Source of the DNA: Pleurotus djamor
Lineage: Eukaryota > Basidiomycota > Agaricomycetes > Agaricales > Pleurotaceae
Assembly (NCBI GenBank): GCA_029747585.1
Contig: JAPEVF010000178.1
Location: forward strand, 1-64,000
Length of the DNA: 64,000 nucleotides
Direction: 5' to 3'
Under the pieces are notes generated by a model. The model was not told the DNA's origin and did not search any database. It saw only the letters and a program-made list of their open reading frames with translations. Every line of letters begins with the position of its first letter. The stretch's first letter is position 1. This document shows positions 1-64,000 of this stretch, one piece after another. A program made the translations under genes and the position numbers.

Positions 1-19
1 TTGCCTATATAAAACCTTT

Positions 20-526
20 GTAGACATGTCTACAGGTGGAAAATATTCTAATTGGTAGACATGCCTACACATGGAATATATTTCAAATGGTAGACATGCC
101 TACAAAGAGTACTTGTAGGCATGTCTACATCTTGAAAATAGTTCACTTAGTAGACATGTCTACATATTATGTTTGTAGGCATGTCTACCTATGAAAAATA
201 TCCTACTTGGTAGACATGCCTACATGCAATATATGTAGACATGTCTACACCTTGAAAATATCCTACTTGGTAGACATGTCTACATATGAGAAATAATCAA
301 ACTAGTAGACATGTCTACACATAGGGTATCCATACAGGCCAATCCATAAAAAATGACACTTGGTAGACATGCCTACATGCCTCAATATGTATACATGTCT
401 ACATGCCTGATTATGTATACATGCCTACACCTAATAGCTGGGCCATATTTGGGCCTGGAAGACATGCCTACACCCTATAAAAAGTTAGGGTTAGTATACA
501 TGACTACATGTGTAGACAATGTCTAC
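20..526. repeat. Array of ~16 palindromic 14-16 bp elements (core GTAGACATGTCTAC)
   Basis: Sixteen copies of GTAGACATGTCTAC or one- to two-base variants begin at 20, 55, 90, 115, 150, 175, 210, 235, 270, 305, 363, 389, 415, 458, 494 and 512. The consensus is its own reverse complement and extends to TGTAGACATGTCTACA in several copies. Spacing alternates 35/25 bp in the left part, a 60-bp higher-order unit, and becomes irregular on the right. Most spacers are A/T-rich and related to one another. The array may continue left of the window. It could be a dimeric protein-binding array, a transposon subterminal region or a simple minisatellite. No gene is seen in it. Confidence 0.9.
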
Positions 527-540
527 ATTTCTGGACCTCT

Positions 541-1199
541 TAGGTATATTAAAATCGTCAAGAAATAAACCTAAGTGGTCTGAGGTACTGGTTGCCTGAG
601 GTGCTTATTTTTTGGAGCTCGGTTTCCCATCGCCTCCATCGCTGATACGGCGGTCCCTTCGTCTTGATCAAGTTGAAACACCCATTGAAAGCGTGTTGGA
701 CTCGCCCTCTACTTTCCCTCTCGAGCTTCTGGTAAATTCATACGGCACGCGACCTTCAAGCGTTTCCCCTCGCCGCCAATGAGCTGTGCGACTGTATCTG
801 AACTTGAAATGGGGATTGACGAGCCGCTTTTAAGCCACCAAAACTCACATTCTCCAAAAAGCGGTGAGCTCGAGTGCATTCCTTCTTATTTCTGATAAGG
901 TAGTCCATTCTTAGCATGTTTCAGTTCGGGTCAAGTCATGTTCGTCAACCATCCGATGGACCGCGAGGACCCATCACATAACGTTGATAATTCAACGTTG
1001 GTGCGAATCCAATTGTATTCCAGGTATGATTCCATCACCTCGAATGTTTTCTGATTCAGACAACGGGAACAGGTTCCTTGGAGGATTCTCACATCGCTGG
1101 AGTTCAATGATCAGATGTACTTGTTGCACACACGTAAGTAGCTGCCCATCGTCGATGCTATCAGTGTTGTCTCCAGTAATACCCCGTCCTCCCCCAACA
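541..1199. other. Intergenic, no gene recognised
   Basis: This lies between the palindrome array and the first membrane-protein gene. Only short open frames without recognisable motifs are present. It presumably holds the promoter of the gene starting at 1200, but no clear TATA box is visible close to that ATG. Confidence 0.5.
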
Positions 1200-2746
1200 A
1201 TGGACACTCTCATAGTCTTTGCCGGCCAATATCGCACCTTACAGTATGTTCAAGGTATGCTTAATCGTCCACTATGATGACAATCATTGACCACCTTTTA
1301 CCTTAGCATCCACACTGACATTCCTTACCTGGGACTACCTCATCACCTTGCCGGACGAAGTGAGTGGCATGCGGCCGGACTACCGAGCGCTTCTCAAGTT
1401 TTCGAAACTTGTTTGATTCTCCCTCCACAGGTCAGATACTTTTGGGTGAGTGGGCCGAGTACGTCTCTTCGAGCGGCCAAATAATTATTGTTTAGACAGG
1501 TCGCTGGTCGTTCCCAAGATGCCTCTTCCTATTTGTGAGCTAGCACGAATTAGGCGCATTTTACCACAACCGACGGGTTATCAAGAACAGGTACCAAGCG
1601 CTCGCTTGGATCCTCCTCAATTCGCTGCGTAAGTTTATCTAGGGCTTTCTTTCGAACGCTTTCCTTCTCGAAGAAGGCATGTTGATATGACCCCACGTGT
1701 AGTCTTCATTTTACCATACAAATCCGAGTCGGTTCGTCTTTTTCCTTTCAAAAGTGCCGCAAAAACACTGACATCAGAATCGTCGGGCCTCGCAGCTGTG
1801 AGTATCTCAAACTCGCGCCTGAATTGACCCTCCCGAGGAATTCATCACTCTCCCTAGATGTAAGGATTACCCTTTGAACTACGCTATCTACGCCTGACGC
1901 TTAATTAGGCGAAGCTTGGACCTACCCAGTTGTCGAGCTATCAGGTAGCGATTTCGCAGCGAGATTCTGATCCTGCGCTGAACTCTTACATCCTGCAAGG
2001 TGCCTCTATCATATTCGGGGTCCAGCTGATCCTCGCTTGCCGAGTATACGCCTTATACCATTGCACCAAGAGAATCTTGATCACACTGGTTTTTCTCCTT
2101 GCCACGAATCTTGCAGTCATTCTGTTTGTCATCTTGAAGTTCTCCCCCAGAAGTTCGCGGTTTGCTCTTCCATGGGACCCCAACCAGAACACCTGTATCC
2201 GAGATAGCCCATTATCAACGTATCCGGCGCTGTACGTCTTTTCATCTCCCTGATAGTGACTTCCGTTAATCCCGACGTCTGGCTGCTACTAGTATACCTA
2301 CCACCGTCTTCGACGCCATCGTCTTCATACTGGTGCTCATTCGGGGGATTCCCCATTGGATCTCTTTGAAACGAGCTGGAATCTGCAAAATGACGATCGT
2401 CCAAACTATCCTGCGGGACTCGACGGTCTATTTCCTGTTGTAAGTTCCATTATTTACCGTCTTGCTACGACGCATCCCACATCCTACATCTATAGTGTCT
2501 TGGTTATATACCTCTTGGTGGGGATCGCTCAATTCACGCTCTCTGTACGTCTATTTCATTGCTGTCTACGCCGCGTCCGCTTTTGACAAGTCTTTGTCAC
2601 CTCTTCGGACACAACAGAGTCCAGAAGCGTTCATCGTATACAACTACAGTCTTGCCTTGGTCTCTATCTCTGGAACGCGAATTTTGATCAGCACCAAGCA
2701 ACACTCGTTCACTGAAAGTGATGAGTCGGCATTCATGAGCGGATAG
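1200..2746 (+). CDS. DUF6533 family multi-pass membrane protein (paralogue 1)
   Basis: Basidiomycete integral membrane protein family of unknown function, about 290 residues in about 13 exons. The start gives MDTLIVFAGQYRTLQYVQ, matching the QYAQ-type N-terminus of the paralogues. Exon 2 carries the family signature TWDYLITLPDE. A 15-nt exon at 1431-1445 encodes VRYFW. Next come NRYQALAWILLN and VFILPYKSES, then two 2-nt exons at 1796-1797 (CT) and 1858-1859 (AT), then an exon from 1909. Together they read L-C-E-A-W. The long exon holds VQLILACRVYALY and two hydrophobic segments. The last exon contains the conserved SISGTRILIS and ends in a short Ser/Glu-rich tail. Seven to eight membrane segments are likely, by inspection. 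It is the most diverged of the five left-hand copies. Function is unknown; a receptor-like role is speculation. Confidence 0.8.
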
Positions 2747-3823
2747 TCCTCAATTTCGATCTGCTTGCACCATTAAAACACTGTTTTTGTGGTTTGTGTG
2801 GCTGTTACTCAAATGTACATACTTTTGTAGACACCAAGTAGACACAAGTGACAAAGATGAGATGTTATGCCTGGAGAACGGGGCTTCTGGATGATCGATG
2901 ATCGATTGATCCCCGATGCAGAAGCTCAAACAGCGCCACTATGTAGAGTGCTCTAAGAGTCCGAAGCGGTCGCAAGGACCCATCGCGTCTTGCTTCAAGG
3001 TCAGGTGCTGGTCAGGTGATGTGAATGATGATAGGAGCAACCGGCAGCCGCGCATCCCCAACTTTTCGAACCACCAACGAACTACTTGGCTTCGGCCCTC
3101 AGAGATGTCTTTCGTCTTCTATCTGTGATTCTCCTCTCGACCAAAATTACGGTCATGGCTCTCAACGACTCCTCACACGTTGCATCGGCACGCTCGACAT
3201 CCCGTCTCGGAACATGGATTTACGAACTGTAATGGTATGTTTTCTGTTTGCTGTGATTCTTACAGTCACACCATGAACATCCTTCAACCCAGTGAGAGTG
3301 ATAGTCACCACGAGCTTTATACATACCATATCACTCCCAGAGCGCGCGACGCGAGGAGCTTCGGCGAATTTTTGAGTTCTCAGTGTTTGATCCCCAGTGA
3401 GTCAAATATGAGTTTCATCTTAACGAGCCTGACTGTCTTCGTTTCCAGCATGTATAAGGGGCTTTGACGATCCAGGCACTAGATTCTCCTTGATGAACAA
3501 AGTGAGCTCCCGAGCGAGATGTGAATTGAAGGCGGAGTACTGGTTCGTTGCTCTTGTAACGCCCCAATAACGCCTTTTTAATTTCCTTGGAGATGTAGAC
3601 AAGCATGGTGCTCTGATCTGTTGTCGGTTTCGTGTTCGACTCCGGGTATACCTCACACGATCAGGAAACTTCATGCCGGATAAATGATGTGTCATCTGAT
3701 GTCAGACACTTGTCGCATGCTCGACTTGAGCTCGCCGACTTGTTCTCATCAACTCATCACATCCAGCTTGCTATTAAATGGCGAAACCATGTCAGGAGCC
3801 ACTGTGGCCATTTCCGCGAAACG
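2747..3823. other. Intergenic, no gene recognised
   Basis: About 1.1 kb of 3' flank and upstream sequence. Several 60-95-codon open frames overlap on both strands, but none shows a family motif or a sensible splice pattern. A short run of GATCGAT repeats lies near 2890-2910. Confidence 0.5.
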
Positions 3824-5441
3824 ATGGACCAAGCTTTCCATCAAGAAGCCCTTCAACGATTAGTCTCTGCGGCAAATGATTACTCCCTCGTCCAATACGC
3901 ACAGAGTAAGTCTTCACATCAGGGACTTCACGTTGAAGCCGCACGTCGTTCATTCTCCAACTTTCTAGTTTCATCGTTCACCTTCTTCGTCTGGGACTAC
4001 TTCGTTACTTTACCTAATGAGGTACTTCCTGCTTGATTTTCCTCTGTTTCGTGCCTAATCTGTCGCCGATTTGAAGTCTCGATATTTTTGGGTAAGAATC
4101 CACTCGATGAAAGGCGTCCTACGTACGACTCCATCCCTTTCTAGTCTGGCCAATGGACCTACGCCAGAGTCCTCTTTCATCTCGTGCGTCACGCGTTCCG
4201 CGTTTTAGCCTCTCGCTGACATGATTTCCCCCCGCAGAACTGCTACCAAACCATGGCCTGGATGATATTTAACGTTGTAGGTAGGTAAGCAATCTCATCA
4301 GCACCTCCATGACGGCAACCAATCTTTGGTTTAGTCGCCTTAGTGCCGTACAAATCCGATAACGTGAGCAGTCCTTTGGAATTCACGAGCATTCTCCCAC
4401 TGATTTCGGAGCATCTTAGTTGTATGTGTAGCCCTTCCTCCCTAACGATTCTTATGCTCAATACCACGAACACTTTCTTTAGTTGTGAGCTTCCTCCGAT
4501 GCTCTTCGATACTTCTACTCACCGTCTTGTCCAGGCCGGCTGTGGGGAAGACACCTTGCTGAGGCTTCGGGTATGCACTCGACCCTTTCGCTTGTCGAAG
4601 ACTCTTTGGCCTCATTACGTCTCGATATCATAGCCTGCTGCGTACTGTTCAGCGTCCAGCTGATCTTAGCCTGCCGAGTCTATGGAATTTACCGCCGCGA
4701 TCGACGCATCGCTGCCCTCTTGACCTTTCTTCTAGCTGCAAACCTGTTCACCCAGATATACATCCTTTTGCGCTTCGCCAATGATACCCCGAGAGAGGCT
4801 TTACCTTGGAAACCCGGAGTGTATACCTGTATGGGCAGCTACAGTCAACCGAAAGGCATCTTTTTATCTATGTGAGTTTTCATCCCCGTCCCAACTTTAA
4901 GTATGTTGCTCTGAAATGGCGTCGATTCGTCCAGTATCCCCTCGCTCGTGTTTGACGTTGGGGTATTGACTCTTGTCATTGTTCAAGGTGTTTCGCACGT
5001 TCGCGTTTCTGAACGTGTAGGACTACGCGGCCTGGGATTCATGCGTAGAATCATGAAGGATTCAGTCTTACACTTCATCGTGTAAGTCTCCTTCCCCTCC
5101 CTCGTCCGTGTATTCAAGTGTCTCCTCCGTAAAGTATTCTTCTAGTCTATGTTGCGATGGAACTCGCTTGGTTCAAGCTTCCGGTTCGTGCGTCTTGTCG
5201 TCCTTCGCGCGTGTAGACCTCATAATTGTCGCTGCAGAACGTCCAGGTCTTCTACGCTTACAGCTTTGGAATACCCATCATCTCGGTCGCGGGTACGCGG
5301 ATTCTGATCAGCCTAAAAAAAACAATCCGACGTCTCCAGGCGTATCACCAAAGACTCATTGTATCTTTCTTCGCCTTATACCTCAGGTTAATATACTTGG
5401 TACCAATGACCCACCTCAACTTTCGTGTGATCTACGAGTGA
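3824..5441 (+). CDS. DUF6533 family multi-pass membrane protein (paralogue 2)
   Basis: Same family and exon plan as its neighbours. The ATG at 3824 begins MDQAFHQEALQRLVSAAN and runs into YSLVQYAQ. Exon 2 has SSFTFFVWDYFVTLPNE, the family signature. The 15-nt microexon 4077-4091 encodes SRYFW. It is followed by SGQWTYARVLFHLV, NCYQTMAWMIFNVV and ALVPYKSDN. The 2-nt exons are 4420-4421 (TT) and 4483-4484 (TT). The next exon begins at 4535, giving F-C-R-L-W-G-R-H. The long exon holds VQLILACRVYGIYRRDR and the PWKPGVYTC loop. The final exon has the conserved IISVAGTRILISLKK and a tail longer than in the other copies, which may mean the annotated end is imprecise. It is closest to paralogue 3 and to the - strand copy at 44.3 kb. 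Confidence 0.82.
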
Positions 5442-5825
5442 ATACTTGGACTAATTCGTACCTCGAACGTGACGGTCCAATACCCCAGTGCCTTGATAGA
5501 TTCCGGTCATGGATCGGCTGCGTGGGTACCCTCTATACGTCTACTCACTCCGCTGACCCATCGAACAGACAGAAATTGACAAACAATGATGTATTTTGAA
5601 TGTTCATCACTCATATCTGTCCGAAGTCTGAGAATATCCACGAAACCCAGGGAATTGCACGCCTACCGGAGGCTTATCGTTTTGATTGTTGGATCCCCAT
5701 CTGACGCCGTCAGTCAGACTCTTATCGGTGGATTTACTCCGTGACGGCTAAACAAAGCCTTTCTCGAGTTTGCGTACTTAAGACACAACTTCTCGTCGAG
5801 TGTGGTTTGTCGTCCCTTCAGCATC
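5442..5825. other. Intergenic, no gene recognised
   Basis: Short spacer between two tandem membrane-protein genes. It contains the likely 3' end of the upstream gene and the promoter of the next. No RNA gene or repeat is seen. Confidence 0.5.
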
Positions 5826-7361
5826 ATGGAACAAGCTGCCTTGAAGCAGCTAACCTCTGCGGTTCACGATTTCTCGCTTACCCAATACGCTCAAGGTGCG
5901 CTTTTTGACTTCGTCCTCCGATGTTTGAATGCCTTACATCCTCTTACCCGATTTCCAGCATCATCGTTCACTTTCTTCGCATGGGACTACTTCGTTACTC
6001 TCCCAAATGAGGTAGAGTAGCCTCTTTATTGGATCATCCTGCGTTTCGTGACTCACCGAATACCTTTTTCAGTCGCGATACTTCTGGGTAAGTGATTGTC
6101 CTAAGTCCATGATCCCAACTCTGACAGATCACCTAGTCAGGGAAATGGACCTACGCTCGAATCCTGTTCTTCCTTGTACGTAGCAGAGCCACTCTCACTT
6201 TCGCGAGCAACTCTCATCTTATTTATAGAACCGATACCAAACCATGGGGTGGATGATATTCAACGTCGCTGGTACAGCCCATGCCTTATCCTCTCATCCA
6301 CAGCCCTTAGTGACCCGTATATTAGTCGCCTTCGTACCGTACAAGTCTAACTCAGTGCGTAAAGTCAGGTTTGGGATTACGGGATTACTCAGATCAGGCG
6401 TCTTCTAGTTGTATGTCTCTGGCTAACACCGCGCACTAAGCCTCAAATTTGAATTTCAGTTGTGAGTCTCCCTTCGATCGTTCGTTGTACCGTAACTGAC
6501 TCCTTGCGCAGGCTTAGCATGGGGACGTCACATCGCTGAGGCGTCGGGTGCGTCCTCTCTTCTTCATACCTACCCCGTTCTCAACACCTCCAAAAGCATG
6601 CTGTGTACTCTTCGGCGTACAATTAATCCTGGCTTGCCGCGTTTACGGACTCCATCGTCGAGACAGACGAATCGCCGCCCTTCTCACCGTTCTTTTAGCT
6701 GCAAATCTCGCTGTTCAGATCTACCTCCTCCTTCATTTTGCCGCTGATAGCCCTCGTGTCGCGTTACCCTGGAAACCAGGCGAATACACTTGTACCGGTG
6801 GTCACGGCCAACCGCAAGGGTTATTCTTGTCCATGTAAGGTGTCTCTTCTGTCCTATTCGTCATTCAATTGACTCATACATGCGCTGTCTATACCTACCA
6901 GTATCCCGTCCCTTGTATTTGACATTGCTGTTCTAGCCCTTGTTATCATTCAAGGACTATCGCATATTCGGACTTCCCGACGCAACACGGGGTTTCTGGG
7001 CGTTAAATTCATCCGAGCGATCATGACGGACTCTGTGGCTCACTTCGTGGTGTACGCACATCTCGACCTACTACCCTTCAAGGCCGTTGATTTTCCGTTC
7101 TAGGATTCTGCTCGTCTACGTCGCGATCGAGCTCGCCTGGTTCAAACTCCCGGTGAGTAAACCTCGATTCTAGCGCTGTATGATGGGTCTAATATCCCTC
7201 CTCAGGTGGTGCAGACTTACTTCGTCTACAGCTTTGGTGTTCCCATCATCTCTGTAGCCGGGACTCGCATCTTGATCAACTTGAAACGCCAGGCCGATCC
7301 GAGCCCAACATGGATCATCAACAACCCTACATCCTTATATTCATCTTCAACCTTGCGGTAA
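5826..7361 (+). CDS. DUF6533 family multi-pass membrane protein (paralogue 3)
   Basis: Clean representative of the family, about 295 residues in 13 exons. The ATG at 5826 gives MEQAALKQLTSAVHDFSL and then TQYAQ. Exon 2 contains SSFTFFAWDYFVTLPNE. The microexon 6073-6087 encodes SRYFW. Then come SGKWTYARILFFL, NRYQTMGWMIFNVA and VAFVPYKSNS. Two 2-nt exons, 6409-6410 (TT) and 6460-6461 (TT), join the exon at 6512 to give F-C-L-A-W-G-R-H-I-A-E-A-S. The long exon carries VQLILACRVYGLHRRDRR, two membrane segments and a PWKPGEYTC loop. Later exons read IPSLVFDIAVLALVII, LLVYVAIELAWFKLP and YSFGVPIISVAGTRILINLK. It ends in a Ser-rich tail. All introns have good GT-AG borders and the frame is open throughout. 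Function unknown. Confidence 0.87.
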
Positions 7362-8046
7362 TTCCACGCCGTTCGATCCGTCACAGTTCACGGTAGCGGC
7401 GCTATGCATTCAGGACTTAGCACTTTTATTTACCACCCCATCCTACTTACTTGCTATACCCAGTCTATCAAACTCTCCGGTGAATCCTTTTGTTGACCTC
7501 CTGTTCGCCCAAAAGGACCCTAATCGAAATCCCCTATCGTGACCGGACGACTTCAGTCCCTTTTCCATCGAAATCAAGCCCCCGATGACGTACTCTGTGC
7601 TTGGGGTGCTCTCTCACTCTCATAGCTAAGCTACACCTGCGAGAGTTGGCCGAAAAGGAGGTGGTATGAGATCGGGGCGCTCAACAAAACATTGCCGACG
7701 AATGTTTCTGTGTCTCAAGCTTCCTTATCGTGGGAACTAAGGCTCTCACAATCAGCAGCTTGTAAGCTTAAACTTCGAACACGACCTTGGTCGTCAATCG
7801 ATAATCGATAATCCCTAACGCCTTCGAACTCCCGCTCCCACAACGTCAACTCGAATCAACATCATCTATACATTATCGCTCAGAGCTTTATTTGTCTCGC
7901 TATCGCCATGATCACAATCAAACGATACCCGTTGACAAGACTGTGACTGAATGATGCGCGCAGCGCCGTGGGCGAAAGGCTTCCCATACTTTTCATCGTC
8001 TACATGTATATATACACCCGTCCTGGATCTATGTCGAGAAACCCCA
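7362..8046. other. Intergenic, no gene recognised
   Basis: About 0.7 kb separating paralogues 3 and 4. A short CGATAATCGATAATC repeat lies near 7798-7813. No coding or RNA gene is supported. Confidence 0.5.
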
Positions 8047-9554
8047 ATGAACCCTTTACTCGATCAGGTCCTCGCTGGCTACAAACAATATTACAATACC
8101 CAGTATGCTCAAAGTTGGTATTTCTCTTCTGGTGTCGGTCAGAGATAAGTACTGACTTCGTTGCCAACAGTATCGTCCTTGGCATTTCTGACTTGGGAGT
8201 ACCTTACCACCTTATCTGAAGAGGTCAGGGCTTGAAATGGTGGTATCGTATCCATTCATCTCGGCTGACTGTTCGTCATGACCAGATTGAATTATTCTGG
8301 GTAGGCACTTGATCCCTCTATCAACTGAAAGTGACTCAAATATTTCAGACGGGGCGCTGGAATACCCCAACCCGTATCCTCTTCTTCATTGTGTGTAGTT
8401 CACTGCTCTTGCCCTCACCTACAAACCACATCTGACTTCTCGTTAGAACAGGTACCAAGTCTTCGCCTGGCAGATCTTTCACACATTTGGTCAGTTGCAA
8501 CCGCGCCGCCGTGGATATTTCTGACAGCCTCCGAGGCGTATTTACTCCTACTCGAACGCACAAAGTGAGTCGTCAACGTCAACGTCCCCTACAACAAAGC
8601 TTCTGACAGCTAGTTCACAACCTAGTTGTATGTCCCGCCCTTCCTTGACTTCGAAGTCGGTTGACCTGTATTGTTGTCGACTGGTGTTCATCTTTTCACG
8701 GTTAGCTGTCCGTACCCTTCACTCCTTCTTCGCGGTAATTGCACGCCTGATCACTTTCCTTGAAGGTCAAGCATGGGTACATTACATCGTTGGGATCTCC
8801 GGTCAGTCGTCCTTTATCTACATTCAATCCCTGCTCATAGTCTCGTTCTTGTATCTAGCCCTTATGGTCGNTTTTTTCTGTCAATTTGATCCTCTCGCTT
8901 CGGATCTTTGGCTTGTATGGCCGCGCGCGATGGGTCGCCATCCTTCTTGGAATAATGCTCCCAGCGACCATCACTGTTCAATCCTACGTTCTCGCACGAT
9001 TCTCCCCCGACTTCATCTCAATTCCACTGCCATTCTCAAAGAATATTGTCCCTTGCAACCCAAGTTCAACGGAGCACCTCTACCTCGCTCTGTAGGTTGT
9101 ATCTCGAGTAGTGATCCTTCGCACTCATCTCAGAACTCCCAGGATTCCGGGGCTTGTGTTTGATACCCTTGTGCTGACACTCGCACTTGTCCGTGGGTTG
9201 ATACATATCCAGAGGCAGCGAGTGGTAGGCTTCAGGGGATCGAACATTGTTCGTGTCCTGACCAGGGACTCAGCCTCCTACTTCTTGGTGTACGCCCTCA
9301 TGATCATCTTCCTCTGGCTGCTTTCTCAACTAAGACCCAGTATTTTGCTCATTTACACCTCGTTGATCATCTCTTGGGTCAAGTCGCCGGTGCATTCACT
9401 TTTTCCTGAGCTTCCTTCGACCATACCATATTAATCATTTCGTTATCAGGGTGTCGAAGCGTTCGCTACCTTCGGATATGGCTTGGCTACGATATCTGTC
9501 GCGGGCTCTCGTATGCTGTTCAACTTGAAGCGAGAAAGCACGTCCTCTATGTAG
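8047..9554 (+). CDS. DUF6533 family multi-pass membrane protein (paralogue 4)
   Basis: Together with the next gene this forms a diverged sub-pair of the family. The ATG at 8047 gives MNPLLDQVLAGYKQYYN and TQYAQ. The signature exon reads AFLTWEYLTTLSEE, with Glu replacing the Asp of WDY. The 15-nt microexon encodes IELFW. TGRWNTPTRILFFI and NRYQVFAWQIFHTF follow. The 2-nt exons are 8626-8627 (TT) and 8706-8707 (CT). The exon at 8766 continues F-C-Q-A-W. A later exon reads LSLRIFGLYGRARWVAI. The end reads ATISVAGSRMLFNLKRES plus a short tail. At 8871 an N before a six-T run sits where the frame is one base too long, so the N probably marks an unresolved homopolymer and not a real mutation. Function unknown. 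Confidence 0.8.
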
Positions 9555-10156
9555 ACTCCAGCGCTCGTGTGTCTGCGATTTGCTCAGCCGTCCCCCATTT
9601 ATCGAGATATCTACCTTTGTTTCTTCTCTGAGTATTCTTGAGAACTCGTCCTCATATCATGATTATCTTCTTTCCGATCCCAAATCCTCGCAACGTTCGC
9701 ATCTTGAGCCGAATTCTACAGCATGACTTTCTGCTCTGGTGTTTCTTACGGTGACGGAAGTCAATATCACCTTTGATGATCGACCACAGCGCCGTATGAT
9801 GATGGTAACATCGCCTGACACAGGTTTCCTTACTGTGGGAACCTTCCTTCCCACATTCAGTATTGGACAGGCTCAACCAAACGCGAGCATGGTTGCTTCA
9901 AGCTGGTTTCTTGGACGCTACTCTCAGGCCGCCGACCTCCTCACTGCTCTCAGAGCCACCCTCGGACTTGCTTCTACCGATTCTTAAGCTTCTTTGTCAG
10001 GCGCGAGATCATTTTCGGAATCATGAATCAAGTCATGTTCTTGTTCCATGACAGTACCGTGAATGATACACCTATGATACGCGCCGTCGTCAAACTTAAA
10101 CCTTCATTCACTTTATAAGCTCCATGGCTGTCCCCAAACTACGCTGAGAAACCCCA
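9555..10156. other. Intergenic; duplicated 3' flank of paralogue 4
   Basis: About 600 bp without a convincing gene. The first part, roughly 9590-9727, aligns with the 3' flank of the next gene (11735-11925). In both copies the matching frame stays open (see findings), which suggests the duplication included downstream sequence. Confidence 0.5.
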
Positions 10157-11673
10157 ATGGCATCCATCCTTGATGAAATCTTCGCTGGCTACGAAGAGTA
10201 CTGCAAGTCTCAGTATGCTCAACGTGAGGATCTTCATCTGTCGCCGTGATACCGTCTGATGCGTTCAACAGTTTCATCTTTGACCTTCTTGACTTGGGAA
10301 TATATTATTACTTTATCCGACGAAGTCAAGCCTTCCTTGCCATCGTAACCTCTGAACCGTCCGGCTGACTTTCCGTCATGATCAGGTAGAATTATTCTGG
10401 GTATGTCTTTGGCAAGTCGTGGTCGACCATGACTCACACTTATTAGACGGGGAGCTGGGCTACCCCGACACGCATCCTCTTCTTCATTGTGCGTCACTGC
10501 TCGATTTCACCTCTCAAATCTCAAATCTCAACTCCCATCCCTCTTCCTTAGAACAGATACCAGGTCTTCGCATGGCAAATATTTCATACCTTCGGTAAGT
10601 CACATCTTTGCGCTGTGAATCAAACTCACCGTCTACAAGGAGTCTTTACACCAAATCGAACGGAGAAAGTAAGTCGTCATTGCTATCAAACTACTGCGAA
10701 AATTCTAATTGATGTCTCTACGTCTAGTTGTACGTTCTGTCCTGCCTCCGTTCAACTCGAAAATCGATTTACCTGTATTGTTCTTGGGCATCTGTGTTCT
10801 TGCGGTTAGTTGTCAGTATTCTTCAGGTGCCTGTCTGGGTGCTGTCCATCTGATGAACGTCCTTGTAGGTCGGTTATGGCTCCATAATCTCATCGGGATC
10901 TCCGGTTATTACTCCCTTGCTCTTCGATCCGATCCCCACTCATCGTTGCCTCCAGCCATTTCAGTCGTCCTGCTGGTCGACTTAATTATCTCTCTCAGAA
11001 TCTATGGGCTATACAATCGCGCACGATGGGTCGCCACCCTTCTCGGAATAATGCTCTTGGGCACTATAGCTGGACAAGCCTACATCGTTGCGGTTTTCTC
11101 TCCGGATTTCATCCTAACGCCGTTACCTTTCTCAAAGAACATCGTGGTCTGCAATCCGATTTCGACGGACCACTTATACCTCGCACTGTAGGTCTCATTT
11201 GTTTTTTCTGTTAAGTCTTGATTCGGCCAATACTAATCACGTTGAGCCTTTTAGGCTACCTGGCCTTGGGTTTGACACGGTTGTACTCATGCTAGCACTC
11301 GCTCGCGGGCTACTGCACATTCAGCGGCTGAGAGGGGTTGGTGCCAGGGGATCCAACATTGTACATGTCCTAACAAGGGACTCGGCGTCCTATTTCTTGG
11401 TGTATGTCATGGCAAGTATCTTTCTAGCTTGGTCGCTTGCTCAACAGTGTGGTACCAGCATTTTGCTCATTTACACCGTGCTGACCATCTCTTGGGTTAA
11501 GCTACCGGTGAGTTGTCCCTTTCCCAAGCATTCCTTTGACGGTGTAAGACTAATTGGTACGTTTTCAGGGCGTCGAATCGTTTACCACGTTTGGGTATGG
11601 CTACGCGATGATATCCGTCGCGGGCTCTCGCATGCTTCTCAACCTCAAGCGGGAAAGCATACCCTCCAAATAG
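10157..11673 (+). CDS. DUF6533 family multi-pass membrane protein (paralogue 5)
   Basis: Close tandem duplicate of paralogue 4. The ATG at 10157 gives MASILDEIFAGYEEYC and then KSQYAQ. The signature exon reads SFLTWEYIITLSDE. The 15-nt microexon encodes VELFW. TGSWATPTRILFFI and NRYQVFAWQIFHTF follow. The 2-nt exons are 10728-10729 (TT) and 10810-10811 (TT). They join the exon at 10869 to read F-C-R-L-W-L-H. The long exon carries ISLRIYGLYNRARWVATL and two hydrophobic segments. A further exon reads PGLGFDTVVLMLALARGL. The last reads AMISVAGSRMLLNLKRES and stops at 11671-11673. The frame is open throughout. Function unknown. Confidence 0.83.
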
Positions 11674-12011
11674 CTTGACACCGTATCCTATCCCCGTACA
11701 TACATACTCACACCTACCGTGAACATCCCTTTGGTTTCCCATTTGTCGAGGAATACACGTTTGTAACTTATTCTTCCCTGAACGCCCTTGAAATCTCAGG
11801 CTCACGTCACCTCTCTCTTCTTTCCGATTCGGACTCCTTGCAAAGCCTACGCGAACGTCTTCAAGCCGGCGAAGCCGAGCTGCGTACAACCGCCGAAACG
11901 CTTCGCAAGCTCTGTCGGTGACTAAGGACCAACAGACTTCCCTCCTTATAATAGCACTTTCACATCCATGGGACCGCGGCTTCATCCCCTCTCCATTCGT
12001 GATCTAACATA
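11674..12011. other. Intergenic with a coding-like stretch
   Basis: Spacer before the carboxylesterase. Between about 11741 and 11925 one frame reads a Leu/Ser/Glu-rich peptide (SLQSLRERLQAGEAELR) that aligns with the corresponding frame after paralogue 4. It lies beyond the stop codon of paralogue 5 and no splice route joins the two. It may be a lost C-terminal extension. Confidence 0.4.
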
Positions 12012-14281
12012 ATGAAGTACCCTTCATTTCTCTTCGTCTCACTTCTCATATCAGTCGTTTCAGCTCAGCTTCCTATTATCAACGTTGGAAATGCTTGGTA
12101 TCGAGGCTCAACTAACGTCGAGGCCGGCGTGTCTAGTTATCTTGGAATCAGATATGCTGCTGCACCCGTCGGAAACCTTCGTTGGCGTGCTCCTCTCCCA
12201 CCCCCGGCTCTCCCAGGTGTTCAGGATGCTTCCGTTCCCGGATCGCAGTGTTTCAACGCTGTACTAGCCACCTCCCCGACCAATCCACTCCCTCATCCAG
12301 CACTCGAGCGCCGGCAAGACGCGTCAGACTTCGACGAAGATTGTCTTTCTCTCAAGTCAGTATCACTCTACATCCATATGAAACCCATTCATATGTCCTA
12401 ATCATATCCCACAAAGCGTGTACATCCCAGGAGATCGCATCTCTAAACGGAAACTTCCAGTCGTAGTCTGGATTCATGGCGGCGGATACACGCTTGGGAG
12501 TGCACTTCAGTACAACGCGACTGGTATCGTTCAAATGTCACAAGGAAGTGTGATCGCCGTTGTCATCCAATATAGGCTTGGTGTTTTCGGTTTGTCGCTT
12601 CTTTTTTCAAATTTTTCTTCTTTGAGATCGACTTATTGATGCTACTCAGGATTCCTTTCCAGCAGCGAGGTCAAGTCAGACGGTGTCTTGAACGCAGGCC
12701 TTCGTGAGTCCTCTCCTGAGTACAAGCTGTGGTGGAAGTGTCAACTGAATTTGGAACAGTCGATCAAGAATACGCGCTTCGTTGGGTCCAGAGAAACGTG
12801 TGCACGACCCTCAAAGTCTCATTTGAGCATCGCTAATACACTCCCTTAGATCGGCAAATTTGGTGGAGATGCGAGCCAAGTCACGATTTGGGGCGAATCT
12901 GCTGGTGAGGTCTTCTCGGTTTCGTCTCTCCTGGCGCTCACTCCTGTGTGTCAGGGGCCGGATCGGTCTTGCAACAAGCGATTGCTCGGAACGGGAGAAC
13001 CGGCTCTAGTTTGTTTAGGGCAGCGATAGCAAGCTCTCCGTTTCTACCATCTCAATACCTCTACAACAGCACCATTCCAGAGGTATGTTTACGCCTTTCT
13101 CGCGATTGATCCCTTCCCTGACTCCTCGCAGTCATTGTTCAGCCAAATTGCGTCTCAAGCTGGGTGAGGCTACCTCTTTCCTTTCTTTTTTTTCTTGCGT
13201 TGACCACGAATCAACGACATCTGCTCGTAGCTGTGACACTGCTCACAATCGCCTCGCATGTCTGAGATCCGCCGATGTCAGTGTCCTCCAATCAACGAAC
13301 GTCAATATCAACGGGGCTGGCTTTTTTGGAACATTTGTTATGGTTCCCGTCATTGACGGGGATTTCATCGCGCAACGTCCAATCGAGGCTCTACGTCAAA
13401 AACAAGTGAACGGGGTAAGCATCTCTACCACCTCCGCTTTTTTTTTATTACTGATGCTCACGAACACACGCAGAAAGGGCTGCTCGTAACGTCCAATACC
13501 AATGAAGGCACCATGTTCATTGATCAAAGTACCGCCGATACAGTGACAGCCGCTGGATATGCAGCTGAGCTGTTCCCTGGATTTGGCCCCCAAGAGGCTG
13601 CCGCTGTTGCTGAGCTTTACAAAGACCTGGGCACGCCGATCGAGCAAGCAAACCTTATCATGGGGGAGTGTAAGTACTTCATTGCGCCTACCATTTCATT
13701 CACTGGTTCCTACATCAACTTCCAGCTATCTTCGTCTGTCCGGCATATTATCTCCTTGGATCTTTCCCGAGTGCCTTCAAAGTGAGCTCTCGCCGTCATC
13801 GTCGTCCTGGCTGAAAGTTTGTCTTCTCACCGCCCAATCACACTACAGGGCGAGTTCGCTGTCCCACCCGCACTCCATGGTGATGATATCGGGTACTACT
13901 TCCCTGGGTTCATGTGAGTGATTCGTTCTCCTTTGAAAAGATGTTTTCCAACGAACCATTGCACAGCATCCCACCTAACTTCAACAATCCTACGTTCACT
14001 ACGTCATTTGTAGAGCCTTTCATAAGCTTCATAAGAACACTAAATCCGAACCTCAAACTCACTTCTGATAACATCACTCCAAATTGGCTCGCCTACAAAC
14101 CATCCAACACGGAGACGGTGTTCACCCGTGACGGTGACCAACCGGACATTCATCTTTCTTCAACAGACTCAGGGCTCCTTCAACGATGCGCGTAAGTCGT
14201 CCCATCTATTAAAAGCTACTTCAGTTGATCAGTAAACTCGACAGATTCTGGGAAAGTGTCGGCCACCTGACTGGTCAATGA
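12012..14281 (+). CDS. Secreted type-B carboxylesterase/lipase
   Basis: Alpha/beta-hydrolase of the carboxylesterase type B family, predicted secreted and able to hydrolyse ester bonds; the substrate cannot be read from the sequence. The N-terminus (MKYPSFLFVSLLISVVSAQ) is a signal peptide. YLGIRYAAAPVGNLRW and EDCLSLK are family motifs. WIHGGGY forms the oxyanion-hole loop. GESAG contains the nucleophile Ser. NTNEGTMF carries the probable acidic residue (Glu). PPALHGDDIGYYF carries the catalytic His. About eight short introns interrupt the gene, and the GESAG Gly codon is split by an intron. The end at FWESVGHLTGQ is shorter than in many family members, which fits a fungal secreted enzyme. 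All catalytic residues are present and the frame appears open, so it is probably functional. Confidence 0.88.
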
Positions 14282-14693
14282 ACCTCGGAGTGGGAGCTCG
14301 CGACTCATGTTCGTTTACGCGTAATTCCATAGAAATTACTTTCTAACTTTAGCTTATACCGTGCCCCTGGGACTCATATACTTTATCCTCGCTAAATGAG
14401 ACCGTACGGTCTTGCGAACCCCGTTGTCTTCTCGTTCCTCCTAACTCCTGTCTATCTCGTGACTATCGTTCGCCTTTTTGGGCTGGCTTTCAAGTTTCAA
14501 CTCGAACTCTTCAAGCACTTGCCCAGTTCTCCTGCTGCCATGATCAATACGCAGGATTTTCATGCGCTGAACATACGACCAAGCGGGTACTGAAACAAGT
14601 ACTTATCTATCTGGCCTCAGGGCTACGCGGATCCCATCGACGCGCGCTCGACCTTTTTGGATCATCCACAGCACACTGCTTCCTACCACCATC
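14282..14693. other. Intergenic, no gene recognised
   Basis: About 400 bp between the esterase and the F-box-like gene. One open frame (14396-14593) has a hydrophobic start but no homology I can name, and it is probably chance. Confidence 0.45.
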
Positions 14694-16054
14694 ATGGGTC
14701 AACAATGCTCTCGTGTTAGGTCGTCGAAATATCGAAAGCATGTCTCTTATAGGGACTCAAATGTAAGTTGGCTCTTTGTTGATTTCTATAGCTCATTAAT
14801 TTCGTCAAATAGGCCCCCATTTTGTCGCTATCAAAGCGAGTTCTTCCTAGCCCTTTTCCAGGGGTTTTCCCCATCGAAATCATCGAAATCATCATCCAGA
14901 TACTCGCAGATGAGACCCGGGGAGGCTATGAGTCATATGTGACGAATTGTGCCCTCGTTAGTCGGGATTGGCTACCAGTTGCTCGCCGTCACGTCTTCCG
15001 AGTCATTACCATCAGTTCCGATTTCTCTGCAAGAAGATCTTTCAGCCTGAGCTCTTTCGTGGACTTCTTTCAAACCCATCCTCATCTCCGCGCATCTGTC
15101 AGAGGGGTTCGGTACATCCTGCAAGGCGGATACGATTTCTATGGTGTTGATCCAGTAGCTGGCCCTCCGTCCGTTTTACCGACTCTATTTTGCTCAAGTC
15201 TACAATCCTTTCCGGACCTACGTTCCCTACACCTCGAGGCTCAAAAACCATACCTCAGCCTGCGTAGCATACCGTCAGAAATTGTCAAGGCTACGAGGGA
15301 CCTCGCCAGCTCTGCCCAGTTGAACTCATTGTCTTTAGTAGGGTGGTCCCTCTCAAATGGGCAGGCCAATTTCTTTCCCATCCTAGACGCGTGCGGCGCC
15401 CTCACCGAACTAAATATCACAGACGTCGGATTACCTACTTCTGAAGTGTCGACCAAGGTATCGATTCAGCAGGACCTCCAAAATCTTCGTGTTCTCAATG
15501 TGGACTCAGAAGCAATGGGTCTCATCCACCTCGACTGTCCGAATCTACGACGTCTGAACGTAGACGTCAGGGCAGGGAGCCGCATCGTCATCCCAATGTC
15601 GTGTTCATCCGAACTCTCCAGACTCTCCTTCACTCTCCTCCCACACTGCACCGAGCCTCCACCATCACCAGACCTCACCTCATTCACCAGAATTACCCAC
15701 CTCCGATTCTCTATCCGCAACTCGCAGTATCATGTCTTCTTCCCATGGATTCATGATTGTGTTTCAGCGCTGGCCCCTACCGCATGTCTTCACTACCTCG
15801 AGGTCCAAGTCATTAGTCCTTTCCCATTCGGCGGAGATCTTGCTTCCGACTATGCATCCCTTGATGCAGTGGCTTCTCGTCTCCATCATCTGCGCGAAGT
15901 GTTTTTGGACTTCAAAAGTGGTGCGGGCGCGTCACCTTCTGGAGATGGCGAGGCTTTGTTTAGCAGACAGCTCAGGGAGCAGTGGCCATTGTCGGATGGA
16001 TTGGGCAGACTCAGAATTCGAGTGACGTTCGTGGATGGACGATCATATTCATAA
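14694..16054 (+). CDS. F-box-like protein with leucine-rich C-terminal region
   Basis: Agaricomycete F-box-type protein. Such proteins usually act as substrate adaptors of SCF ubiquitin ligases; the target is unknown. Two exons. Exon 1 starts with the ATG at 14694 and ends at a gtaagt donor after codon 23. The 50-nt intron ends in aaatag and phase 0 is kept. This start is preferred because the main frame alone has no ATG before the F-box. The F-box segment reads FPIEIIEIIIQILADE and LVSRDWLPVARRHVFR. The remaining 340 residues are rich in Leu with repeated LxxLxL segments (SLHLEAQ, LNSLSLVG, LTELNITD, LRVLNVD, LRRLNVD), suggesting irregular leucine-rich repeats. The new N-terminus MGQQCS fits the N-myristoylation consensus. 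The gene ends 36 bp before the protease remnant. Confidence 0.8.
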
Positions 16055-16090
16055 TCCAGCCAGTCATTTGTCAATTTGTATCAACCAGCC

Positions 16091-18105
16091 ATGCCACCGT
16101 CAGTCAACCAGACGAGGTATTCCGTTGACATGCCGTTATCCAAGGTATGTTCCATTCCTAAGCCACTCGAACATTGTCTTATGCTGTGTGCTGTGTGTAG
16201 GACCTACGTTTCATTATCTTCATAATAGTCGCACCGGAAGCATCAACTCGCTTGCGATGGCTCTCACCGCACCTATGATATCCGACCGGGGCTGAACGCA
16301 TTGGGATGACATGGGCGTTGATTTGTGCAAATGTTTTTAGCCAAGGCGCCGAGCCTGCGAAGCAGGAGCCTCAACTACCTTCCCTAGCGCTTCTCTCAAG
16401 TCCATCGGAGCCAGCGTTACCATGCGCTACGGAGATTCCAAGACTGGGACATACGCGTCGGGGTTGATTGGCAAGGATACGGTGACGGTAGCCGGGATCG
16501 CTATGACAGACCAGCATTTCGCAGCAATACACAACACTACGAATCCCACAGTGAGGTTCGGTGCTGCTGGAATTTTTGGGCTTGGTTTTCCCAGTACCAG
16601 GTACGTTTCCCGCTTGTCGTCCGCTTCAACTATTTATCCTGATCTTGGCTTCAGTTCGATCCAGCATGCCGCAGTCAATCAGCAGGTGAGCTCGTCAAAT
16701 TGCGTTTGTGGCCCGCGCTAACAGCGATGATAGTTTGGCAGTCCGGAGGAGACCGACGATTTCGTTTTTGGGACTTACTTGGATGGACCGTTGCTGTCCA
16801 GGATTTCTATGACAAACCAACTAGCCACACCAATGTTTACGGTTCGTTTGCTGTCCTTCCCTTTGGAATATGACCGTTGACCGAGATCCTTAGATTACCC
16901 TACAGCGTAACACTATTGATATAGGTGGTCAAGGGCTACTCACCGTCGGCAAGCTCCCAGACGGCATCGATAATTCATCCCTTACGTGGGTCCCAGTGCG
17001 CCGCTACTCTCACCAGGAGGGTGGTCTGAAAGCTCCTCGATTCGCACCCGACGAAGTGTTTCCATCGTACGACGAGCCTAATTCTCAAAGCCTCCCCTCT
17101 CTGACACGCTTTTTCTTCTTCTAGTCGTTGGGAGATAGACATCGGCGGCATTTTCCTTGATGGCAGACGCCTTCCAGAGTCGAAAATCCCTGCCAAAGCT
17201 CCTGCTAGTGACCGCGTTTCTGCGTTGATCGATACAGTGCGTGTTATTGCCTTCCACTCTGCATAGTTTCCTCAAGTCATCCCCAGGGAAATTCTCTTAT
17301 ACGGGGGCCGGCTGACGTAGTACACAACATCCTGAGACAAGTCTCGCCCACGTTTGCCGCGTCCGACGATCCTCAAGCCGATGCCGTCCTGCCATGCTCC
17401 ATTCCACAAACGCTTGCCTTCGAGATTGGTGGAAAGGTAGCTATCCTTGTGGTCATACCTCCTCAAGCTCTTGCTTACATCGTCTCAGAAATTCCCTGTG
17501 GACCCCCGTGATTTCATTGGACAGTACAAGAAGAACAACGTTGACAATTGTGTTGCGGACAACCTTGTCTCTACGGATGCTCCCTCCAGAGGTTCATTGT
17601 ATCGCTGGAGCTTGGGAGATCCCTTCCTAAGATCGTAAGTCTTGCGCGCGCCTCTTGGTTCTTTGCTTACTTCGTCTCAGTAACCTCATCGCTTTCCACT
17701 ACGGTAATCTTACACATCCCTCAGTCGATCCTCCTCGCATCGGATTCCTGTCGTTGGTCCCGAAGAATATATCTGAGGTCTTCGCTCAGGCCATGCAAGA
17801 CGCTCGCAATAGTGGCGGTAACTTCGAATGTAAGTCTAAAACCTCTCTCGTCCTACCCCTCTGCTTATACTTGGTCGATTGTAGCGACTTACGATCTAGC
17901 CCCCACGGCTACAGCTGGGCTAGCCGCTACCACTGTCAGCCCGTCAACGCCTGCCTTCGTCACCGACCTGTCCGCCCTTACTACATTACGACTTGCTGTT
18001 CCATCCGCGATGCCCAGCTCTAGTCAACGTAACGCCGGCTACTCGTTAGCACCCTTTGTATCCCGTATCGCCTTTGCTTCAAGCATTGCTTTGTTCCTTT
18101 TATAA
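16091..18105 (+). pseudogene. Pepsin-type (A1) aspartic protease with broken N-lobe
   Basis: The C-terminal two thirds is a well-formed family A1 protease. MRYGDSKTGTYASG is the flap region and AAGIFGLGFP follows. The second catalytic site is IDT|GNSLIRGP, split by an intron. The C-lobe ends with PPRIGFL, a Ser/Thr/Pro stalk and a hydrophobic tail (IAFASSIALFLL) typical of a GPI signal. The N-lobe is damaged. Only 36 bp separate it from the upstream gene, leaving no room for a signal peptide. The pro-region (RYSVDMPLSK, SRTGSINSLA, then YDI) needs frame changes. Where DTGSSDLW is expected the frame reads DMGVDL, followed by an in-frame TAG at 16338-16340. I infer a 5'-truncated, inactive copy. 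Sequencing error alone is unlikely to explain several defects. A shorter functional product cannot be excluded. Confidence 0.75.
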
Positions 18106-18326
18106 TACTTACATGATACCTAAGCTAAATGCGGCGAACCACCTTGCGTTAGATCATCTGTTGAAGCGGCTACCGACGCCACCCTGAGGAAAACCGGTGC
18201 TTTCTAAATTCTACGAGGTTTATCAATCATTGCACATCACGCATCGATTTTCGCACCGATTTTCGCACCACTTTGACAAGGGATATATGATCCCGCAGTG
18301 CGACCAATTCGCCTCCCCCAAGCTGA

Positions 18327-19581
18327 ATGTCTTCTTCCGCTGTTCGTCGTGTAGCCATCGTCACTGGGTCAGCCCAAGGCATTGGCCAAGCTATAGCAGC
18401 GCGTCTTACTGTTGATGGACTCGACATTGTTGTCAGCGACATGAACATCCCGGGTAAACAGGAATTAGAGGATGTTCGTAGGGACATCCAAAACGCAAAT
18501 CCCAACATCAAGGTCTTGGCCATCGCAGCAGACGTATCCATCGAGAAGGACATACAGGACCTCGTCGCGAAGACGGTCTCTGAGCTGGGCGGTCTTGATG
18601 TGGTGCGTATCTTGTGGATGTCAGGCGAGGTCTAACAGGTCTGACCGTCAGTATGGCTTCTAGATGGTTGCCAACGCCGGCGTTTGCTGGATTAAGCCCA
18701 TCCTTGAATGTGAGTTCTGCGAACATGGTATTGTCAAACGACACGGGAACTGCAACGAACTCGACTAGCTTCTGTAGAGGAGGTTGATCGCATGTTTTCG
18801 ATCAATTATCGTGGAACCTACCTCTGCTACAAGGAAGCTGCTAAAGTCATGATAGCACAAAAGCGAGGAGGCCGGATCATTGGTGCGTTCTGATGACTTC
18901 ACACGGCGCCATCTCAAACCTTTCCACGACGTCAGGCGCGTCTTCGAATGCAGGAAAGAAAGGTCCATACCCTGGCTATATCTCTCCTTCGCGAACGAAG
19001 TCACCTTGATGCTTCCATCGTATAGGTTACCCTATGATGTCGATTTACAGCGGATCAAAGGCTGCCATTCGATTTTTGACCCAATCCGCAGGTCCGCAAC
19101 AACTCCAGGCCTCTCTTCCTGTAAGCTAATGACCGCGCACATCTCAGCCGCCGAGTTCGGAAGCCATGGTATTACCGTCAATGCATACGCACCTGGTGCC
19201 GTCATTACCCCTTTGAGTGAGCCCAACTCTTGGGAATGATTTGCACAACGCAATGAGTATTGATGGTCTTTCGTAGTCATGGACCTCAAGGCTCAAACCG
19301 ACAAATACGCGGAGTCCCCAAGTGAAGAATCAGTCGGTATCGCCCCGTGTATACAGATGTTGAAGCTGTGCTCAACGTCCCATCGTAGATCGTTGCAGCA
19401 TCCGCAGTGAAGCGTGTTGGTCAACCCGTGGATGTTGCCAGCCTGGTTTCGTTCCTCGCATCTCAAGAATCCAGTTATATCTCAGGTAAGCATGAAACCA
19501 AGTTGTAAGCGGTAAATCATTTGACTATGTTGTTCTTCAGGGCAAACAGTTACGATCGACGGAGGCGTTTGGTTCGACTGA
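18327..19581 (+). CDS. Short-chain dehydrogenase/reductase, diacetyl/acetoin reductase-like (SDR copy 1)
   Basis: Classical SDR of about 260 residues, probably an NAD(P)H-dependent carbonyl or acetoin-type reductase in the cytosol. The cofactor motif is VTGSAQGIGQ (TGxxxGxG). NAGVCWIKP corresponds to the NNAG element. The catalytic motif is YSGSK (YxxxK) in MMSIYSGSKAAIRFLTQ. FGSHGITVNAYAPGAV follows, and the end GQTVTIDGGVWFD is typical of this subfamily. About seven short introns have good borders and the frame is open. Two - strand paralogues lie at 34.8-37.7 kb with the same exon plan, so the three arose by dispersed duplication. Confidence 0.87.
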
Positions 19582-20389
19582 GGTTGCGTAGAGGTGAAAA
19601 AGGTACACATGACGCGATTAGCTCCCGCTCCCTGGTAATTTCGTTGACAACTTGGCTCGCTTTATATCCGCTCTTCAATAAAATCAACTGCCCCCGTCAT
19701 CACACAATCTATTCAATGGCTATCTATGAGATGGTAATTCACGGAGGCCTTGGAATCAGGGGTACTCACCGGAGCACCGGAACATATGTCGACCAAGCCC
19801 AAGGATTGGAGGAAGCTCGGATGAGTTTATCAAGTATATGCTCAAGCGAAGGGGTGGTAACCTCATGGTCGATGCTTACTTCTTGGTATCGCGTTTGTCA
19901 GAGCCCAATCAGTATCTCTATATTCCCGTATCCGGCAACAATGACGCTAGAAGGCTACNACAAAAAATCATTATCCTATCGCGGCAGCTACGTGGGTCTG
20001 GCGGTCTAGCAGATCAAAAGATGAGTGATATGTTTTCTTCCGTTCCTGATGGAGTACGGAACCCACCTAATATTAGACAATCTCCACATCATTCAAGGTT
20101 CGCATAATTTGCGGCAGCCTTCACGTCCAGAAATGTGCGATCGCCTGAGCTATTTTTGCCGGTAAACTCCCGGTTCCCCAGACTCAGGCCGCCATGGATA
20201 TTCTCCAAGCACATGGAGAGCGTCATTGCCTAGCCGAGAAAGGTCATGCCATGGTTTATTAACCCGAGATTTACGACGAAAGAAGCTAAGTCCGCATTAT
20301 GATTCCGAGGGTTCTGAAGCTTGTGGGGGAATATGTAGCTCTGCGCTCGAACCCTGGATAAGCAAATTTGCCGCAATCCATGACGGAAA
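19582..20389. other. Intergenic with an unassigned coding-like fragment
   Basis: Between about 19788 and 20107 one frame reads a protein-like stretch (DEFIKYMLKRRGGNLMVDAY and onward) interrupted by an N at 19959. I recognise no domain, and the reading needs a frame change near its start. It may be a decayed gene. The rest is upstream sequence of the AA9 gene. Confidence 0.3.
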
Positions 20390-20396
20390 GTATAAA
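20390..20396 (+). promoter_or_regulatory. TATA box of the AA9 gene
   Basis: TATAAAA 48 bp before the ATG at 20438. The MDR copy at 28522 has the same 48-bp spacing. Confidence 0.5.
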
Positions 20397-20437
20397 ACTC
20401 GCCGTGAACATTGGTATCCCCGTCGACGACAAGCACC

Positions 20438-21678
20438 ATGAAGTTCTTCGGTTCCCTCCTTTCCATCGCCGCCGCTGCTACTAGTGTCGCGGCTCACTGT
20501 ACGTCTTCACCTCCACGCCTATTTTATCATACTCATTGAACGACTAGACCGCTTCACGTCGTTGATATCGGGTTCTACCATCACCCCCGCATATCAGTAT
20601 GTACGGTCAAACACGAACTACAACTCTCCGGTAAGTACAGTCTCCGATAGAAGCAAAGTAAACTGACCTCTGAACTTCATCCTTCAGATCACGGACGTCA
20701 CCTCGCTCGACTTCCGTTGCAACGCAGGCGGTCTCGCCACGGCAGCTTCCACCCAAACGCTGACAGTGGCGGCTGGATCAACGGTGAGTTTCCTCGACGT
20801 CAATTGCCAAACCGTCCCCTCATCCATAATGCCAATAACAGATCGGATGGGCACTTGACCAGTCCATCTTCCATCCGGGTCCCATCAACGGTACGAGCCC
20901 TCTTGTCCAAGCCCCTACTACCTCACTAATCCGTCCTTCAGTCTACTTGGCCAAGGCTCCTGGCAACGCCAATGCCTTTGATGGTGCTGGTGCCGTGTGG
21001 TTCAAGGTCCATGTACGTGAATACTTTAGCCTGCTAACCATCAGCGTCCTGACTCAAAGGATAGGAAATCCGCCCTGTGACGAATGGCGGGTCCAGCATC
21101 ACCTTCCCTCCCGACAGTAAGTCAAGAATTTGTGGTCGACCGTGGGGATGATAATTGACGACGATCGTTTAGACATCTCTCAATTCACCTTCACCCTACC
21201 GAGCGNCCTGCCGAGCGGCCAATACCTCGTTCGCGTCGAACATATTGCTCTTCACGTACGTCTGATTTCCTTGTTCGATATCGGCCATCGCGAAACTGAT
21301 CATCTAACATTGATATAGTCAGCCTCAGCTTTCGCTGGCGCTCAATTCTACATCTCGTGTGGACAGATTAACGTTACAGGCGGTGGTAACGGAACCCCAG
21401 GCCCACTGGTTGCTATCCCAGGTGTCTACAACGGTAACGAGCCTGGTATCAAGATTAGTACGTCCCGTCACTGCTTGATAATGTAGCTCTTACTGACCTT
21501 GAACCCCCAGACATCTACTACCCTGTGGTATGTATTATAATTCCGGTGGGGAATGGCGACGACCTGACGTTTTGGACTAGCCTGCTACCTACACGCAACC
21601 AGGACCTGTGAGTATATTCCCTAACGAAACGAAGGTGGATGGCTTACCGTGGACATCTAGGCTATCTGGCACGGATAA
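20438..21678 (+). CDS. AA9 (GH61) lytic polysaccharide monooxygenase, secreted
   Basis: Copper-dependent enzyme that oxidatively cleaves cellulose or related beta-glucans outside the cell. The signal peptide [19 protein letters not shown] is followed directly by His, the N-terminal copper-ligand His of the mature enzyme. The second copper His lies in QSIFHPGPI. The axial Tyr is in [10 protein letters not shown]. The mature protein is about 210 residues and ends [14 protein letters not shown], the usual end of single-domain AA9 proteins, so no CBM1 is attached. Ten introns include a 17-nt exon (21511-21527) and a last exon of only 18 nt (21661-21678). One unresolved base (21206) falls in a codon of the FTLPSxLPSG segment. 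All active-site residues are present, so it is probably functional. Confidence 0.9.
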
Positions 21679-21771
21679 ACCGTTTTGTTCCAAGGGTAAT
21701 ATGCGAGGCCGTCGTTTCGTGAAATGTAAAGTAGTAATTTTCGTTGTTTATCCGGAAAATAATGCTATATC

Positions 21772-23215
21772 ATTGGCCATTCATCGAACGTTCCTTATCG
21801 AAAACGAAAGAAGCTGGTGTTGCCAGCGTCAACGGCGGCGATGATGATGATCCTTTCCCCGGCTTGAGCGCCGCGGAGGAGTTTGGTTTGTGGGGCTGGG
21901 GCGTGTCGCTCTGATGAAGAAACCAAGGAACGGAGGTACGACGCCTAGGCGCGGATAGAGATGCCTACTTGGGCTCAATCGAGGAGGTAGAGGGGGGGTA
22001 ACCATGCCATCTCTTCGAAGAGGGAATGTAACTCGTACAGGCTGTGCATTGGCGTCGTACGAGCACTAAACAGCATGGTTTTAGTAGGACGATAATTGGT
22101 ATCGATGTGGTACATACTTGATAGCTACGAGGCTGAGATCTGATGCCGGCGGCAAGGTTTTCTTGAATGGGTTGGCTCTTTTGTAGGCGAAGAAAAATGC
22201 ACCATATGGCGGATTGGGGCAGAGCACTTCCGGGCTGGGTTTTTCGTATGTATAGGTACACCGTGGTTGGAGGGTAGGAAACGCAGGGGACCATGTTGAT
22301 GATCTGGAAAGAGGAGGTAAGATGGATGAACGTATGGAGGGTTGTGTGTGCGTACCGTAGCTCAGCGCCCAGCTGCGACCATGACCAAGGAGGTATACAG
22401 AGTGTCCTCTCACAGTTACGCCATATTCAAGTCCATAATACACAAAAGCTCTCATCGAGCCGACCGAGAAACTAAGCAGTCGAAGTCGAAAATCGGAGCT
22501 GGACGCTTGGAGATTTTGGGAATCGTGACCGGATAGGTGCCACTGTCGCGATGTTGCCTAGCCGCTTGACGTATCGGTAGACCGAGGCGTTCGAGTCCGT
22601 CAGGGTTTCCCGCCCGGTCATTCACTGTATGGAGTGGACATGGGTGTCCTCGCGAGTTCTTCAGGCTGTAGCCCCAGTTTTGAGCTCCCCGCACCTCCTT
22701 CAACAACGAGATGCATGCTTCTGGCAGGAGCTTCGCGCGTCGCTCGACCTTCTAGTCGACGGCAGAATTCGGTTGGCAGAATGACCCATCCAAGAAAAGT
22801 AGGTTCGTGCGGCAGCGTAGCATGGACTCGATATATGACTGGCGCCGGTCACCGGGTCCTGTGTCTTATCGCCTTGCTTTTTATTGAAGTAAACAGAGAA
22901 TTTCAGAGACAGGGCACAAATACTCACCTGGACAAGTAGCTGACCCTCTCAACGCGACCAGCGTTACGCCCTGTCCGATACATGAATCCGTAGCCCGAAG
23001 ACTCCGACTCTCCTCAACGTGTAATCGACGCCGAGCAGCGATTGACATTCAAACTGGTTGAATCGGTGCAAGAGCAAAATGAAGGCAAAATGAACATGAA
23101 ACTTTGACATACGATTTCGGCTTCGTCTATCAGTATCCTCTTCTTACTCTGAGGGTCCGAGGTTTCATCTACGACGAGCGTGGATTTTGGGATGGAATTC
23201 GAGATGTCGAAGGTG
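21772..23215 (-). pseudogene. Decayed copy A of tRNA-splicing endonuclease subunit SEN54
   Basis: On the - strand the remains follow Sen54 order. KLLPEACISLL corresponds to the LLPEEAxYLIE motif of the N2 domain. EELARTPMS corresponds to the segment before MSVQQ and is cut by a TGA. YVKRLG comes after a frame change. FFFAYKRANPFKKTLPP and SLVAIK then splice to ARTTPMHSLYELHSLFEEM. Finally IIIIAAVDAGNTSFFRF and a stop correspond to the VDxGxxSFFRF end of the protein. The copy holds at least one nonsense codon and frame changes, so it is a pseudogene. Sen54 is the non-catalytic partner of Sen2 in tRNA intron removal and is normally single-copy and essential, so an intact gene is expected elsewhere. 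Boundaries are approximate. Confidence 0.7.
21802..21836. repeat. 35-bp exact direct repeat, copy 1
   Basis: Identical to 23253-23287, 1451 bp away. It lies in the C-terminal SEN54 exon (AVDAGNTSFFRF on the - strand) and marks the length of the tandem duplication. Confidence 0.9.
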
Positions 23216-23221
23216 TCGTAT

Positions 23222-24690
23222 CATTGGCCATTCATCCAACGCTCCTTGTCCGAAACGAAAGAAGCTGGTGTTGCCAGCGTCAACGGCTAGGATGATGATG
23301 ATCCTTCCCCCCGCCATGAGCGTTGCGAAGGGGTTTGGTTTGTGGGGTTGCAGCGCGTTGTTCTGAGGAAGGAACTGGAGGTACCACGCCCGCTGAGTGA
23401 GTAAGGGTAGAGGGTTGTTTAGCCTCGAGCCTCTGTTATCGAGGGAGCGGAGGTGGAAGCTCTGGCATCGCTTCGAAGAGGGCATCCAACTCGTGAAGAG
23501 TGGGCATGGGTGTCGTACGAGTACTAGACGGCACGGTGAGTATGGTCGCAATAAATAGACCTTAGGAACATACTGAATAACTGCGAGACCAAAATGTGAG
23601 GGTGGCGGCGAAGCTTTCTTAGACGGGGTGGTTGGTTTGTAGATATGGAAGAAGAAACGATAGCGTGGGGCATCTCCGGGTTGGTCTTTATGTGTAGAGA
23701 TGCGTCGTGACCCAAGGGTATAAGAGCTATAGAGGTAATCTTCGAAGAGAAAGTAAGGGCGCGGAATGGGTGAGGAAACGCAGAGTGCACACCATAGTCA
23801 GCCGGGATCTTGTCCGGGTGGACACCACCAGTCACGCCATAGTTGATGCCAGTAGCTCTCGAACCACCGACAGGGAACCACGCAGCCAAAACTGGATGCC
23901 TGGCGATTTGGGGATAGGTTACTACAGGCTTCATGGCGTAGCCAAGGGGTTTTAGGTACGCGTAGACCCGATGGCGTTCGAGTGTCAGGCTTTTTCGTCG
24001 GGATCATTTCGCTGGAGGTTTGCTGAACGGACATAGGCATCCCCGCGAGTTTTTCAGACTGTCATGATTCGGTTTCTTTGATGGCCCCATTTTCGCGTTT
24101 ACGGCAAAGCGAAACTCGCACTTTCAATGAGCTATACGGCCTCTTCTGGCAGGAGCTCGATTCGCTTGACCGGCTGCCCAGTCAACTGCTGGACTCGGTT
24201 CGCAGAATTCCCCATCGCGGAAAAGTGGCTCCTTCGCGACAGCGCTACAGGAGCTCGTCAAGTTGCTGGATAGCATGTCCCATAGATTATCCGCAGTGCT
24301 GTTCGTTAAAATAAGCAGCGGATTTCAGAGGCAGAGCGTAAAAATGCACCAGAACGAACACCATGTCCTTCTCAGCGTGTCCGCTTTGACGCTGTGGGCT
24401 CTGTCCAATCCACGAAGTAGCCCAGAGCCTCCTCATACTTCTGAATCGCATTCCTTTCCCCCTCGTCGCGGGAATCGATGGAAGATGAACGTTTTAACAG
24501 TCACGCTGTATGAATCATGGATTGAGCAAATAGAAGATAAAATCAGAAAGGAAACACCGATTCTTACGACACCAGCTTCGTTAAATCGGCAGCGTCCTAG
24601 TCTTCTGAAGAGTTTCCATCCTATCTCTCCGCATCGAGCGCGTTTTGGGGCATGGAATTTGGGATGCTGAGGGTATGGTCGACTTGAAAG
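23222..24690 (-). pseudogene. Decayed copy B of tRNA-splicing endonuclease subunit SEN54
   Basis: Tandem neighbour of copy A. Reading the - strand: a Sen54-like N-terminal segment (NALDAERDRMETLQK) near 24.6 kb; RIELLPEEAV*LIES, where a TAG replaces the expected Tyr codon; EKLAGMPMSVQQ; then, after a frame change, LERHRVYAYLKPLGYAMK. YRFFFHIYKPTTPSKKASPP and FGLAVIQ splice to TRTTPMPTLHELDALFEAMP. The C-terminal exon reads AVDAGNTSFFRFGQGALDEW. It is more complete than copy A but also carries a nonsense codon and a frameshift, so it is not functional as read. The substitutions separating A and B largely preserve amino-acid type, suggesting divergence under coding constraint before or between decay events. 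Confidence 0.75.
23253..23287. repeat. 35-bp exact direct repeat, copy 2
   Basis: Partner of 21802-21836. It lies inside the C-terminal exon of SEN54 copy B. Confidence 0.9.
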
Positions 24691-24859
24691 ATTGAGGACG
24701 ACTGGCCGGAAGCAAATTTGGTTGTTCCGTTTTATCTAAGCGCCCGATGAATTTTCTTATCTGATACGATCCTCTGTTCTTTCGGCTCGGCTTTCGATCA
24801 CTTGCATCCCCCAGCATCATCCTCCTGAACTCCTCCTCGTACTTTTCGTTCAATAAGCC

Positions 24860-25833
24860 GACCAAAAGACGGAGAAGCACCTCCTTCTACTCAATTGCTG
24901 GTTGTATGAGATATCCTTCTACTCCTTGCTCAAATGCTAACCTCAACTTTGTTAGGCAGACGGATTCGTTGGCACCTCTGTCATCGACCTGCTTTCCTCC
25001 CAATAAACACGGTCAAGACGCGTCGAAAATCAGCGCAAGGCTTTCTGAAGGCTGGTGGACTGAAGGGTGTAGAGGTAGCGTGGGCGTCGGAAGTGCCCTG
25101 GAGGTGAGTAGCCTATCGTTGTGTTCGAGAACACCACCGCGCTGACAGCTGACATTTCGCTACGCAGTGGCTGTTTTCTTTTCAACGTACGGTACTTTGA
25201 AGAGAAACTCATTAATGTGAGGACACCTAGCCCTAGCGAGCCATGTCTTCGTTGCGTCCATCGGAGAGGTCATACCTTGTCTCATTTGCGTTCCCACTGA
25301 AGTCGTGAAAACGCAAACGCAAACGCTTGCTTGGTCTTCCGCAAGAATCACCTTCTTCAAATCATGGCTGGCGCGGTTAGTTGTCGTGGCTTCGGTATCA
25401 CAACAATGAGAGAGGTGCGCCCCCTCGGACCCCAGCTCTCCGTCTGATTTCGGATTGATCGATTGTCTCTCATAGAAGCCATTTACCTCCATCCAATTTC
25501 CCCCTCACGAACCACTGAAAATCCAGATTATCGGGCGTGCGAGACGTCAACCTCGCCCCCACGAAGTGGCTGTATGCGGAAGCTTCGCTGGTGGCTTCTC
25601 AGCAGCTGTGACAACACCATTGCGACGTACTCAAGGCATTAATCATGCTCTCGAGACCTCCGAAAATCCACCACCATCCCTTATTGTGTGCGTCCGAGCT
25701 ACTCAGCTATTCATAGGACCGAGCTTTGTTCGCCGGCTTTGCTCCCCGACTACTTTGGATATCCGCTAGTGGTGGTGGTATTTTAGGCACGCACGAGCTC
25801 GCTTCACAGAGTATGGTATCGATTTCGGCGTAG
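24860..25833 (+). pseudogene. Decayed mitochondrial S-adenosylmethionine carrier (Pet8/Sam5-like)
   Basis: Remains of a mitochondrial carrier family protein. Repeat 1 is visible as GFVGTSVIDLL, then PINTVKTR (PxDxxKxR signature with Asp changed to Asn), then KSAQGFLKAGGLKG. Repeat 2 reads GEVIPCLICVPTEVVKTQTQ, close to the VPTEVVKQ signature specific to SAM carriers. Repeat 3 reads GGFSAAVTTPL; one extra base must be ignored to continue D-V-L-K. The end reads ALFAGFAPRLLWISASGGG and stops at 25831-25833. At least three frame changes are needed, and one falls directly after repeat 1. An intact copy is expected elsewhere, since mitochondrial SAM import is normally essential for respiration. Confidence 0.72.
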
Positions 25834-26273
25834 GTAAGCCTCCCAGCGTGATCAAATGTCTTCCAGTCAGTGATATTAATATCGTACACTGCCCAGATAG
25901 GTGCTCTAATTTTAACCAGCGGTAACGCGGCTGCTCGAACCGTTTATCCGAGCACTCCCTCTCCGAGTCGGATCGTTCCTATCACGCCTGCTGCTGTTGC
26001 TCAGATGTATGGTTGATTCCATCAGCTTGTGCTGTTCACGAGCTAACTTTCGTACAGCAGTGATGCCAACAGCGAAGACATCACAGTCCGCTCCAGTTGA
26101 TGGAAATACCGTCATTCGCGGCATCGTTCGTCTCTGCCTCATCGCACCTCTCCGCTGATGAGGCAGAACTGTTTCGTGATCATCTCAGGTGTTCTCAAAT
26201 CAGATCATGGAGAAACCCCCCCCGGCATACTCTACGCGTCATTCAGGAGTATCCATACCCGCTCTCGACGCGA
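25834..26273. other. Intergenic, no gene recognised
   Basis: About 440 bp upstream of the first MDR copy. Open frames on both strands show no motif. Confidence 0.45.
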
Positions 26274-26280
26274 TATAAAA
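26274..26280 (+). promoter_or_regulatory. TATA box of MDR copy 1
   Basis: TATAAAA 89 bp before the ATG at 26363. Confidence 0.4.
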
Positions 26281-26362
26281 GCAGGTCCCCAGTCGATAGC
26301 GAGATCCTCACAGCCCACTCCAGCTCCCCTCTTCAGACTCACTCAAATCCTCACCTATTCAA

Positions 26363-28069
26363 ATGGTCGCAATCACCAACAAACGTCTTCTGTTCAAACA
26401 GGTTCCCACCCAGGGTATGTGTTGACACTGTCGTTTCTGAATTGTCTGATGATGGATATGTCAGGTCGGCCCGTTCCGGGTGAAACCACCGTCTACGATG
26501 CTAGCCAAACGATTGATTTGGACACTGTCCCCTTGAACGGCGGTTTCCTGGTCAAGACTTTATAGAGTACGTCTCCCTCGACTACTGGATTTACTCAAGG
26601 ATGGTGGTTTCTGGAGGACCGTTCACCGGTATTGTAAGTATCATCCAGGTCGTTCGTCGGCATTTGCTGACGCGTATGATGTAGCCTCACATCCCACTTG
26701 ATGGACCGTAGGTGACTTCGCTGTCTCATTGTTCGTCAAATTCATGACGTAAAATAGAGTTCAAAACTACGGCGTTGGTGTCGTCCTACGCTCGGAAGTT
26801 TGTATTTCCTTCCTTATATGAACATACAAAGACACTCATGGTTTCCTCCTTCATAGAACCCGAACTACAAGCCCGGACAGCACGTATATCACCTACATGC
26901 CTTCTTCCGTACGTCTCAAGTCTCATTTCCCGCATCTTCGGCTTTGGCTTCAGCTAACTCGCGATGTCTCAGCCTTCGAAGAGTACTTCGTGGTTTCGAA
27001 GGACGAACACTGGATGGTGATCAACAACTCGGAAAACATCCCCTGGTCCAACTACCTCAGCGTCCTGGGGATGGCTGGTTAGTACACGCTTAAGAAGTTT
27101 ACTCAGACCGGCTGACGAGCCNTTTTTTCAGGTCAAACTGCGTATCTTGGATGGAAAGCGTTCGCCAAGCCAAAGAAGGTACGAAAACGATCCACGCCGT
27201 CGTTCGAGCCGTCCATCTTACCATTTCCCAGGGTGAAGTCGTCTTCATTAGCTCTGCTGCAGGTTTGTTCCCGTTCCGATCACATTTGAGCAATTCTCAC
27301 CGCTCAGTCGTATTTTGTTCCAGGAACTGTTGGCTCGTACGTACCATCGTTCTTACCATTCAGCTCCGAAGACCAAGCGTGCTACTTTGCAGTGTCGTCG
27401 CGCAGTTTGCTAAACTCGACGGTCTCAAAGTCATAGGCTCTGCGGGAAGTGACGACAAAGTCAAGCTTCTCCAAGATCTCGGAGTCGACGTTGCTTTCAA
27501 CTATAAAAATTCAAATATGAATGAAGTTCTGGCTCAACACGGACCCATCGACATGTATGATTTCGTTTTCAGTTTGAAGTTCGTGGTATCTAACCTCCGT
27601 GATCTCTAGTTTCTGGGATAACGTCGGCGGTGAGGCATTAGAAGCTGCCTTGAACGCTACCAACAGACACGCCCGATTCATCGTAAGCCCTCCCTCTCTC
27701 TTCACCTCCAACTCGCCGTTGACGACGAGTCCTTCAGGAATGCGGTATGAGGAGATACTCCTAACCCCTACTTCGTTAAGGTCAGAGTTCGTTTTTGAAC
27801 CTGATCGATCGTGTTTCCTAACGACGAACCCCCAGAATCTCCGTTTTATCGTCCACAAGTCTATCTCTCTGAACGGCTTTGTGGTACCTGAGCTCATGCA
27901 ACCCGATGCAATGGCAGAGTTCTACGAAAACGTCCCTAAACTCGTGGCGAACGGCAGTATCACGGCGTTTGAAGATATCAGGGAAGGATTTGAGAAAGGA
28001 AGGGAGACTTTTGTGGAGGCTATGGTTGGGCATAACGGAGGGAAGGTGATACTCAAGATAGCTGACTAG
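26363..28069 (+). pseudogene. MDR-family NADPH oxidoreductase (2-alkenal/prostaglandin reductase-like), copy 1, disrupted
   Basis: Medium-chain dehydrogenase/reductase without zinc ligands, related to alkenal double-bond reductases that reduce C=C bonds of reactive enals. The ATG at 26363 gives MVAITNKRLLFKQVPTQG. Then come RPVPGETTVYDASQ, YGVGVVLRSE, GQTAYLGWKAFAKPKK, the nucleotide-binding loop AAGTVGS, GLKVIGSAGSDDKVKLL, FWDNVGGEALEAAL and the C-terminus AMVGHNGGKVILKIAD. About ten introns. Compared with copy 2 it has a 5-nt insertion at about 26563, creating a TAG in exon 2 just before YVSLD. It also has a 5-nt deletion in the exon after ECGMR near 27745. Two independent out-of-frame indels make a pseudogene more likely than sequencing error. 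Confidence 0.75.
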
Positions 28070-28473
28070 GAAGGAGAGTAGTTTCGGTACTTCTTCATTT
28101 CAAGTATCGGCAGGCGATATTTATATTGATCAAGGATGTGTTCCTCAGCTCGCTTGTTTTCAGGAAAGCGCACTTACTCTCCCCCATCACAGATTCCCAA
28201 GCCATCTTTTTCACATCCTTCGTATAACTCCTTCAAGCAAGACTTAAACGTTCAACTCTCCAATGAGGTGGCGAAAGATGTTCCTGGGTTAAGTTTCGCA
28301 GAGGCGCATCAGCAACCCAACGTTCGACTCAGGTTCGACTTGAAGGGTTTCACACTTCTATCATCATTTCTTATCTTACGTGACGCGTCTTTGCTCTCTA
28401 AAGATACCTCGGCATATCCCCTTACGTGGGCCTTCGGCACATTTCCTTGCCTATCGGAACGACAGCCTTCTCA
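28070..28473. other. Intergenic, promoter of MDR copy 2
   Basis: About 400 bp between the tandem MDR copies. A long open frame crosses it but has no motif and runs into the next gene out of frame, so I treat it as chance. Confidence 0.5.
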
Positions 28474-28480
28474 TATAAAG
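28474..28480 (+). promoter_or_regulatory. TATA box of MDR copy 2
   Basis: TATAAAG 48 bp before the ATG at 28522. Confidence 0.45.
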
Positions 28481-28521
28481 CTGGTTAACATGACTCACAC
28501 TAGCTTCCTTGATCTCGAGAA

Positions 28522-30266
28522 ATGGTTGCACGCGCTAACACCCGTCTTGTTTTCAACAAAGTCCCTTCCCAAGGTAAGCCCGATCTCAACCTACCTCTTC
28601 ATCGTGTAACGGGATTGGTACTCACCTAAGCTTTCAGGTCTACCCGTTCCGGGTGAGACGACGATCTACGACGCCAGCCAGACTATCGACCTTGATGATA
28701 CACCTTTAAACGGGGGATTTTTGGTGAAGACATTGTGTGTGTCTCTGGATGTCTACGCCTACGCCAGGATGGTAGCTGCTGGAGGAAAGTGGGCGGGTTT
28801 GGTAAGCTCTCTTTCTACTTCCCAATCCACCTTTATGGCTCATCGATCCGGTATAGCCTCCGATTCCTTTAGGTGGACCGTACGTGCTTCCTCTGCGTGG
28901 ATCGTGGTCACACCGTCAGCTAACACGAGACCTTCAGAGTTGAAAATTACGGCGTTGGGGTCGTTCTCCGCTCGGAGGTATTTTACTTCTTCCCTCAACC
29001 TTCTTCCCACTCGCTAAGGGATCTTCCCTTTCCTAGAATCCAAACTTCAAGATCGGCGAGCACGTCTACAATTCTCAGGCATTTTTTCGTGAGTCATTCA
29101 CCATCAGGTAGTATCAAAACGTCTCACGATTGGTATCTCCTTACGTTGCAATTTAGCCTTTCAGGAATACTTCGTCGTTTCTGATGAAGAACACTGGATG
29201 GTCCTCAACAATGCCGAAAATATTCCGTGGTCTAACTACGTGAGCGTCGTTGGGATGCCAGGCGAGTAACAACCTCGTCCGCCTTCCGGACCAGACCATT
29301 GAATGAACAACATTTACTCTAGGACAAACGGCTTACCTCGGATGGAAAGCATTTGCGAAGCCCAAAAAGGTACGTTTTGTCCAGCTCTCTGTGAACCACC
29401 TCATTATTTTCCCGTAGGGCGAAGTTGCTTTTGTGAGCTCGGGTGCAGGTATGCTCCGAATGCACACCACTCTTTACTAAACTTTGACCACGCTCTGCCT
29501 AGGAACCGTTGGCTCGTATGTACCTTTTCAATTTTTCACGGTTTCGTTTCGCTGACATGACCATTCGTCATGAAGTGTCGTGGCGCAACTAGCCAAGCTG
29601 GACGGCCTCAAAGTCATCGCTTCAGTCGGAAGCGATGATAAAGTCAAACTGCTCGAATCTCTCGGCGTGGACGTCGCCTTCAACTACAAAACCACGAAGA
29701 TAAGTGACGTTCTGGCCGAACACGGTCCCATTGATCTGTAGGACTTAATTTACCCACCCCACTTTCTACTAACTAACCTATTTGTGTCCGTTCTCTTCAG
29801 CTACTGGGACAACGTCGGCGGCGAAACTCTAGAAGCCGCATTGGGCGCTGCAAATAGATATGCGCGGTTTATTGTAAGTGTCCTACTGCTCGCTCAATCG
29901 AACCTCTTCTAACGATACTTCAGGAATGTGGGATGCTGTCGAGTTTACCGGCCAATCCCTATTTTATCAAGGTGAGACTCTTCAATTCCTGTCGATTTCA
30001 CTTTTGGTCTCAAATAAGTTTACAACACAATTTTTTTTAGAATTTATTCCTCATCGTCGCAAAGGCCATCACATTAACCGGATTCGGAATTGATGAAACC
30101 AGATGCTATGGCTGATTTCTACGAAACGGTCCCGAAGCTGATTGCCAACGGAAGCCTCAAAGCAATCGAAGATATTCAAGAAGGATTTGAGAAAGGCGGA
30201 GAGGCCTTGGTAGAGTCAATGGCCGGTCACAACGGAGGAAAAGTCATTCTGAAGATAGCCGATTAA
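28522..30266 (+). pseudogene. MDR-family NADPH oxidoreductase, copy 2, probably frameshifted
   Basis: Tandem paralogue of the preceding gene with the same exon plan. The ATG at 28522 gives MVARANTRLVFNKVPSQG. Then LPVPGETTIYDASQ, KTLCVSLDVYAYARM, YGVGVVLRSE, GQTAYLGWKAFAKPKK, GEVAFVSSGAG|GTVGS, GLKVIASVGSDDKVKLLE, YWDNVGGETLEAAL and the end GHNGGKVILKIAD. It is cleaner than copy 1, and exon 2 is intact where copy 1 has its stop. In the last exon, after ITLTGF, eight bases are missing relative to copy 1 (F-V-V-P-E-L-M becomes F then E-L-M out of frame). One intron, after VVGMPG, begins with GC instead of GT. If the 8-bp loss is an assembly artefact, the gene would be functional. Confidence 0.65.
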
Positions 30267-30331
30267 TGATAAACTAAAAGGTACAGGGTATTATATGCGT
30301 AGCAGGACGAATTTCCTTGGATGAATGAACA

Positions 30332-32326
30332 TCATGGTTTTGGCCCCAAGCGAAGAATCACTCTGGGACCCTTCTTAACAGGTGGACCGTCCTCAGGTGT
30401 GGAATCCAAGCTCGATAACGAGGACTCGTCCGAGCTATCAGCGTGTGCCGGTGGAGACTCTGAGACAGCAGTGTCCTTGGTCTTTCCTTGTGGTGATTGT
30501 GACTTGGAGTTTGCTTGAGCGACGGGTTGTGTTTTCCGCTCGCGAAGCTGTCGTGTTGATGTAGCTACCGGGACCGAAGGTCGTGAATTACGCGTGAGCT
30601 GTGGGATTTCTGCTTCCAGCGCTGCGAAGTGTTCCAACAAGTTTGCGACCCAAGGTGTTGATGGCGTGGACAACGAAGGTCGTCCGCCCCGTTTCTTCTT
30701 CGTAGCCTTCTCTATCTGGAGTACAGTAGACATTAGTGACAGCTCGGTGAGTAGATTGGATGAAGGAACCGTACCTCATCAAGATTCTCCGGACTCCACC
30801 AGTTGTCGTCGACTTTGACAACATCACCGACTAATCCACAGAGGTGGGCCAGAGTACCACTGATCAGGGCACGATCGCTGTAGCCTCCTTCAAGGACGCT
30901 AATGAGACGGCCCCGTGTGTATTGATCGCTGAATTTACGGACGTCCTGGGTAAACCGATGATAAAAGCTAGTAGGGACTTTTCGATCGTGTCGTGACATT
31001 GAGGTGTACTCATGTTCGCAAGCGTCGAAACCACAGCTACAGAGTGGGTTAGCAAAAGGTATGAGTCTAGCCGGCGACATGCGTACCTAATGAAGATCAT
31101 GACGTCTTCTCCAGGACCGCCGGTGGTATCTAGGAAGTCCTTGGCCTTATGCATGATGCGGCGGTACCGATTGGGGTAGAGATCATTCCAAAAATGATCT
31201 TCGGACGTGTACTTCTAAAGATGCACGTTCTCGATGTGTTGCCCGTGGTTTTCGTGTATGGACACAGAAGCCGCTTGGACTAGCTCAAGCTTTCCATCCT
31301 GGAAGGAAGATGTGAGCTTCGATACTTCTTGGATTAGCACGGCCCGAAAGATTACGTACCTCACACGGATAGGAAAGGATGTCGTGTAGAGATCCGTAAT
31401 AGACCTTTGGGCCGATTTTCGTAGGCGGCGCGCCGCCTTCTGATTCGAGGGTTTGACGGTACGTCTCTTCGTTGATCTGCCAGACTATGGACTGCGTTCC
31501 GTTACCTAGCTAGCCTCAGTATCAATGACTCAAGAATTAGCCTGAGACTTACCATGATGCAAATCTATGTCAAATATGACAATGCGTTTGATGTTGTGTT
31601 GAAGGTGAGCTACGATAACTCGGAATCAGTGAAGAGATAAAAGAAGTAGAGGATGAGGGCCGCACCATGAGCAGCAGCGACCGCGACATTATTCACGAAG
31701 CAAAATCCTGAAGGTGTATCCTCCCCACAATGATGTCCTGGTGGGCGGATGGCAACGAATGCACGGCTGGGATCCTCAGGATTAAGGACGGAGTCCACAG
31801 CTTGACAGATGGTGCCCAGCGCTCCTTGGATAGCGTTTATAGAGCTAGGGCATACTGACATGCTTTCAAACTTGTGGCATGGGTACGTGATTGGAGAAAG
31901 CTCACAGTAAAGATCGCCTTGTGAAAGGCCGTCTGGTATTTCAGATTCTCCATTCGCAATCTTCGTCCGACTATCCCTAGCCCAAGAGAGCAGCTTTTCC
32001 AAGTATTTATCCGCTTCTATATCTCCGTGAACAAACTTGATGGCAGGATGGTTCAAGAGTGCCGCGGTAGCTGAGCTGTGCACGACGCGAAGCACTTGAG
32101 GGTGAGTTGGACCGAGATTTATACGTTCAAATGCCGTAGCTAGGTCAGAGTCATCTTCTACTTTGGTGGATGAGCGGGATTCTTCAAGACGAGACAAGGC
32201 TGACGCGAGGCCGACGGTGACAGCTCGAAGTCGTTCAGGGCGTTCCACAATCAATGATGTATCCTTGGAACGGATAAATTGATGTTCATAGCAAGCAGCT
32301 TGTAAGAATGCAGATGCAGAGGCCAT
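30332..32326 (-). CDS. Hos3-like class II histone deacetylase
   Basis: Zinc-dependent deacetylase removing acetyl groups from lysines of histones or other proteins. The ATG at 32326 starts MASASAFLQAACYEHQF, then the early motif IVERPERLRAV. The active site is AIRPPGHHCGEDTPSGFCF, followed by NNVAVAAAHG. The zinc-binding motif IFDIDLHHGNGTQ spans the next exon junctions. A later exon gives SCGFDACEHE, the second zinc Asp region, and then LEGGYSDRAL. The catalytic domain resembles yeast Hos3 more than Rpd3 or Hda1, from RPPGHHCGEDTP. The C-terminal 100 residues are low-complexity, rich in Ser, Pro and Lys (KKKRGGRPS, ESPPAHADSSDESS). About eight exons and roughly 560 residues. The frame is open with all key residues present. 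It is a stable gene between decayed copies and an SDR pair. Confidence 0.87.
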
Positions 32327-33316
32327 TGCGAGTCCCTTGAGTGAATGGTGGTCGTGGGTGAAAGGGAAGAAGATGAGGCTGAGGTCAAGCTTGGTTGAGG
32401 CCTCTTTGATCGGGTTTCGCGTGACGTCATATCACATGACAAGTAACTAGGACGAGGCGCCGACCGCGTCCTTGCCCTCTGAAACCCCTTCGGAACTTGT
32501 GAACTGCGATTGTAGTCGCTATCTTTGACGATGATTCCTGGATGTACCTTGTAAATTGATGAGAAGGGTTGAGAAGCTTTTTGGTTGGTGTCGCACTTTT
32601 CAGACGTTGAATGGCATGATCCATCTAAATATTCTCTTAGCGAGCCAAAAGATACTCAATGGCAGACGAATGGACTTTTTTACCCTATATCTCGTCAATT
32701 TCAGGGGATACGCTCACCTCAAAATAATTTTTACGGTGCATTTACCAATCCGACCGACACTTTTTAGTGGGCAGACCACAACGGCTTGGAGGTACTTAGC
32801 ACATGACTGTGGCAGGCGAGGGACGCGCTGGGCTTGGTCTCTGCTCGTGCTTGCAGCTTCTACGAGTTCTTGAGAGTTGATGGTTGTGACTAATTGGATT
32901 CGCCACTCGCGTACTACAACTCTCCACAAGGTACGCATTTTTCCGCGTTCTCTCATAACTCCATGGTTTTCACTTGGTTCGAATGTCCAGGACACGGGTG
33001 CTTGCGCGCATACCTTGATGCTGTAAGGTTGCCCTTTCGTTTAGGTTCGAATCAAGTTCGAATTCTTTGCTTTTCCCCTAGATCACGTGACTAGACGCGC
33101 GTCGCGTCAACATTCAAGAGAGGATCATCTCTCTCCCCACTTTCCTCGATCCCTACCTCCCCATCGCGCTCAAACCCCTCCTTTCGTAGTTCCTGCCACC
33201 TCCATGGTGCATTATGGGCTTTTCGGCACTCGGTCTCATGTGGAAACATGAAATTTTCATATTTATGCTTTCTTTCGTACACACCAACTCCGTTCCCCTT
33301 CGCAGCGCCGTATCTC
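32327..33316. other. Intergenic, no gene recognised
   Basis: About 1 kb upstream of the divergently read deacetylase. It holds that gene's promoter. Open frames on the + strand near 32585-33094 show no domain or convincing splice pattern. Confidence 0.45.
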
Positions 33317-33470
33317 TATAAAACGGACGTATATTCCATAGAATAAGAACAAGTTACCTTTCCCCTTCATTTTCCCTTCTCCTCAGTGTTTCTAAGCTCG
33401 CCGCTTGCCTTGCTCGCCTCCGTCTCTCTCGTCGCGTCGTTTCCTCACCAGCCAGACTTTTGTATTGCTC
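33317..33470 (+). promoter_or_regulatory. TATA box and CT-rich tract: likely + strand promoter
   Basis: TATAAAA at 33317-33323 is followed by a strongly pyrimidine-rich stretch (about 33355-33470), the usual context of transcription starts in filamentous fungi. No convincing protein follows. A possible short multi-exon reading starts at the ATG near 33620 but quickly overlaps the opposite-strand gene. Confidence 0.35.
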
Positions 33471-33825
33471 AAGACATCATCCTCGCCGCTCGTCGCTCTC
33501 GTTTTACGACCGTTTTGTTTCCTTACTCATTTTACTCACCTACTTGAACAGGTCAAGGACCGCCAGCTTGGTTAGCCGGAGGCAACCTCCTCGCGTTCAA
33601 CACATCACACAACATCACAATGCCATCCGGTCAAAGACGACCATCATGTACCCTACCCTATTAATTGGTGGTCTCGTGGCTGAATCCGCTATAGTGGGAT
33701 TCTATCTCGACCTCGAGCGCCTCAGGAAATGCGTATCTCCAATCTCTTCGAACACATTGCCATTTCTACGGATAGAATGTATCCCTAACGCGTAGGTTGA
33801 CCTACGCGTCGCAAATAAATACTGC

Positions 33826-34675
33826 TTACAACTCTCGAAGCCTGTCCAACAGAATCGCCCATTCCATCACCGTAATCCCCTTTCTCAAGGCCTCATCCCT
33901 CACAACTCGATCTCTGGTATCTTCGTTCAGTCGCACCATGGCTTTGAGGTGCTCCTCTGTCGTGATACCCAGCGTGACGAGAATGGGGGAGACATGGAGT
34001 AGTGATGGCGTACAGGATGCCAGGATGTTTCGCGCAGCCAAGGTCATCGGATTGTCGAAACTCTGCGATGATCCAGAGCCATTCCTTGTCCGTGAACCGG
34101 TGGTCTGGGAGCTCCGACTTGCCATAGGCTGCCCTGTCGATGAGGTCGCCCGAGCTGGATAGTAAGGGTCCTGTCGTCGTTCATACCCATGGGACTCGTA
34201 CGAAGCGGTCGTTTGACCATCACCTCTGCCTAACCGGCTCTGCTGCTCAAGAATTAATACGGTCGAACGGTCCTAGCACGGATGAAGCCCTCGCCTTCAC
34301 GTCAATCGCCCTGCGTTCTACACCTCTCGATGCACCCGACCATCCATGACCATGCGCAGGTACCTCGCTGATGACCTCCTCCCGCATCGCGTCACCACCC
34401 TCTTCGATCGCATAATCGTCTGGGTTAACATAATACACACTCATCCCCACCTCCGAAGACCTGCTTCCACCACCGTTAGAGCCTCCAGCATCAGCGACGT
34501 TCTCCCTCCACATCGTGACGGTCTTCTCAGGACTGTCCTCGATGATCTTCCATCTGACCATCTCAAACTGCTCCCCAAGCTTCGAAGGCTTCATCTCACC
34601 TGTCGGTCTCTTGGTGAGACTTCTCGAGTTCCCCATCGCAGGTGAATGAGTTGGTCGACGCTGTATTTCGGACAT
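33826..34675 (-). CDS. Conserved hypothetical protein with helical C-terminal domain
   Basis: No named function. The ATG at 34675 starts MSEIQRRPTHSPAMGNSR. Residues 30-60 (EQFEMVRWKIIEDSPEKT) look folded. The middle is rich in Gly, Ser, Glu and Arg and probably disordered. An intron, probably beginning after SGASR, joins to QSRLGRGDGQTTASYESHGY. The C-terminal 75 residues (ARNILASCTPSLLHVSPILV, LGITTEEHLKAMVRL, ALRKGITVMEWAILLDRL) form a helical, Leu-rich domain that I believe recurs at the C-terminus of hypothetical proteins in mushroom fungi. The exact donor site is uncertain. There is no signal peptide or membrane segment. Confidence 0.55.
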
Positions 34676-34826
34676 GGTTCTGCTGCGAATTCGTTCCGCT
34701 GGTTCGACGCGATGAGGCAGGCGCGCGCATCACAGTTTCGTGGACTGTGTTCGGGTGATAGGAATCTTCATTTGGAGATAGGAGATGACAGGAGAACACC
34801 GGAGTACAATCGAATTATCAAGACGT

Positions 34827-36063
34827 TCAATCACACCAACTACCCCCATCAACGGTAAGTGTTTGTCCTGAATGATGTCAAACAATGAGTCAATATCTCG
34901 AAAGTTAGTTAACAATTCCAGACCTGATATGTAGCTGGATTGTTCAGACGCGAGGAAAGAGACCAAGTTGGCAACGTCGTCAACCTGTCCAACTCGGTTT
35001 ATCGATGGCGCAACCGTCTATTTTATCAAAAGTGACTAAGTAAAGATTGATTCTCCGCCTACACCAGAATAACTTACCGCTGCTTGCGTCAGAGGATCAA
35101 CCTTGGAAACAACTTCCAACACTAAGGAATTGTTGGTTTCTCGATGATCTACAAAGAATTTGCAAGTGTGCTCACTTAGTGGGGTGACTACTGGACCGGG
35201 TGCGTAGGCATTCACTGTGATACCATGACTTCCGAATTCGCCGGCTGATAACGGGCAGATTGATTCGAATGGAATAAGAAATGCCAATATTTGAAGAATT
35301 GGGTTCTTGACTCACCTGCAGATTGCGTCAAGAACCGGATAGCAGCCTTAGTACTGCTATATATAGGTAATAAAGGAAGGCTTAGCGGACACAAGCGATG
35401 AGAACGAGGGGGACGAAGTCTCTGAAGTACGAACCTCTTTTTCCTGATGTAGATGATGCGCCTGAGTTTCGGATGAGTGTGGTTGAAAATGCAGAGGGAT
35501 GGTAACATATTACCAATGATTCTTCCCCCGCGCTTCTGCTCAATCATCACCTTGGCAGCTTCTCTGTAGCAAAGGAATACCCCCCTGTAATTGACGGCGA
35601 ACATTTTGTCGATGTCATCTACAGATGCTAGAAACATAGCCTTTAACGTTAACAGCGGTTGCGCCGGGGCGTGTCGCAACCGAAGCTTACAATCCAGGAT
35701 CGATCTCATCCAACAGATACCGGCATTGGCGACCATCTGAGGAGTGAATGAAAGAGTCAAATGAAGTTAGACCACGAAAACGACGACACCCACGACATCG
35801 AGACCACCGAGCTCAGAAACCGTCTTCAATACTAAGCTCTGGACGTCCTTGTCGCTCGAGACATCAGCTGCGATACCCAAGACTTTGACGTTTGGGTGGG
35901 CGTCTTGAATCTCCTTACTAACGGCGTCCAATAGCTCTTGTTTACTCGGGATGTCACTGATGACGACGTCCAGTCCATCGGCGGCGAGACGTGCGGCTAT
36001 ACCTTGACCGATGCCTTGAGCGGAACCGGTGACTATGGCTACGCGGCGGGACTGGTTGACCAT
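34827..36063 (-). CDS. Short-chain dehydrogenase/reductase (SDR copy 2), possible frameshift at the active site
   Basis: Paralogue of the SDR genes at 18.3 kb and 36.5 kb. The ATG at 36063 gives MVNQSRRVAIVTGSAQGIGQ with the cofactor motif. Then ISDIPSKQELLDAV, DVSSDKDVQSLV, NAGICWMRS, FAVNYRGVFLCYREAAKVMI and KRGGRIIG. The catalytic motif is PIYSSTKAAIRFLTQSAG (YxxxK). FGSHGITVNAYAPGPVV follows, and the end reads GQTLTVDGGSWCD. The exon carrying YxxxK is one base shorter, between its acceptor and the Tyr codon, than the same exon in copies 1 and 3. With the obvious splice sites the frame is therefore lost exactly there. All other exons splice in frame. Either a recent pseudogene, a sequence error, or an alternative acceptor. 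Confidence 0.72.
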
Positions 36064-36494
36064 CTAGTGAGATAGATAATGATGGTAGGTAACTGCAAGA
36101 GTGACGAGTCTTAGGGAAGGGAAGGGGTAGAGAAAACGACTTACCTAGTAAAATCATGATTCTTAGTAGGCTCGGATAAGGTCTGATGGTGATAGTAGAT
36201 TGACGCTAGTTTGAGGGCGTTGAGGATAGCAATCAATTTGAACGGTGGATGGACGTGCATGTCATGATCTTAGTCAAACATCGTGCACCCGGCCTGTAAT
36301 TGGAAGTTGGTCACTTAATTAGTCCCCGTACAGTTCGCATCTTTTTCTCTTTTGGTCGAGAGCACACACGCAAACTTGATGAGAATGCTTCAAGCCAGTA
36401 TTGCACGGTATAGAAAATTGATCCATTACCAATGCTTGGTACATTCTACGGCCACCCATTTATGGTAAGCTGTGAGCTCATGTATTTCACAAAT
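36064..36494. other. Intergenic, no gene recognised
   Basis: About 430 bp between two SDR paralogues of the same orientation: promoter of copy 2 and 3' end of copy 3. Nothing else is seen. Confidence 0.5.
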
Positions 36495-37711
36495 TCAGTC
36501 GAACCAAACCCCTCCGTCAATAGTAACCGTTTGCCCTGCAATACGATCACTTTTCTAGCCCACGAAAGAATTGATATAGATCTACTCACCGGAAATATAG
36601 CTAGACTGTTCCGAGGCCAAGAAGGAGACCAGATTGGCTACATCAACAGGCTCGCCGACGCGCTTGACGGCGGTCATTTGAACATACTGTCAAGAACAAT
36701 AGGTTAGGCGATGAATACGGTGCTTCAGGGAAGATGACGTTACCGAATCTTGGCTAGGCGACTCCGCGTACTTGTCAGTCTGCTCCTTAAGGCTCATGAC
36801 TACAAGGAGAAGAATATCAGTCATTCTCCAACAAATGTGGGGGATATGATACTTACTCAACGGGGTGATGACGGCGCCGGGTGCGTAGGCGTTGACTGTA
36901 ATCCCAAAGCTGCCGAATTCGGCGGCTGTCAGAGCGTGACTAGCATGAGCTACTGTTCACCAACACAAATGAGGAACCTACCGGCAGATTGAGTCAGGAA
37001 ACGGATGGCAGCCTTCGTGCCACAGTAGATAGACATCATCGGATAACCTACAGACAAGCATTAGCGAAAGATATACTACCCTATGACGGTCCTTACCTTT
37101 CTTCCCGGTACTAGAAGAGGCACCTGTAGTACGGGTGAAGGTCGAACGCTTTTGAACGGCGAAAGTAGAGTAGCTTACCGATGATGCGTCCACCGCGCTT
37201 CTGCTCAATCATTACCTTGGCAGCCTCCTTGTAGCAAAGATAGACACCTCGGTAGTTAGTGGCAAACATGTTATCGATGTCCTCGACTGTGCCTAGAGAA
37301 CATTGAGTATGAGCAACGAACGTACGCTCTAGAGTACGGTCTCACTCTCAAGGATCGGTTTAATCCAGGCAGTTCCTGCGTTCGCGACCATCTATCGAAG
37401 GAGGATAGTATGTGTACTAACGGTCGGAAATCAAAACTTACCACATCAAGTCCTCCAAGCTGACTGACCGTCTGAGCGACGAGGTTCTTGACGTCGTCTT
37501 CGACAGAGACATCCGCGGGGATGACGACAACCTTGACGTTCGGACTGGCGGCCAGAATACATTCACGGACAGCGTCTAGCTGGTCGCGCTTAGTGGGGAT
37601 ATCACTAATGACGACATCTAAGCCATCGGAAGCGAGACGAGTCGCGACAGCCTGCCCGATTCCCTGGGCGGATCCGGTGATGACGGCAACACGACGATGA
37701 GGAGTAGACAT
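36495..37711 (-). CDS. Short-chain dehydrogenase/reductase, diacetyl/acetoin reductase-like (SDR copy 3)
   Basis: Third SDR paralogue, about 260 residues, frame open. The ATG at 37711 (MSTPHRRVAVITGSAQGIGQ) is preferred over an upstream in-frame ATG at 37780 because it aligns with the starts of copies 1 and 2. Further motifs are ISDIPTKRDQLDAVREC, ADVSVEDDVKNLVAQTV, an NAG exon ending WIKPILE, FATNYRGVYLCYKEAAK, KRGGRIIG, and the catalytic YCGTK in MMSIYCGTKAAIRFLTQ. FGSFGITVNAYAPGAVITPL and VDVANLVSFLASEQSSY follow, then the end GQTVTIDGGVWFD. Probably a cytosolic NAD(P)H-dependent carbonyl reductase. The substrate cannot be assigned from sequence. Confidence 0.85.
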
Positions 37712-38958
37712 GCTGAGAGGGTGGTTTATGGGTTGTAAGAGGCTGGAGAGGTCGAAGCTGATGCTTTGTTGAACCTCCAAGACGACTATTCAGCGCTTTT
37801 TGAGTTCATGATGAAAGAGCGCGCAGGGCTAAGCAAGGCGTTGGTGTGAGCTAAACGCACGACCTTGAATCCAGGGTGGTACATCCTACGGAGCGAAGGA
37901 TCTTTGTTGAACACGCGGATTTGACCTGATAAACCGACAGGATCGACGTGATATCGCCGTGAGCGCGAACGATGATCTGCGCGGAAGGACATCCCGAAGG
38001 TATGAGCAAGAGTTGTCATACGAAAGTGACAAAAAGGAGATTATGGTAAGGGCAAGGTAAGGGTTTTGATTATCGATCGGAATTGTTGAGAGCGCTCACC
38101 TGGCTTCGACAAGTGCGCAGCGCTGGCAAGAAAGTCAGGGTGGGGATACGACCCATGACCAGCACAGACAGAACCCGAGTGCGACGACGGCTGAGCTGTT
38201 GCCGTCACCAGCCAGGTATGTGTACAAGGTACTGAGTTCTGCGCGTTTGACCATCCATAACCTTGCAATTGGCGGATTAAGTACAAAACGCGAGAAAGTG
38301 GTCTTCACTTGATATGAGAGGTCATTAATTCATTCATTGTTCAATGTATGAACCTTTGAATTCACCGACGTACCACTTCGGTCGTCTGGATGGGCACAGA
38401 GCCTCAGCTTTCTTAAGGGTTCTCCCAGACTGTCCGACTCTTGCTGTCCTCAAGACCTTGCGGAACTTCAGCGTAATTGATTCGATGCTTTTTTGGTCCG
38501 ATACTCGTGTATTGTCCGAATTCTGCAGTGATAACATACAGCTGTGGGATTTTAGGAGCGAGGATATCGAAAACGTTGCAGGAGGATGGGGGAACAGGGA
38601 TGGTTGGTTGGTCGTCGGAACCAAGGCCCAAGGAAGGCTCGATCACGCGCGAGGTGAATCAGGAGCTCCTATAGGGTCAGTTAGGAGAGAGCAACCAGAA
38701 ATGCGACGGTGTTCCGAGTCAAAGGCTCTATCAGCAGCAGCCTGAGCTAGCTTCAAGCCATATCTATCCGCTCTAATACCGCACAGACCATGATACTCAC
38801 GCATCTGTGACACAGATGGCTCCCTTCGCGCACATTCAGATGTAACCCTGATGTTGCGGTTGGGGCTAGGGACTATCGTACAAACGAGGTGTATGTATGT
38901 CTGACAGTCTGATAGTCTGTTATCAAAGACAATAAAGCGGAGCAAAGGGGGAGTGTGA
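37712..38958. other. Intergenic, no gene recognised
   Basis: About 1.25 kb. Overlapping open frames of 65-133 codons occur on both strands near 38344-38745 without recognisable motifs, signal peptides or splice logic. The left part holds the promoter of SDR copy 3. Confidence 0.45.
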
Positions 38959-40602
38959 TCATAAGGTCGTCGCGGATGAGGGCAGATAAATACGGTCACT
39001 GTTTACTCTATTCTCCGATTCGTGGGACTGCCTTTTGAGGTTGATGAGAATCCGAGTACCGGCCACGGATATGACAGGAACCCCAAAGCAGTAGAAGAAA
39101 GTAGTTTGAACCGGCTAAAGACATGTCAGATAACGCAAGACGTGAGCCGAAAATGTTGACCTGAAGTTTCACCCAAGTCACTGCGAGGATTAGGTAGACA
39201 AGGAGTATCCTGTTATAGTACAGAAGGTGGTGAGGATGATGTGGCTACGGGAAGGTAAGTGCGAAACGAGGGTTACGTACACCAAAAAGTGAAGAACCGA
39301 GTCCCTCATGATGGTGCGCATTAGCTCGATACTTCTAAAGCGTGCACCACGAGAGCGTCGAATATGAGAAATCGTGGGCAAGATGACCAGAATCACAGCG
39401 GCAGTGTCCACCGCAAGCGATGGAAGCCTAGAACAGTCCGAGTCAGCCGGGGAATGGTCTCCTTGGATCAGGATGTGCGTATGTGGATGTGTGGATCGTA
39501 CATTGAGAAAAATATCCCGCGAGGCTGCGACTCGCTGAAGCAAGCGAATTCCCCAGGGTTCCAAGGAACGGCCACACGGTGATTCTCATAAGTAAAATGA
39601 AGGAAGATATAAATTTGGCTGGCGAGATTCGCAGCGAGGAGGAAGATTAGGAAGGCGGCGATCCGTTTGTCTCGGCGATAAACAGCGTAAACGCGACATG
39701 CTAGGATTAGTTGGACGCAGAAGAGGACAGATACACCTGTTGGGGTTGAACGTGTTGAACGTTGAGCGTTGACGTTGAGCACTTAGACTTGAGAGTGAGA
39801 GAAAGAACGGGGCACGGACCTGACGCCTGCGCGATGTGTCCGCTCCATGCTAGACCTTGATGCAGAAGCGCGTTCGTTCCATTAGTTATGTAGTGACAAT
39901 GTCGTTGAATGCAACGAGGAAGCACATACAGCTATATTAGAACCGCTTCAAGGGTCAGATCGACGTGGGTGCAAGCGGTGACACTTACAACTAGAATGAC
40001 AGAAAATGAGCGGCTGTTTCATAAGTACTTACAAGAAATTAGACGTACTTTGTCCGATTTATACGGGAAAAATGCGACTAGATAAGATAGATATCAGCTA
40101 CACGCAGACGGAAATTGAATTGAGTAGGGTAGCTGTACTACCTACGACATTGAATATCATCCAGAACATGGTTTGATATCGATTCTACTCCTTCTCAGTG
40201 CTCGAACTCGAAGATTGAGATAAGAGGATAAGTGGAAAGGGGACGTACAACATGGAAAAGGATCCGAGCCAGCGTCCATTCCCCGGACTGCAATGAGATC
40301 GCGTTTGAGTGGGAAGAGTATAGAGTATACCTCCGCTCGACGGCTTACCCAAAAGAACCGAGACTATGTATGGGTGATGGTCAAGGAACGAATGCGAAGG
40401 GCGGTATCGAGGGAAACGGTACCTCATTGGGTAGGGTGACAAAGTAGTCCCATACGAAGAACGCAAAAGAAGAGGCTAGGGGATGGGGTAAAGGTGAGGT
40501 GACGCGGTGGTTCGCAGCGAAGGCGCACGAACCTTGAGCATACTGAACAAGAGCGTAGTCCCTGGCGGCAGCGGCGACTGCATCCTTCGAAGCTTGGTCC
40601 AT
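38959..40602 (-). CDS. DUF6533 family multi-pass membrane protein (paralogue 6)
   Basis: Same family and exon plan as the + strand cluster but inverted. The ATG at 40602 gives MDQASKDAVAAAARDYALV and QYAQ. Exon 2 reads SSFAFFVWDYFVTLPNE. The 2-nt exons are 39989-39990 (TT on the - strand) and 39930-39931 (CT). They join the exon starting at 39855 to read K-F-C-L-A-W-S-G-H-I. The long exon carries VQLILACRVYAVYRRDKR and PWNPGEFAC. A later exon reads RSIELMRTIMRDSVLHFLV. The last reads FGVPVISVAGTRILINLKRQ and stops at 38959 after SSATTL. Two unresolved bases near 40685-40698 lie just upstream of the start. Function unknown. Confidence 0.83.
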
Positions 40603-43600
40603 TTTGGAGGTGAGTTGGCGAAGATCCTTGGGATGTTCGTGTTTTATCAGAGACGGCGATAGGATGGAAGCTTCCAATCATCAGNAAAGTGAAACCTNAC
40701 AGCAAAAGTGAATCGTGATGAACTGCGGAAGATCCAAATCATCTCAACTTCGCGAAGCTGGGATAGGTGGGCATCTGCCATGGCATCGAAGCCATTAGTA
40801 GCCCAACCAGTCGAGCAGATGTGCAACCGCAGGGTGGATATGCCGGCTCGCAAAGGGCATTCCTTAGCATTTCCGTCGGGGATTTTTGAAAAATTGTGAA
40901 GGCACATCAAACAGCAAAAATGTGGCCGGCCGTGTCCACTGTTATATTTTTGGAGTCTGTGGAGAAATCAAAGCGACGCAATACAATACAGAAATAAACA
41001 GCGCACTCATCGACCTCAGAATACACAAGATGATGGAGAAGCTGGTTACCGATGGAAAGTGGAGCGGCAATGATTGCATCGTCAGGTCAGGCGCTGTACT
41101 CGTGATTGACACAACGACATTAGGATAGGGTGGCTGTCGGCGCACGAAGACCACGAAACAACCTCTAAGAGATGGTAGTAGATAGAAAAAGGTGATGACT
41201 GGCCATTGGCTACCTGAGCCATCGTTGGACGCGAGGGTTGATACGAAGTGAGCTCGAGCTGGTGTTCCCAAGGAATATAAAAAACGGACGACACCGCGGC
41301 AAAAAAAAAGTCACTCAAGAGTCCAAGCATACTTGGAGCTTGAAGACCGCAATTAGCATCTGGGTATGAGTGCATGATTATCAGCTTTGTTGGGAGCGAA
41401 CGGCAGCGAAGTATACTGTACGCCCCACCAATACGCCGGTTCCCAGTCTATTCTCCGAGTAATGGAGGATTCCCTCACTGACACGGTAGGTATTTTCCTG
41501 ATGAGCTGAGCATCGTTGCTGAGCGTGAGTTGGCACAGGAGATGGGAAGGAATTCGAGCAGTGTGCACTGCGGCGAAAACGGGCAAGCCTGAGGTTGTAC
41601 TTCTTCCTGTCACTCGTCAGGCGGTTTACCTGTCAAGCACCGATCCCAGATAAGTACCTCTGGGGAAACAAGCAAAACTCGATAAGCGTGAGGAGAGTCA
41701 GAAGAGACACCCACACCATACTCTATGTTTCCGTCCCAGTTTGAGGGGTATGGTTCATGTTCGCGTGTGAGGCTAGTCTAGACCATGACGTCATATGGAT
41801 GGTCCGGGATGAGTTCCGATTGGTCGATCGGCATTGGCCCCGTGGCTTTTTCCCGCTGACGCGTTCGCTTTCTTGCTCACCGCCGTCACCAACGCCGAAG
41901 CACCTTTGGCAATGTGTCCGACCCGCTCTCTCCCGAGTCATCGATAGACGAATTCGACCAATCGTTCCTCTGAATCCCTGCCCTTTCCGACGCGACTTCC
42001 TCTTCTTCAAGGTTGGCCGGGTGATTGACCTCGGGATCTGCCATTGGGGGCAGGTCCGAATGTGTGAACTACTCCCTTCTTACTCACAGAGCTTCTGCTC
42101 TCCACTGTACCCAGCCATTTTCAAGCTTGTACTGTGGTGAGTTACTCGATGATTCTTGATTCTGATATGTGTCTTTAACGGAAATGCCTAGCGTTCCGAC
42201 TCCAAGCCTTAGGGCTGTATGTAATACAAGGAATTTCGATCATCAAGTTCTCCAAAATTCCGCGTTCAAAGCCGGAGAAAAAGAGAATGCTATCGATGCT
42301 GTCCAGGAGGCAAGACCGCACAACTGCGAGCACGATGCCCCAGTTACCCATCTTCGTCTAACTGGTGGGCTTGCTTTTTTATCCTCCTTTATGTCTATGA
42401 ACTAAGCGGTACTCTTTAGGACGCCAGTCTCGAGAAGGAGCACCGTTCCACGTTATTTGAACCGCCCTCGCCCACTTGGTCACGTCCCTTCCCCGGGTTC
42501 ACCGTTCTGGCTCATCAGACGTCAACGAGCATCCAGGTCCGCCTACTGAAGCAAGGCGTCAACAGCTCGCAAGGGGATCAGCGAGGGAAACCGCAGAGGA
42601 GGATGGTACACAAAGGACGACACACGGCCAGCCTACATCTCTTTCAGCCTGCAATCACGGCTGGACATCGGGGAGCGACCATGGCTAGACTTCGCTGGAA
42701 AAGCGGAGGTATCAATGCCTCGACGCCGGATGTCGGAATCATTCCGCTATCCATCTACCACCATCTCCTTCGGTCGATCACACACTACCCTTTGCTCGTG
42801 TGCGTACGGTCCTGGTGGATGAACGATGAACGTTTTGCGAGGGCGGGGGACGATGAGGAGAAGAGCCTTTTCAGGCCGAATTGAATACTGAGCGCAGAAA
42901 AGTCGACGAAGGTGGATGAATAAAATCCGAATGTCGATGAACACTACAGTCTACGATCTCATCGCCCCCGGTGAGCACAGCGTTCCTGGAAGTACTTCGT
43001 GTTACTGATGTTCTTCGGTTCTCTGTAGCCCCATCCCGACACCTCCCGCCTTGTGTCTCTCACTCGTGGGTGCTAGGCCTGAGGTTATATCATGGCGTCG
43101 AACATGATATTACCGAGTACACCCTCATGATGACACTCTTCCCATGCTGCTTCTGTCGAAGCTCCAAGTATGTGTCCCCCACCTCGCTAGGCTATGGCGG
43201 CAACGGGGTGTATGTTCCTGCCTTTGTTGGTGGACCATCCCCCTCCGCGATTCTTCACGCCACACATCTCCCGGTGTCCGTATAGCAACGGTGCTGGTGG
43301 ATATACGGCCGTGACGCTGTCTAGAATGAAGGACAATGTCAATCGGACGGACCTGAGACATCATCCCGCTTACAGTCTCCCGCCTCCCTCTCTGGTGTCT
43401 ATGCCCTACCGTGGACTTCGATGAAACGTTAATCACCATGAGCTCGGGTTTACTCATCATGTTCCTCACAACCATGTTCTCCGTTACCCGCGCCCGGCCC
43501 CTCAGCCTCTCCAATATTTCTTTGCACCCGCGACTGGGTTCGCTGTTTGCCGTTGTTGTTCAAAGCTTTCATCCCCAGCGCAGTCTTCTTGGACTGCCAA

Positions 43601-44333
43601 GCGGGCCACTAGAGGACATTGGCTTTGAAGTTTGGACTTGAAGTCGATCCACCGTGTGCGCTAGCTGAAGGAGTATCAGTCTCCTTGTTGTCGGGAAGAT
43701 ACTTCTTTAAATGGTGCCTGGGGGTTGATGGGGTGTCTGGAAGATTGACTTGGATGCTGTTGGTGATGGTCAGGGATGAGTGTTGAATTCGTAGCGAGCT
43801 GAGACGTAGTCACGGCAACGGTGGTGGCGGCGTTGGTGGTGCAGCATTGTTAGCTGACGGCGTTGGGTACCTGGCGAGGGAAAGAAATGCTGCACGAAAT
43901 TTGGTTCGGCCATAAGGACCGGATTATAGGCGTAATGATCATGGACCATCTTGGCAGACGCGATCTCTCACTCACCCAGCCGCTCGTACTCCTTGGAAGC
44001 TTGCCGCCCTCGATTCCATCGTCATCCTCCTCGGTGGGCGCTCTCATTCCTGCTATGTTTCTATCACGGAGGGTGGTCAATGACGGGGTTGTTGAGGATG
44101 GAGAGTGGTGATGGGAGTTGGAATGGCAGGGATGACCAGACTGTCACGCCTAGAGTAGGGCTTTTTGCCACCCGCCGTTTTTACCAGCCCCTCTTACCAT
44201 ACCTCGTTCCGTATTCCGTACACTTATAGCTAGAGTAGAGTACTAGTCAGATACTCGATGTATAACTTGATCACCGCTGTTAAACCTATGTAGAGGTCAT
44301 GTTGAACACATGGAAGGGGATCTCGCCACTGTA
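40603..44333. other. 3.7-kb region without a recognised gene
   Basis: The longest stretch lacking an assignable gene. Open frames of 60-129 codons occur in all frames (for example + strand 41757-42140 and 43411-43641, - strand 43125-43514). None shows a family motif, and neighbouring frames do not splice into a convincing protein. A reading at 42430-42690 (RSTLFEPPSPTWSRPFPGF) is protein-like but unassigned. It may contain decayed genes or transposon remains. No terminal repeats were seen. Confidence 0.4.
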
Positions 44334-45938
44334 CTACCGCAAGGCAGAGGACGAAAAGAGATACATCGAATCATTCATGATACGTCTAGAGACATCTGAT
44401 TGTCGTTTGAGACTGATCAGGATGCGTGTACCCGCAACAGAAATAATGGGAATTCCGAAGCTGTAAACAAAGTAGGTCTGCACATTCTACGGGAATTATG
44501 AGAACTCCGCACACGAATCACGGCGAACAATTCGACATACTGGGAGTTTGAACCAGGCCAGCTCTATCGCAACGTAAACCAAAAGGATTCTGCAACGAAA
44601 GGAGTCCATTGAGCCTGAGGTCTTGAACAAAACCATATGCGCAAAGCATACTCACACAACAAAGTGCAGGACGGAGTCCTTCATGATTTGAAGCATGAAC
44701 CCAACACCTCGAAGTCCTACCCGTTTAGAGGAGCGGATATGCGAAAGTCCCTGGAGGACGACTAGACTCAACGCCGCTGTGTCGAAAACGAGGGAAGGAA
44801 TTCTACGGGATGATTATCCACAGGTCAGTGACAGGTTCACGAAGCCAACCTGAGAAGTGAAAGAAATCTCACATGGATAGGAATAGTCCCCGGGGTTGAC
44901 CGTGGCTGCCCATACACGTATATACGCCTGGTTTCCAGGGTAGAATTTCTCGAGGATTGTCGGAGGCGAAGTGCAGCAGGAGGTAAATCTGGGTAATGAG
45001 GTTGGTAGTCAACAGAGCGACCAGGAGGGCAGCGATGCGCCTGTCGCGTCGGTAGAGTCCGTAGACTCGGCAGGCTAAGATTAGTTGGACACCGAAAAGG
45101 ACACAGCAGGCTTTCGGGGGTGGGATTCAGTGAGTTAGCCACATTGATTGATACTGAAGGGCTTTACTCACCAGAGGCTTCGGCGATATGTTTTCCCCAT
45201 GCCTGACCTAGATAACAAGGTCACTCATGGCGGATGGAACCCATGATGAAGGGAGCTTACAACTACAGGATACATTCGCGACATTCACAGTGAGCCCAAC
45301 GGGGAAGCATGAAACGCGATACATACAACTTGAATAAAGTACACATTAATGAGAGGATGTCGTAGATTACATGACGACGTACTTTCTCAGATTTGTACGG
45401 CACGAAGGCAGCTGAATGAGATATCAACCGCTCAGCAATCATCACACTAGGATTGAGCTGCTCTCTTACCGGCAATATTGAAGATCATCCACGCCATAGT
45501 TTGATAGCGGTTCTGTCAAGTCCATGGTTTCAGTGCTTGCCGTAATGAGCAGCGCAACCATGTAACGTACCAGGTAAAAGAGGACTCGTGCGTATGTCCA
45601 TTGTCCAGACTACGAACAGCGTGTTCGAGACAAGCGACAGTGGGAGTCATTGTACGGATGCTTACCCAAAAGTATCGAGACTTTGGGGAAGGTAAGAACG
45701 GAGTATCAACCAAAGTGAATGGAAATCTACGCACCTCATTCGGGAGGGTAACGAAGTAATCCCAGACAAAGAAAGTGAACGACGAAACTGAAGTGATGCA
45801 GTATGAGGGCATGACGCGCTTCTGAATTGAAAGATAGAACTGACCTTGGGCGTATTCGACAAGGGAGTAGTCTCTGGCCGCGGAGGTGAGCTTGCGGATG
45901 GCTTCTTCGATCTGAGCTTGCTGAGTGGCTGGGTCCAT
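44334..45938 (-). CDS. DUF6533 family multi-pass membrane protein (paralogue 7)
   Basis: Closest to paralogues 2 and 3. The ATG at 45938 gives MDPATQQAQIEEAIRKLTSA and then YSLVEYAQ. Exon 2 reads SSFTFFVWDYFVTLPNE. SRYFW, QWTYARVLFYLV, NRYQTMAWMIFNIA and AFVPYKSEK follow. The 2-nt exons are 45327-45328 and 45261-45262 (TT on the - strand). They join the exon starting at 45207 to read F-C-Q-A-W-G-K-H-I-A-E-A-S. The long exon carries VQLILACRVYGLYRRDRR and PWKPGVYTC. The last exon reads FGIPIISVAGTRILISLKRQ and ends LFSSSALR, very like paralogue 3. The frame is open throughout. Function unknown. Confidence 0.85.
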
Positions 45939-47077
45939 GTCATCAATGAGGTATTTGACGAGGAATCTCTGTTTTATAACGAACGCGACGGCGGGCTCTG
46001 GTTTCTGGTTTCAGAGACTTGGCGAGCGAGTAGTAATGATATGTCATCAAATGGCGTGACTGACCTCGAGGGAATCTTGCTTCAACAAGACTAAAATTCA
46101 CAAATACCTGAGATATCATCGCCTCGAGCACAAGGGTCCGAAGAGCGATCAAGCCATCACGACTGTCAAGATCAAAACATTGATTAAAATGAGATGGACG
46201 GGAATGTTGCGCGGAAAACTCACGATAAATTGACTGGAAAGGATTATTAAGGCCCACGCACTCATGTTTTACTCGGGAGATTGTATCATTTATCGACGGG
46301 AAGACTTTGATTTGGGCCGTCGTGGGTGATGAACGCCCTGAGCTTGATGAGCAAAGTTGAGAGTCCCGCCTATGGAATGATATAGAGCAATTGCTTACTC
46401 GCCTCAACCAGGTCCATTGAACCGGCGCAGCCACATGTATTCTTCACGTCCTCTAAGACCGTGATGCGTGGCCCATTGACAGCCTTATCAAAAATTTGTC
46501 GGCCGTTCGATGATGACTACAGAGTGAAGCCATCCATAGAGAAGAGACATATACGGGGTCGCGGGCATGCATGCCAGTGCACCCATCCTGGAGGTAGAGC
46601 GGAGATGAAGAAACGAACTTCGAGCTTCGGAATCTTCAGGGAGCCACGTGGTAAAGGCTCCTGATAGGACAGAGGAGTCCTCCTAGTCGCTTCCAAAGCC
46701 TCCCAGAACTTTCATTCCACTTCACGACAACCAAGCCAAGTCTTTCGCCCTACGTGGATTAGAGTACACACACTATCAACGACTTTTCTTTCATGATTTC
46801 AATCGCAATTCCTTTTCGCAATTTCTACTCCCCGATCGCGGCCCAAATCATTGCCGTCCCTAGAACCGCACGGTCAATATGTTTCGATTTGATTATTGCA
46901 AGTTGCAACGAAGATGAGTATGTGTCGGTGTTCGAGATTCTCGTCATTAGCTATACATTGGTGCTAGAATGACCGACGAGTACGGTGCAAGTCACACGTG
47001 TAAGCAATGTCGACGTTGCGGTCCTATAGCTGATCCTCCATATTGCTGTTGGATGAATGGTACGTTGAACGTTTCTT
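45939..47077. other. Intergenic, no gene recognised
   Basis: About 1.1 kb. A - strand open frame (45943-46434) abuts the start of paralogue 7 but has no motif. I leave it unannotated. Confidence 0.45.
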
Positions 47078-48789
47078 TCAGTAACATAGCCCCACTTTCT
47101 CCCACTCAATTCCCTTTACAACCTCCGAGAGCTGTGCATGAACCGCATGTGTCGTCCACCCACGTTTGATCCTCACAGTCTCAATGTGTCGCATCCGTAA
47201 CAACTTCCGATGGTCATCAGCATCAACCCCACGATTGCGTCCCCTCCCAAAGAAATACTCCTCCAGAACTAATGTCTTGAGCTCTGGGAGCATCAGTCGG
47301 GACGAATTCTTTGCTGGCCCATTGGTGTTCAAAGTCAAAGGCGGTTTGAGATGGTCCAAGGCGTTTAGACTGGCATTGATGAGGGTGAGAGATTTGACAC
47401 TGTCAAAGTAGGGTAGAAAGGCATCCCAGTGACAGTTGATAAGATGTAGAGTCAGATATTCAATACGAAAGGGTGGGATGAGGGCCATAAATTCGAGACC
47501 ACCAAGCGAGCGAATTGAGAGAGAAGGTCTTGGAGGTAAGTCGGTAGAATGATGGAAGAATTTAATGTGAAATGACGTGCTACAGGGCATGAAAATGTGT
47601 GCCTCGTTAAGTTCCGCCGCTGCAAATGCTTCCCGTAGGTCGTGTATGAGGGATGTTTCAACGACTGGCCTTTGCGAGGAATCGATAAACGATACGGACG
47701 TGGTAGCTTCAAAATGGAGGTATTTCAGGATCCGGGAATTTTCAAATGAGTCTCCTTTCAAGTCTAGGGTTCTGAGCTGGGGAAGGTGGACATGGGGGAC
47801 GCTTCCTGTCCAAGACGGTTGGATGAGTTGGTCGAGGTGAACAGCCTCGAGAAGGGGAATCTCTTGCAAGATTTGAAGCGCCCGGAGGGGAGTAAAATTG
47901 GCATTTGTTATCTTGAGGGAACGAAGTTTGGGAAGGTAAGGAATTACCGCAGGTAATGGCATGTGAAGGAGGTTCAATGATTGTAGCGCAGGTAATTCGT
48001 TCCACAGGTAATTTGTTGACGTGTTGGTATCCGCAGAAGTCCCCTCCAGCGTGAGCGAGAGGAGGTATGGCGGAAAGGTGGCTGGACGGCATTCCATGAA
48101 AGTACCCAGTGTCTTGCCTTTTGTCCCACAAGGATGTACTGCGAGCTCTCGAATGTCCCGAGTAGCCATCGTATCTGTGAGAAGGTTCTTAAGGCGGTCG
48201 ATAGTGTTCGAGGTTGGGCTGAACGAAGCGACCAAGCTAAGAGGCGCAGATTTCGACCGTTCCAAAAACTGTGTAGCGCAGTCAAGGGACGTTTCATCGG
48301 ATCTAAAGTCGATGAACGACCATAACAAAGGCGTGTCAAGGGCAACTTGTCGCCAGTGTCGGCAAACAGCAGTAACGCATAACCATTGGATAGGGAGTCC
48401 CGGCGCGGAGATGATGTTCTCGTCTCTACTGAGGGCAAAAATCATAGCGAGGATTTCGTCCGGGAGCTGGGATATGTAACTGTGGGTGTTCCGTTTGGAT
48501 CGCAGAGAGCGAATCATTGCCTGGTACTCCTGAATTTGCTGGTCAATGAGACCTTGCGCACCATCGGGGTTTGTCAACGGCTAGAAACGAAGTGTGAGTG
48601 CGACCATCAGGGATTCAGACAGAATTCCTTGCCATGATGTGATAGATGATCGTCGCAAAGAGGCCACGGAGGTGACGGCGCTAAAGTACTGAGTTCAGGG
48701 TCTCCTATTTCAACGACTGTCACGGCATCTGTGAAAGCTGCAACGTTCACGCCATCTTGCCTCTGAGAGAGTTTTTCGAATGTGTTCAT
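47078..48789 (-). CDS. F-box protein with leucine-rich C-terminal region
   Basis: Long protein (about 540 residues) with a canonical N-terminal F-box: SYISQLPDEILAMIFALS, then WLCVTAVCRHWRQVALDTPL and LWSFIDF. The typical role is binding Skp1 and presenting a substrate to the SCF ubiquitin ligase. An upstream coiled segment (LIDQQIQEYQAMIRSLRSK) is common in this mushroom-fungal family. The rest holds irregular LxxLxL units (LQSLNLLHMP, LRSLKITNANF, LRTLDLKGDS, VKSLTLINASL, LKTLVLEEYF). The main exon has no ATG before the F-box. A first exon from the ATG at 48789 (MNTFEKLSQRQDGVNVAAF) joins through a roughly 68-nt intron (gtctga to gcaag), giving EFC|LIDQQ. This start is inferred. Confidence 0.8.
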
Positions 48790-51505
48790 TACAATACTAC
48801 GAGAACTACTCTACCAATTCCACATGCCGAGGCCTAATTAGATGGGTTCTTTATTGCGAACTTGGTGTCGCTGCCCCTTGCTCCTAATCACCTACATCAC
48901 GTGAGCTTCTGGATGACGCGTCCTGGTCCTGCGGATTGCCCTCTCAGATCATTCTTCCTCTCCGCCACGTTGAAGCTCGCAATCTAACCTGCGCTTTCAA
49001 CGAGAGCCTCGATGACTTCGAGCTAAAACTCTTTTCGCCCACCCAAAGAAACTGGGCCAGGATTTCTAGGAAAGGCTTTGCACGTTGGACTCGTCGATAA
49101 CGCGCTTCTGTAACTGCGGACTGGGACTGGATAGTATAGATTAATCGAGGAGATCCTGGTGAGTGCGGTATATCCATATTACCGCATGTTTAAGAGCTAA
49201 TGTACATATCTTCTCGCAGCTTTTTCGTGTGNTTTCGACCTCCTTCGCACCGACTCTGGTCATCTACCGAGCACTCCGACGCGTGGACTCGTATATCGAC
49301 TCCGCTGCGCTTCTTGTATCATTAACAGTCGCTGCCGCAGCTAGACTGATGCAAGCGTCCGATTTCTGCGAACGCACTAAACTAAGACACATCCTGCAAC
49401 ACAAAGGGGAACGCACCAATACCCTCACGCAAAGGATATCGCTGGCTACGGCGACGAAAGAGCCGTTTCTATCTAGCTCGCGCAAACGCTGCTTGCTAGC
49501 CGCAATCCGCTACCGTAGCCCGCGCCCCTCCTCTTTCTGGTCCTTTCGCAATGAATGGATGGGGACGAAGCCTGGGAAGTAATCGAGGAGTCTGAGTAGA
49601 GAGGGAGGTAATAAACGTCTGAGATTGCAGGCTGTGTTGGCTTACCTTAGTGAGTTGCATCTTTCGCCACTTTGCCTCCGTCTCATCACTTCTTTTCATA
49701 GACCCTGTCGCCACCAGCCACCTCGGCTTGTCGCCCCGATCTCTCCCTCCCAAGGTCCCAGTTCCCATCCCATCCTTTCGCCTGGCTCGTGCCGTCGCAC
49801 GTCAAGAACTTCATACCCAACCTCGGTTTCGACAGAGGAGCTACTCGTAGCGAACACAGACACAGCGTATATGTAATCGCACCATTCGGAGGTATTAGCC
49901 GACACTGGGGAAAATGGTCCACCGTCCAAACGCACCTTGGTCGCGAGCACTCGAGTACCCAACCGCACCATCATCCTCTGTACCCTATCCTCCTCATTGT
50001 CCGTCTCCGTCGTTGATTCTTCGCGACTTTGGCCCTCTACCGTTCCATGGTCCACCCCCACCCGCTCCTACTCGCAGGCAACACGTTCGTTCCATCCTCC
50101 CAACAATGAGGGACCTGTACTTGATCAGGACAAGTCCACGATCCCTTGTGCAGGTGCGACAGCCCTGCCTCTCTCATCGGCGGAGGAGATGAACAGGGTT
50201 CGCTGTTGAAGCACCAAGCACCCAAATCCGAATGGGTTGCGCTCCTTCAATCATCCCAGCTCTTCATGGCTAACTCACTTCGCGTCTTTGAATGGATCAA
50301 CGTGCAGCTTCGTGCTCAGCGTGTTGACGCTCTCAAATTTCTTCCTTTCCTCGCACCACGCGTCACCGGTAATTACTGGTCTGATTGCTAGGGACGAGTT
50401 TGAAGGCATTCGGATGGAACAAGCAGTAGAGGAGAAGGAAGGGATAGGCGCTTGGTGGACTGATGAACATCCCCTCTTCGCGGAAGTCGATCACCCAGCC
50501 CTCCATTCGACGCGGTCTGGTCCTATACGCTTCAATACCAGGCCTATGATCTTGTTCGTGGGCTCGAGTGATGTAAGCTGCGCACGTCCAAGGTGGCGAG
50601 GAGCTCTGTGTCGTCGGACGTCACCCCAATCCGGATATTTCCCTTATTACAGTGGTCTTCCTCGACCCCCGTTGATGAAACACCCCAAAGCACCACCTTT
50701 GGTACGCGTACCCAGCCGTAGTACCATGCACGACCATTGTTTCAAGTCCTTGGGTAGTTGGATCATCGCCTCCGCAGGAAAAGCCAGCGACACCTGTCCA
50801 TGCCGCTGTACCGTCTTCGTTGCGACAATCTGGGTGGCATGCGCGCTGGCTTCTGGATCCAGACAGGTCGGCGAAAGGGATGGGAGCAGAAGAACCGAGG
50901 TCTACCCGATGGAAACTTTGCGCGGTACCGTTTAGTGTCCTGTCACCTCGGGAAAGAAGACAACTTGATGTCTGTCTTCCTCCTCCCTCCGCCGCCGTCA
51001 ATATGAATTAACAGACTCCACGTCGCGACTATGCTGTAATTTGTTTTCAGTGGTTCGTTCTCTCGAATATATGTGCCTTTCTCCATGTGGCTGAGGAATT
51101 GTTGAAACCACCGCCTTACTGTGGTTTGAGCCTGAGCTATCTCAACGCTTGGACCCACGGATACCGATCATGGCCAGCGACGACACTTACGTTTCTTCCC
51201 AGCAGAGAATGTTTCTACACGACGTGTGCACCGCGACGAGCCAAATTCCGTCTTTCCTCGCCCAAAGAGTCAACTTCTTTGCCCGGACAGACAACTGTTT
51301 TCTGTTCGAGTGGTCCCCCAAAATCATGTCGTCCGTTACGGTGATCGCCCATACTCATACTGAGCAAGGGCTGGCGGTGATTGATGATATTGAGGGTCCA
51401 TCCTGGTATGCATCAGCGCTACTCGCCCACACTTCGTGGTCGGCAGCGAAGTTTGAGCTTCACCCACAGTGCACAGCGCCGTTGAATGCGATGATTTTGA
51501 CACCG
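48790..51505. other. 2.7-kb region, only weak coding signals
   Basis: Many overlapping open frames. The longest (50237-50935 +) has no ATG at its beginning and no motif. A stretch at 49220-49400 (STSFAPTLVIYRALRRVDSY) resembles a membrane-protein segment but is interrupted by an N and has no partner exons. A 51170-51577 + reading starting MASDDTYVSSQQ looks protein-like but overlaps the protease promoter. No family assigned. Confidence 0.35.
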
Positions 51506-51512
51506 TATATAA
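51506..51512 (+). promoter_or_regulatory. TATA box of aspartic protease 2
   Basis: TATATAA 43 bp before the ATG at 51549. Confidence 0.45.
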
Positions 51513-51548
51513 TGCGGCTATCGTGGTTTTGCTGGAAGTATCCCCTCA

Positions 51549-53300
51549 ATGCGCTCTCAGCTTGTCTATGGTTTTGAGCTTCTCGCGATCGCGCTGCAAG
51601 CCTCGGCTTTGCAGATGCCTCTGGGTCGAACGATTGGTTCTCGGCGGAGACGTTCCCTCTCTTCTCGGGAGGTCGACATCTCTTCAAGTCAGCACGCGAG
51701 TCCGGTGCATAACCGAAAAGACTTCTCGGTCTGTCTTCTACCCGTTCTTTGTTCTTCTCTGAACTCACCCAATCTTTTAGTATTATGTCAACATTACCCT
51801 TGGGTCGCAAAGTATGTAGCGATACTTCCACCTCCTTTAATGTGGATGTGTTGACATTCTGTCATTGGCAGCGCACGCGGTTACTCTCGACACCGGCTCT
51901 ACTGATCTTTGGATCCCGAATCCTACTGGTGATTTCGTGACTGTCAATACCACGACAGTTACCGCAAACATCACGTATGTAAAGGGTACGGTTTCGGGCC
52001 CAATCCACTTTGCTGAGATGTCCGTGGCCGGAATCACCATTCCTTCGCAAGGTAAGCAGCAGTACATCACTATCGTTTTCTGTTAATGACCATCGCGCCT
52101 GTATTAGCTTTCATCAACGTCATCAAGGTATGTCCCATGTTTCGCTGTCATTCATGATACTAAGCCCAGCCTTGTAGTCTGCCGATTTGTCCACAAATGA
52201 GTTTGGGCTCATGGGCCTCGGACTCATGTCTGCGTCTCCAATAGCACGTTCCGTAAACCGCGCATATGGAAAGGAAGTTTCGAAGGAACTCTCTCGCAGC
52301 CCTATCCACAATATTTTCCACCAAAACCCATCCTTACCTCCCTTCTTCACCATGCTTCTTGGTCGTCACAATGATCCCGACGATGAGCAACATGGAGCGC
52401 TCACAATTGGGGAATATGTCTCGAAATACGCCGCCATAGAGCACACCCCGAAGCTCCCAAACCTGCGAGACGACCATTGGGCTATTTTGGTGGACGAGAT
52501 ACGCGTTGGCAATGAGTCGATTCCTCTCAATTCGTCCGTTCCATCTACACCTCAAGGGAAAGCGGTCGCAATGCTTGACTCAGGCTTTTCTTTGCCACCG
52601 TTACCGTTGTATGTCATTGACAGGCTTTACGCAAGTATTCCAGGTGCTCTACCCATGCCCGATGAGCCAGGGTATGATGCCCGAGGTCACTGGCTGCTTC
52701 CGTGCGATCATGTATCTGACCTTTCCATCACGATCGGGTACGTCAACCCTCGAAACTCCCGATCACTCCCTTCCTGAAGTCTTGGCTTATTCCATAGAGG
52801 TGTCGAGTTCCCAGTCAACCCTATCGACCTGATCATGATGTCAACCATAACGATTCCTGGAGATCAGGACCAGTATGCATTCTGCTCGAGTACCTTTCAA
52901 GCTGCCGAATATGCCCTAGGGGCCGATTTTGTTGGTGAAACTGACATGATACTGGGCGCTGCATTCCTAAGAAACGCTTATACCGCGTTGGTTCTCCATC
53001 CACTCTCCTCATCATTGTATCTTCTCATCTTGCTCTCCAACTAGGTATCATTATGGCCCAATTAACAACTCGGGCGAGTTCGACAATACTTCATTCACCC
53101 AGCTATTTCCTACAACGGACATCCACGAAGCTCGCCGAGAGTTCTCTTCCGTACGCGCGGCTCAGATTGCTCAATTGAACGCCACGGTCCTCTCTCCTGT
53201 TGAGCTCCTTTCCAAGCACTCAGAAAGCCACAATACAACTTGGTCTGTGGGCCGTTGCCACGGCACGGCGGACGAGTCCTACATTTTCTCTACATGTTAA
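51549..53300 (+). CDS. Pepsin-type (A1) aspartic protease
   Basis: Secreted or membrane-bound aspartic endopeptidase. The N-terminus MRSQLVYGFELLAIALQASA is a signal peptide, followed by a basic pro-segment. YYVNITLGSQ leads to the first catalytic site, VTLDTGSTDLWIPNP. ITYVKGTVSG occupies the flap position with Tyr kept. NEFGLMGLGL is the usual hydrophobic Gly-rich turn. The second catalytic site is AVAMLDSGFSLPPLP, a DSG variant of DTG known in active fungal enzymes. The lobe ends with GAAFLRNAYTAYHYGPINN. After LLSKHSESHNTTW the frame continues only 16 residues and stops. Related proteases continue into a stalk and a membrane anchor, and such a segment is found in the same phase at 55643-55985. 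So the present C-terminus may result from an insertion. Catalytic parts are intact. Confidence 0.82.
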
Positions 53301-55650
53301 GGCCAGTAGTGCTACAAACTTACAGAGTATATGGCGCCAAGTATGAATCAACCTTCAAAAACTCATCATTGATCAACGAGAGACTAGAAAGCTCGGCGAG
53401 GTCGAAAGTCCTAAGGTCGCGCGCGAATTGTGGAAAGCATCGCAAGGCAGAGTCGACGAAGCAGCTGTGTCATGCCGGAGGAAGACTTGTAGGCGGTGAG
53501 GCTCTGGCTAGGATTACATTCCACCAAAGATTGAACAGAGCTATTTGAAAGGTCAGTTCGAGACAAATCAGGTGAACGCAAAGGAAATGACTAACCAAAA
53601 AAGTGTTCAGGTGAATAAGTACGACGAACGCGATGGTTCTAGCACGTTGCAAAGTCAACAACAAAGGCAAGCAAGACGAAGGCCTAAAGAAGACTTACGA
53701 AGGCCTACAAAAGTTAAAGAATGAGTCGTTACTTCCGCCGTAGACGATTCAACGGCTGACGGACCCTCTACTTTCAGAAACTCCGAGCAGCGTACTTCAC
53801 GCAGGACAAGCCAGTGCATCTGAAACATCACAGGTTTTCGGAATGGAATACAAAACTAATGTTCCTTCAGTATCTGTAAGTCAAGACTATTGTAGCGAAG
53901 AAGAGAGCTTACACGGTGACCAGAGTAGCAAAGGCGGCTGTGACCTTTGGACAGCGAGGACGTCTTGCGAATCTCTCCCGAGCAGACCTTTGTGACATAG
54001 CTGCAATGGCGTACAGAATGGGGAAAGTCACACTTCCTCGCCGAAGCAACGACGGGAAAGTTCTTGAAGTGCACCACTGGAATCAAAGTAACGGACAGTG
54101 ACGTCTCCGGATCTGGAAAAAATGAAGGCGCGGGGTATCTGTTATGGTCCGATCCTCCCCTAACACTTCCCTCCTATTTATCTCCTATCTCCCCTTTTCT
54201 ACTTCCTTATCCCTTCTTTCTCCGCAAGCTCCTCGAGCTCCGCTTCCTACCTTCGACTTAGCTATTCCTCTCCCTTGGACCCTTTCCTTGCCTCAAGGCT
54301 AGACACATGTTGCACTTGGCCTAGTCTTGGCTCCGCATGTTACCACTGCTGCTCTATTACATACAGTAGGTACCTCTAGTATATATACAGGCACCCCAGG
54401 TAGAGTTACAGCTAGTCGAAATATCAGTTCTAGTTTCCCCTCACTAGGTGCTCCGTGCACAAGGTCGCTCCGACGTCTCTCCGTCATCTCCGCTCCTCTT
54501 CTTTATCGTCAAGTTCCATTCTCATTCCCTCTCTCCTTTCTCACTAGTCACTAGTTGACTTAGTCTCTACTCGTACGACTCTCCGCTAGCTCCGCTACCT
54601 CCGACTCGTACTCTCTTATCTATCTCTACTGGAACCACTGAAAGAGTGGGTGATCAAGTTAATAACCTGATCGCTGGTTCATCTCGTCTCCTCCGACATC
54701 TCCGACGTCTCCTCCGACTCTCTCCTAGCCCCCTAGGAGCTTCCCCTGTCTTCGTTCCTACGCGCCTTAACAGTATCACTTCATCCAAGGAAAGGCAGTA
54801 CTTAGTCCAGGAGTATGAGAGAATGGTGGTAACGTTAGGCATAATATTCAAGGTGAACACACCACCAGGTGCATAGACCGTGATGATGATGCCGACAAAA
54901 GAACCCATGCAAAGACACGGTGTAGTACTAAGGGCGACAGCGTCTATGACGATTATGGCGAGCACTGGACCACAGGAAAGGACGAAGTAGGTACGCGATA
55001 AGCAGGATAGCATGATAGAAGCACGAAATTCACAGAGAGCACAGTTAAAGTATACGATGGTCGGCATTGGGTCGGCACGATAAGAAGTTGATCATCGACT
55101 CTTCGATTTACCGCGCCTTCATCAAGACAAGCTGGAGAAAGGTACTTTGCGTGTGTAAACTATACCGTGACCACAGGAAAGAGCGTCAAGCCACCAGTCG
55201 GAAGGATCGCAGTGAGTTTCAACTTGATGTGGGCAGTGGTGGTGATTAGAGAGGAGAGAAGGACTGTGGGGACTCAGATAATGAATTCTATAACTTAGAT
55301 ACAGCGCGCAAGAGAGTAGAGAGAAAATTTAGGAAAAGAGAGAAATGCACACGACGTGGAACTACCGAAGTGTGCATAGGAGGGAGACGTAGGGGTAAGA
55401 GAGGGGAACTTGAACGAAAGGAGTGAAAGACAGACCCAGATGCATCCAGACTGATCTAGACCACGTCGTGGGAAAAGAAACGAGGCGTGACTTTTGCAAA
55501 ACGAACAAATAAAGCACAAACAAAGGCCACCCAATCAGAGTCAGGCGCTAGAGGCAATTGACCAATCGGAGGGCTTACCGAGCTATCCCACGAAAAAGCT
55601 GATGCTAAGAGAAACTTCGTTTCGTATCAACGAGCCTTCGTTGCACTCAG
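53224..55650. other. Candidate 2.4-kb insertion in the protease gene
   Basis: GCACTCAG occurs at 53216-53223 and again at 55643-55650, in the same codon phase (CAC TCA) and 2427 bp (a multiple of three) apart. Joining the flanks would restore a protease with stalk and membrane anchor. The interval has no recognised gene. It contains pyrimidine-rich, low-complexity DNA (about 54140-54750, with repeated CTCCGAC units) and short open frames. No terminal inverted repeats are seen, so the class of element is unknown, and a chance repeat is possible. Confidence 0.35.
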
Positions 55651-55985
55651 GACTCGTAACCACAAATGATTCCGGCGACGAGGAATCTGACGCGGACGCG
55701 GACGCACCACCTGTCAGAGGTGTCCTTTCAGCACAGGACGACAACGAAAATTCAACCCTCTCAGACTTTGTGTCCAAATTTGGCCCAGTCATCGTGGGCC
55801 TGCTCGCCGGGAACGTCTTCCTCCTTATCGTCGTTTGCTCGATTGCGGTGTACATGTGTGTTACCCGCTCTGGAAAGCCCCCTTCGACGCGGACGCTCCC
55901 TACGACCTACCAGCCGCTCCATCTGGGCGGTGCAAGCGAGAAGCAGCAGCTTGAACCCGTCTTCGCGGGTAGGTATGATGCTTAG
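55643..55985 (+). pseudogene. Detached C-terminal stalk and membrane anchor of an aspartic protease
   Basis: The open frame reads an acidic, Ser/Asp-rich stalk (DSGDEESDADADAPP). A single membrane helix follows (FGPVIVGLLAGNVFLLIVV), then a Cys-containing basic stop-transfer (YMCVTRSGK). A short cytosolic tail contains TTYQPLHL. This is the usual end of membrane-anchored fungal A1 proteases. The frame stays open upstream to about 55494 but that part does not look like protease. It could be the displaced end of the protease ending at 53300, or the remnant of another copy. Confidence 0.5.
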
Positions 55986-56327
55986 TGTCGTGGTGTTACG
56001 CTCCTTTCGCTATTTAATGGACTTTGACTATGCATATGGACTTTGGACTTTTCGGCTTCGTAGTTGGCCAACTTCTTGATGTTGCATCCCTGCCTTCTCT
56101 TCCTATAGAGTATATATGCTACCGTGACTTTGAACGGAGCTGAATTATTTGTTCACCTCCAGCCCACTCCCACCGAGGAGATCACCGAGCTCATCATCAG
56201 ACTTACCAGAGCGAACACCCGGATAATCGAATCTACCCGCCGTTCAGATCGCATCAGCACCCAGCCTACAGCCCTGGGCTCGAGTCACTTTCTTCCAATT
56301 ATGCTCACACGCGTCCTTTCGAGTCAG
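55986..56327. other. Intergenic, no gene recognised
   Basis: Spacer leading to the TATA box of the DUF6534 gene. Nothing else seen. Confidence 0.5.
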
Positions 56328-56334
56328 TATAAAA
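56328..56334 (+). promoter_or_regulatory. TATA box of the DUF6534 gene
   Basis: TATAAAA 38 bp before the ATG at 56366. Confidence 0.5.
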
Positions 56335-56365
56335 GCGCCTCGAAACATGGTTTTGCTCCCCAACC

Positions 56366-58025
56366 ATGTCAACGTCGTACGTGCTCCTTGTCCTCGTTGG
56401 TTGACGTTCTCGAAAGAATCACATCATTCCAGGTCTACTAGCTTGTTATCTCGCCTCGGTTCGGTTTTCCTTTCGTATGGCGTGAGCACGTTTGCCTCAA
56501 ATGTCACTGCAAGATCGCGATTTCTCACAGTTGACAGGATAGATCTATCTCGTTCAGGTGAAGCCTATCCTCTCTGTGCCCTCCGCATTGAAGCCGACTG
56601 AGGAGACTTGACTGCTAGGCCACTGTGTACTATCACAGCTGTCGAGTAAAACAGGGAAAACTGGGTACAGTTCGCATCCTGGTAAGGCTCTAGCTCTCTC
56701 ACTCCTCGTAATCAAACTGATCTCCATCATACAGGCAGCGTACCTTTGTTTGATACAAGTCGTTGTGTCCTTATACTACATATGGTCGCTTTGTCACATC
56801 GCACTCGCTGCCTTCAACGCAATTCCAAATTCAAGTCATCCAGAAGCGAGCAATGGGAGCCCGATTAAATTTGATATGCCCCCGATGGCGACCCTTGGTG
56901 AGCTCGACCACTGTGAACACTGCGCTGCGATACATTTTCCCTGAAATATGTCACTCAGTTATACGGCCGATGATGAAAAGTAAGTAGAGTACTATTGATA
57001 CGGCCGCTTTCAGTTCACAAAATGACATCTCTATTCAGATTTTTTATTTGCCGTAAGTGTTGTGCTCCGTCGTACTCCAAAGTCTATCAGTACTCACCTG
57101 GATGTCTGGGCCTTAGATGCTCATATACGTCCCCATCCAATTTGCCATGGCATGGAGACTCAAGTCATACACCAACTTCAGAGTACGGGTTATCCCTGGC
57201 GCCGTACTCCTGATAAATCTACGCTCAATCCTTTACATTGGTGGGTACTTCCTACCTTTGCGTTAAGCCCTCTCACGATTCTCTTCCGTAAGGTATGGGA
57301 ATCATCGCAGCGCGAAAGGCCATTCAGCAAGATTCACCTAATANTACCCCCTACGCCGTCTGACCTCAAAATTGCTGAGTTATCTTCGAGAAGGTTCGCA
57401 GTGTACACAGGTTACATCTTTGTCGCTGTGGTCATCGACGCGATCATGATCATCCCGCTGTTCATGATCTTCGTAAGTTTCGTAATTACTATCGGTCATT
57501 TTTGTGGAGGAAGTGATGCATCGTTCTAGGCTGGACGAACCTCTTTCAAGAGGTTCGGTGCGGATAAGCGTCTGTTCATCCAGAAAATGTTGCTGTTCGG
57601 TGCGTACCAAAATTGTTGCTCCCTTGAACTAACAGAATGGTTCACATCCTTAACTCCAAGCTGCCGCTACCTTTGGTGCGCTAACCACCATTGGCATCCT
57701 CATCAAACTCGATCTCCATGGAAATGATCATGAACCCGGCGATCCCCATAAAATTTATCAATCATTGTATGATTCCTTCGCATCGCGTCTCACACTTTGC
57801 GCTTGCTAATTCAATTCGCTTAGTACCACCTTTATCCCACAGGAATTCGTTCTTTCAAAGCTATATACACTTACCCTACTTACAATCCTCAGCGCTGGCC
57901 TCCTCCGCATCGAATGCAATGTCTCCGAGTTTGCTCAACCCCAGAGACCAGTACCCGAGGTCCAGACGGCCGGGAACGAGGGGTATGAGCTACCGAAAGT
58001 TGTAGATAGAAGTGGTTCAGTATAG
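56366..58025 (+). CDS. DUF6534-type multi-pass membrane protein
   Basis: Basidiomycete 7TM-like family of unknown function, distinct from DUF6533 but often expanded in the same genomes. The ATG at 56366 gives a tiny first exon (MSTS) with a gtacgt donor. Exon 2 reads STSLLSRLGSVFLSYG. Then VYYHSCRVKQGKLGTVRILV, QVVVSLYYIWSLCHIALAAF, IQFAMAWRLKSYTNFRVRV, ELSSRRFAVYTGYIFVAVV, TSFKRFGADKRLFIQKMLLF|AAATFGALTTIGILIKL. The conserved C-terminal motif reads EFVLSKLYTLTLLTIL, where SKLYxNxLLAxLN is usual. It ends with a polar tail (VQTAGNEGYELPKVV). The exon structure is reconstructed by eye and several junctions are uncertain. The N at 57344 lies between exons or at an exon edge. Confidence 0.65.
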
Positions 58026-59928
58026 TTTCATAACAATAACAGTGTAAAAAGGGACAGGTGGCCGTGAAGGATGACTACTGGCATTGAGAAAAAGACAGGC
58101 ATGTAAAGACCAGGAAAGATCCATCACAGGAATTTATATCCTAGGAGAATGCATTGCAACGGCTGAGGTGAAATTTCGAGGCTTTCATCGTTCAACGCCA
58201 CGGAAGATCCAAACATGGGTGCAATGAGTCTAAGAATTCGGGACAGCCTTGGTTCGCTGCACGGGCACCAACGAGGGTTTGTTTACGCCCCGTGCGTCAC
58301 CACAGTGATCGTCTGAAATCGGAGATTTGCGTGCCTAGAGTACAAGCTTTCATCGACGGCATACAACGACCCGAGTTGAAGGAAGGTGGCACGGATGTTG
58401 AGGTTGCGGAGGACGCCAAGTCGCCCATGTTCAGATCCCAAGTGACGCATCCACTAACGTATTGAATTTTGGAAGAGTGGAAGGGAAGTCGTCATTGCGA
58501 AGAAACGAGGATGGAACGGCTACATCGTAGGGACGTCTAATTGCTGAACGGGGGAATTGGTCCCTGTCTCGGTAGGAGGGGAGAATTGTTCGAGGTGGAT
58601 GGTGGGGGTTGCGAGTGTGCGAGAGTGCTTCTGACCACTCTACCGATTCGCCTTGCTTGCAAGCCGAAGATCGAAGTTCTGGGTTCTTAAGGTGAGCAAC
58701 AGTAGTCGGAACGGCGGCGACATTGGTTCGTCTACAAAGTCAGGTCGTTGACTCCGCCGTCCACAGCCACCTTCGACATCCCTCAAATGCAGGTCCTACA
58801 GAGCACGATATTGAGAGCGATATGGCAACTTTTGAACGCGCATGGAGCTCGGTCGACCCTAGGCTACGTATCTGAGGCCAGAGAGTCGGATGAGGCGGTA
58901 GTCCAGAGCTAGGTAGCTACGGTCCGTGGTGCCCTGTAATACATACCACACGAAGAGGGAAACGGTGAGTAAGAGAACAGTGGTGCGGAAGAGAGAGTCT
59001 ACGCACGATCAACGTGCTTTGGAGGCGAATTCGCAATACATTGAGCGCTATCTTGGAGGATGACTGTAGGCCTTTGCAGGATTGGACCGTTTTTAGGTGG
59101 GCTGTAGTCTTGACTTCGTAGCGAGAAACCTACTCGGAGTAAAAATTCATACCTATTCTAGCCATACGGCAGAAGGAAATTGATAACCCACGGCTTTGAA
59201 CAAGACGCTCTCTACGATTAGCTTCCACCCTCTACCCATCTAGGAAAGCAGGAGATCAAGACGAAGGGTCTCTGCGTCCCCGAAGCACAGAATACGAGCC
59301 TGAAAGTACCCATTTCAAGGTGATAAGCAGTTCGTTCACCATCTGAGAGCATTTGCGACATACCATCATCCATCGAGAAAATTGCGCAATTGAGGTAGCC
59401 TTGGAGGAGGAAACCCACTAGACGCTGTGTACAATGGTTCTACCATCGTTCCGTCGAAGGTCCAATTGAAATTCAAGTTGATGATGATGGAGGAGGTTGA
59501 GGACAGAACAAGAGGGACGCAGAAGATGGAGAAGCGACGCGTCATCGTGATCACGTGATAAAGGAGAAATCGAAGATTTTCGATTTTCGTCAATTTTGAG
59601 AGCCAAACGTTCATGATCAAGCACAGTTCTTCGTGTCTTTGACGGCGGATATTGAAAGCGAGTTCACGGAAGGAAATACCGCATCAAGGTAGTGAGTACC
59701 AGAGAACCGTTGAATATCCAACGAGAGGAACGATGTCGGAAGGGACGGAGGAATTTGGCGTCTCCAAATCTGGATCCAGGGATACTTCTGTCATTCTGAT
59801 ACTACGAGACACGGCGTACAAGTGCATTCTGTGACCGACGAGGGGTCATTGGATTGTCGATGCCATGGAACGAAGCGGGCACTTATATCCAGACCACCTT
59901 TCCCATTAGTTCATCCGAAACAAGCTCA
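58026..59928. other. 1.9-kb region without a recognised gene
   Basis: No long open frame between 58030 and 59200. A - strand frame starting at 59545 (MTRRFSIFCVPLVLSS) resembles a signal peptide but lacks convincing following exons. Confidence 0.4.
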
Positions 59929-60743
59929 CTAGAACGCGAAAATTGACGGTCCAAAAATCAGCATTGGCTGGAAAATGGACAATGGGGAACTGACCTTCGA
60001 GCTGGTAGGTGCGGGAAGCAAGCTTGTAGAGATTGGAGCCGCACTGCTACTCAAGGGCGGACCACATATGAGCCCGGTGTATGTGTAGGTGTAATGGAAG
60101 GTCGTTCCGTTGCTAACGGTTTCATGAGCAAATTAGGATCAAAGTCATGAGCATTCATACGAAGTGAAGGTGCTGGAAGGAAAGCTTACCAGGTATAATG
60201 TGCGATACATGGGCTGACGTAGCTAATCGTGAACCACGTATCTAGGTCAATATCCGGTCCCGTGAAGACGTCGAGTGGTTCACCGATCTAACACGAAAGA
60301 CATTGTTCAGCAAACTCAGAAATAATGATAGATGAAGGAAAGAACGTACGGATGCTCCATCTGGAATCCCATACGTCTGGAACACTGTAAGAGCCCATTC
60401 CCGTTGATGTACGGTCCAAACGGTACGATTCCGGACTGTCCAGTGCTGCCATACTTCCATACACCCTTTTGACGTACGGGGAAGGGGCAGGAGGAGTCGA
60501 TGGAGCTCCCTGAGATCAGCTGCAAGGTTTCATGGTGAGTTTCAGACGGAAAGATGGAGTCGCAGGCTTGCAAGAGCGACGTACACCAGTGCTGGTCCCG
60601 TTATCGAGCAAGGAAGGAGAGGCGAGGTTGGTGAGGAGCAAGGTACCGCTCGCTTGGAAATCTTGACCGAGGGTGATTTGTGCTTCAACCAAGGAACCCA
60701 CCAGCGAGAGAGTCGAGAAGGCGAGGAGAGAGGACAAATGCAT
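59929..60743 (-). CDS. Small secreted protein of unknown function
   Basis: The ATG at 60743 gives a signal peptide (MHLSSLLAFSTLSLVGSLVEA), then QITLGQDFQASGTLLLTNL. The second exon continues in the ADLREL frame (VWQHWTVRNRTVWTVHQREW, TVFQTYGIPDGAS) and splices to IGEPLDVFTGPDIDLDTWF and YVSPCIAHYT. A third exon reads CNGTTFHYTYTYTGLICGPP followed by a Ser/Pro-rich end and SIFAF before the stop. The second exon is also open in another frame, but only this one continues into the next exon. About 190 residues with few cysteines. No domain recognised; a cell-wall or effector-like role would be guesswork. The donor of exon 1 (ACTG|gtgtac or ACTGGT|gtacgt) is ambiguous; frame favours the first. 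Confidence 0.6.
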
Positions 60744-60780
60744 GTTTGGCTGAGGAAGAAGTCAACCGTTTGATCAGACA

Positions 60781-60795
60781 GAGAGAGAGAGAGAG
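60781..60795. repeat. (GA)n microsatellite in the 5' leader of the secreted-protein gene
   Basis: A 15-bp GA run, seen as CT repeats on the coding strand, lies between the TATA box and the ATG at 60743. Confidence 0.8.
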
Positions 60796-60819
60796 TTGAA
60801 CGCACGATAAATGCAGGAA

Positions 60820-60826
60820 TTTTATA
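60820..60826 (-). promoter_or_regulatory. TATA box of the secreted-protein gene
   Basis: TATAAAA on the - strand, 77 bp before the ATG at 60743. Confidence 0.5.
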
Positions 60827-62805
60827 CCAGCAAGGTGTCCATGGTCTTTATGCGGCCCGCTGGAGAGTCTGACGGGATCTTGCAACAGGGTAGCCGTAAG
60901 CGAACGATCTCGCCGCAGAAGTATAGACGGGGTTAAGGTCGGTTAACCAGCACTGCGCTGGTAAGGACAAACGCCCTACTCCTGAAATTGTGGCTGGAGG
61001 TTGTCAGTACAGCTGCCATCCGGTGGTGAAAGTGATAAAGGATGTACAGCGCAGGGCTTGGGAATTTCCAGATACGCGAGAGTGTCGAGACTCTACCGGT
61101 TGTGAGGAATGGAAGTAGCTGCGCCTAAGCGATTCCTATCGGTTCGTTGAGCACATCATTGAAGGTACCGTGGAGATGGTGGCGGTTGCTGGGCAGGAAC
61201 ATCAATGGGCATTGGTCGGGATCAAACCTCTTCGGGTAAGAGAACTCCGTCGGCCCGACGCTGACGTAATGTTTGGAGCCAATCACAAAGCGTCAACCGC
61301 TTTTGCCTTTTCTATCTTCTGTTCTTTCGAGTTTTTCCAGTCATTGCGTCCATGTTCACAGCCAGTCAATAGCCGGGCCTGTTTTCGCTGCTGTTAGTAG
61401 CCCTATCTTCAGCTCAGACGCGTACTCAGATCCATATATGTACAGGTGCTCGTTGACCCGGGCTTTGCGTGAAATTGGGAGTCTATGGCTACTTGGACGA
61501 GGAGACGTTTCTCTAGCTAGGGAATCTGAGCTTGGGAGCCTGGAGGGATAGCCCCTTTGGCTTCAGACAGATAGGATTGATCCGAGCTCGGGGAAAGTTC
61601 AAGTACTTTGTATTTGACCGGTGCGTCTCGTCTCCGTATCCATCACCCGTCCAATCTCAGACAAAAATTNACGCTATAGATGAATTTCCATGATCCTCAT
61701 CATTGAGAGCTCACTCAATCCCGAGTCTGCGAATCTAAGAACACCTTCCTTGGAGGAGAGTTGAGACACCAGCCATCGGTGGCTTGGGTGCACGGTACGA
61801 AAGACCATTCTATGTATTCTATAGATTGAACCGAATATTTGGCTTTGATTTCGGCCTAGAGCCCCCGTTTGGGGCGAATCTGCTCGTGTCCAATTTCCTT
61901 TGGAGGCTTCCTTGAATCGAGGTGTTGTAGAGACATCACCCGTCCCATTCAGCTGTGCGGGATTGCTCCCAGCGTGCCCTAAAGATCAATCAGTGGCTCA
62001 CCAGTTGCGCTATCAAACTTACAGGGGTTCACCAGAGGAGGAACTCGAAGCTACACCCAAGTTTTCTATCGGATGATGTTCCCCGCGCTAGGTACGCCCA
62101 ACCTCCCGAATGTCTATGTCATCAACGTCTGACAACTCCCTAGTCACTCGTGCCCCTGCTTTTCGCACTTCTCACCGCCTCCTACAAGAGCACCATGGTC
62201 ATGGACGCTTCCTCGCACGCTCGCTACTCCACGTTTCGATGCCCTCATGCCGGTTTCAGGGCAGGTGACGGCGAAGACGCATGAAGCGATTACTACCTCT
62301 CGGAATAAATCCAGGGTCGCCTATGTTCAAGCCTCGGATACTTCGAGGACATTCGTTCATATGTACTCTGACCCATGCACTTCAAATGCATCGAGGTTGA
62401 TCATCAGAACCTGATCATGGAATCGATGGTATAGGGCGCATGAACGTCTAAGCCGCTGGTATGATCTGTTCATCAGACTTTGCGGCTGGTTTTATACGGT
62501 ATGTGCCGCCTTTCTTGCTTGGTCGAATCAGTCTGAGCCTTCACTAGTTCAAGACATCCGAGACTACAGGTGGTATAACCGCTCCCCGTTATTTTCGCCG
62601 CTGACCTAAATGCTGCCGGCCTCGACCTTGCTGTTAACTGGGCGGTGTCGCTCGGTGCATTTTCCAGCCACTGGCCAAGGATACGTTAGTAACTTTAGTC
62701 GTCCGAGGAAGCTGCCTCTATAATTGGTATAAGTCGTCGTGCCCTGCGCCAAGTTCGTTCAAGTTCATGTCTTTCTTGTTTTCCGTGGCTGATATTTCCC
62801 TTCTC
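60827..62805. other. 2-kb region without a recognised gene
   Basis: Only short open frames on both strands, with an N at 61670. No motif, repeat or RNA gene seen. Confidence 0.4.
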
Positions 62806-63535
62806 TCTAGGACCCCTTCATTGTTTTGAGTTTATCGCCCCGCGATGATGATGTCATTTCCCAGTTACAAGGCCGATATCGATTGGTGATGTTTGAGCTC
62901 AACGGTTTGGTGCGGATGACCGTTCGAAACGTTGATGGTTCCTGGCGGCAGTTTGAATGATACGGTGCGTGGTACTTTATACTTTCTTCGTAGCACTTGT
63001 ACATGGTTGACTGAATCTACATTCGTCGACAGGCCTCTTCTTTCGTACGGTGCGATTCTCCCAACACCTGTCTTTGAAGACGTCTCAGGGTTCGCGCCGA
63101 AGGTGTTATCTCACGTCAATGCGCAGGTGTGGACTCTTGGTGCGATGCATTTCTCGCGCAGCCTGGCGCGGCCATTCCCAGTACTCAACCGCATGGTGGA
63201 TGGAAGCTGGCTCGTACGCAGTCTGTCACCGAAGACTACTAAAGCGGTCGTCCCGGATTTAGGAACTGTTACTAGGTTGGTTCAGACCTCACCGCCTTAG
63301 GCAAGCATCGAAGGAGCAATTCCTGAGCTCGCTATCTATGGTGAGTACATCTCCTGCGTTTCCTGCTATAGATTTTCAATATCTTCCTCTCGCAGGTCGT
63401 GCACCGTTAATGTCATCGACCGCTCTATCAGCTCAGACCTCCGAAACCATCACGCACGAAGGCGACAATTCTCATCGCTCGATGATTAGAGAGCGTGATG
63501 ACTGTTCGAAGCCCGTCAGTCACGGGACAAAATAG
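62806..63535 (+). other. Unassigned coding-like signals
   Basis: Several consecutive stretches read like protein: GRYRLVMFELNGLVRMTVRN near 62.87 kb, AKVLS-type frames at 63.05-63.30 kb, and a polar C-terminal-like exon (SAQTSETITHEGDNSH) ending at 63535 after an intron ending ctcgcag. I cannot join them into one frame or name a family. Confidence 0.25.
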
Positions 63536-63677
63536 ATAGTTTTCGTGGCCAGCCACCAGCATGTCTAGTACAGAAAAGGAATACATGTTAAATGTCAAAC
63601 TCAAGGTGTCGTGTTCAGAAACGTGTAACCAGTAGTCCGTGATATAGCGCGAACGCGAGACTTTCTGGGGCTTATGA

Positions 63678-64000
63678 CTAGGAATCGGAGGTCACGGTCA
63701 CCTTTCGCTGGACGATCTTGATGGATGGAAGACTACTCCAGCCTTTCGCTGCCGCTGATCCTGGCGTCGGCAAGTAATCCCTCCAGACAATCCTTGCATT
63801 TAGCGTCGCCAGTAGGGAGTTTGTATACAACTTTGATATCATCATTTCCGGAATGACATATCTGCAAGCGCTTGTGAGTGGCAAACCACGCGGTACGAAG
63901 GACTTGGAACTCACACGAAGGGCATGCCCTCAAACAGCGTCTCAGCTCCTCGATAATAAAGTGCGGCATCAAGTACAGTGAGGACCGCGGTGATAGCACC
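63678..64000 (-). CDS. DUF6534-type membrane protein, C-terminal part (runs off the window)
   Basis: Partial gene; the 5' part lies beyond the right edge. The penultimate exon reads AITAVLTVLDAALYYRG and ends at a gtgtga donor after EGMPF. The last exon begins YVIPEMMISKLYTNSLLATL and continues N-A-R, the diagnostic C-terminal motif of DUF6534 proteins (membrane helix followed by SKLYxNSLLATLNAR). A basic tail (IKIVQRKVTV) follows and a stop at 63678. Orientation is opposite to the DUF6534 gene at 56.4 kb. Function unknown. Confidence 0.75.

Follow-up and report, generated by a model that had tools for sequence, protein, structure and literature searches.

Seven paralogous membrane-protein genes in a 64,000-nucleotide stretch of Pleurotus djamor DNA (contig JAPEVF010000178.1, positions 1 to 64,000; hereafter the window) very probably each contain two constitutive, consecutive exons of only two nucleotides, which would be spliced in sequence and supply a conserved cysteine of a seven-helix protein. 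This reading is built on the observed anatomy of the paired units, its conservation, its coding consistency and its agreement with proteins of other genera. The inclusion of both dinucleotides, as originally predicted, is supported by 25 of 25 modelled loci in 16 divergent clusters, by saturated introns, by coding-like substitutions within the units and by cysteine in other genera.

Anatomy of the paired units

A coordinate check of the seven window genes found AG directly 5' and GT directly 3' of each of the 14 dinucleotides, exactly at the positions first proposed (Table 1). The predicted phases likewise hold, the upstream exon (E6) being 29 nt long and ending in phase 0 and the downstream exon (E9) beginning with GC or GT; the E6-E9 interval totals 157-201 nt. 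In gene 3 the predicted junction joins the E6 end ...TCTAACTCA through TTTT to the E9 start GCTTAGCATGG..., and in gene 7 it joins ...TCTGAGAAA through TTTT to GTCAGGCATGG.... In both units of the pair the final base before the donor is T, the usual consensus base at this position being G. The exon-end peptides used to describe the junction at the outset, PYKS upstream and AEAS or GIS downstream, do not hold throughout: PTRTHK and PNRTEK stand in genes 4 and 5 (the former taken from copy L042), and gene 1 ends in VELS.

Table 1. Exons flanking and forming the predicted junction in the seven window genes (window coordinates).
Feature	Detail	Position	Strand
Gene 1 upstream exon E6	29 nt	1703..1731	+
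Gene 1 putative microexon 1	CT	1796..1797	+
Gene 1 putative microexon 2	AT	1858..1859	+
Gene 1 downstream exon E9	36 nt	1909..1944	+
Gene 2 upstream exon E6		4335..4363	+
Gene 2 putative microexon 1	TT	4420..4421	+
Gene 2 putative microexon 2	TT	4483..4484	+
Gene 2 downstream exon E9		4535..4570	+
Gene 3 upstream exon E6		6326..6354	+
Gene 3 putative microexon 1	TT	6409..6410	+
Gene 3 putative microexon 2	TT	6460..6461	+
Gene 3 downstream exon E9		6512..6547	+
Gene 4 upstream exon E6		8536..8564	+
Gene 4 putative microexon 1	TT	8626..8627	+
Gene 4 putative microexon 2	CT	8706..8707	+
Gene 4 downstream exon E9		8766..8801	+
Gene 5 upstream exon E6		10640..10668	+
Gene 5 putative microexon 1	TT	10728..10729	+
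Gene 5 putative microexon 2	TT	10810..10811	+
Gene 5 downstream exon E9		10869..10904	+
Gene 6 upstream exon E6		40049..40077	-
Gene 6 putative microexon 1	TT	39989..39990	-
Gene 6 putative microexon 2	CT	39930..39931	-
Gene 6 downstream exon E9		39820..39855	-
Gene 7 upstream exon E6		45383..45411	-
Gene 7 putative microexon 1	TT	45327..45328	-
Gene 7 putative microexon 2	TT	45261..45262	-
Gene 7 downstream exon E9		45172..45207	-

Scanning both strands of the window for the full pattern (AG-NT-GT, 38-90 nt, AG-NT-GT, 38-90 nt, AG-G[CT]-6 nt-TGG) returned exactly seven matches, all at the window genes, against a chance expectation of 0.03 per window (mean over 40 simulated 64-kb windows from a first-order Markov model). 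When the intervals themselves were shuffled 1,500 times in each of 16 clusters, an open pair of 2-nt exons arose on average in about 1% of trials and a pair encoding [FL]C..W in 0.16%. The 72 control introns from the same family, 4,101 nt in all, contain the string AGNTGT a single time.

Frame and motif across the gene family

The genome holds 28 loci of this family, counted as 31 matches less one (C592) judged a non-member by eye and two extra matches on C572, of which one overlaps the first match there and the other is a 20-residue fragment about 1.3 kb off. A model with two 2-nt exons (2+2) is open in all 25 loci with modellable flanking exons, and one solution always gives [FL]C..W, as had been claimed for the seven window genes (Phe-Cys, or Leu-Cys in gene 1, followed by two residues and Trp). 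Exactly one open 2+2 solution exists in 20 of the 25 loci; the other five (g3, L010, g6, L015 and L054) have two, the Phe-Cys solution being picked there by means of the motif itself, and in L054 both give Phe-Cys. The size and placement are those of microexons (internal, at most 30 nt), with two nucleotides between AG and GT among coding exons at every one of these loci.

The count of 25 includes L045, which has a stop in E9, and leaves out L017 (a 5-nt insertion in E6) and L050 (a TGA in E6), both of which have both units, together with the degenerate L019, in which E6 is not recognisable, the unit 1 acceptor has become GG and unit 2 is present. Since the window copy of gene 4 has an N in E10, L042 was used in its place both for the table of identities and for profile scoring; the two share a cluster by construction, and their introns differ at one place only. 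Misfit exon picks (E3 of g5 and L040; E5 and E6 of L017; E2 and E6 of L041; E2 and E4 of L044; E4 of L046) fell under later score cut-offs or were unused, except E6 of L041, which was replaced by hand.

In the wider DUF6533 loci L001-L008 and L066-L085 (pattern scan, with translation of L001-L008 as well) and L086-L089, paired units with the motif were not found; L067 and L070 gave pattern matches lacking the motif, and a single AGNTGT is present in L089. When intronless genes or retrocopies across the junction were sought, the 11 matches obtained ran exon by exon and none was a clean contiguous copy; the best of them, at 69% over query residues 15-53, is gene 7 itself, from E10 into the preceding intron with one stop.

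Sequence evolution and splice sites

At 90% identity the family falls into 16 clusters, with a median identity of 37% between clusters. Over 105 pairs less than 60% identical, introns i6-i8 align no better than shuffles (mean z 0.37; 0.3% above 3). Against this background the units vary as codons would. Wherever unit 1 is TT, unit 2 opens with a pyrimidine (24/24, Phe), while the sole locus with CT as unit 1 has A there (Leu); in all modelled loci unit 2 ends in T and E9 starts with GC or GT, that is, with a Cys codon. Within clusters, nine pairs differ in 175 of 1,518 intron columns versus one of 108 unit-hexamer columns, the single difference being TTT to TTC. In the closest copy of gene 7 (L011, contig C538) microexon 2 is CT, a synonymous difference. 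Values of dN/dS lie between 0.04 and 0.22 in nine of ten pairs tried and are undefined in the tenth.

The splice sites are canonical and of working strength. Donors after the two units score 7.16 and 6.56, compared with 6.42 for controls and 0.81 for decoy GTs, the matrix having been built from the same 72 control introns; acceptors score 5.08 and 4.45, slightly below the controls (5.53), under a matrix that separates poorly from decoys (3.47). Introns between units and flanks measure 49-80 nt, a normal length beside the 45-74 nt of controls.

Deposited models and proteins of other genera

The motif [FL]C..W is absent from all 23 deposited Pleurotus models examined (five species), a point against the two-exon reading; models that cross the junction break there in various ways, whereas the rest have their start past it or their end within it. 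Proteins from Flagelloscypha, Rickenella and Roridomyces, which are annotated models of unknown support compared as protein only, have Cys at the aligned column and Phe-Cys in two of the three; at the Trp position only one (P0023) has an aromatic residue. Scored with a profile of these outgroups alone, with identical typed flank letters in every form of the query, the product of two microexons beats skipping in 16/16 clusters and outscores the 4-nt donor shift in 12 of the 13; in gene 1 the two forms tie (27.4 against 27.6 bits).

Alternative explanations

With fixed sites, joining the flanking exons directly necessarily breaks the frame, four bases being equal to one modulo three. The claim that skipping both units breaks the frame in every copy stands on that condition and fails if boundaries may shift: each of the 16 clusters then gains a frame-keeping, microexon-free model, although not one shared model. 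The earlier reading did not weigh such shifts, of which only the 4-nt donor shift, the strongest rival, recurs widely. In that model E6 takes in four further bases and ends at the second GT of GTNNGT, from which a single intron of about 150-200 nt runs to E9, so that Val plus Gly, Arg or Ser replaces Phe-Cys and the AG|NT|GT units are intronic. The frame is kept, with E9 unchanged, in 13 of 16 clusters and in six of the seven window genes; gene 2 can instead be restored by a GT seven bases in, and the three remaining clusters (g2, L055 and L041) have other shifted solutions. The 'VG' read here by models P0009 and P0015, from P. eryngii and P. pulmonarius, is what a shifted donor predicts, and the tie in gene 1 also speaks for it; P0009, however, is hardly likely to be transcript-based, as its apparent start lies ahead of E2 in a stretch other than the usual first exon. 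The second GT is missing in four of 25 loci (g2, L014, L055 and L041), scores a mean of 1.39 where present (normal donor 7.36, decoys 0.81) and also occurs in 36 of the 72 control donors. The resulting intron would far exceed the control maximum of 74 nt, the cysteine conserved in other genera would be lost, the profile score is lower in those 12 of 13 clusters, and both conserved units would be left unexplained. Taken together, this evidence makes shifted boundaries without microexons improbable.

Other uses of the units appear less probable still. A lone small exon of different length (16, 22 or 10 nt, for instance), formed through one unit or another site, recalls the deposited models P0003, P0006 and P0008, which take in extra bases from the junction region, and is open in part of the loci (22 nt in 7/25); yet the best class of 1-60 nt, a single 16-nt exon and the runner-up among all classes of one or two small exons, reaches just 10/25 with peptides differing among paralogues, and in five loci no single small exon keeps the frame, which renders this model very unlikely. 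Recursive splicing in which the units act as ratchet points and leave none of their bases in the mRNA draws on an acceptor-donor gap of just 2 nt, much like that of ratchet points as described in the cited part of PMC8605326. True ratchet points juxtapose AG and GT, keep no bases and lie in long introns, whereas here two bases intervene that the frame needs with fixed flanks, the whole E6-E9 interval spans only 157-201 nt, and the unit bases vary only as codons would; such zero-retention splicing is scarcely credible. The same low standing attaches to a conserved intronic element, such as a splicing silencer or RNA-binding site, to which the recurrence of TTGTATGT-like strings at unit 1 might point: base changes in the units obey the genetic code across two introns (C or T only at the third position of Phe, Leu where CT stands as unit 1), and one more base modulo three is required to keep the frame, against a purely intronic element.

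Proposed splicing route and protein product

With two included 2-nt exons, three ordinary-sized introns would fall within four coding bases: in phase 0 before the Phe/Leu codon, after the second base of that codon, and one base into the Cys codon that comes next. The mRNA would be joined as upstream exon-[NT]-[NT]-G[CT]..., and its read-out would fall where the third transmembrane helix begins. As a 2-nt exon should be unable to hold two splice-site complexes together, the introns would leave in sequence, and at each step, much as happens during recursive splicing, the next donor would come to lie behind a new upstream exon. Recursive splicing, which the original prediction set against the exon pair, is thus not a true alternative, given that the mRNA would be identical and that 2-nt exons would force removal one intron at a time.

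The spliced gene 3 protein matches DUF6533 (PF20151) at 56.4 bits, with a curated cut-off of 24.1, over residues 21-64, upstream of the microexon residues, and seven transmembrane helices are predicted for the family protein. Foldseek gave no match at E <=0.001 (best E 2.9e-3), and all 50 of the matches listed are GPCR entries; the product may be regarded as GPCR-like in fold only. We infer that the cysteine is what selection keeps the arrangement for; it probably forms a disulphide bond to the Cys conserved in the helix 4-5 loop, of a kind that occurs in many GPCRs.

More tentatively, and with considerable doubt, the tandem pair might be an obligatory stepwise splicing device, in which three short introns are removed in fixed order, the next donor is rebuilt at each step and slips change the frame. 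Splicing itself would in that case gate how much of these receptor-like family proteins is made, perhaps under developmental regulation, and the pair would show that a fungal spliceosome copes routinely with consecutive 2-nt exons. Because consecutive 2-nt exons are not definable as exons in the usual sense, the family would offer a natural many-copy system for how the spliceosome orders closely packed introns. The exon pair would also account for the misannotation of a whole gene family, in which the stretch broken in deposited models holds a Cys conserved in three other genera, and more such exons may hide at similar out-of-phase joints elsewhere in Basidiomycetes.

Comparison with known systems

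Tiny exons are already known; what is unusual is a back-to-back pair of 2-nt size kept across a gene family. Exons of a single nucleotide have been published, and a tandem 2-nt pair was not found in the literature searched. The comparisons that follow concern the portions of each source cited. One close parallel is CYP621A of Fusarium, whose single-nucleotide exon has RNA-seq support (PMC12940212): both cases are fungal and spliceosomal, are required by the frame within a conserved motif, were overlooked by annotation, and rest on orthologues plus a relative with the residue but without the intron. That system, however, is one 1-nt exon in an Ascomycete P450, whereas the present one comprises two consecutive 2-nt exons in divergent Basidiomycete membrane-protein paralogues, predicted from genome sequence. 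The single-nucleotide exons of APC11 in Arabidopsis (PMC4674806) and VPS55 in land plants (PMC8831610), demonstrated by cDNA and, for APC11, by minigenes as well, are similarly shorter than 3 nt, bounded by AG and GT on both sides, conserved and misannotated; they differ in being single and 1 nt long, as opposed to a tandem 2-nt pair proposed by comparing sequences.

Consecutive microexons are found as adjacent 5- and 12-nt exons in plants, in rice (PMC8831610) and Peptidase M1 (PMC11096116), and in human RPS24, with alternatively spliced exons of 3, 18 and 22 bp (PMC12686416); these are longer than the 2 + 2 nt considered here, for which constitutive use is suggested by the frame. Small internal exons also occur in other fungi, including P450 genes of Phanerochaete chrysosporium, likewise a Basidiomycete, in which the shortest is 6 bp (PMC1184071), and Xlr2 of Trichoderma virens, whose microexon is regulated through skipping (PMC11121469), although both are longer and single. 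Ratchet points of Drosophila, with nothing between AG and GT and located in long introns (PMC8605326), share the donor right past the acceptor and, presumably, the stepwise removal of introns, but here two coding bases would be kept and the introns are 49-80 nt. Finally, SNB1 of Coprinopsis is a DUF6533 protein (PMC10949477) with the same Pfam domain and seven predicted transmembrane helices; the genes described here form a distinct subfamily, expanded in P. djamor and carrying the putative exon pair.

Family and loci

Each of the seven window genes codes for a DUF6533 (PF20151) protein, with the spliced product of gene 3 reaching 56.4 bits, and exon sequence of genes 3 and 7 is shared with deposited Pleurotus djamor proteins (ONZ45). 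The window is part of contig C505 in a genome of 1,413 contigs totalling 55.9 Mb. Querying this genome with E10, the large exon downstream of the units, from four members recovered 28 family loci: the seven window genes, additional paralogues, and close copies on other contigs that probably represent the other haplotype; two additional searches added none. In most of these loci, an exon chain of near-constant lengths (53, 15, 39, 43, and 29 nt) precedes the two dinucleotide units and a 36-nt exon follows them, the third exon of the chain measuring, by eye, 42 nt instead of 39 in genes 4 and 5.

The original prediction had placed two AG|NT|GT units in each window gene, and on re-reading, 14 of the 14 dinucleotide coordinates proved correct. 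The pattern AG-NT-GT ... AG-NT-GT ... AG-G[CT]-N6-TGG matched seven times in 64 kb, always at these genes, compared with a mean of 0.03 in random windows. A single intact unit was seen at just one of the 28 loci, the degenerate L019, which was left out of the locus counts as damaged, together with L017 and L050. The N in gene 4 looks like assembly uncertainty because the close copy L042 (C1332) reads through without it, and it was through this copy that gene 4 was placed in the clustering.

Damaged family copies and other located features (E6, 29-nt exon before the units; E9, 36-nt exon after them; C-numbers, contigs of genome G000)
Feature	Location	Observation
L017	C152	5-nt insertion in E6; both units intact
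L050	C524	Stop codon in E6; both units intact
L019	C572	Most degenerate; without E6; acceptor of unit 1 lost
L045	C661	Stop codon in E9
E10 fragment	C572:2527-2586	20 residues including a stop codon, ~1.3 kb from L019; possibly a further relic
L055	C538:66914-67144	Trp at the E10 loop position; Cys in its close relative L050
E3	e.g. window 6073-6087	Another small exon, 15 nt long in most paralogues; five codons, the last Trp
N in E10 of gene 4	window ~8871	Adjoins a run of Ts within coding sequence
33-nt repeat	window 1-540	Eleven copies, palindromic core TGTAGACATGTCTACA, spacing 26-60 nt; repeat type and flank also beside related gene L044 on C778

Conservation and coding logic of the units

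Clustering at 90% identity sorts the 25 loci retained into 16 clusters, with a between-cluster median identity of 37% (22-82%). Across 105 pairs less than 60% identical, alignments of the three introns flanking the units scored like those of shuffled sequences (mean z 0.37), and intron similarity persists in some closer pairs, chiefly relatives of genes 4 and 5. Synonymous sites are near saturation among genes 2, 3, and 7 (pS 0.66-0.75), while, of ten pairs tried, nine gave a dN/dS of 0.04-0.22 and one an undefined value. Nine within-cluster pairs differ at 175 of 1,518 intron columns and at one of 108 AG-NN-GT hexamer positions, the sole hexamer difference being TTT to TTC.

The units vary as codons do. 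In 24 loci unit 1 is TT, and unit 2 then starts with C or T, which completes a Phe codon; in the remaining locus unit 1 is CT and unit 2 starts with A, giving Leu. The final base of unit 2 is invariably T and forms a Cys codon with the GC or GT that always opens the next exon. What the sequences show is the anatomy, conservation, and coding logic of the two units.

At the splice sites, the consensus base before a donor is G, from which the T preceding each unit donor departs. The unit donors scored 7.16 and 6.56, against 6.42 for 72 same-family control introns, from which the donor matrix was itself built, and 0.81 for decoys. The unit acceptors were slightly weaker (5.08 and 4.45, versus 5.53 in controls and 3.47 in decoys), and the introns were of ordinary length (49-80 nt versus 45-74 nt in controls).

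Splice models and shifted boundaries

All GT-AG solutions between the donor of the 29-nt exon and the 36-nt exon were enumerated, allowing one or two small exons (1-60 nt) and requiring introns of 38 nt or more. A pair of 2-nt exons was open in 25 of 25 loci, yielding [Phe/Leu]-Cys-x-x-Trp in each, and was the only such pair in 20; a second one occurred with another peptide in genes 3 and 6, L010, and L015, and with the same peptide in L054. The next class, one 16-nt exon, was available in 10 of the 25 loci with differing peptides, and in five of the 25 no single small exon of 1-60 nt kept the frame. Shuffled intervals gave an open 2+2 pair in about 1% of trials and an [FL]C..W pair in 0.16%.

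Counting against the 2+2 model, if shifted donors or acceptors are allowed, at least one frame-keeping solution free of microexons exists in each of the 16 clusters. The commonest, which works in 13, moves the donor of E6 by 4 nt to the second GT of GTNNGT and encodes Val plus Gly, Arg, or Ser; however, this donor, present in 21 of the 25 loci, scores 1.39 there versus 7.36 for the normal donor, and the intron it opens would be about three times the control length. A profile built from three outgroup proteins alone ranked the Phe-Cys form above the shifted-donor form in 12 of 13 clusters, with gene 1 a tie (27.4 versus 27.6 bits), and above the skipped form in all 16. We infer from sequence that both units are included in the mRNA.

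Related proteins and deposited models

Database searches extended to four further Pleurotus species, P. pulmonarius, P. eryngii, P. ostreatus, and P. cornucopiae, as well as three proteins of other genera (Flagelloscypha, Rickenella, and Roridomyces). When these three were aligned with four spliced P. djamor members, two cysteines were invariant: the one that the microexons encode in P. djamor and another in the loop that follows helix 4. At the former position, Flagelloscypha and Rickenella carry Phe-Cys and Roridomyces Ala-Cys. The loop Cys of E10 is not universal among the loci, as L055 illustrates.

The [FL]C..W motif is absent from all 23 deposited Pleurotus models returned. Among those crossing the site, P0002 skips the units using an in-frame acceptor, P0009 and P0015 read Val-Gly, as expected from the shifted donor, and others read through from unit 1 into its donor. 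Such read-through is evident in P. djamor P0003, whose LYVCPF... matches L014 read from unit 1 onward, and the same Leu-Tyr/Cys-Val follows the E6 counterpart in P. pulmonarius P0008, P0012, and P0024, which suggests but does not prove that this species has unit 1 as well. The P. ostreatus models P0017, P0018, and P0020 start only at E10. The deposited 631-residue P. djamor model P0013 (ONZ45_g8172) appears to be a fusion of two neighbouring family genes.

Proposed mechanism and known systems

Three introns lie within four bases at the units. They would be removed sequentially, because an acceptor complex and a donor complex would not fit on 2 nt at the same time, and the same product would result whichever intron were removed first. 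The unit pair is likely maintained for the cysteine and the reading frame.

Among the matches listed from titles and abstracts of the open-licence literature, no report was found of two successive 2-nt exons or of a microexon in a DUF6533 gene, which does not prove absence. Published work describes 1-nt exons in plant APC11 (PMC4674806), plant VPS55 (PMC8831610), and Fusarium CYP621A (PMC12940212), the last source also citing previous work on exons of 2-5 nt. Adjacent microexons are described at 5 and 12 nt in plants (PMC8831610; PMC11096116) and at 3, 18, and 22 bp in human RPS24 (PMC12686416), and the fungal examples from Phanerochaete (PMC1184071) and Trichoderma (PMC11121469) are single, longer microexons.
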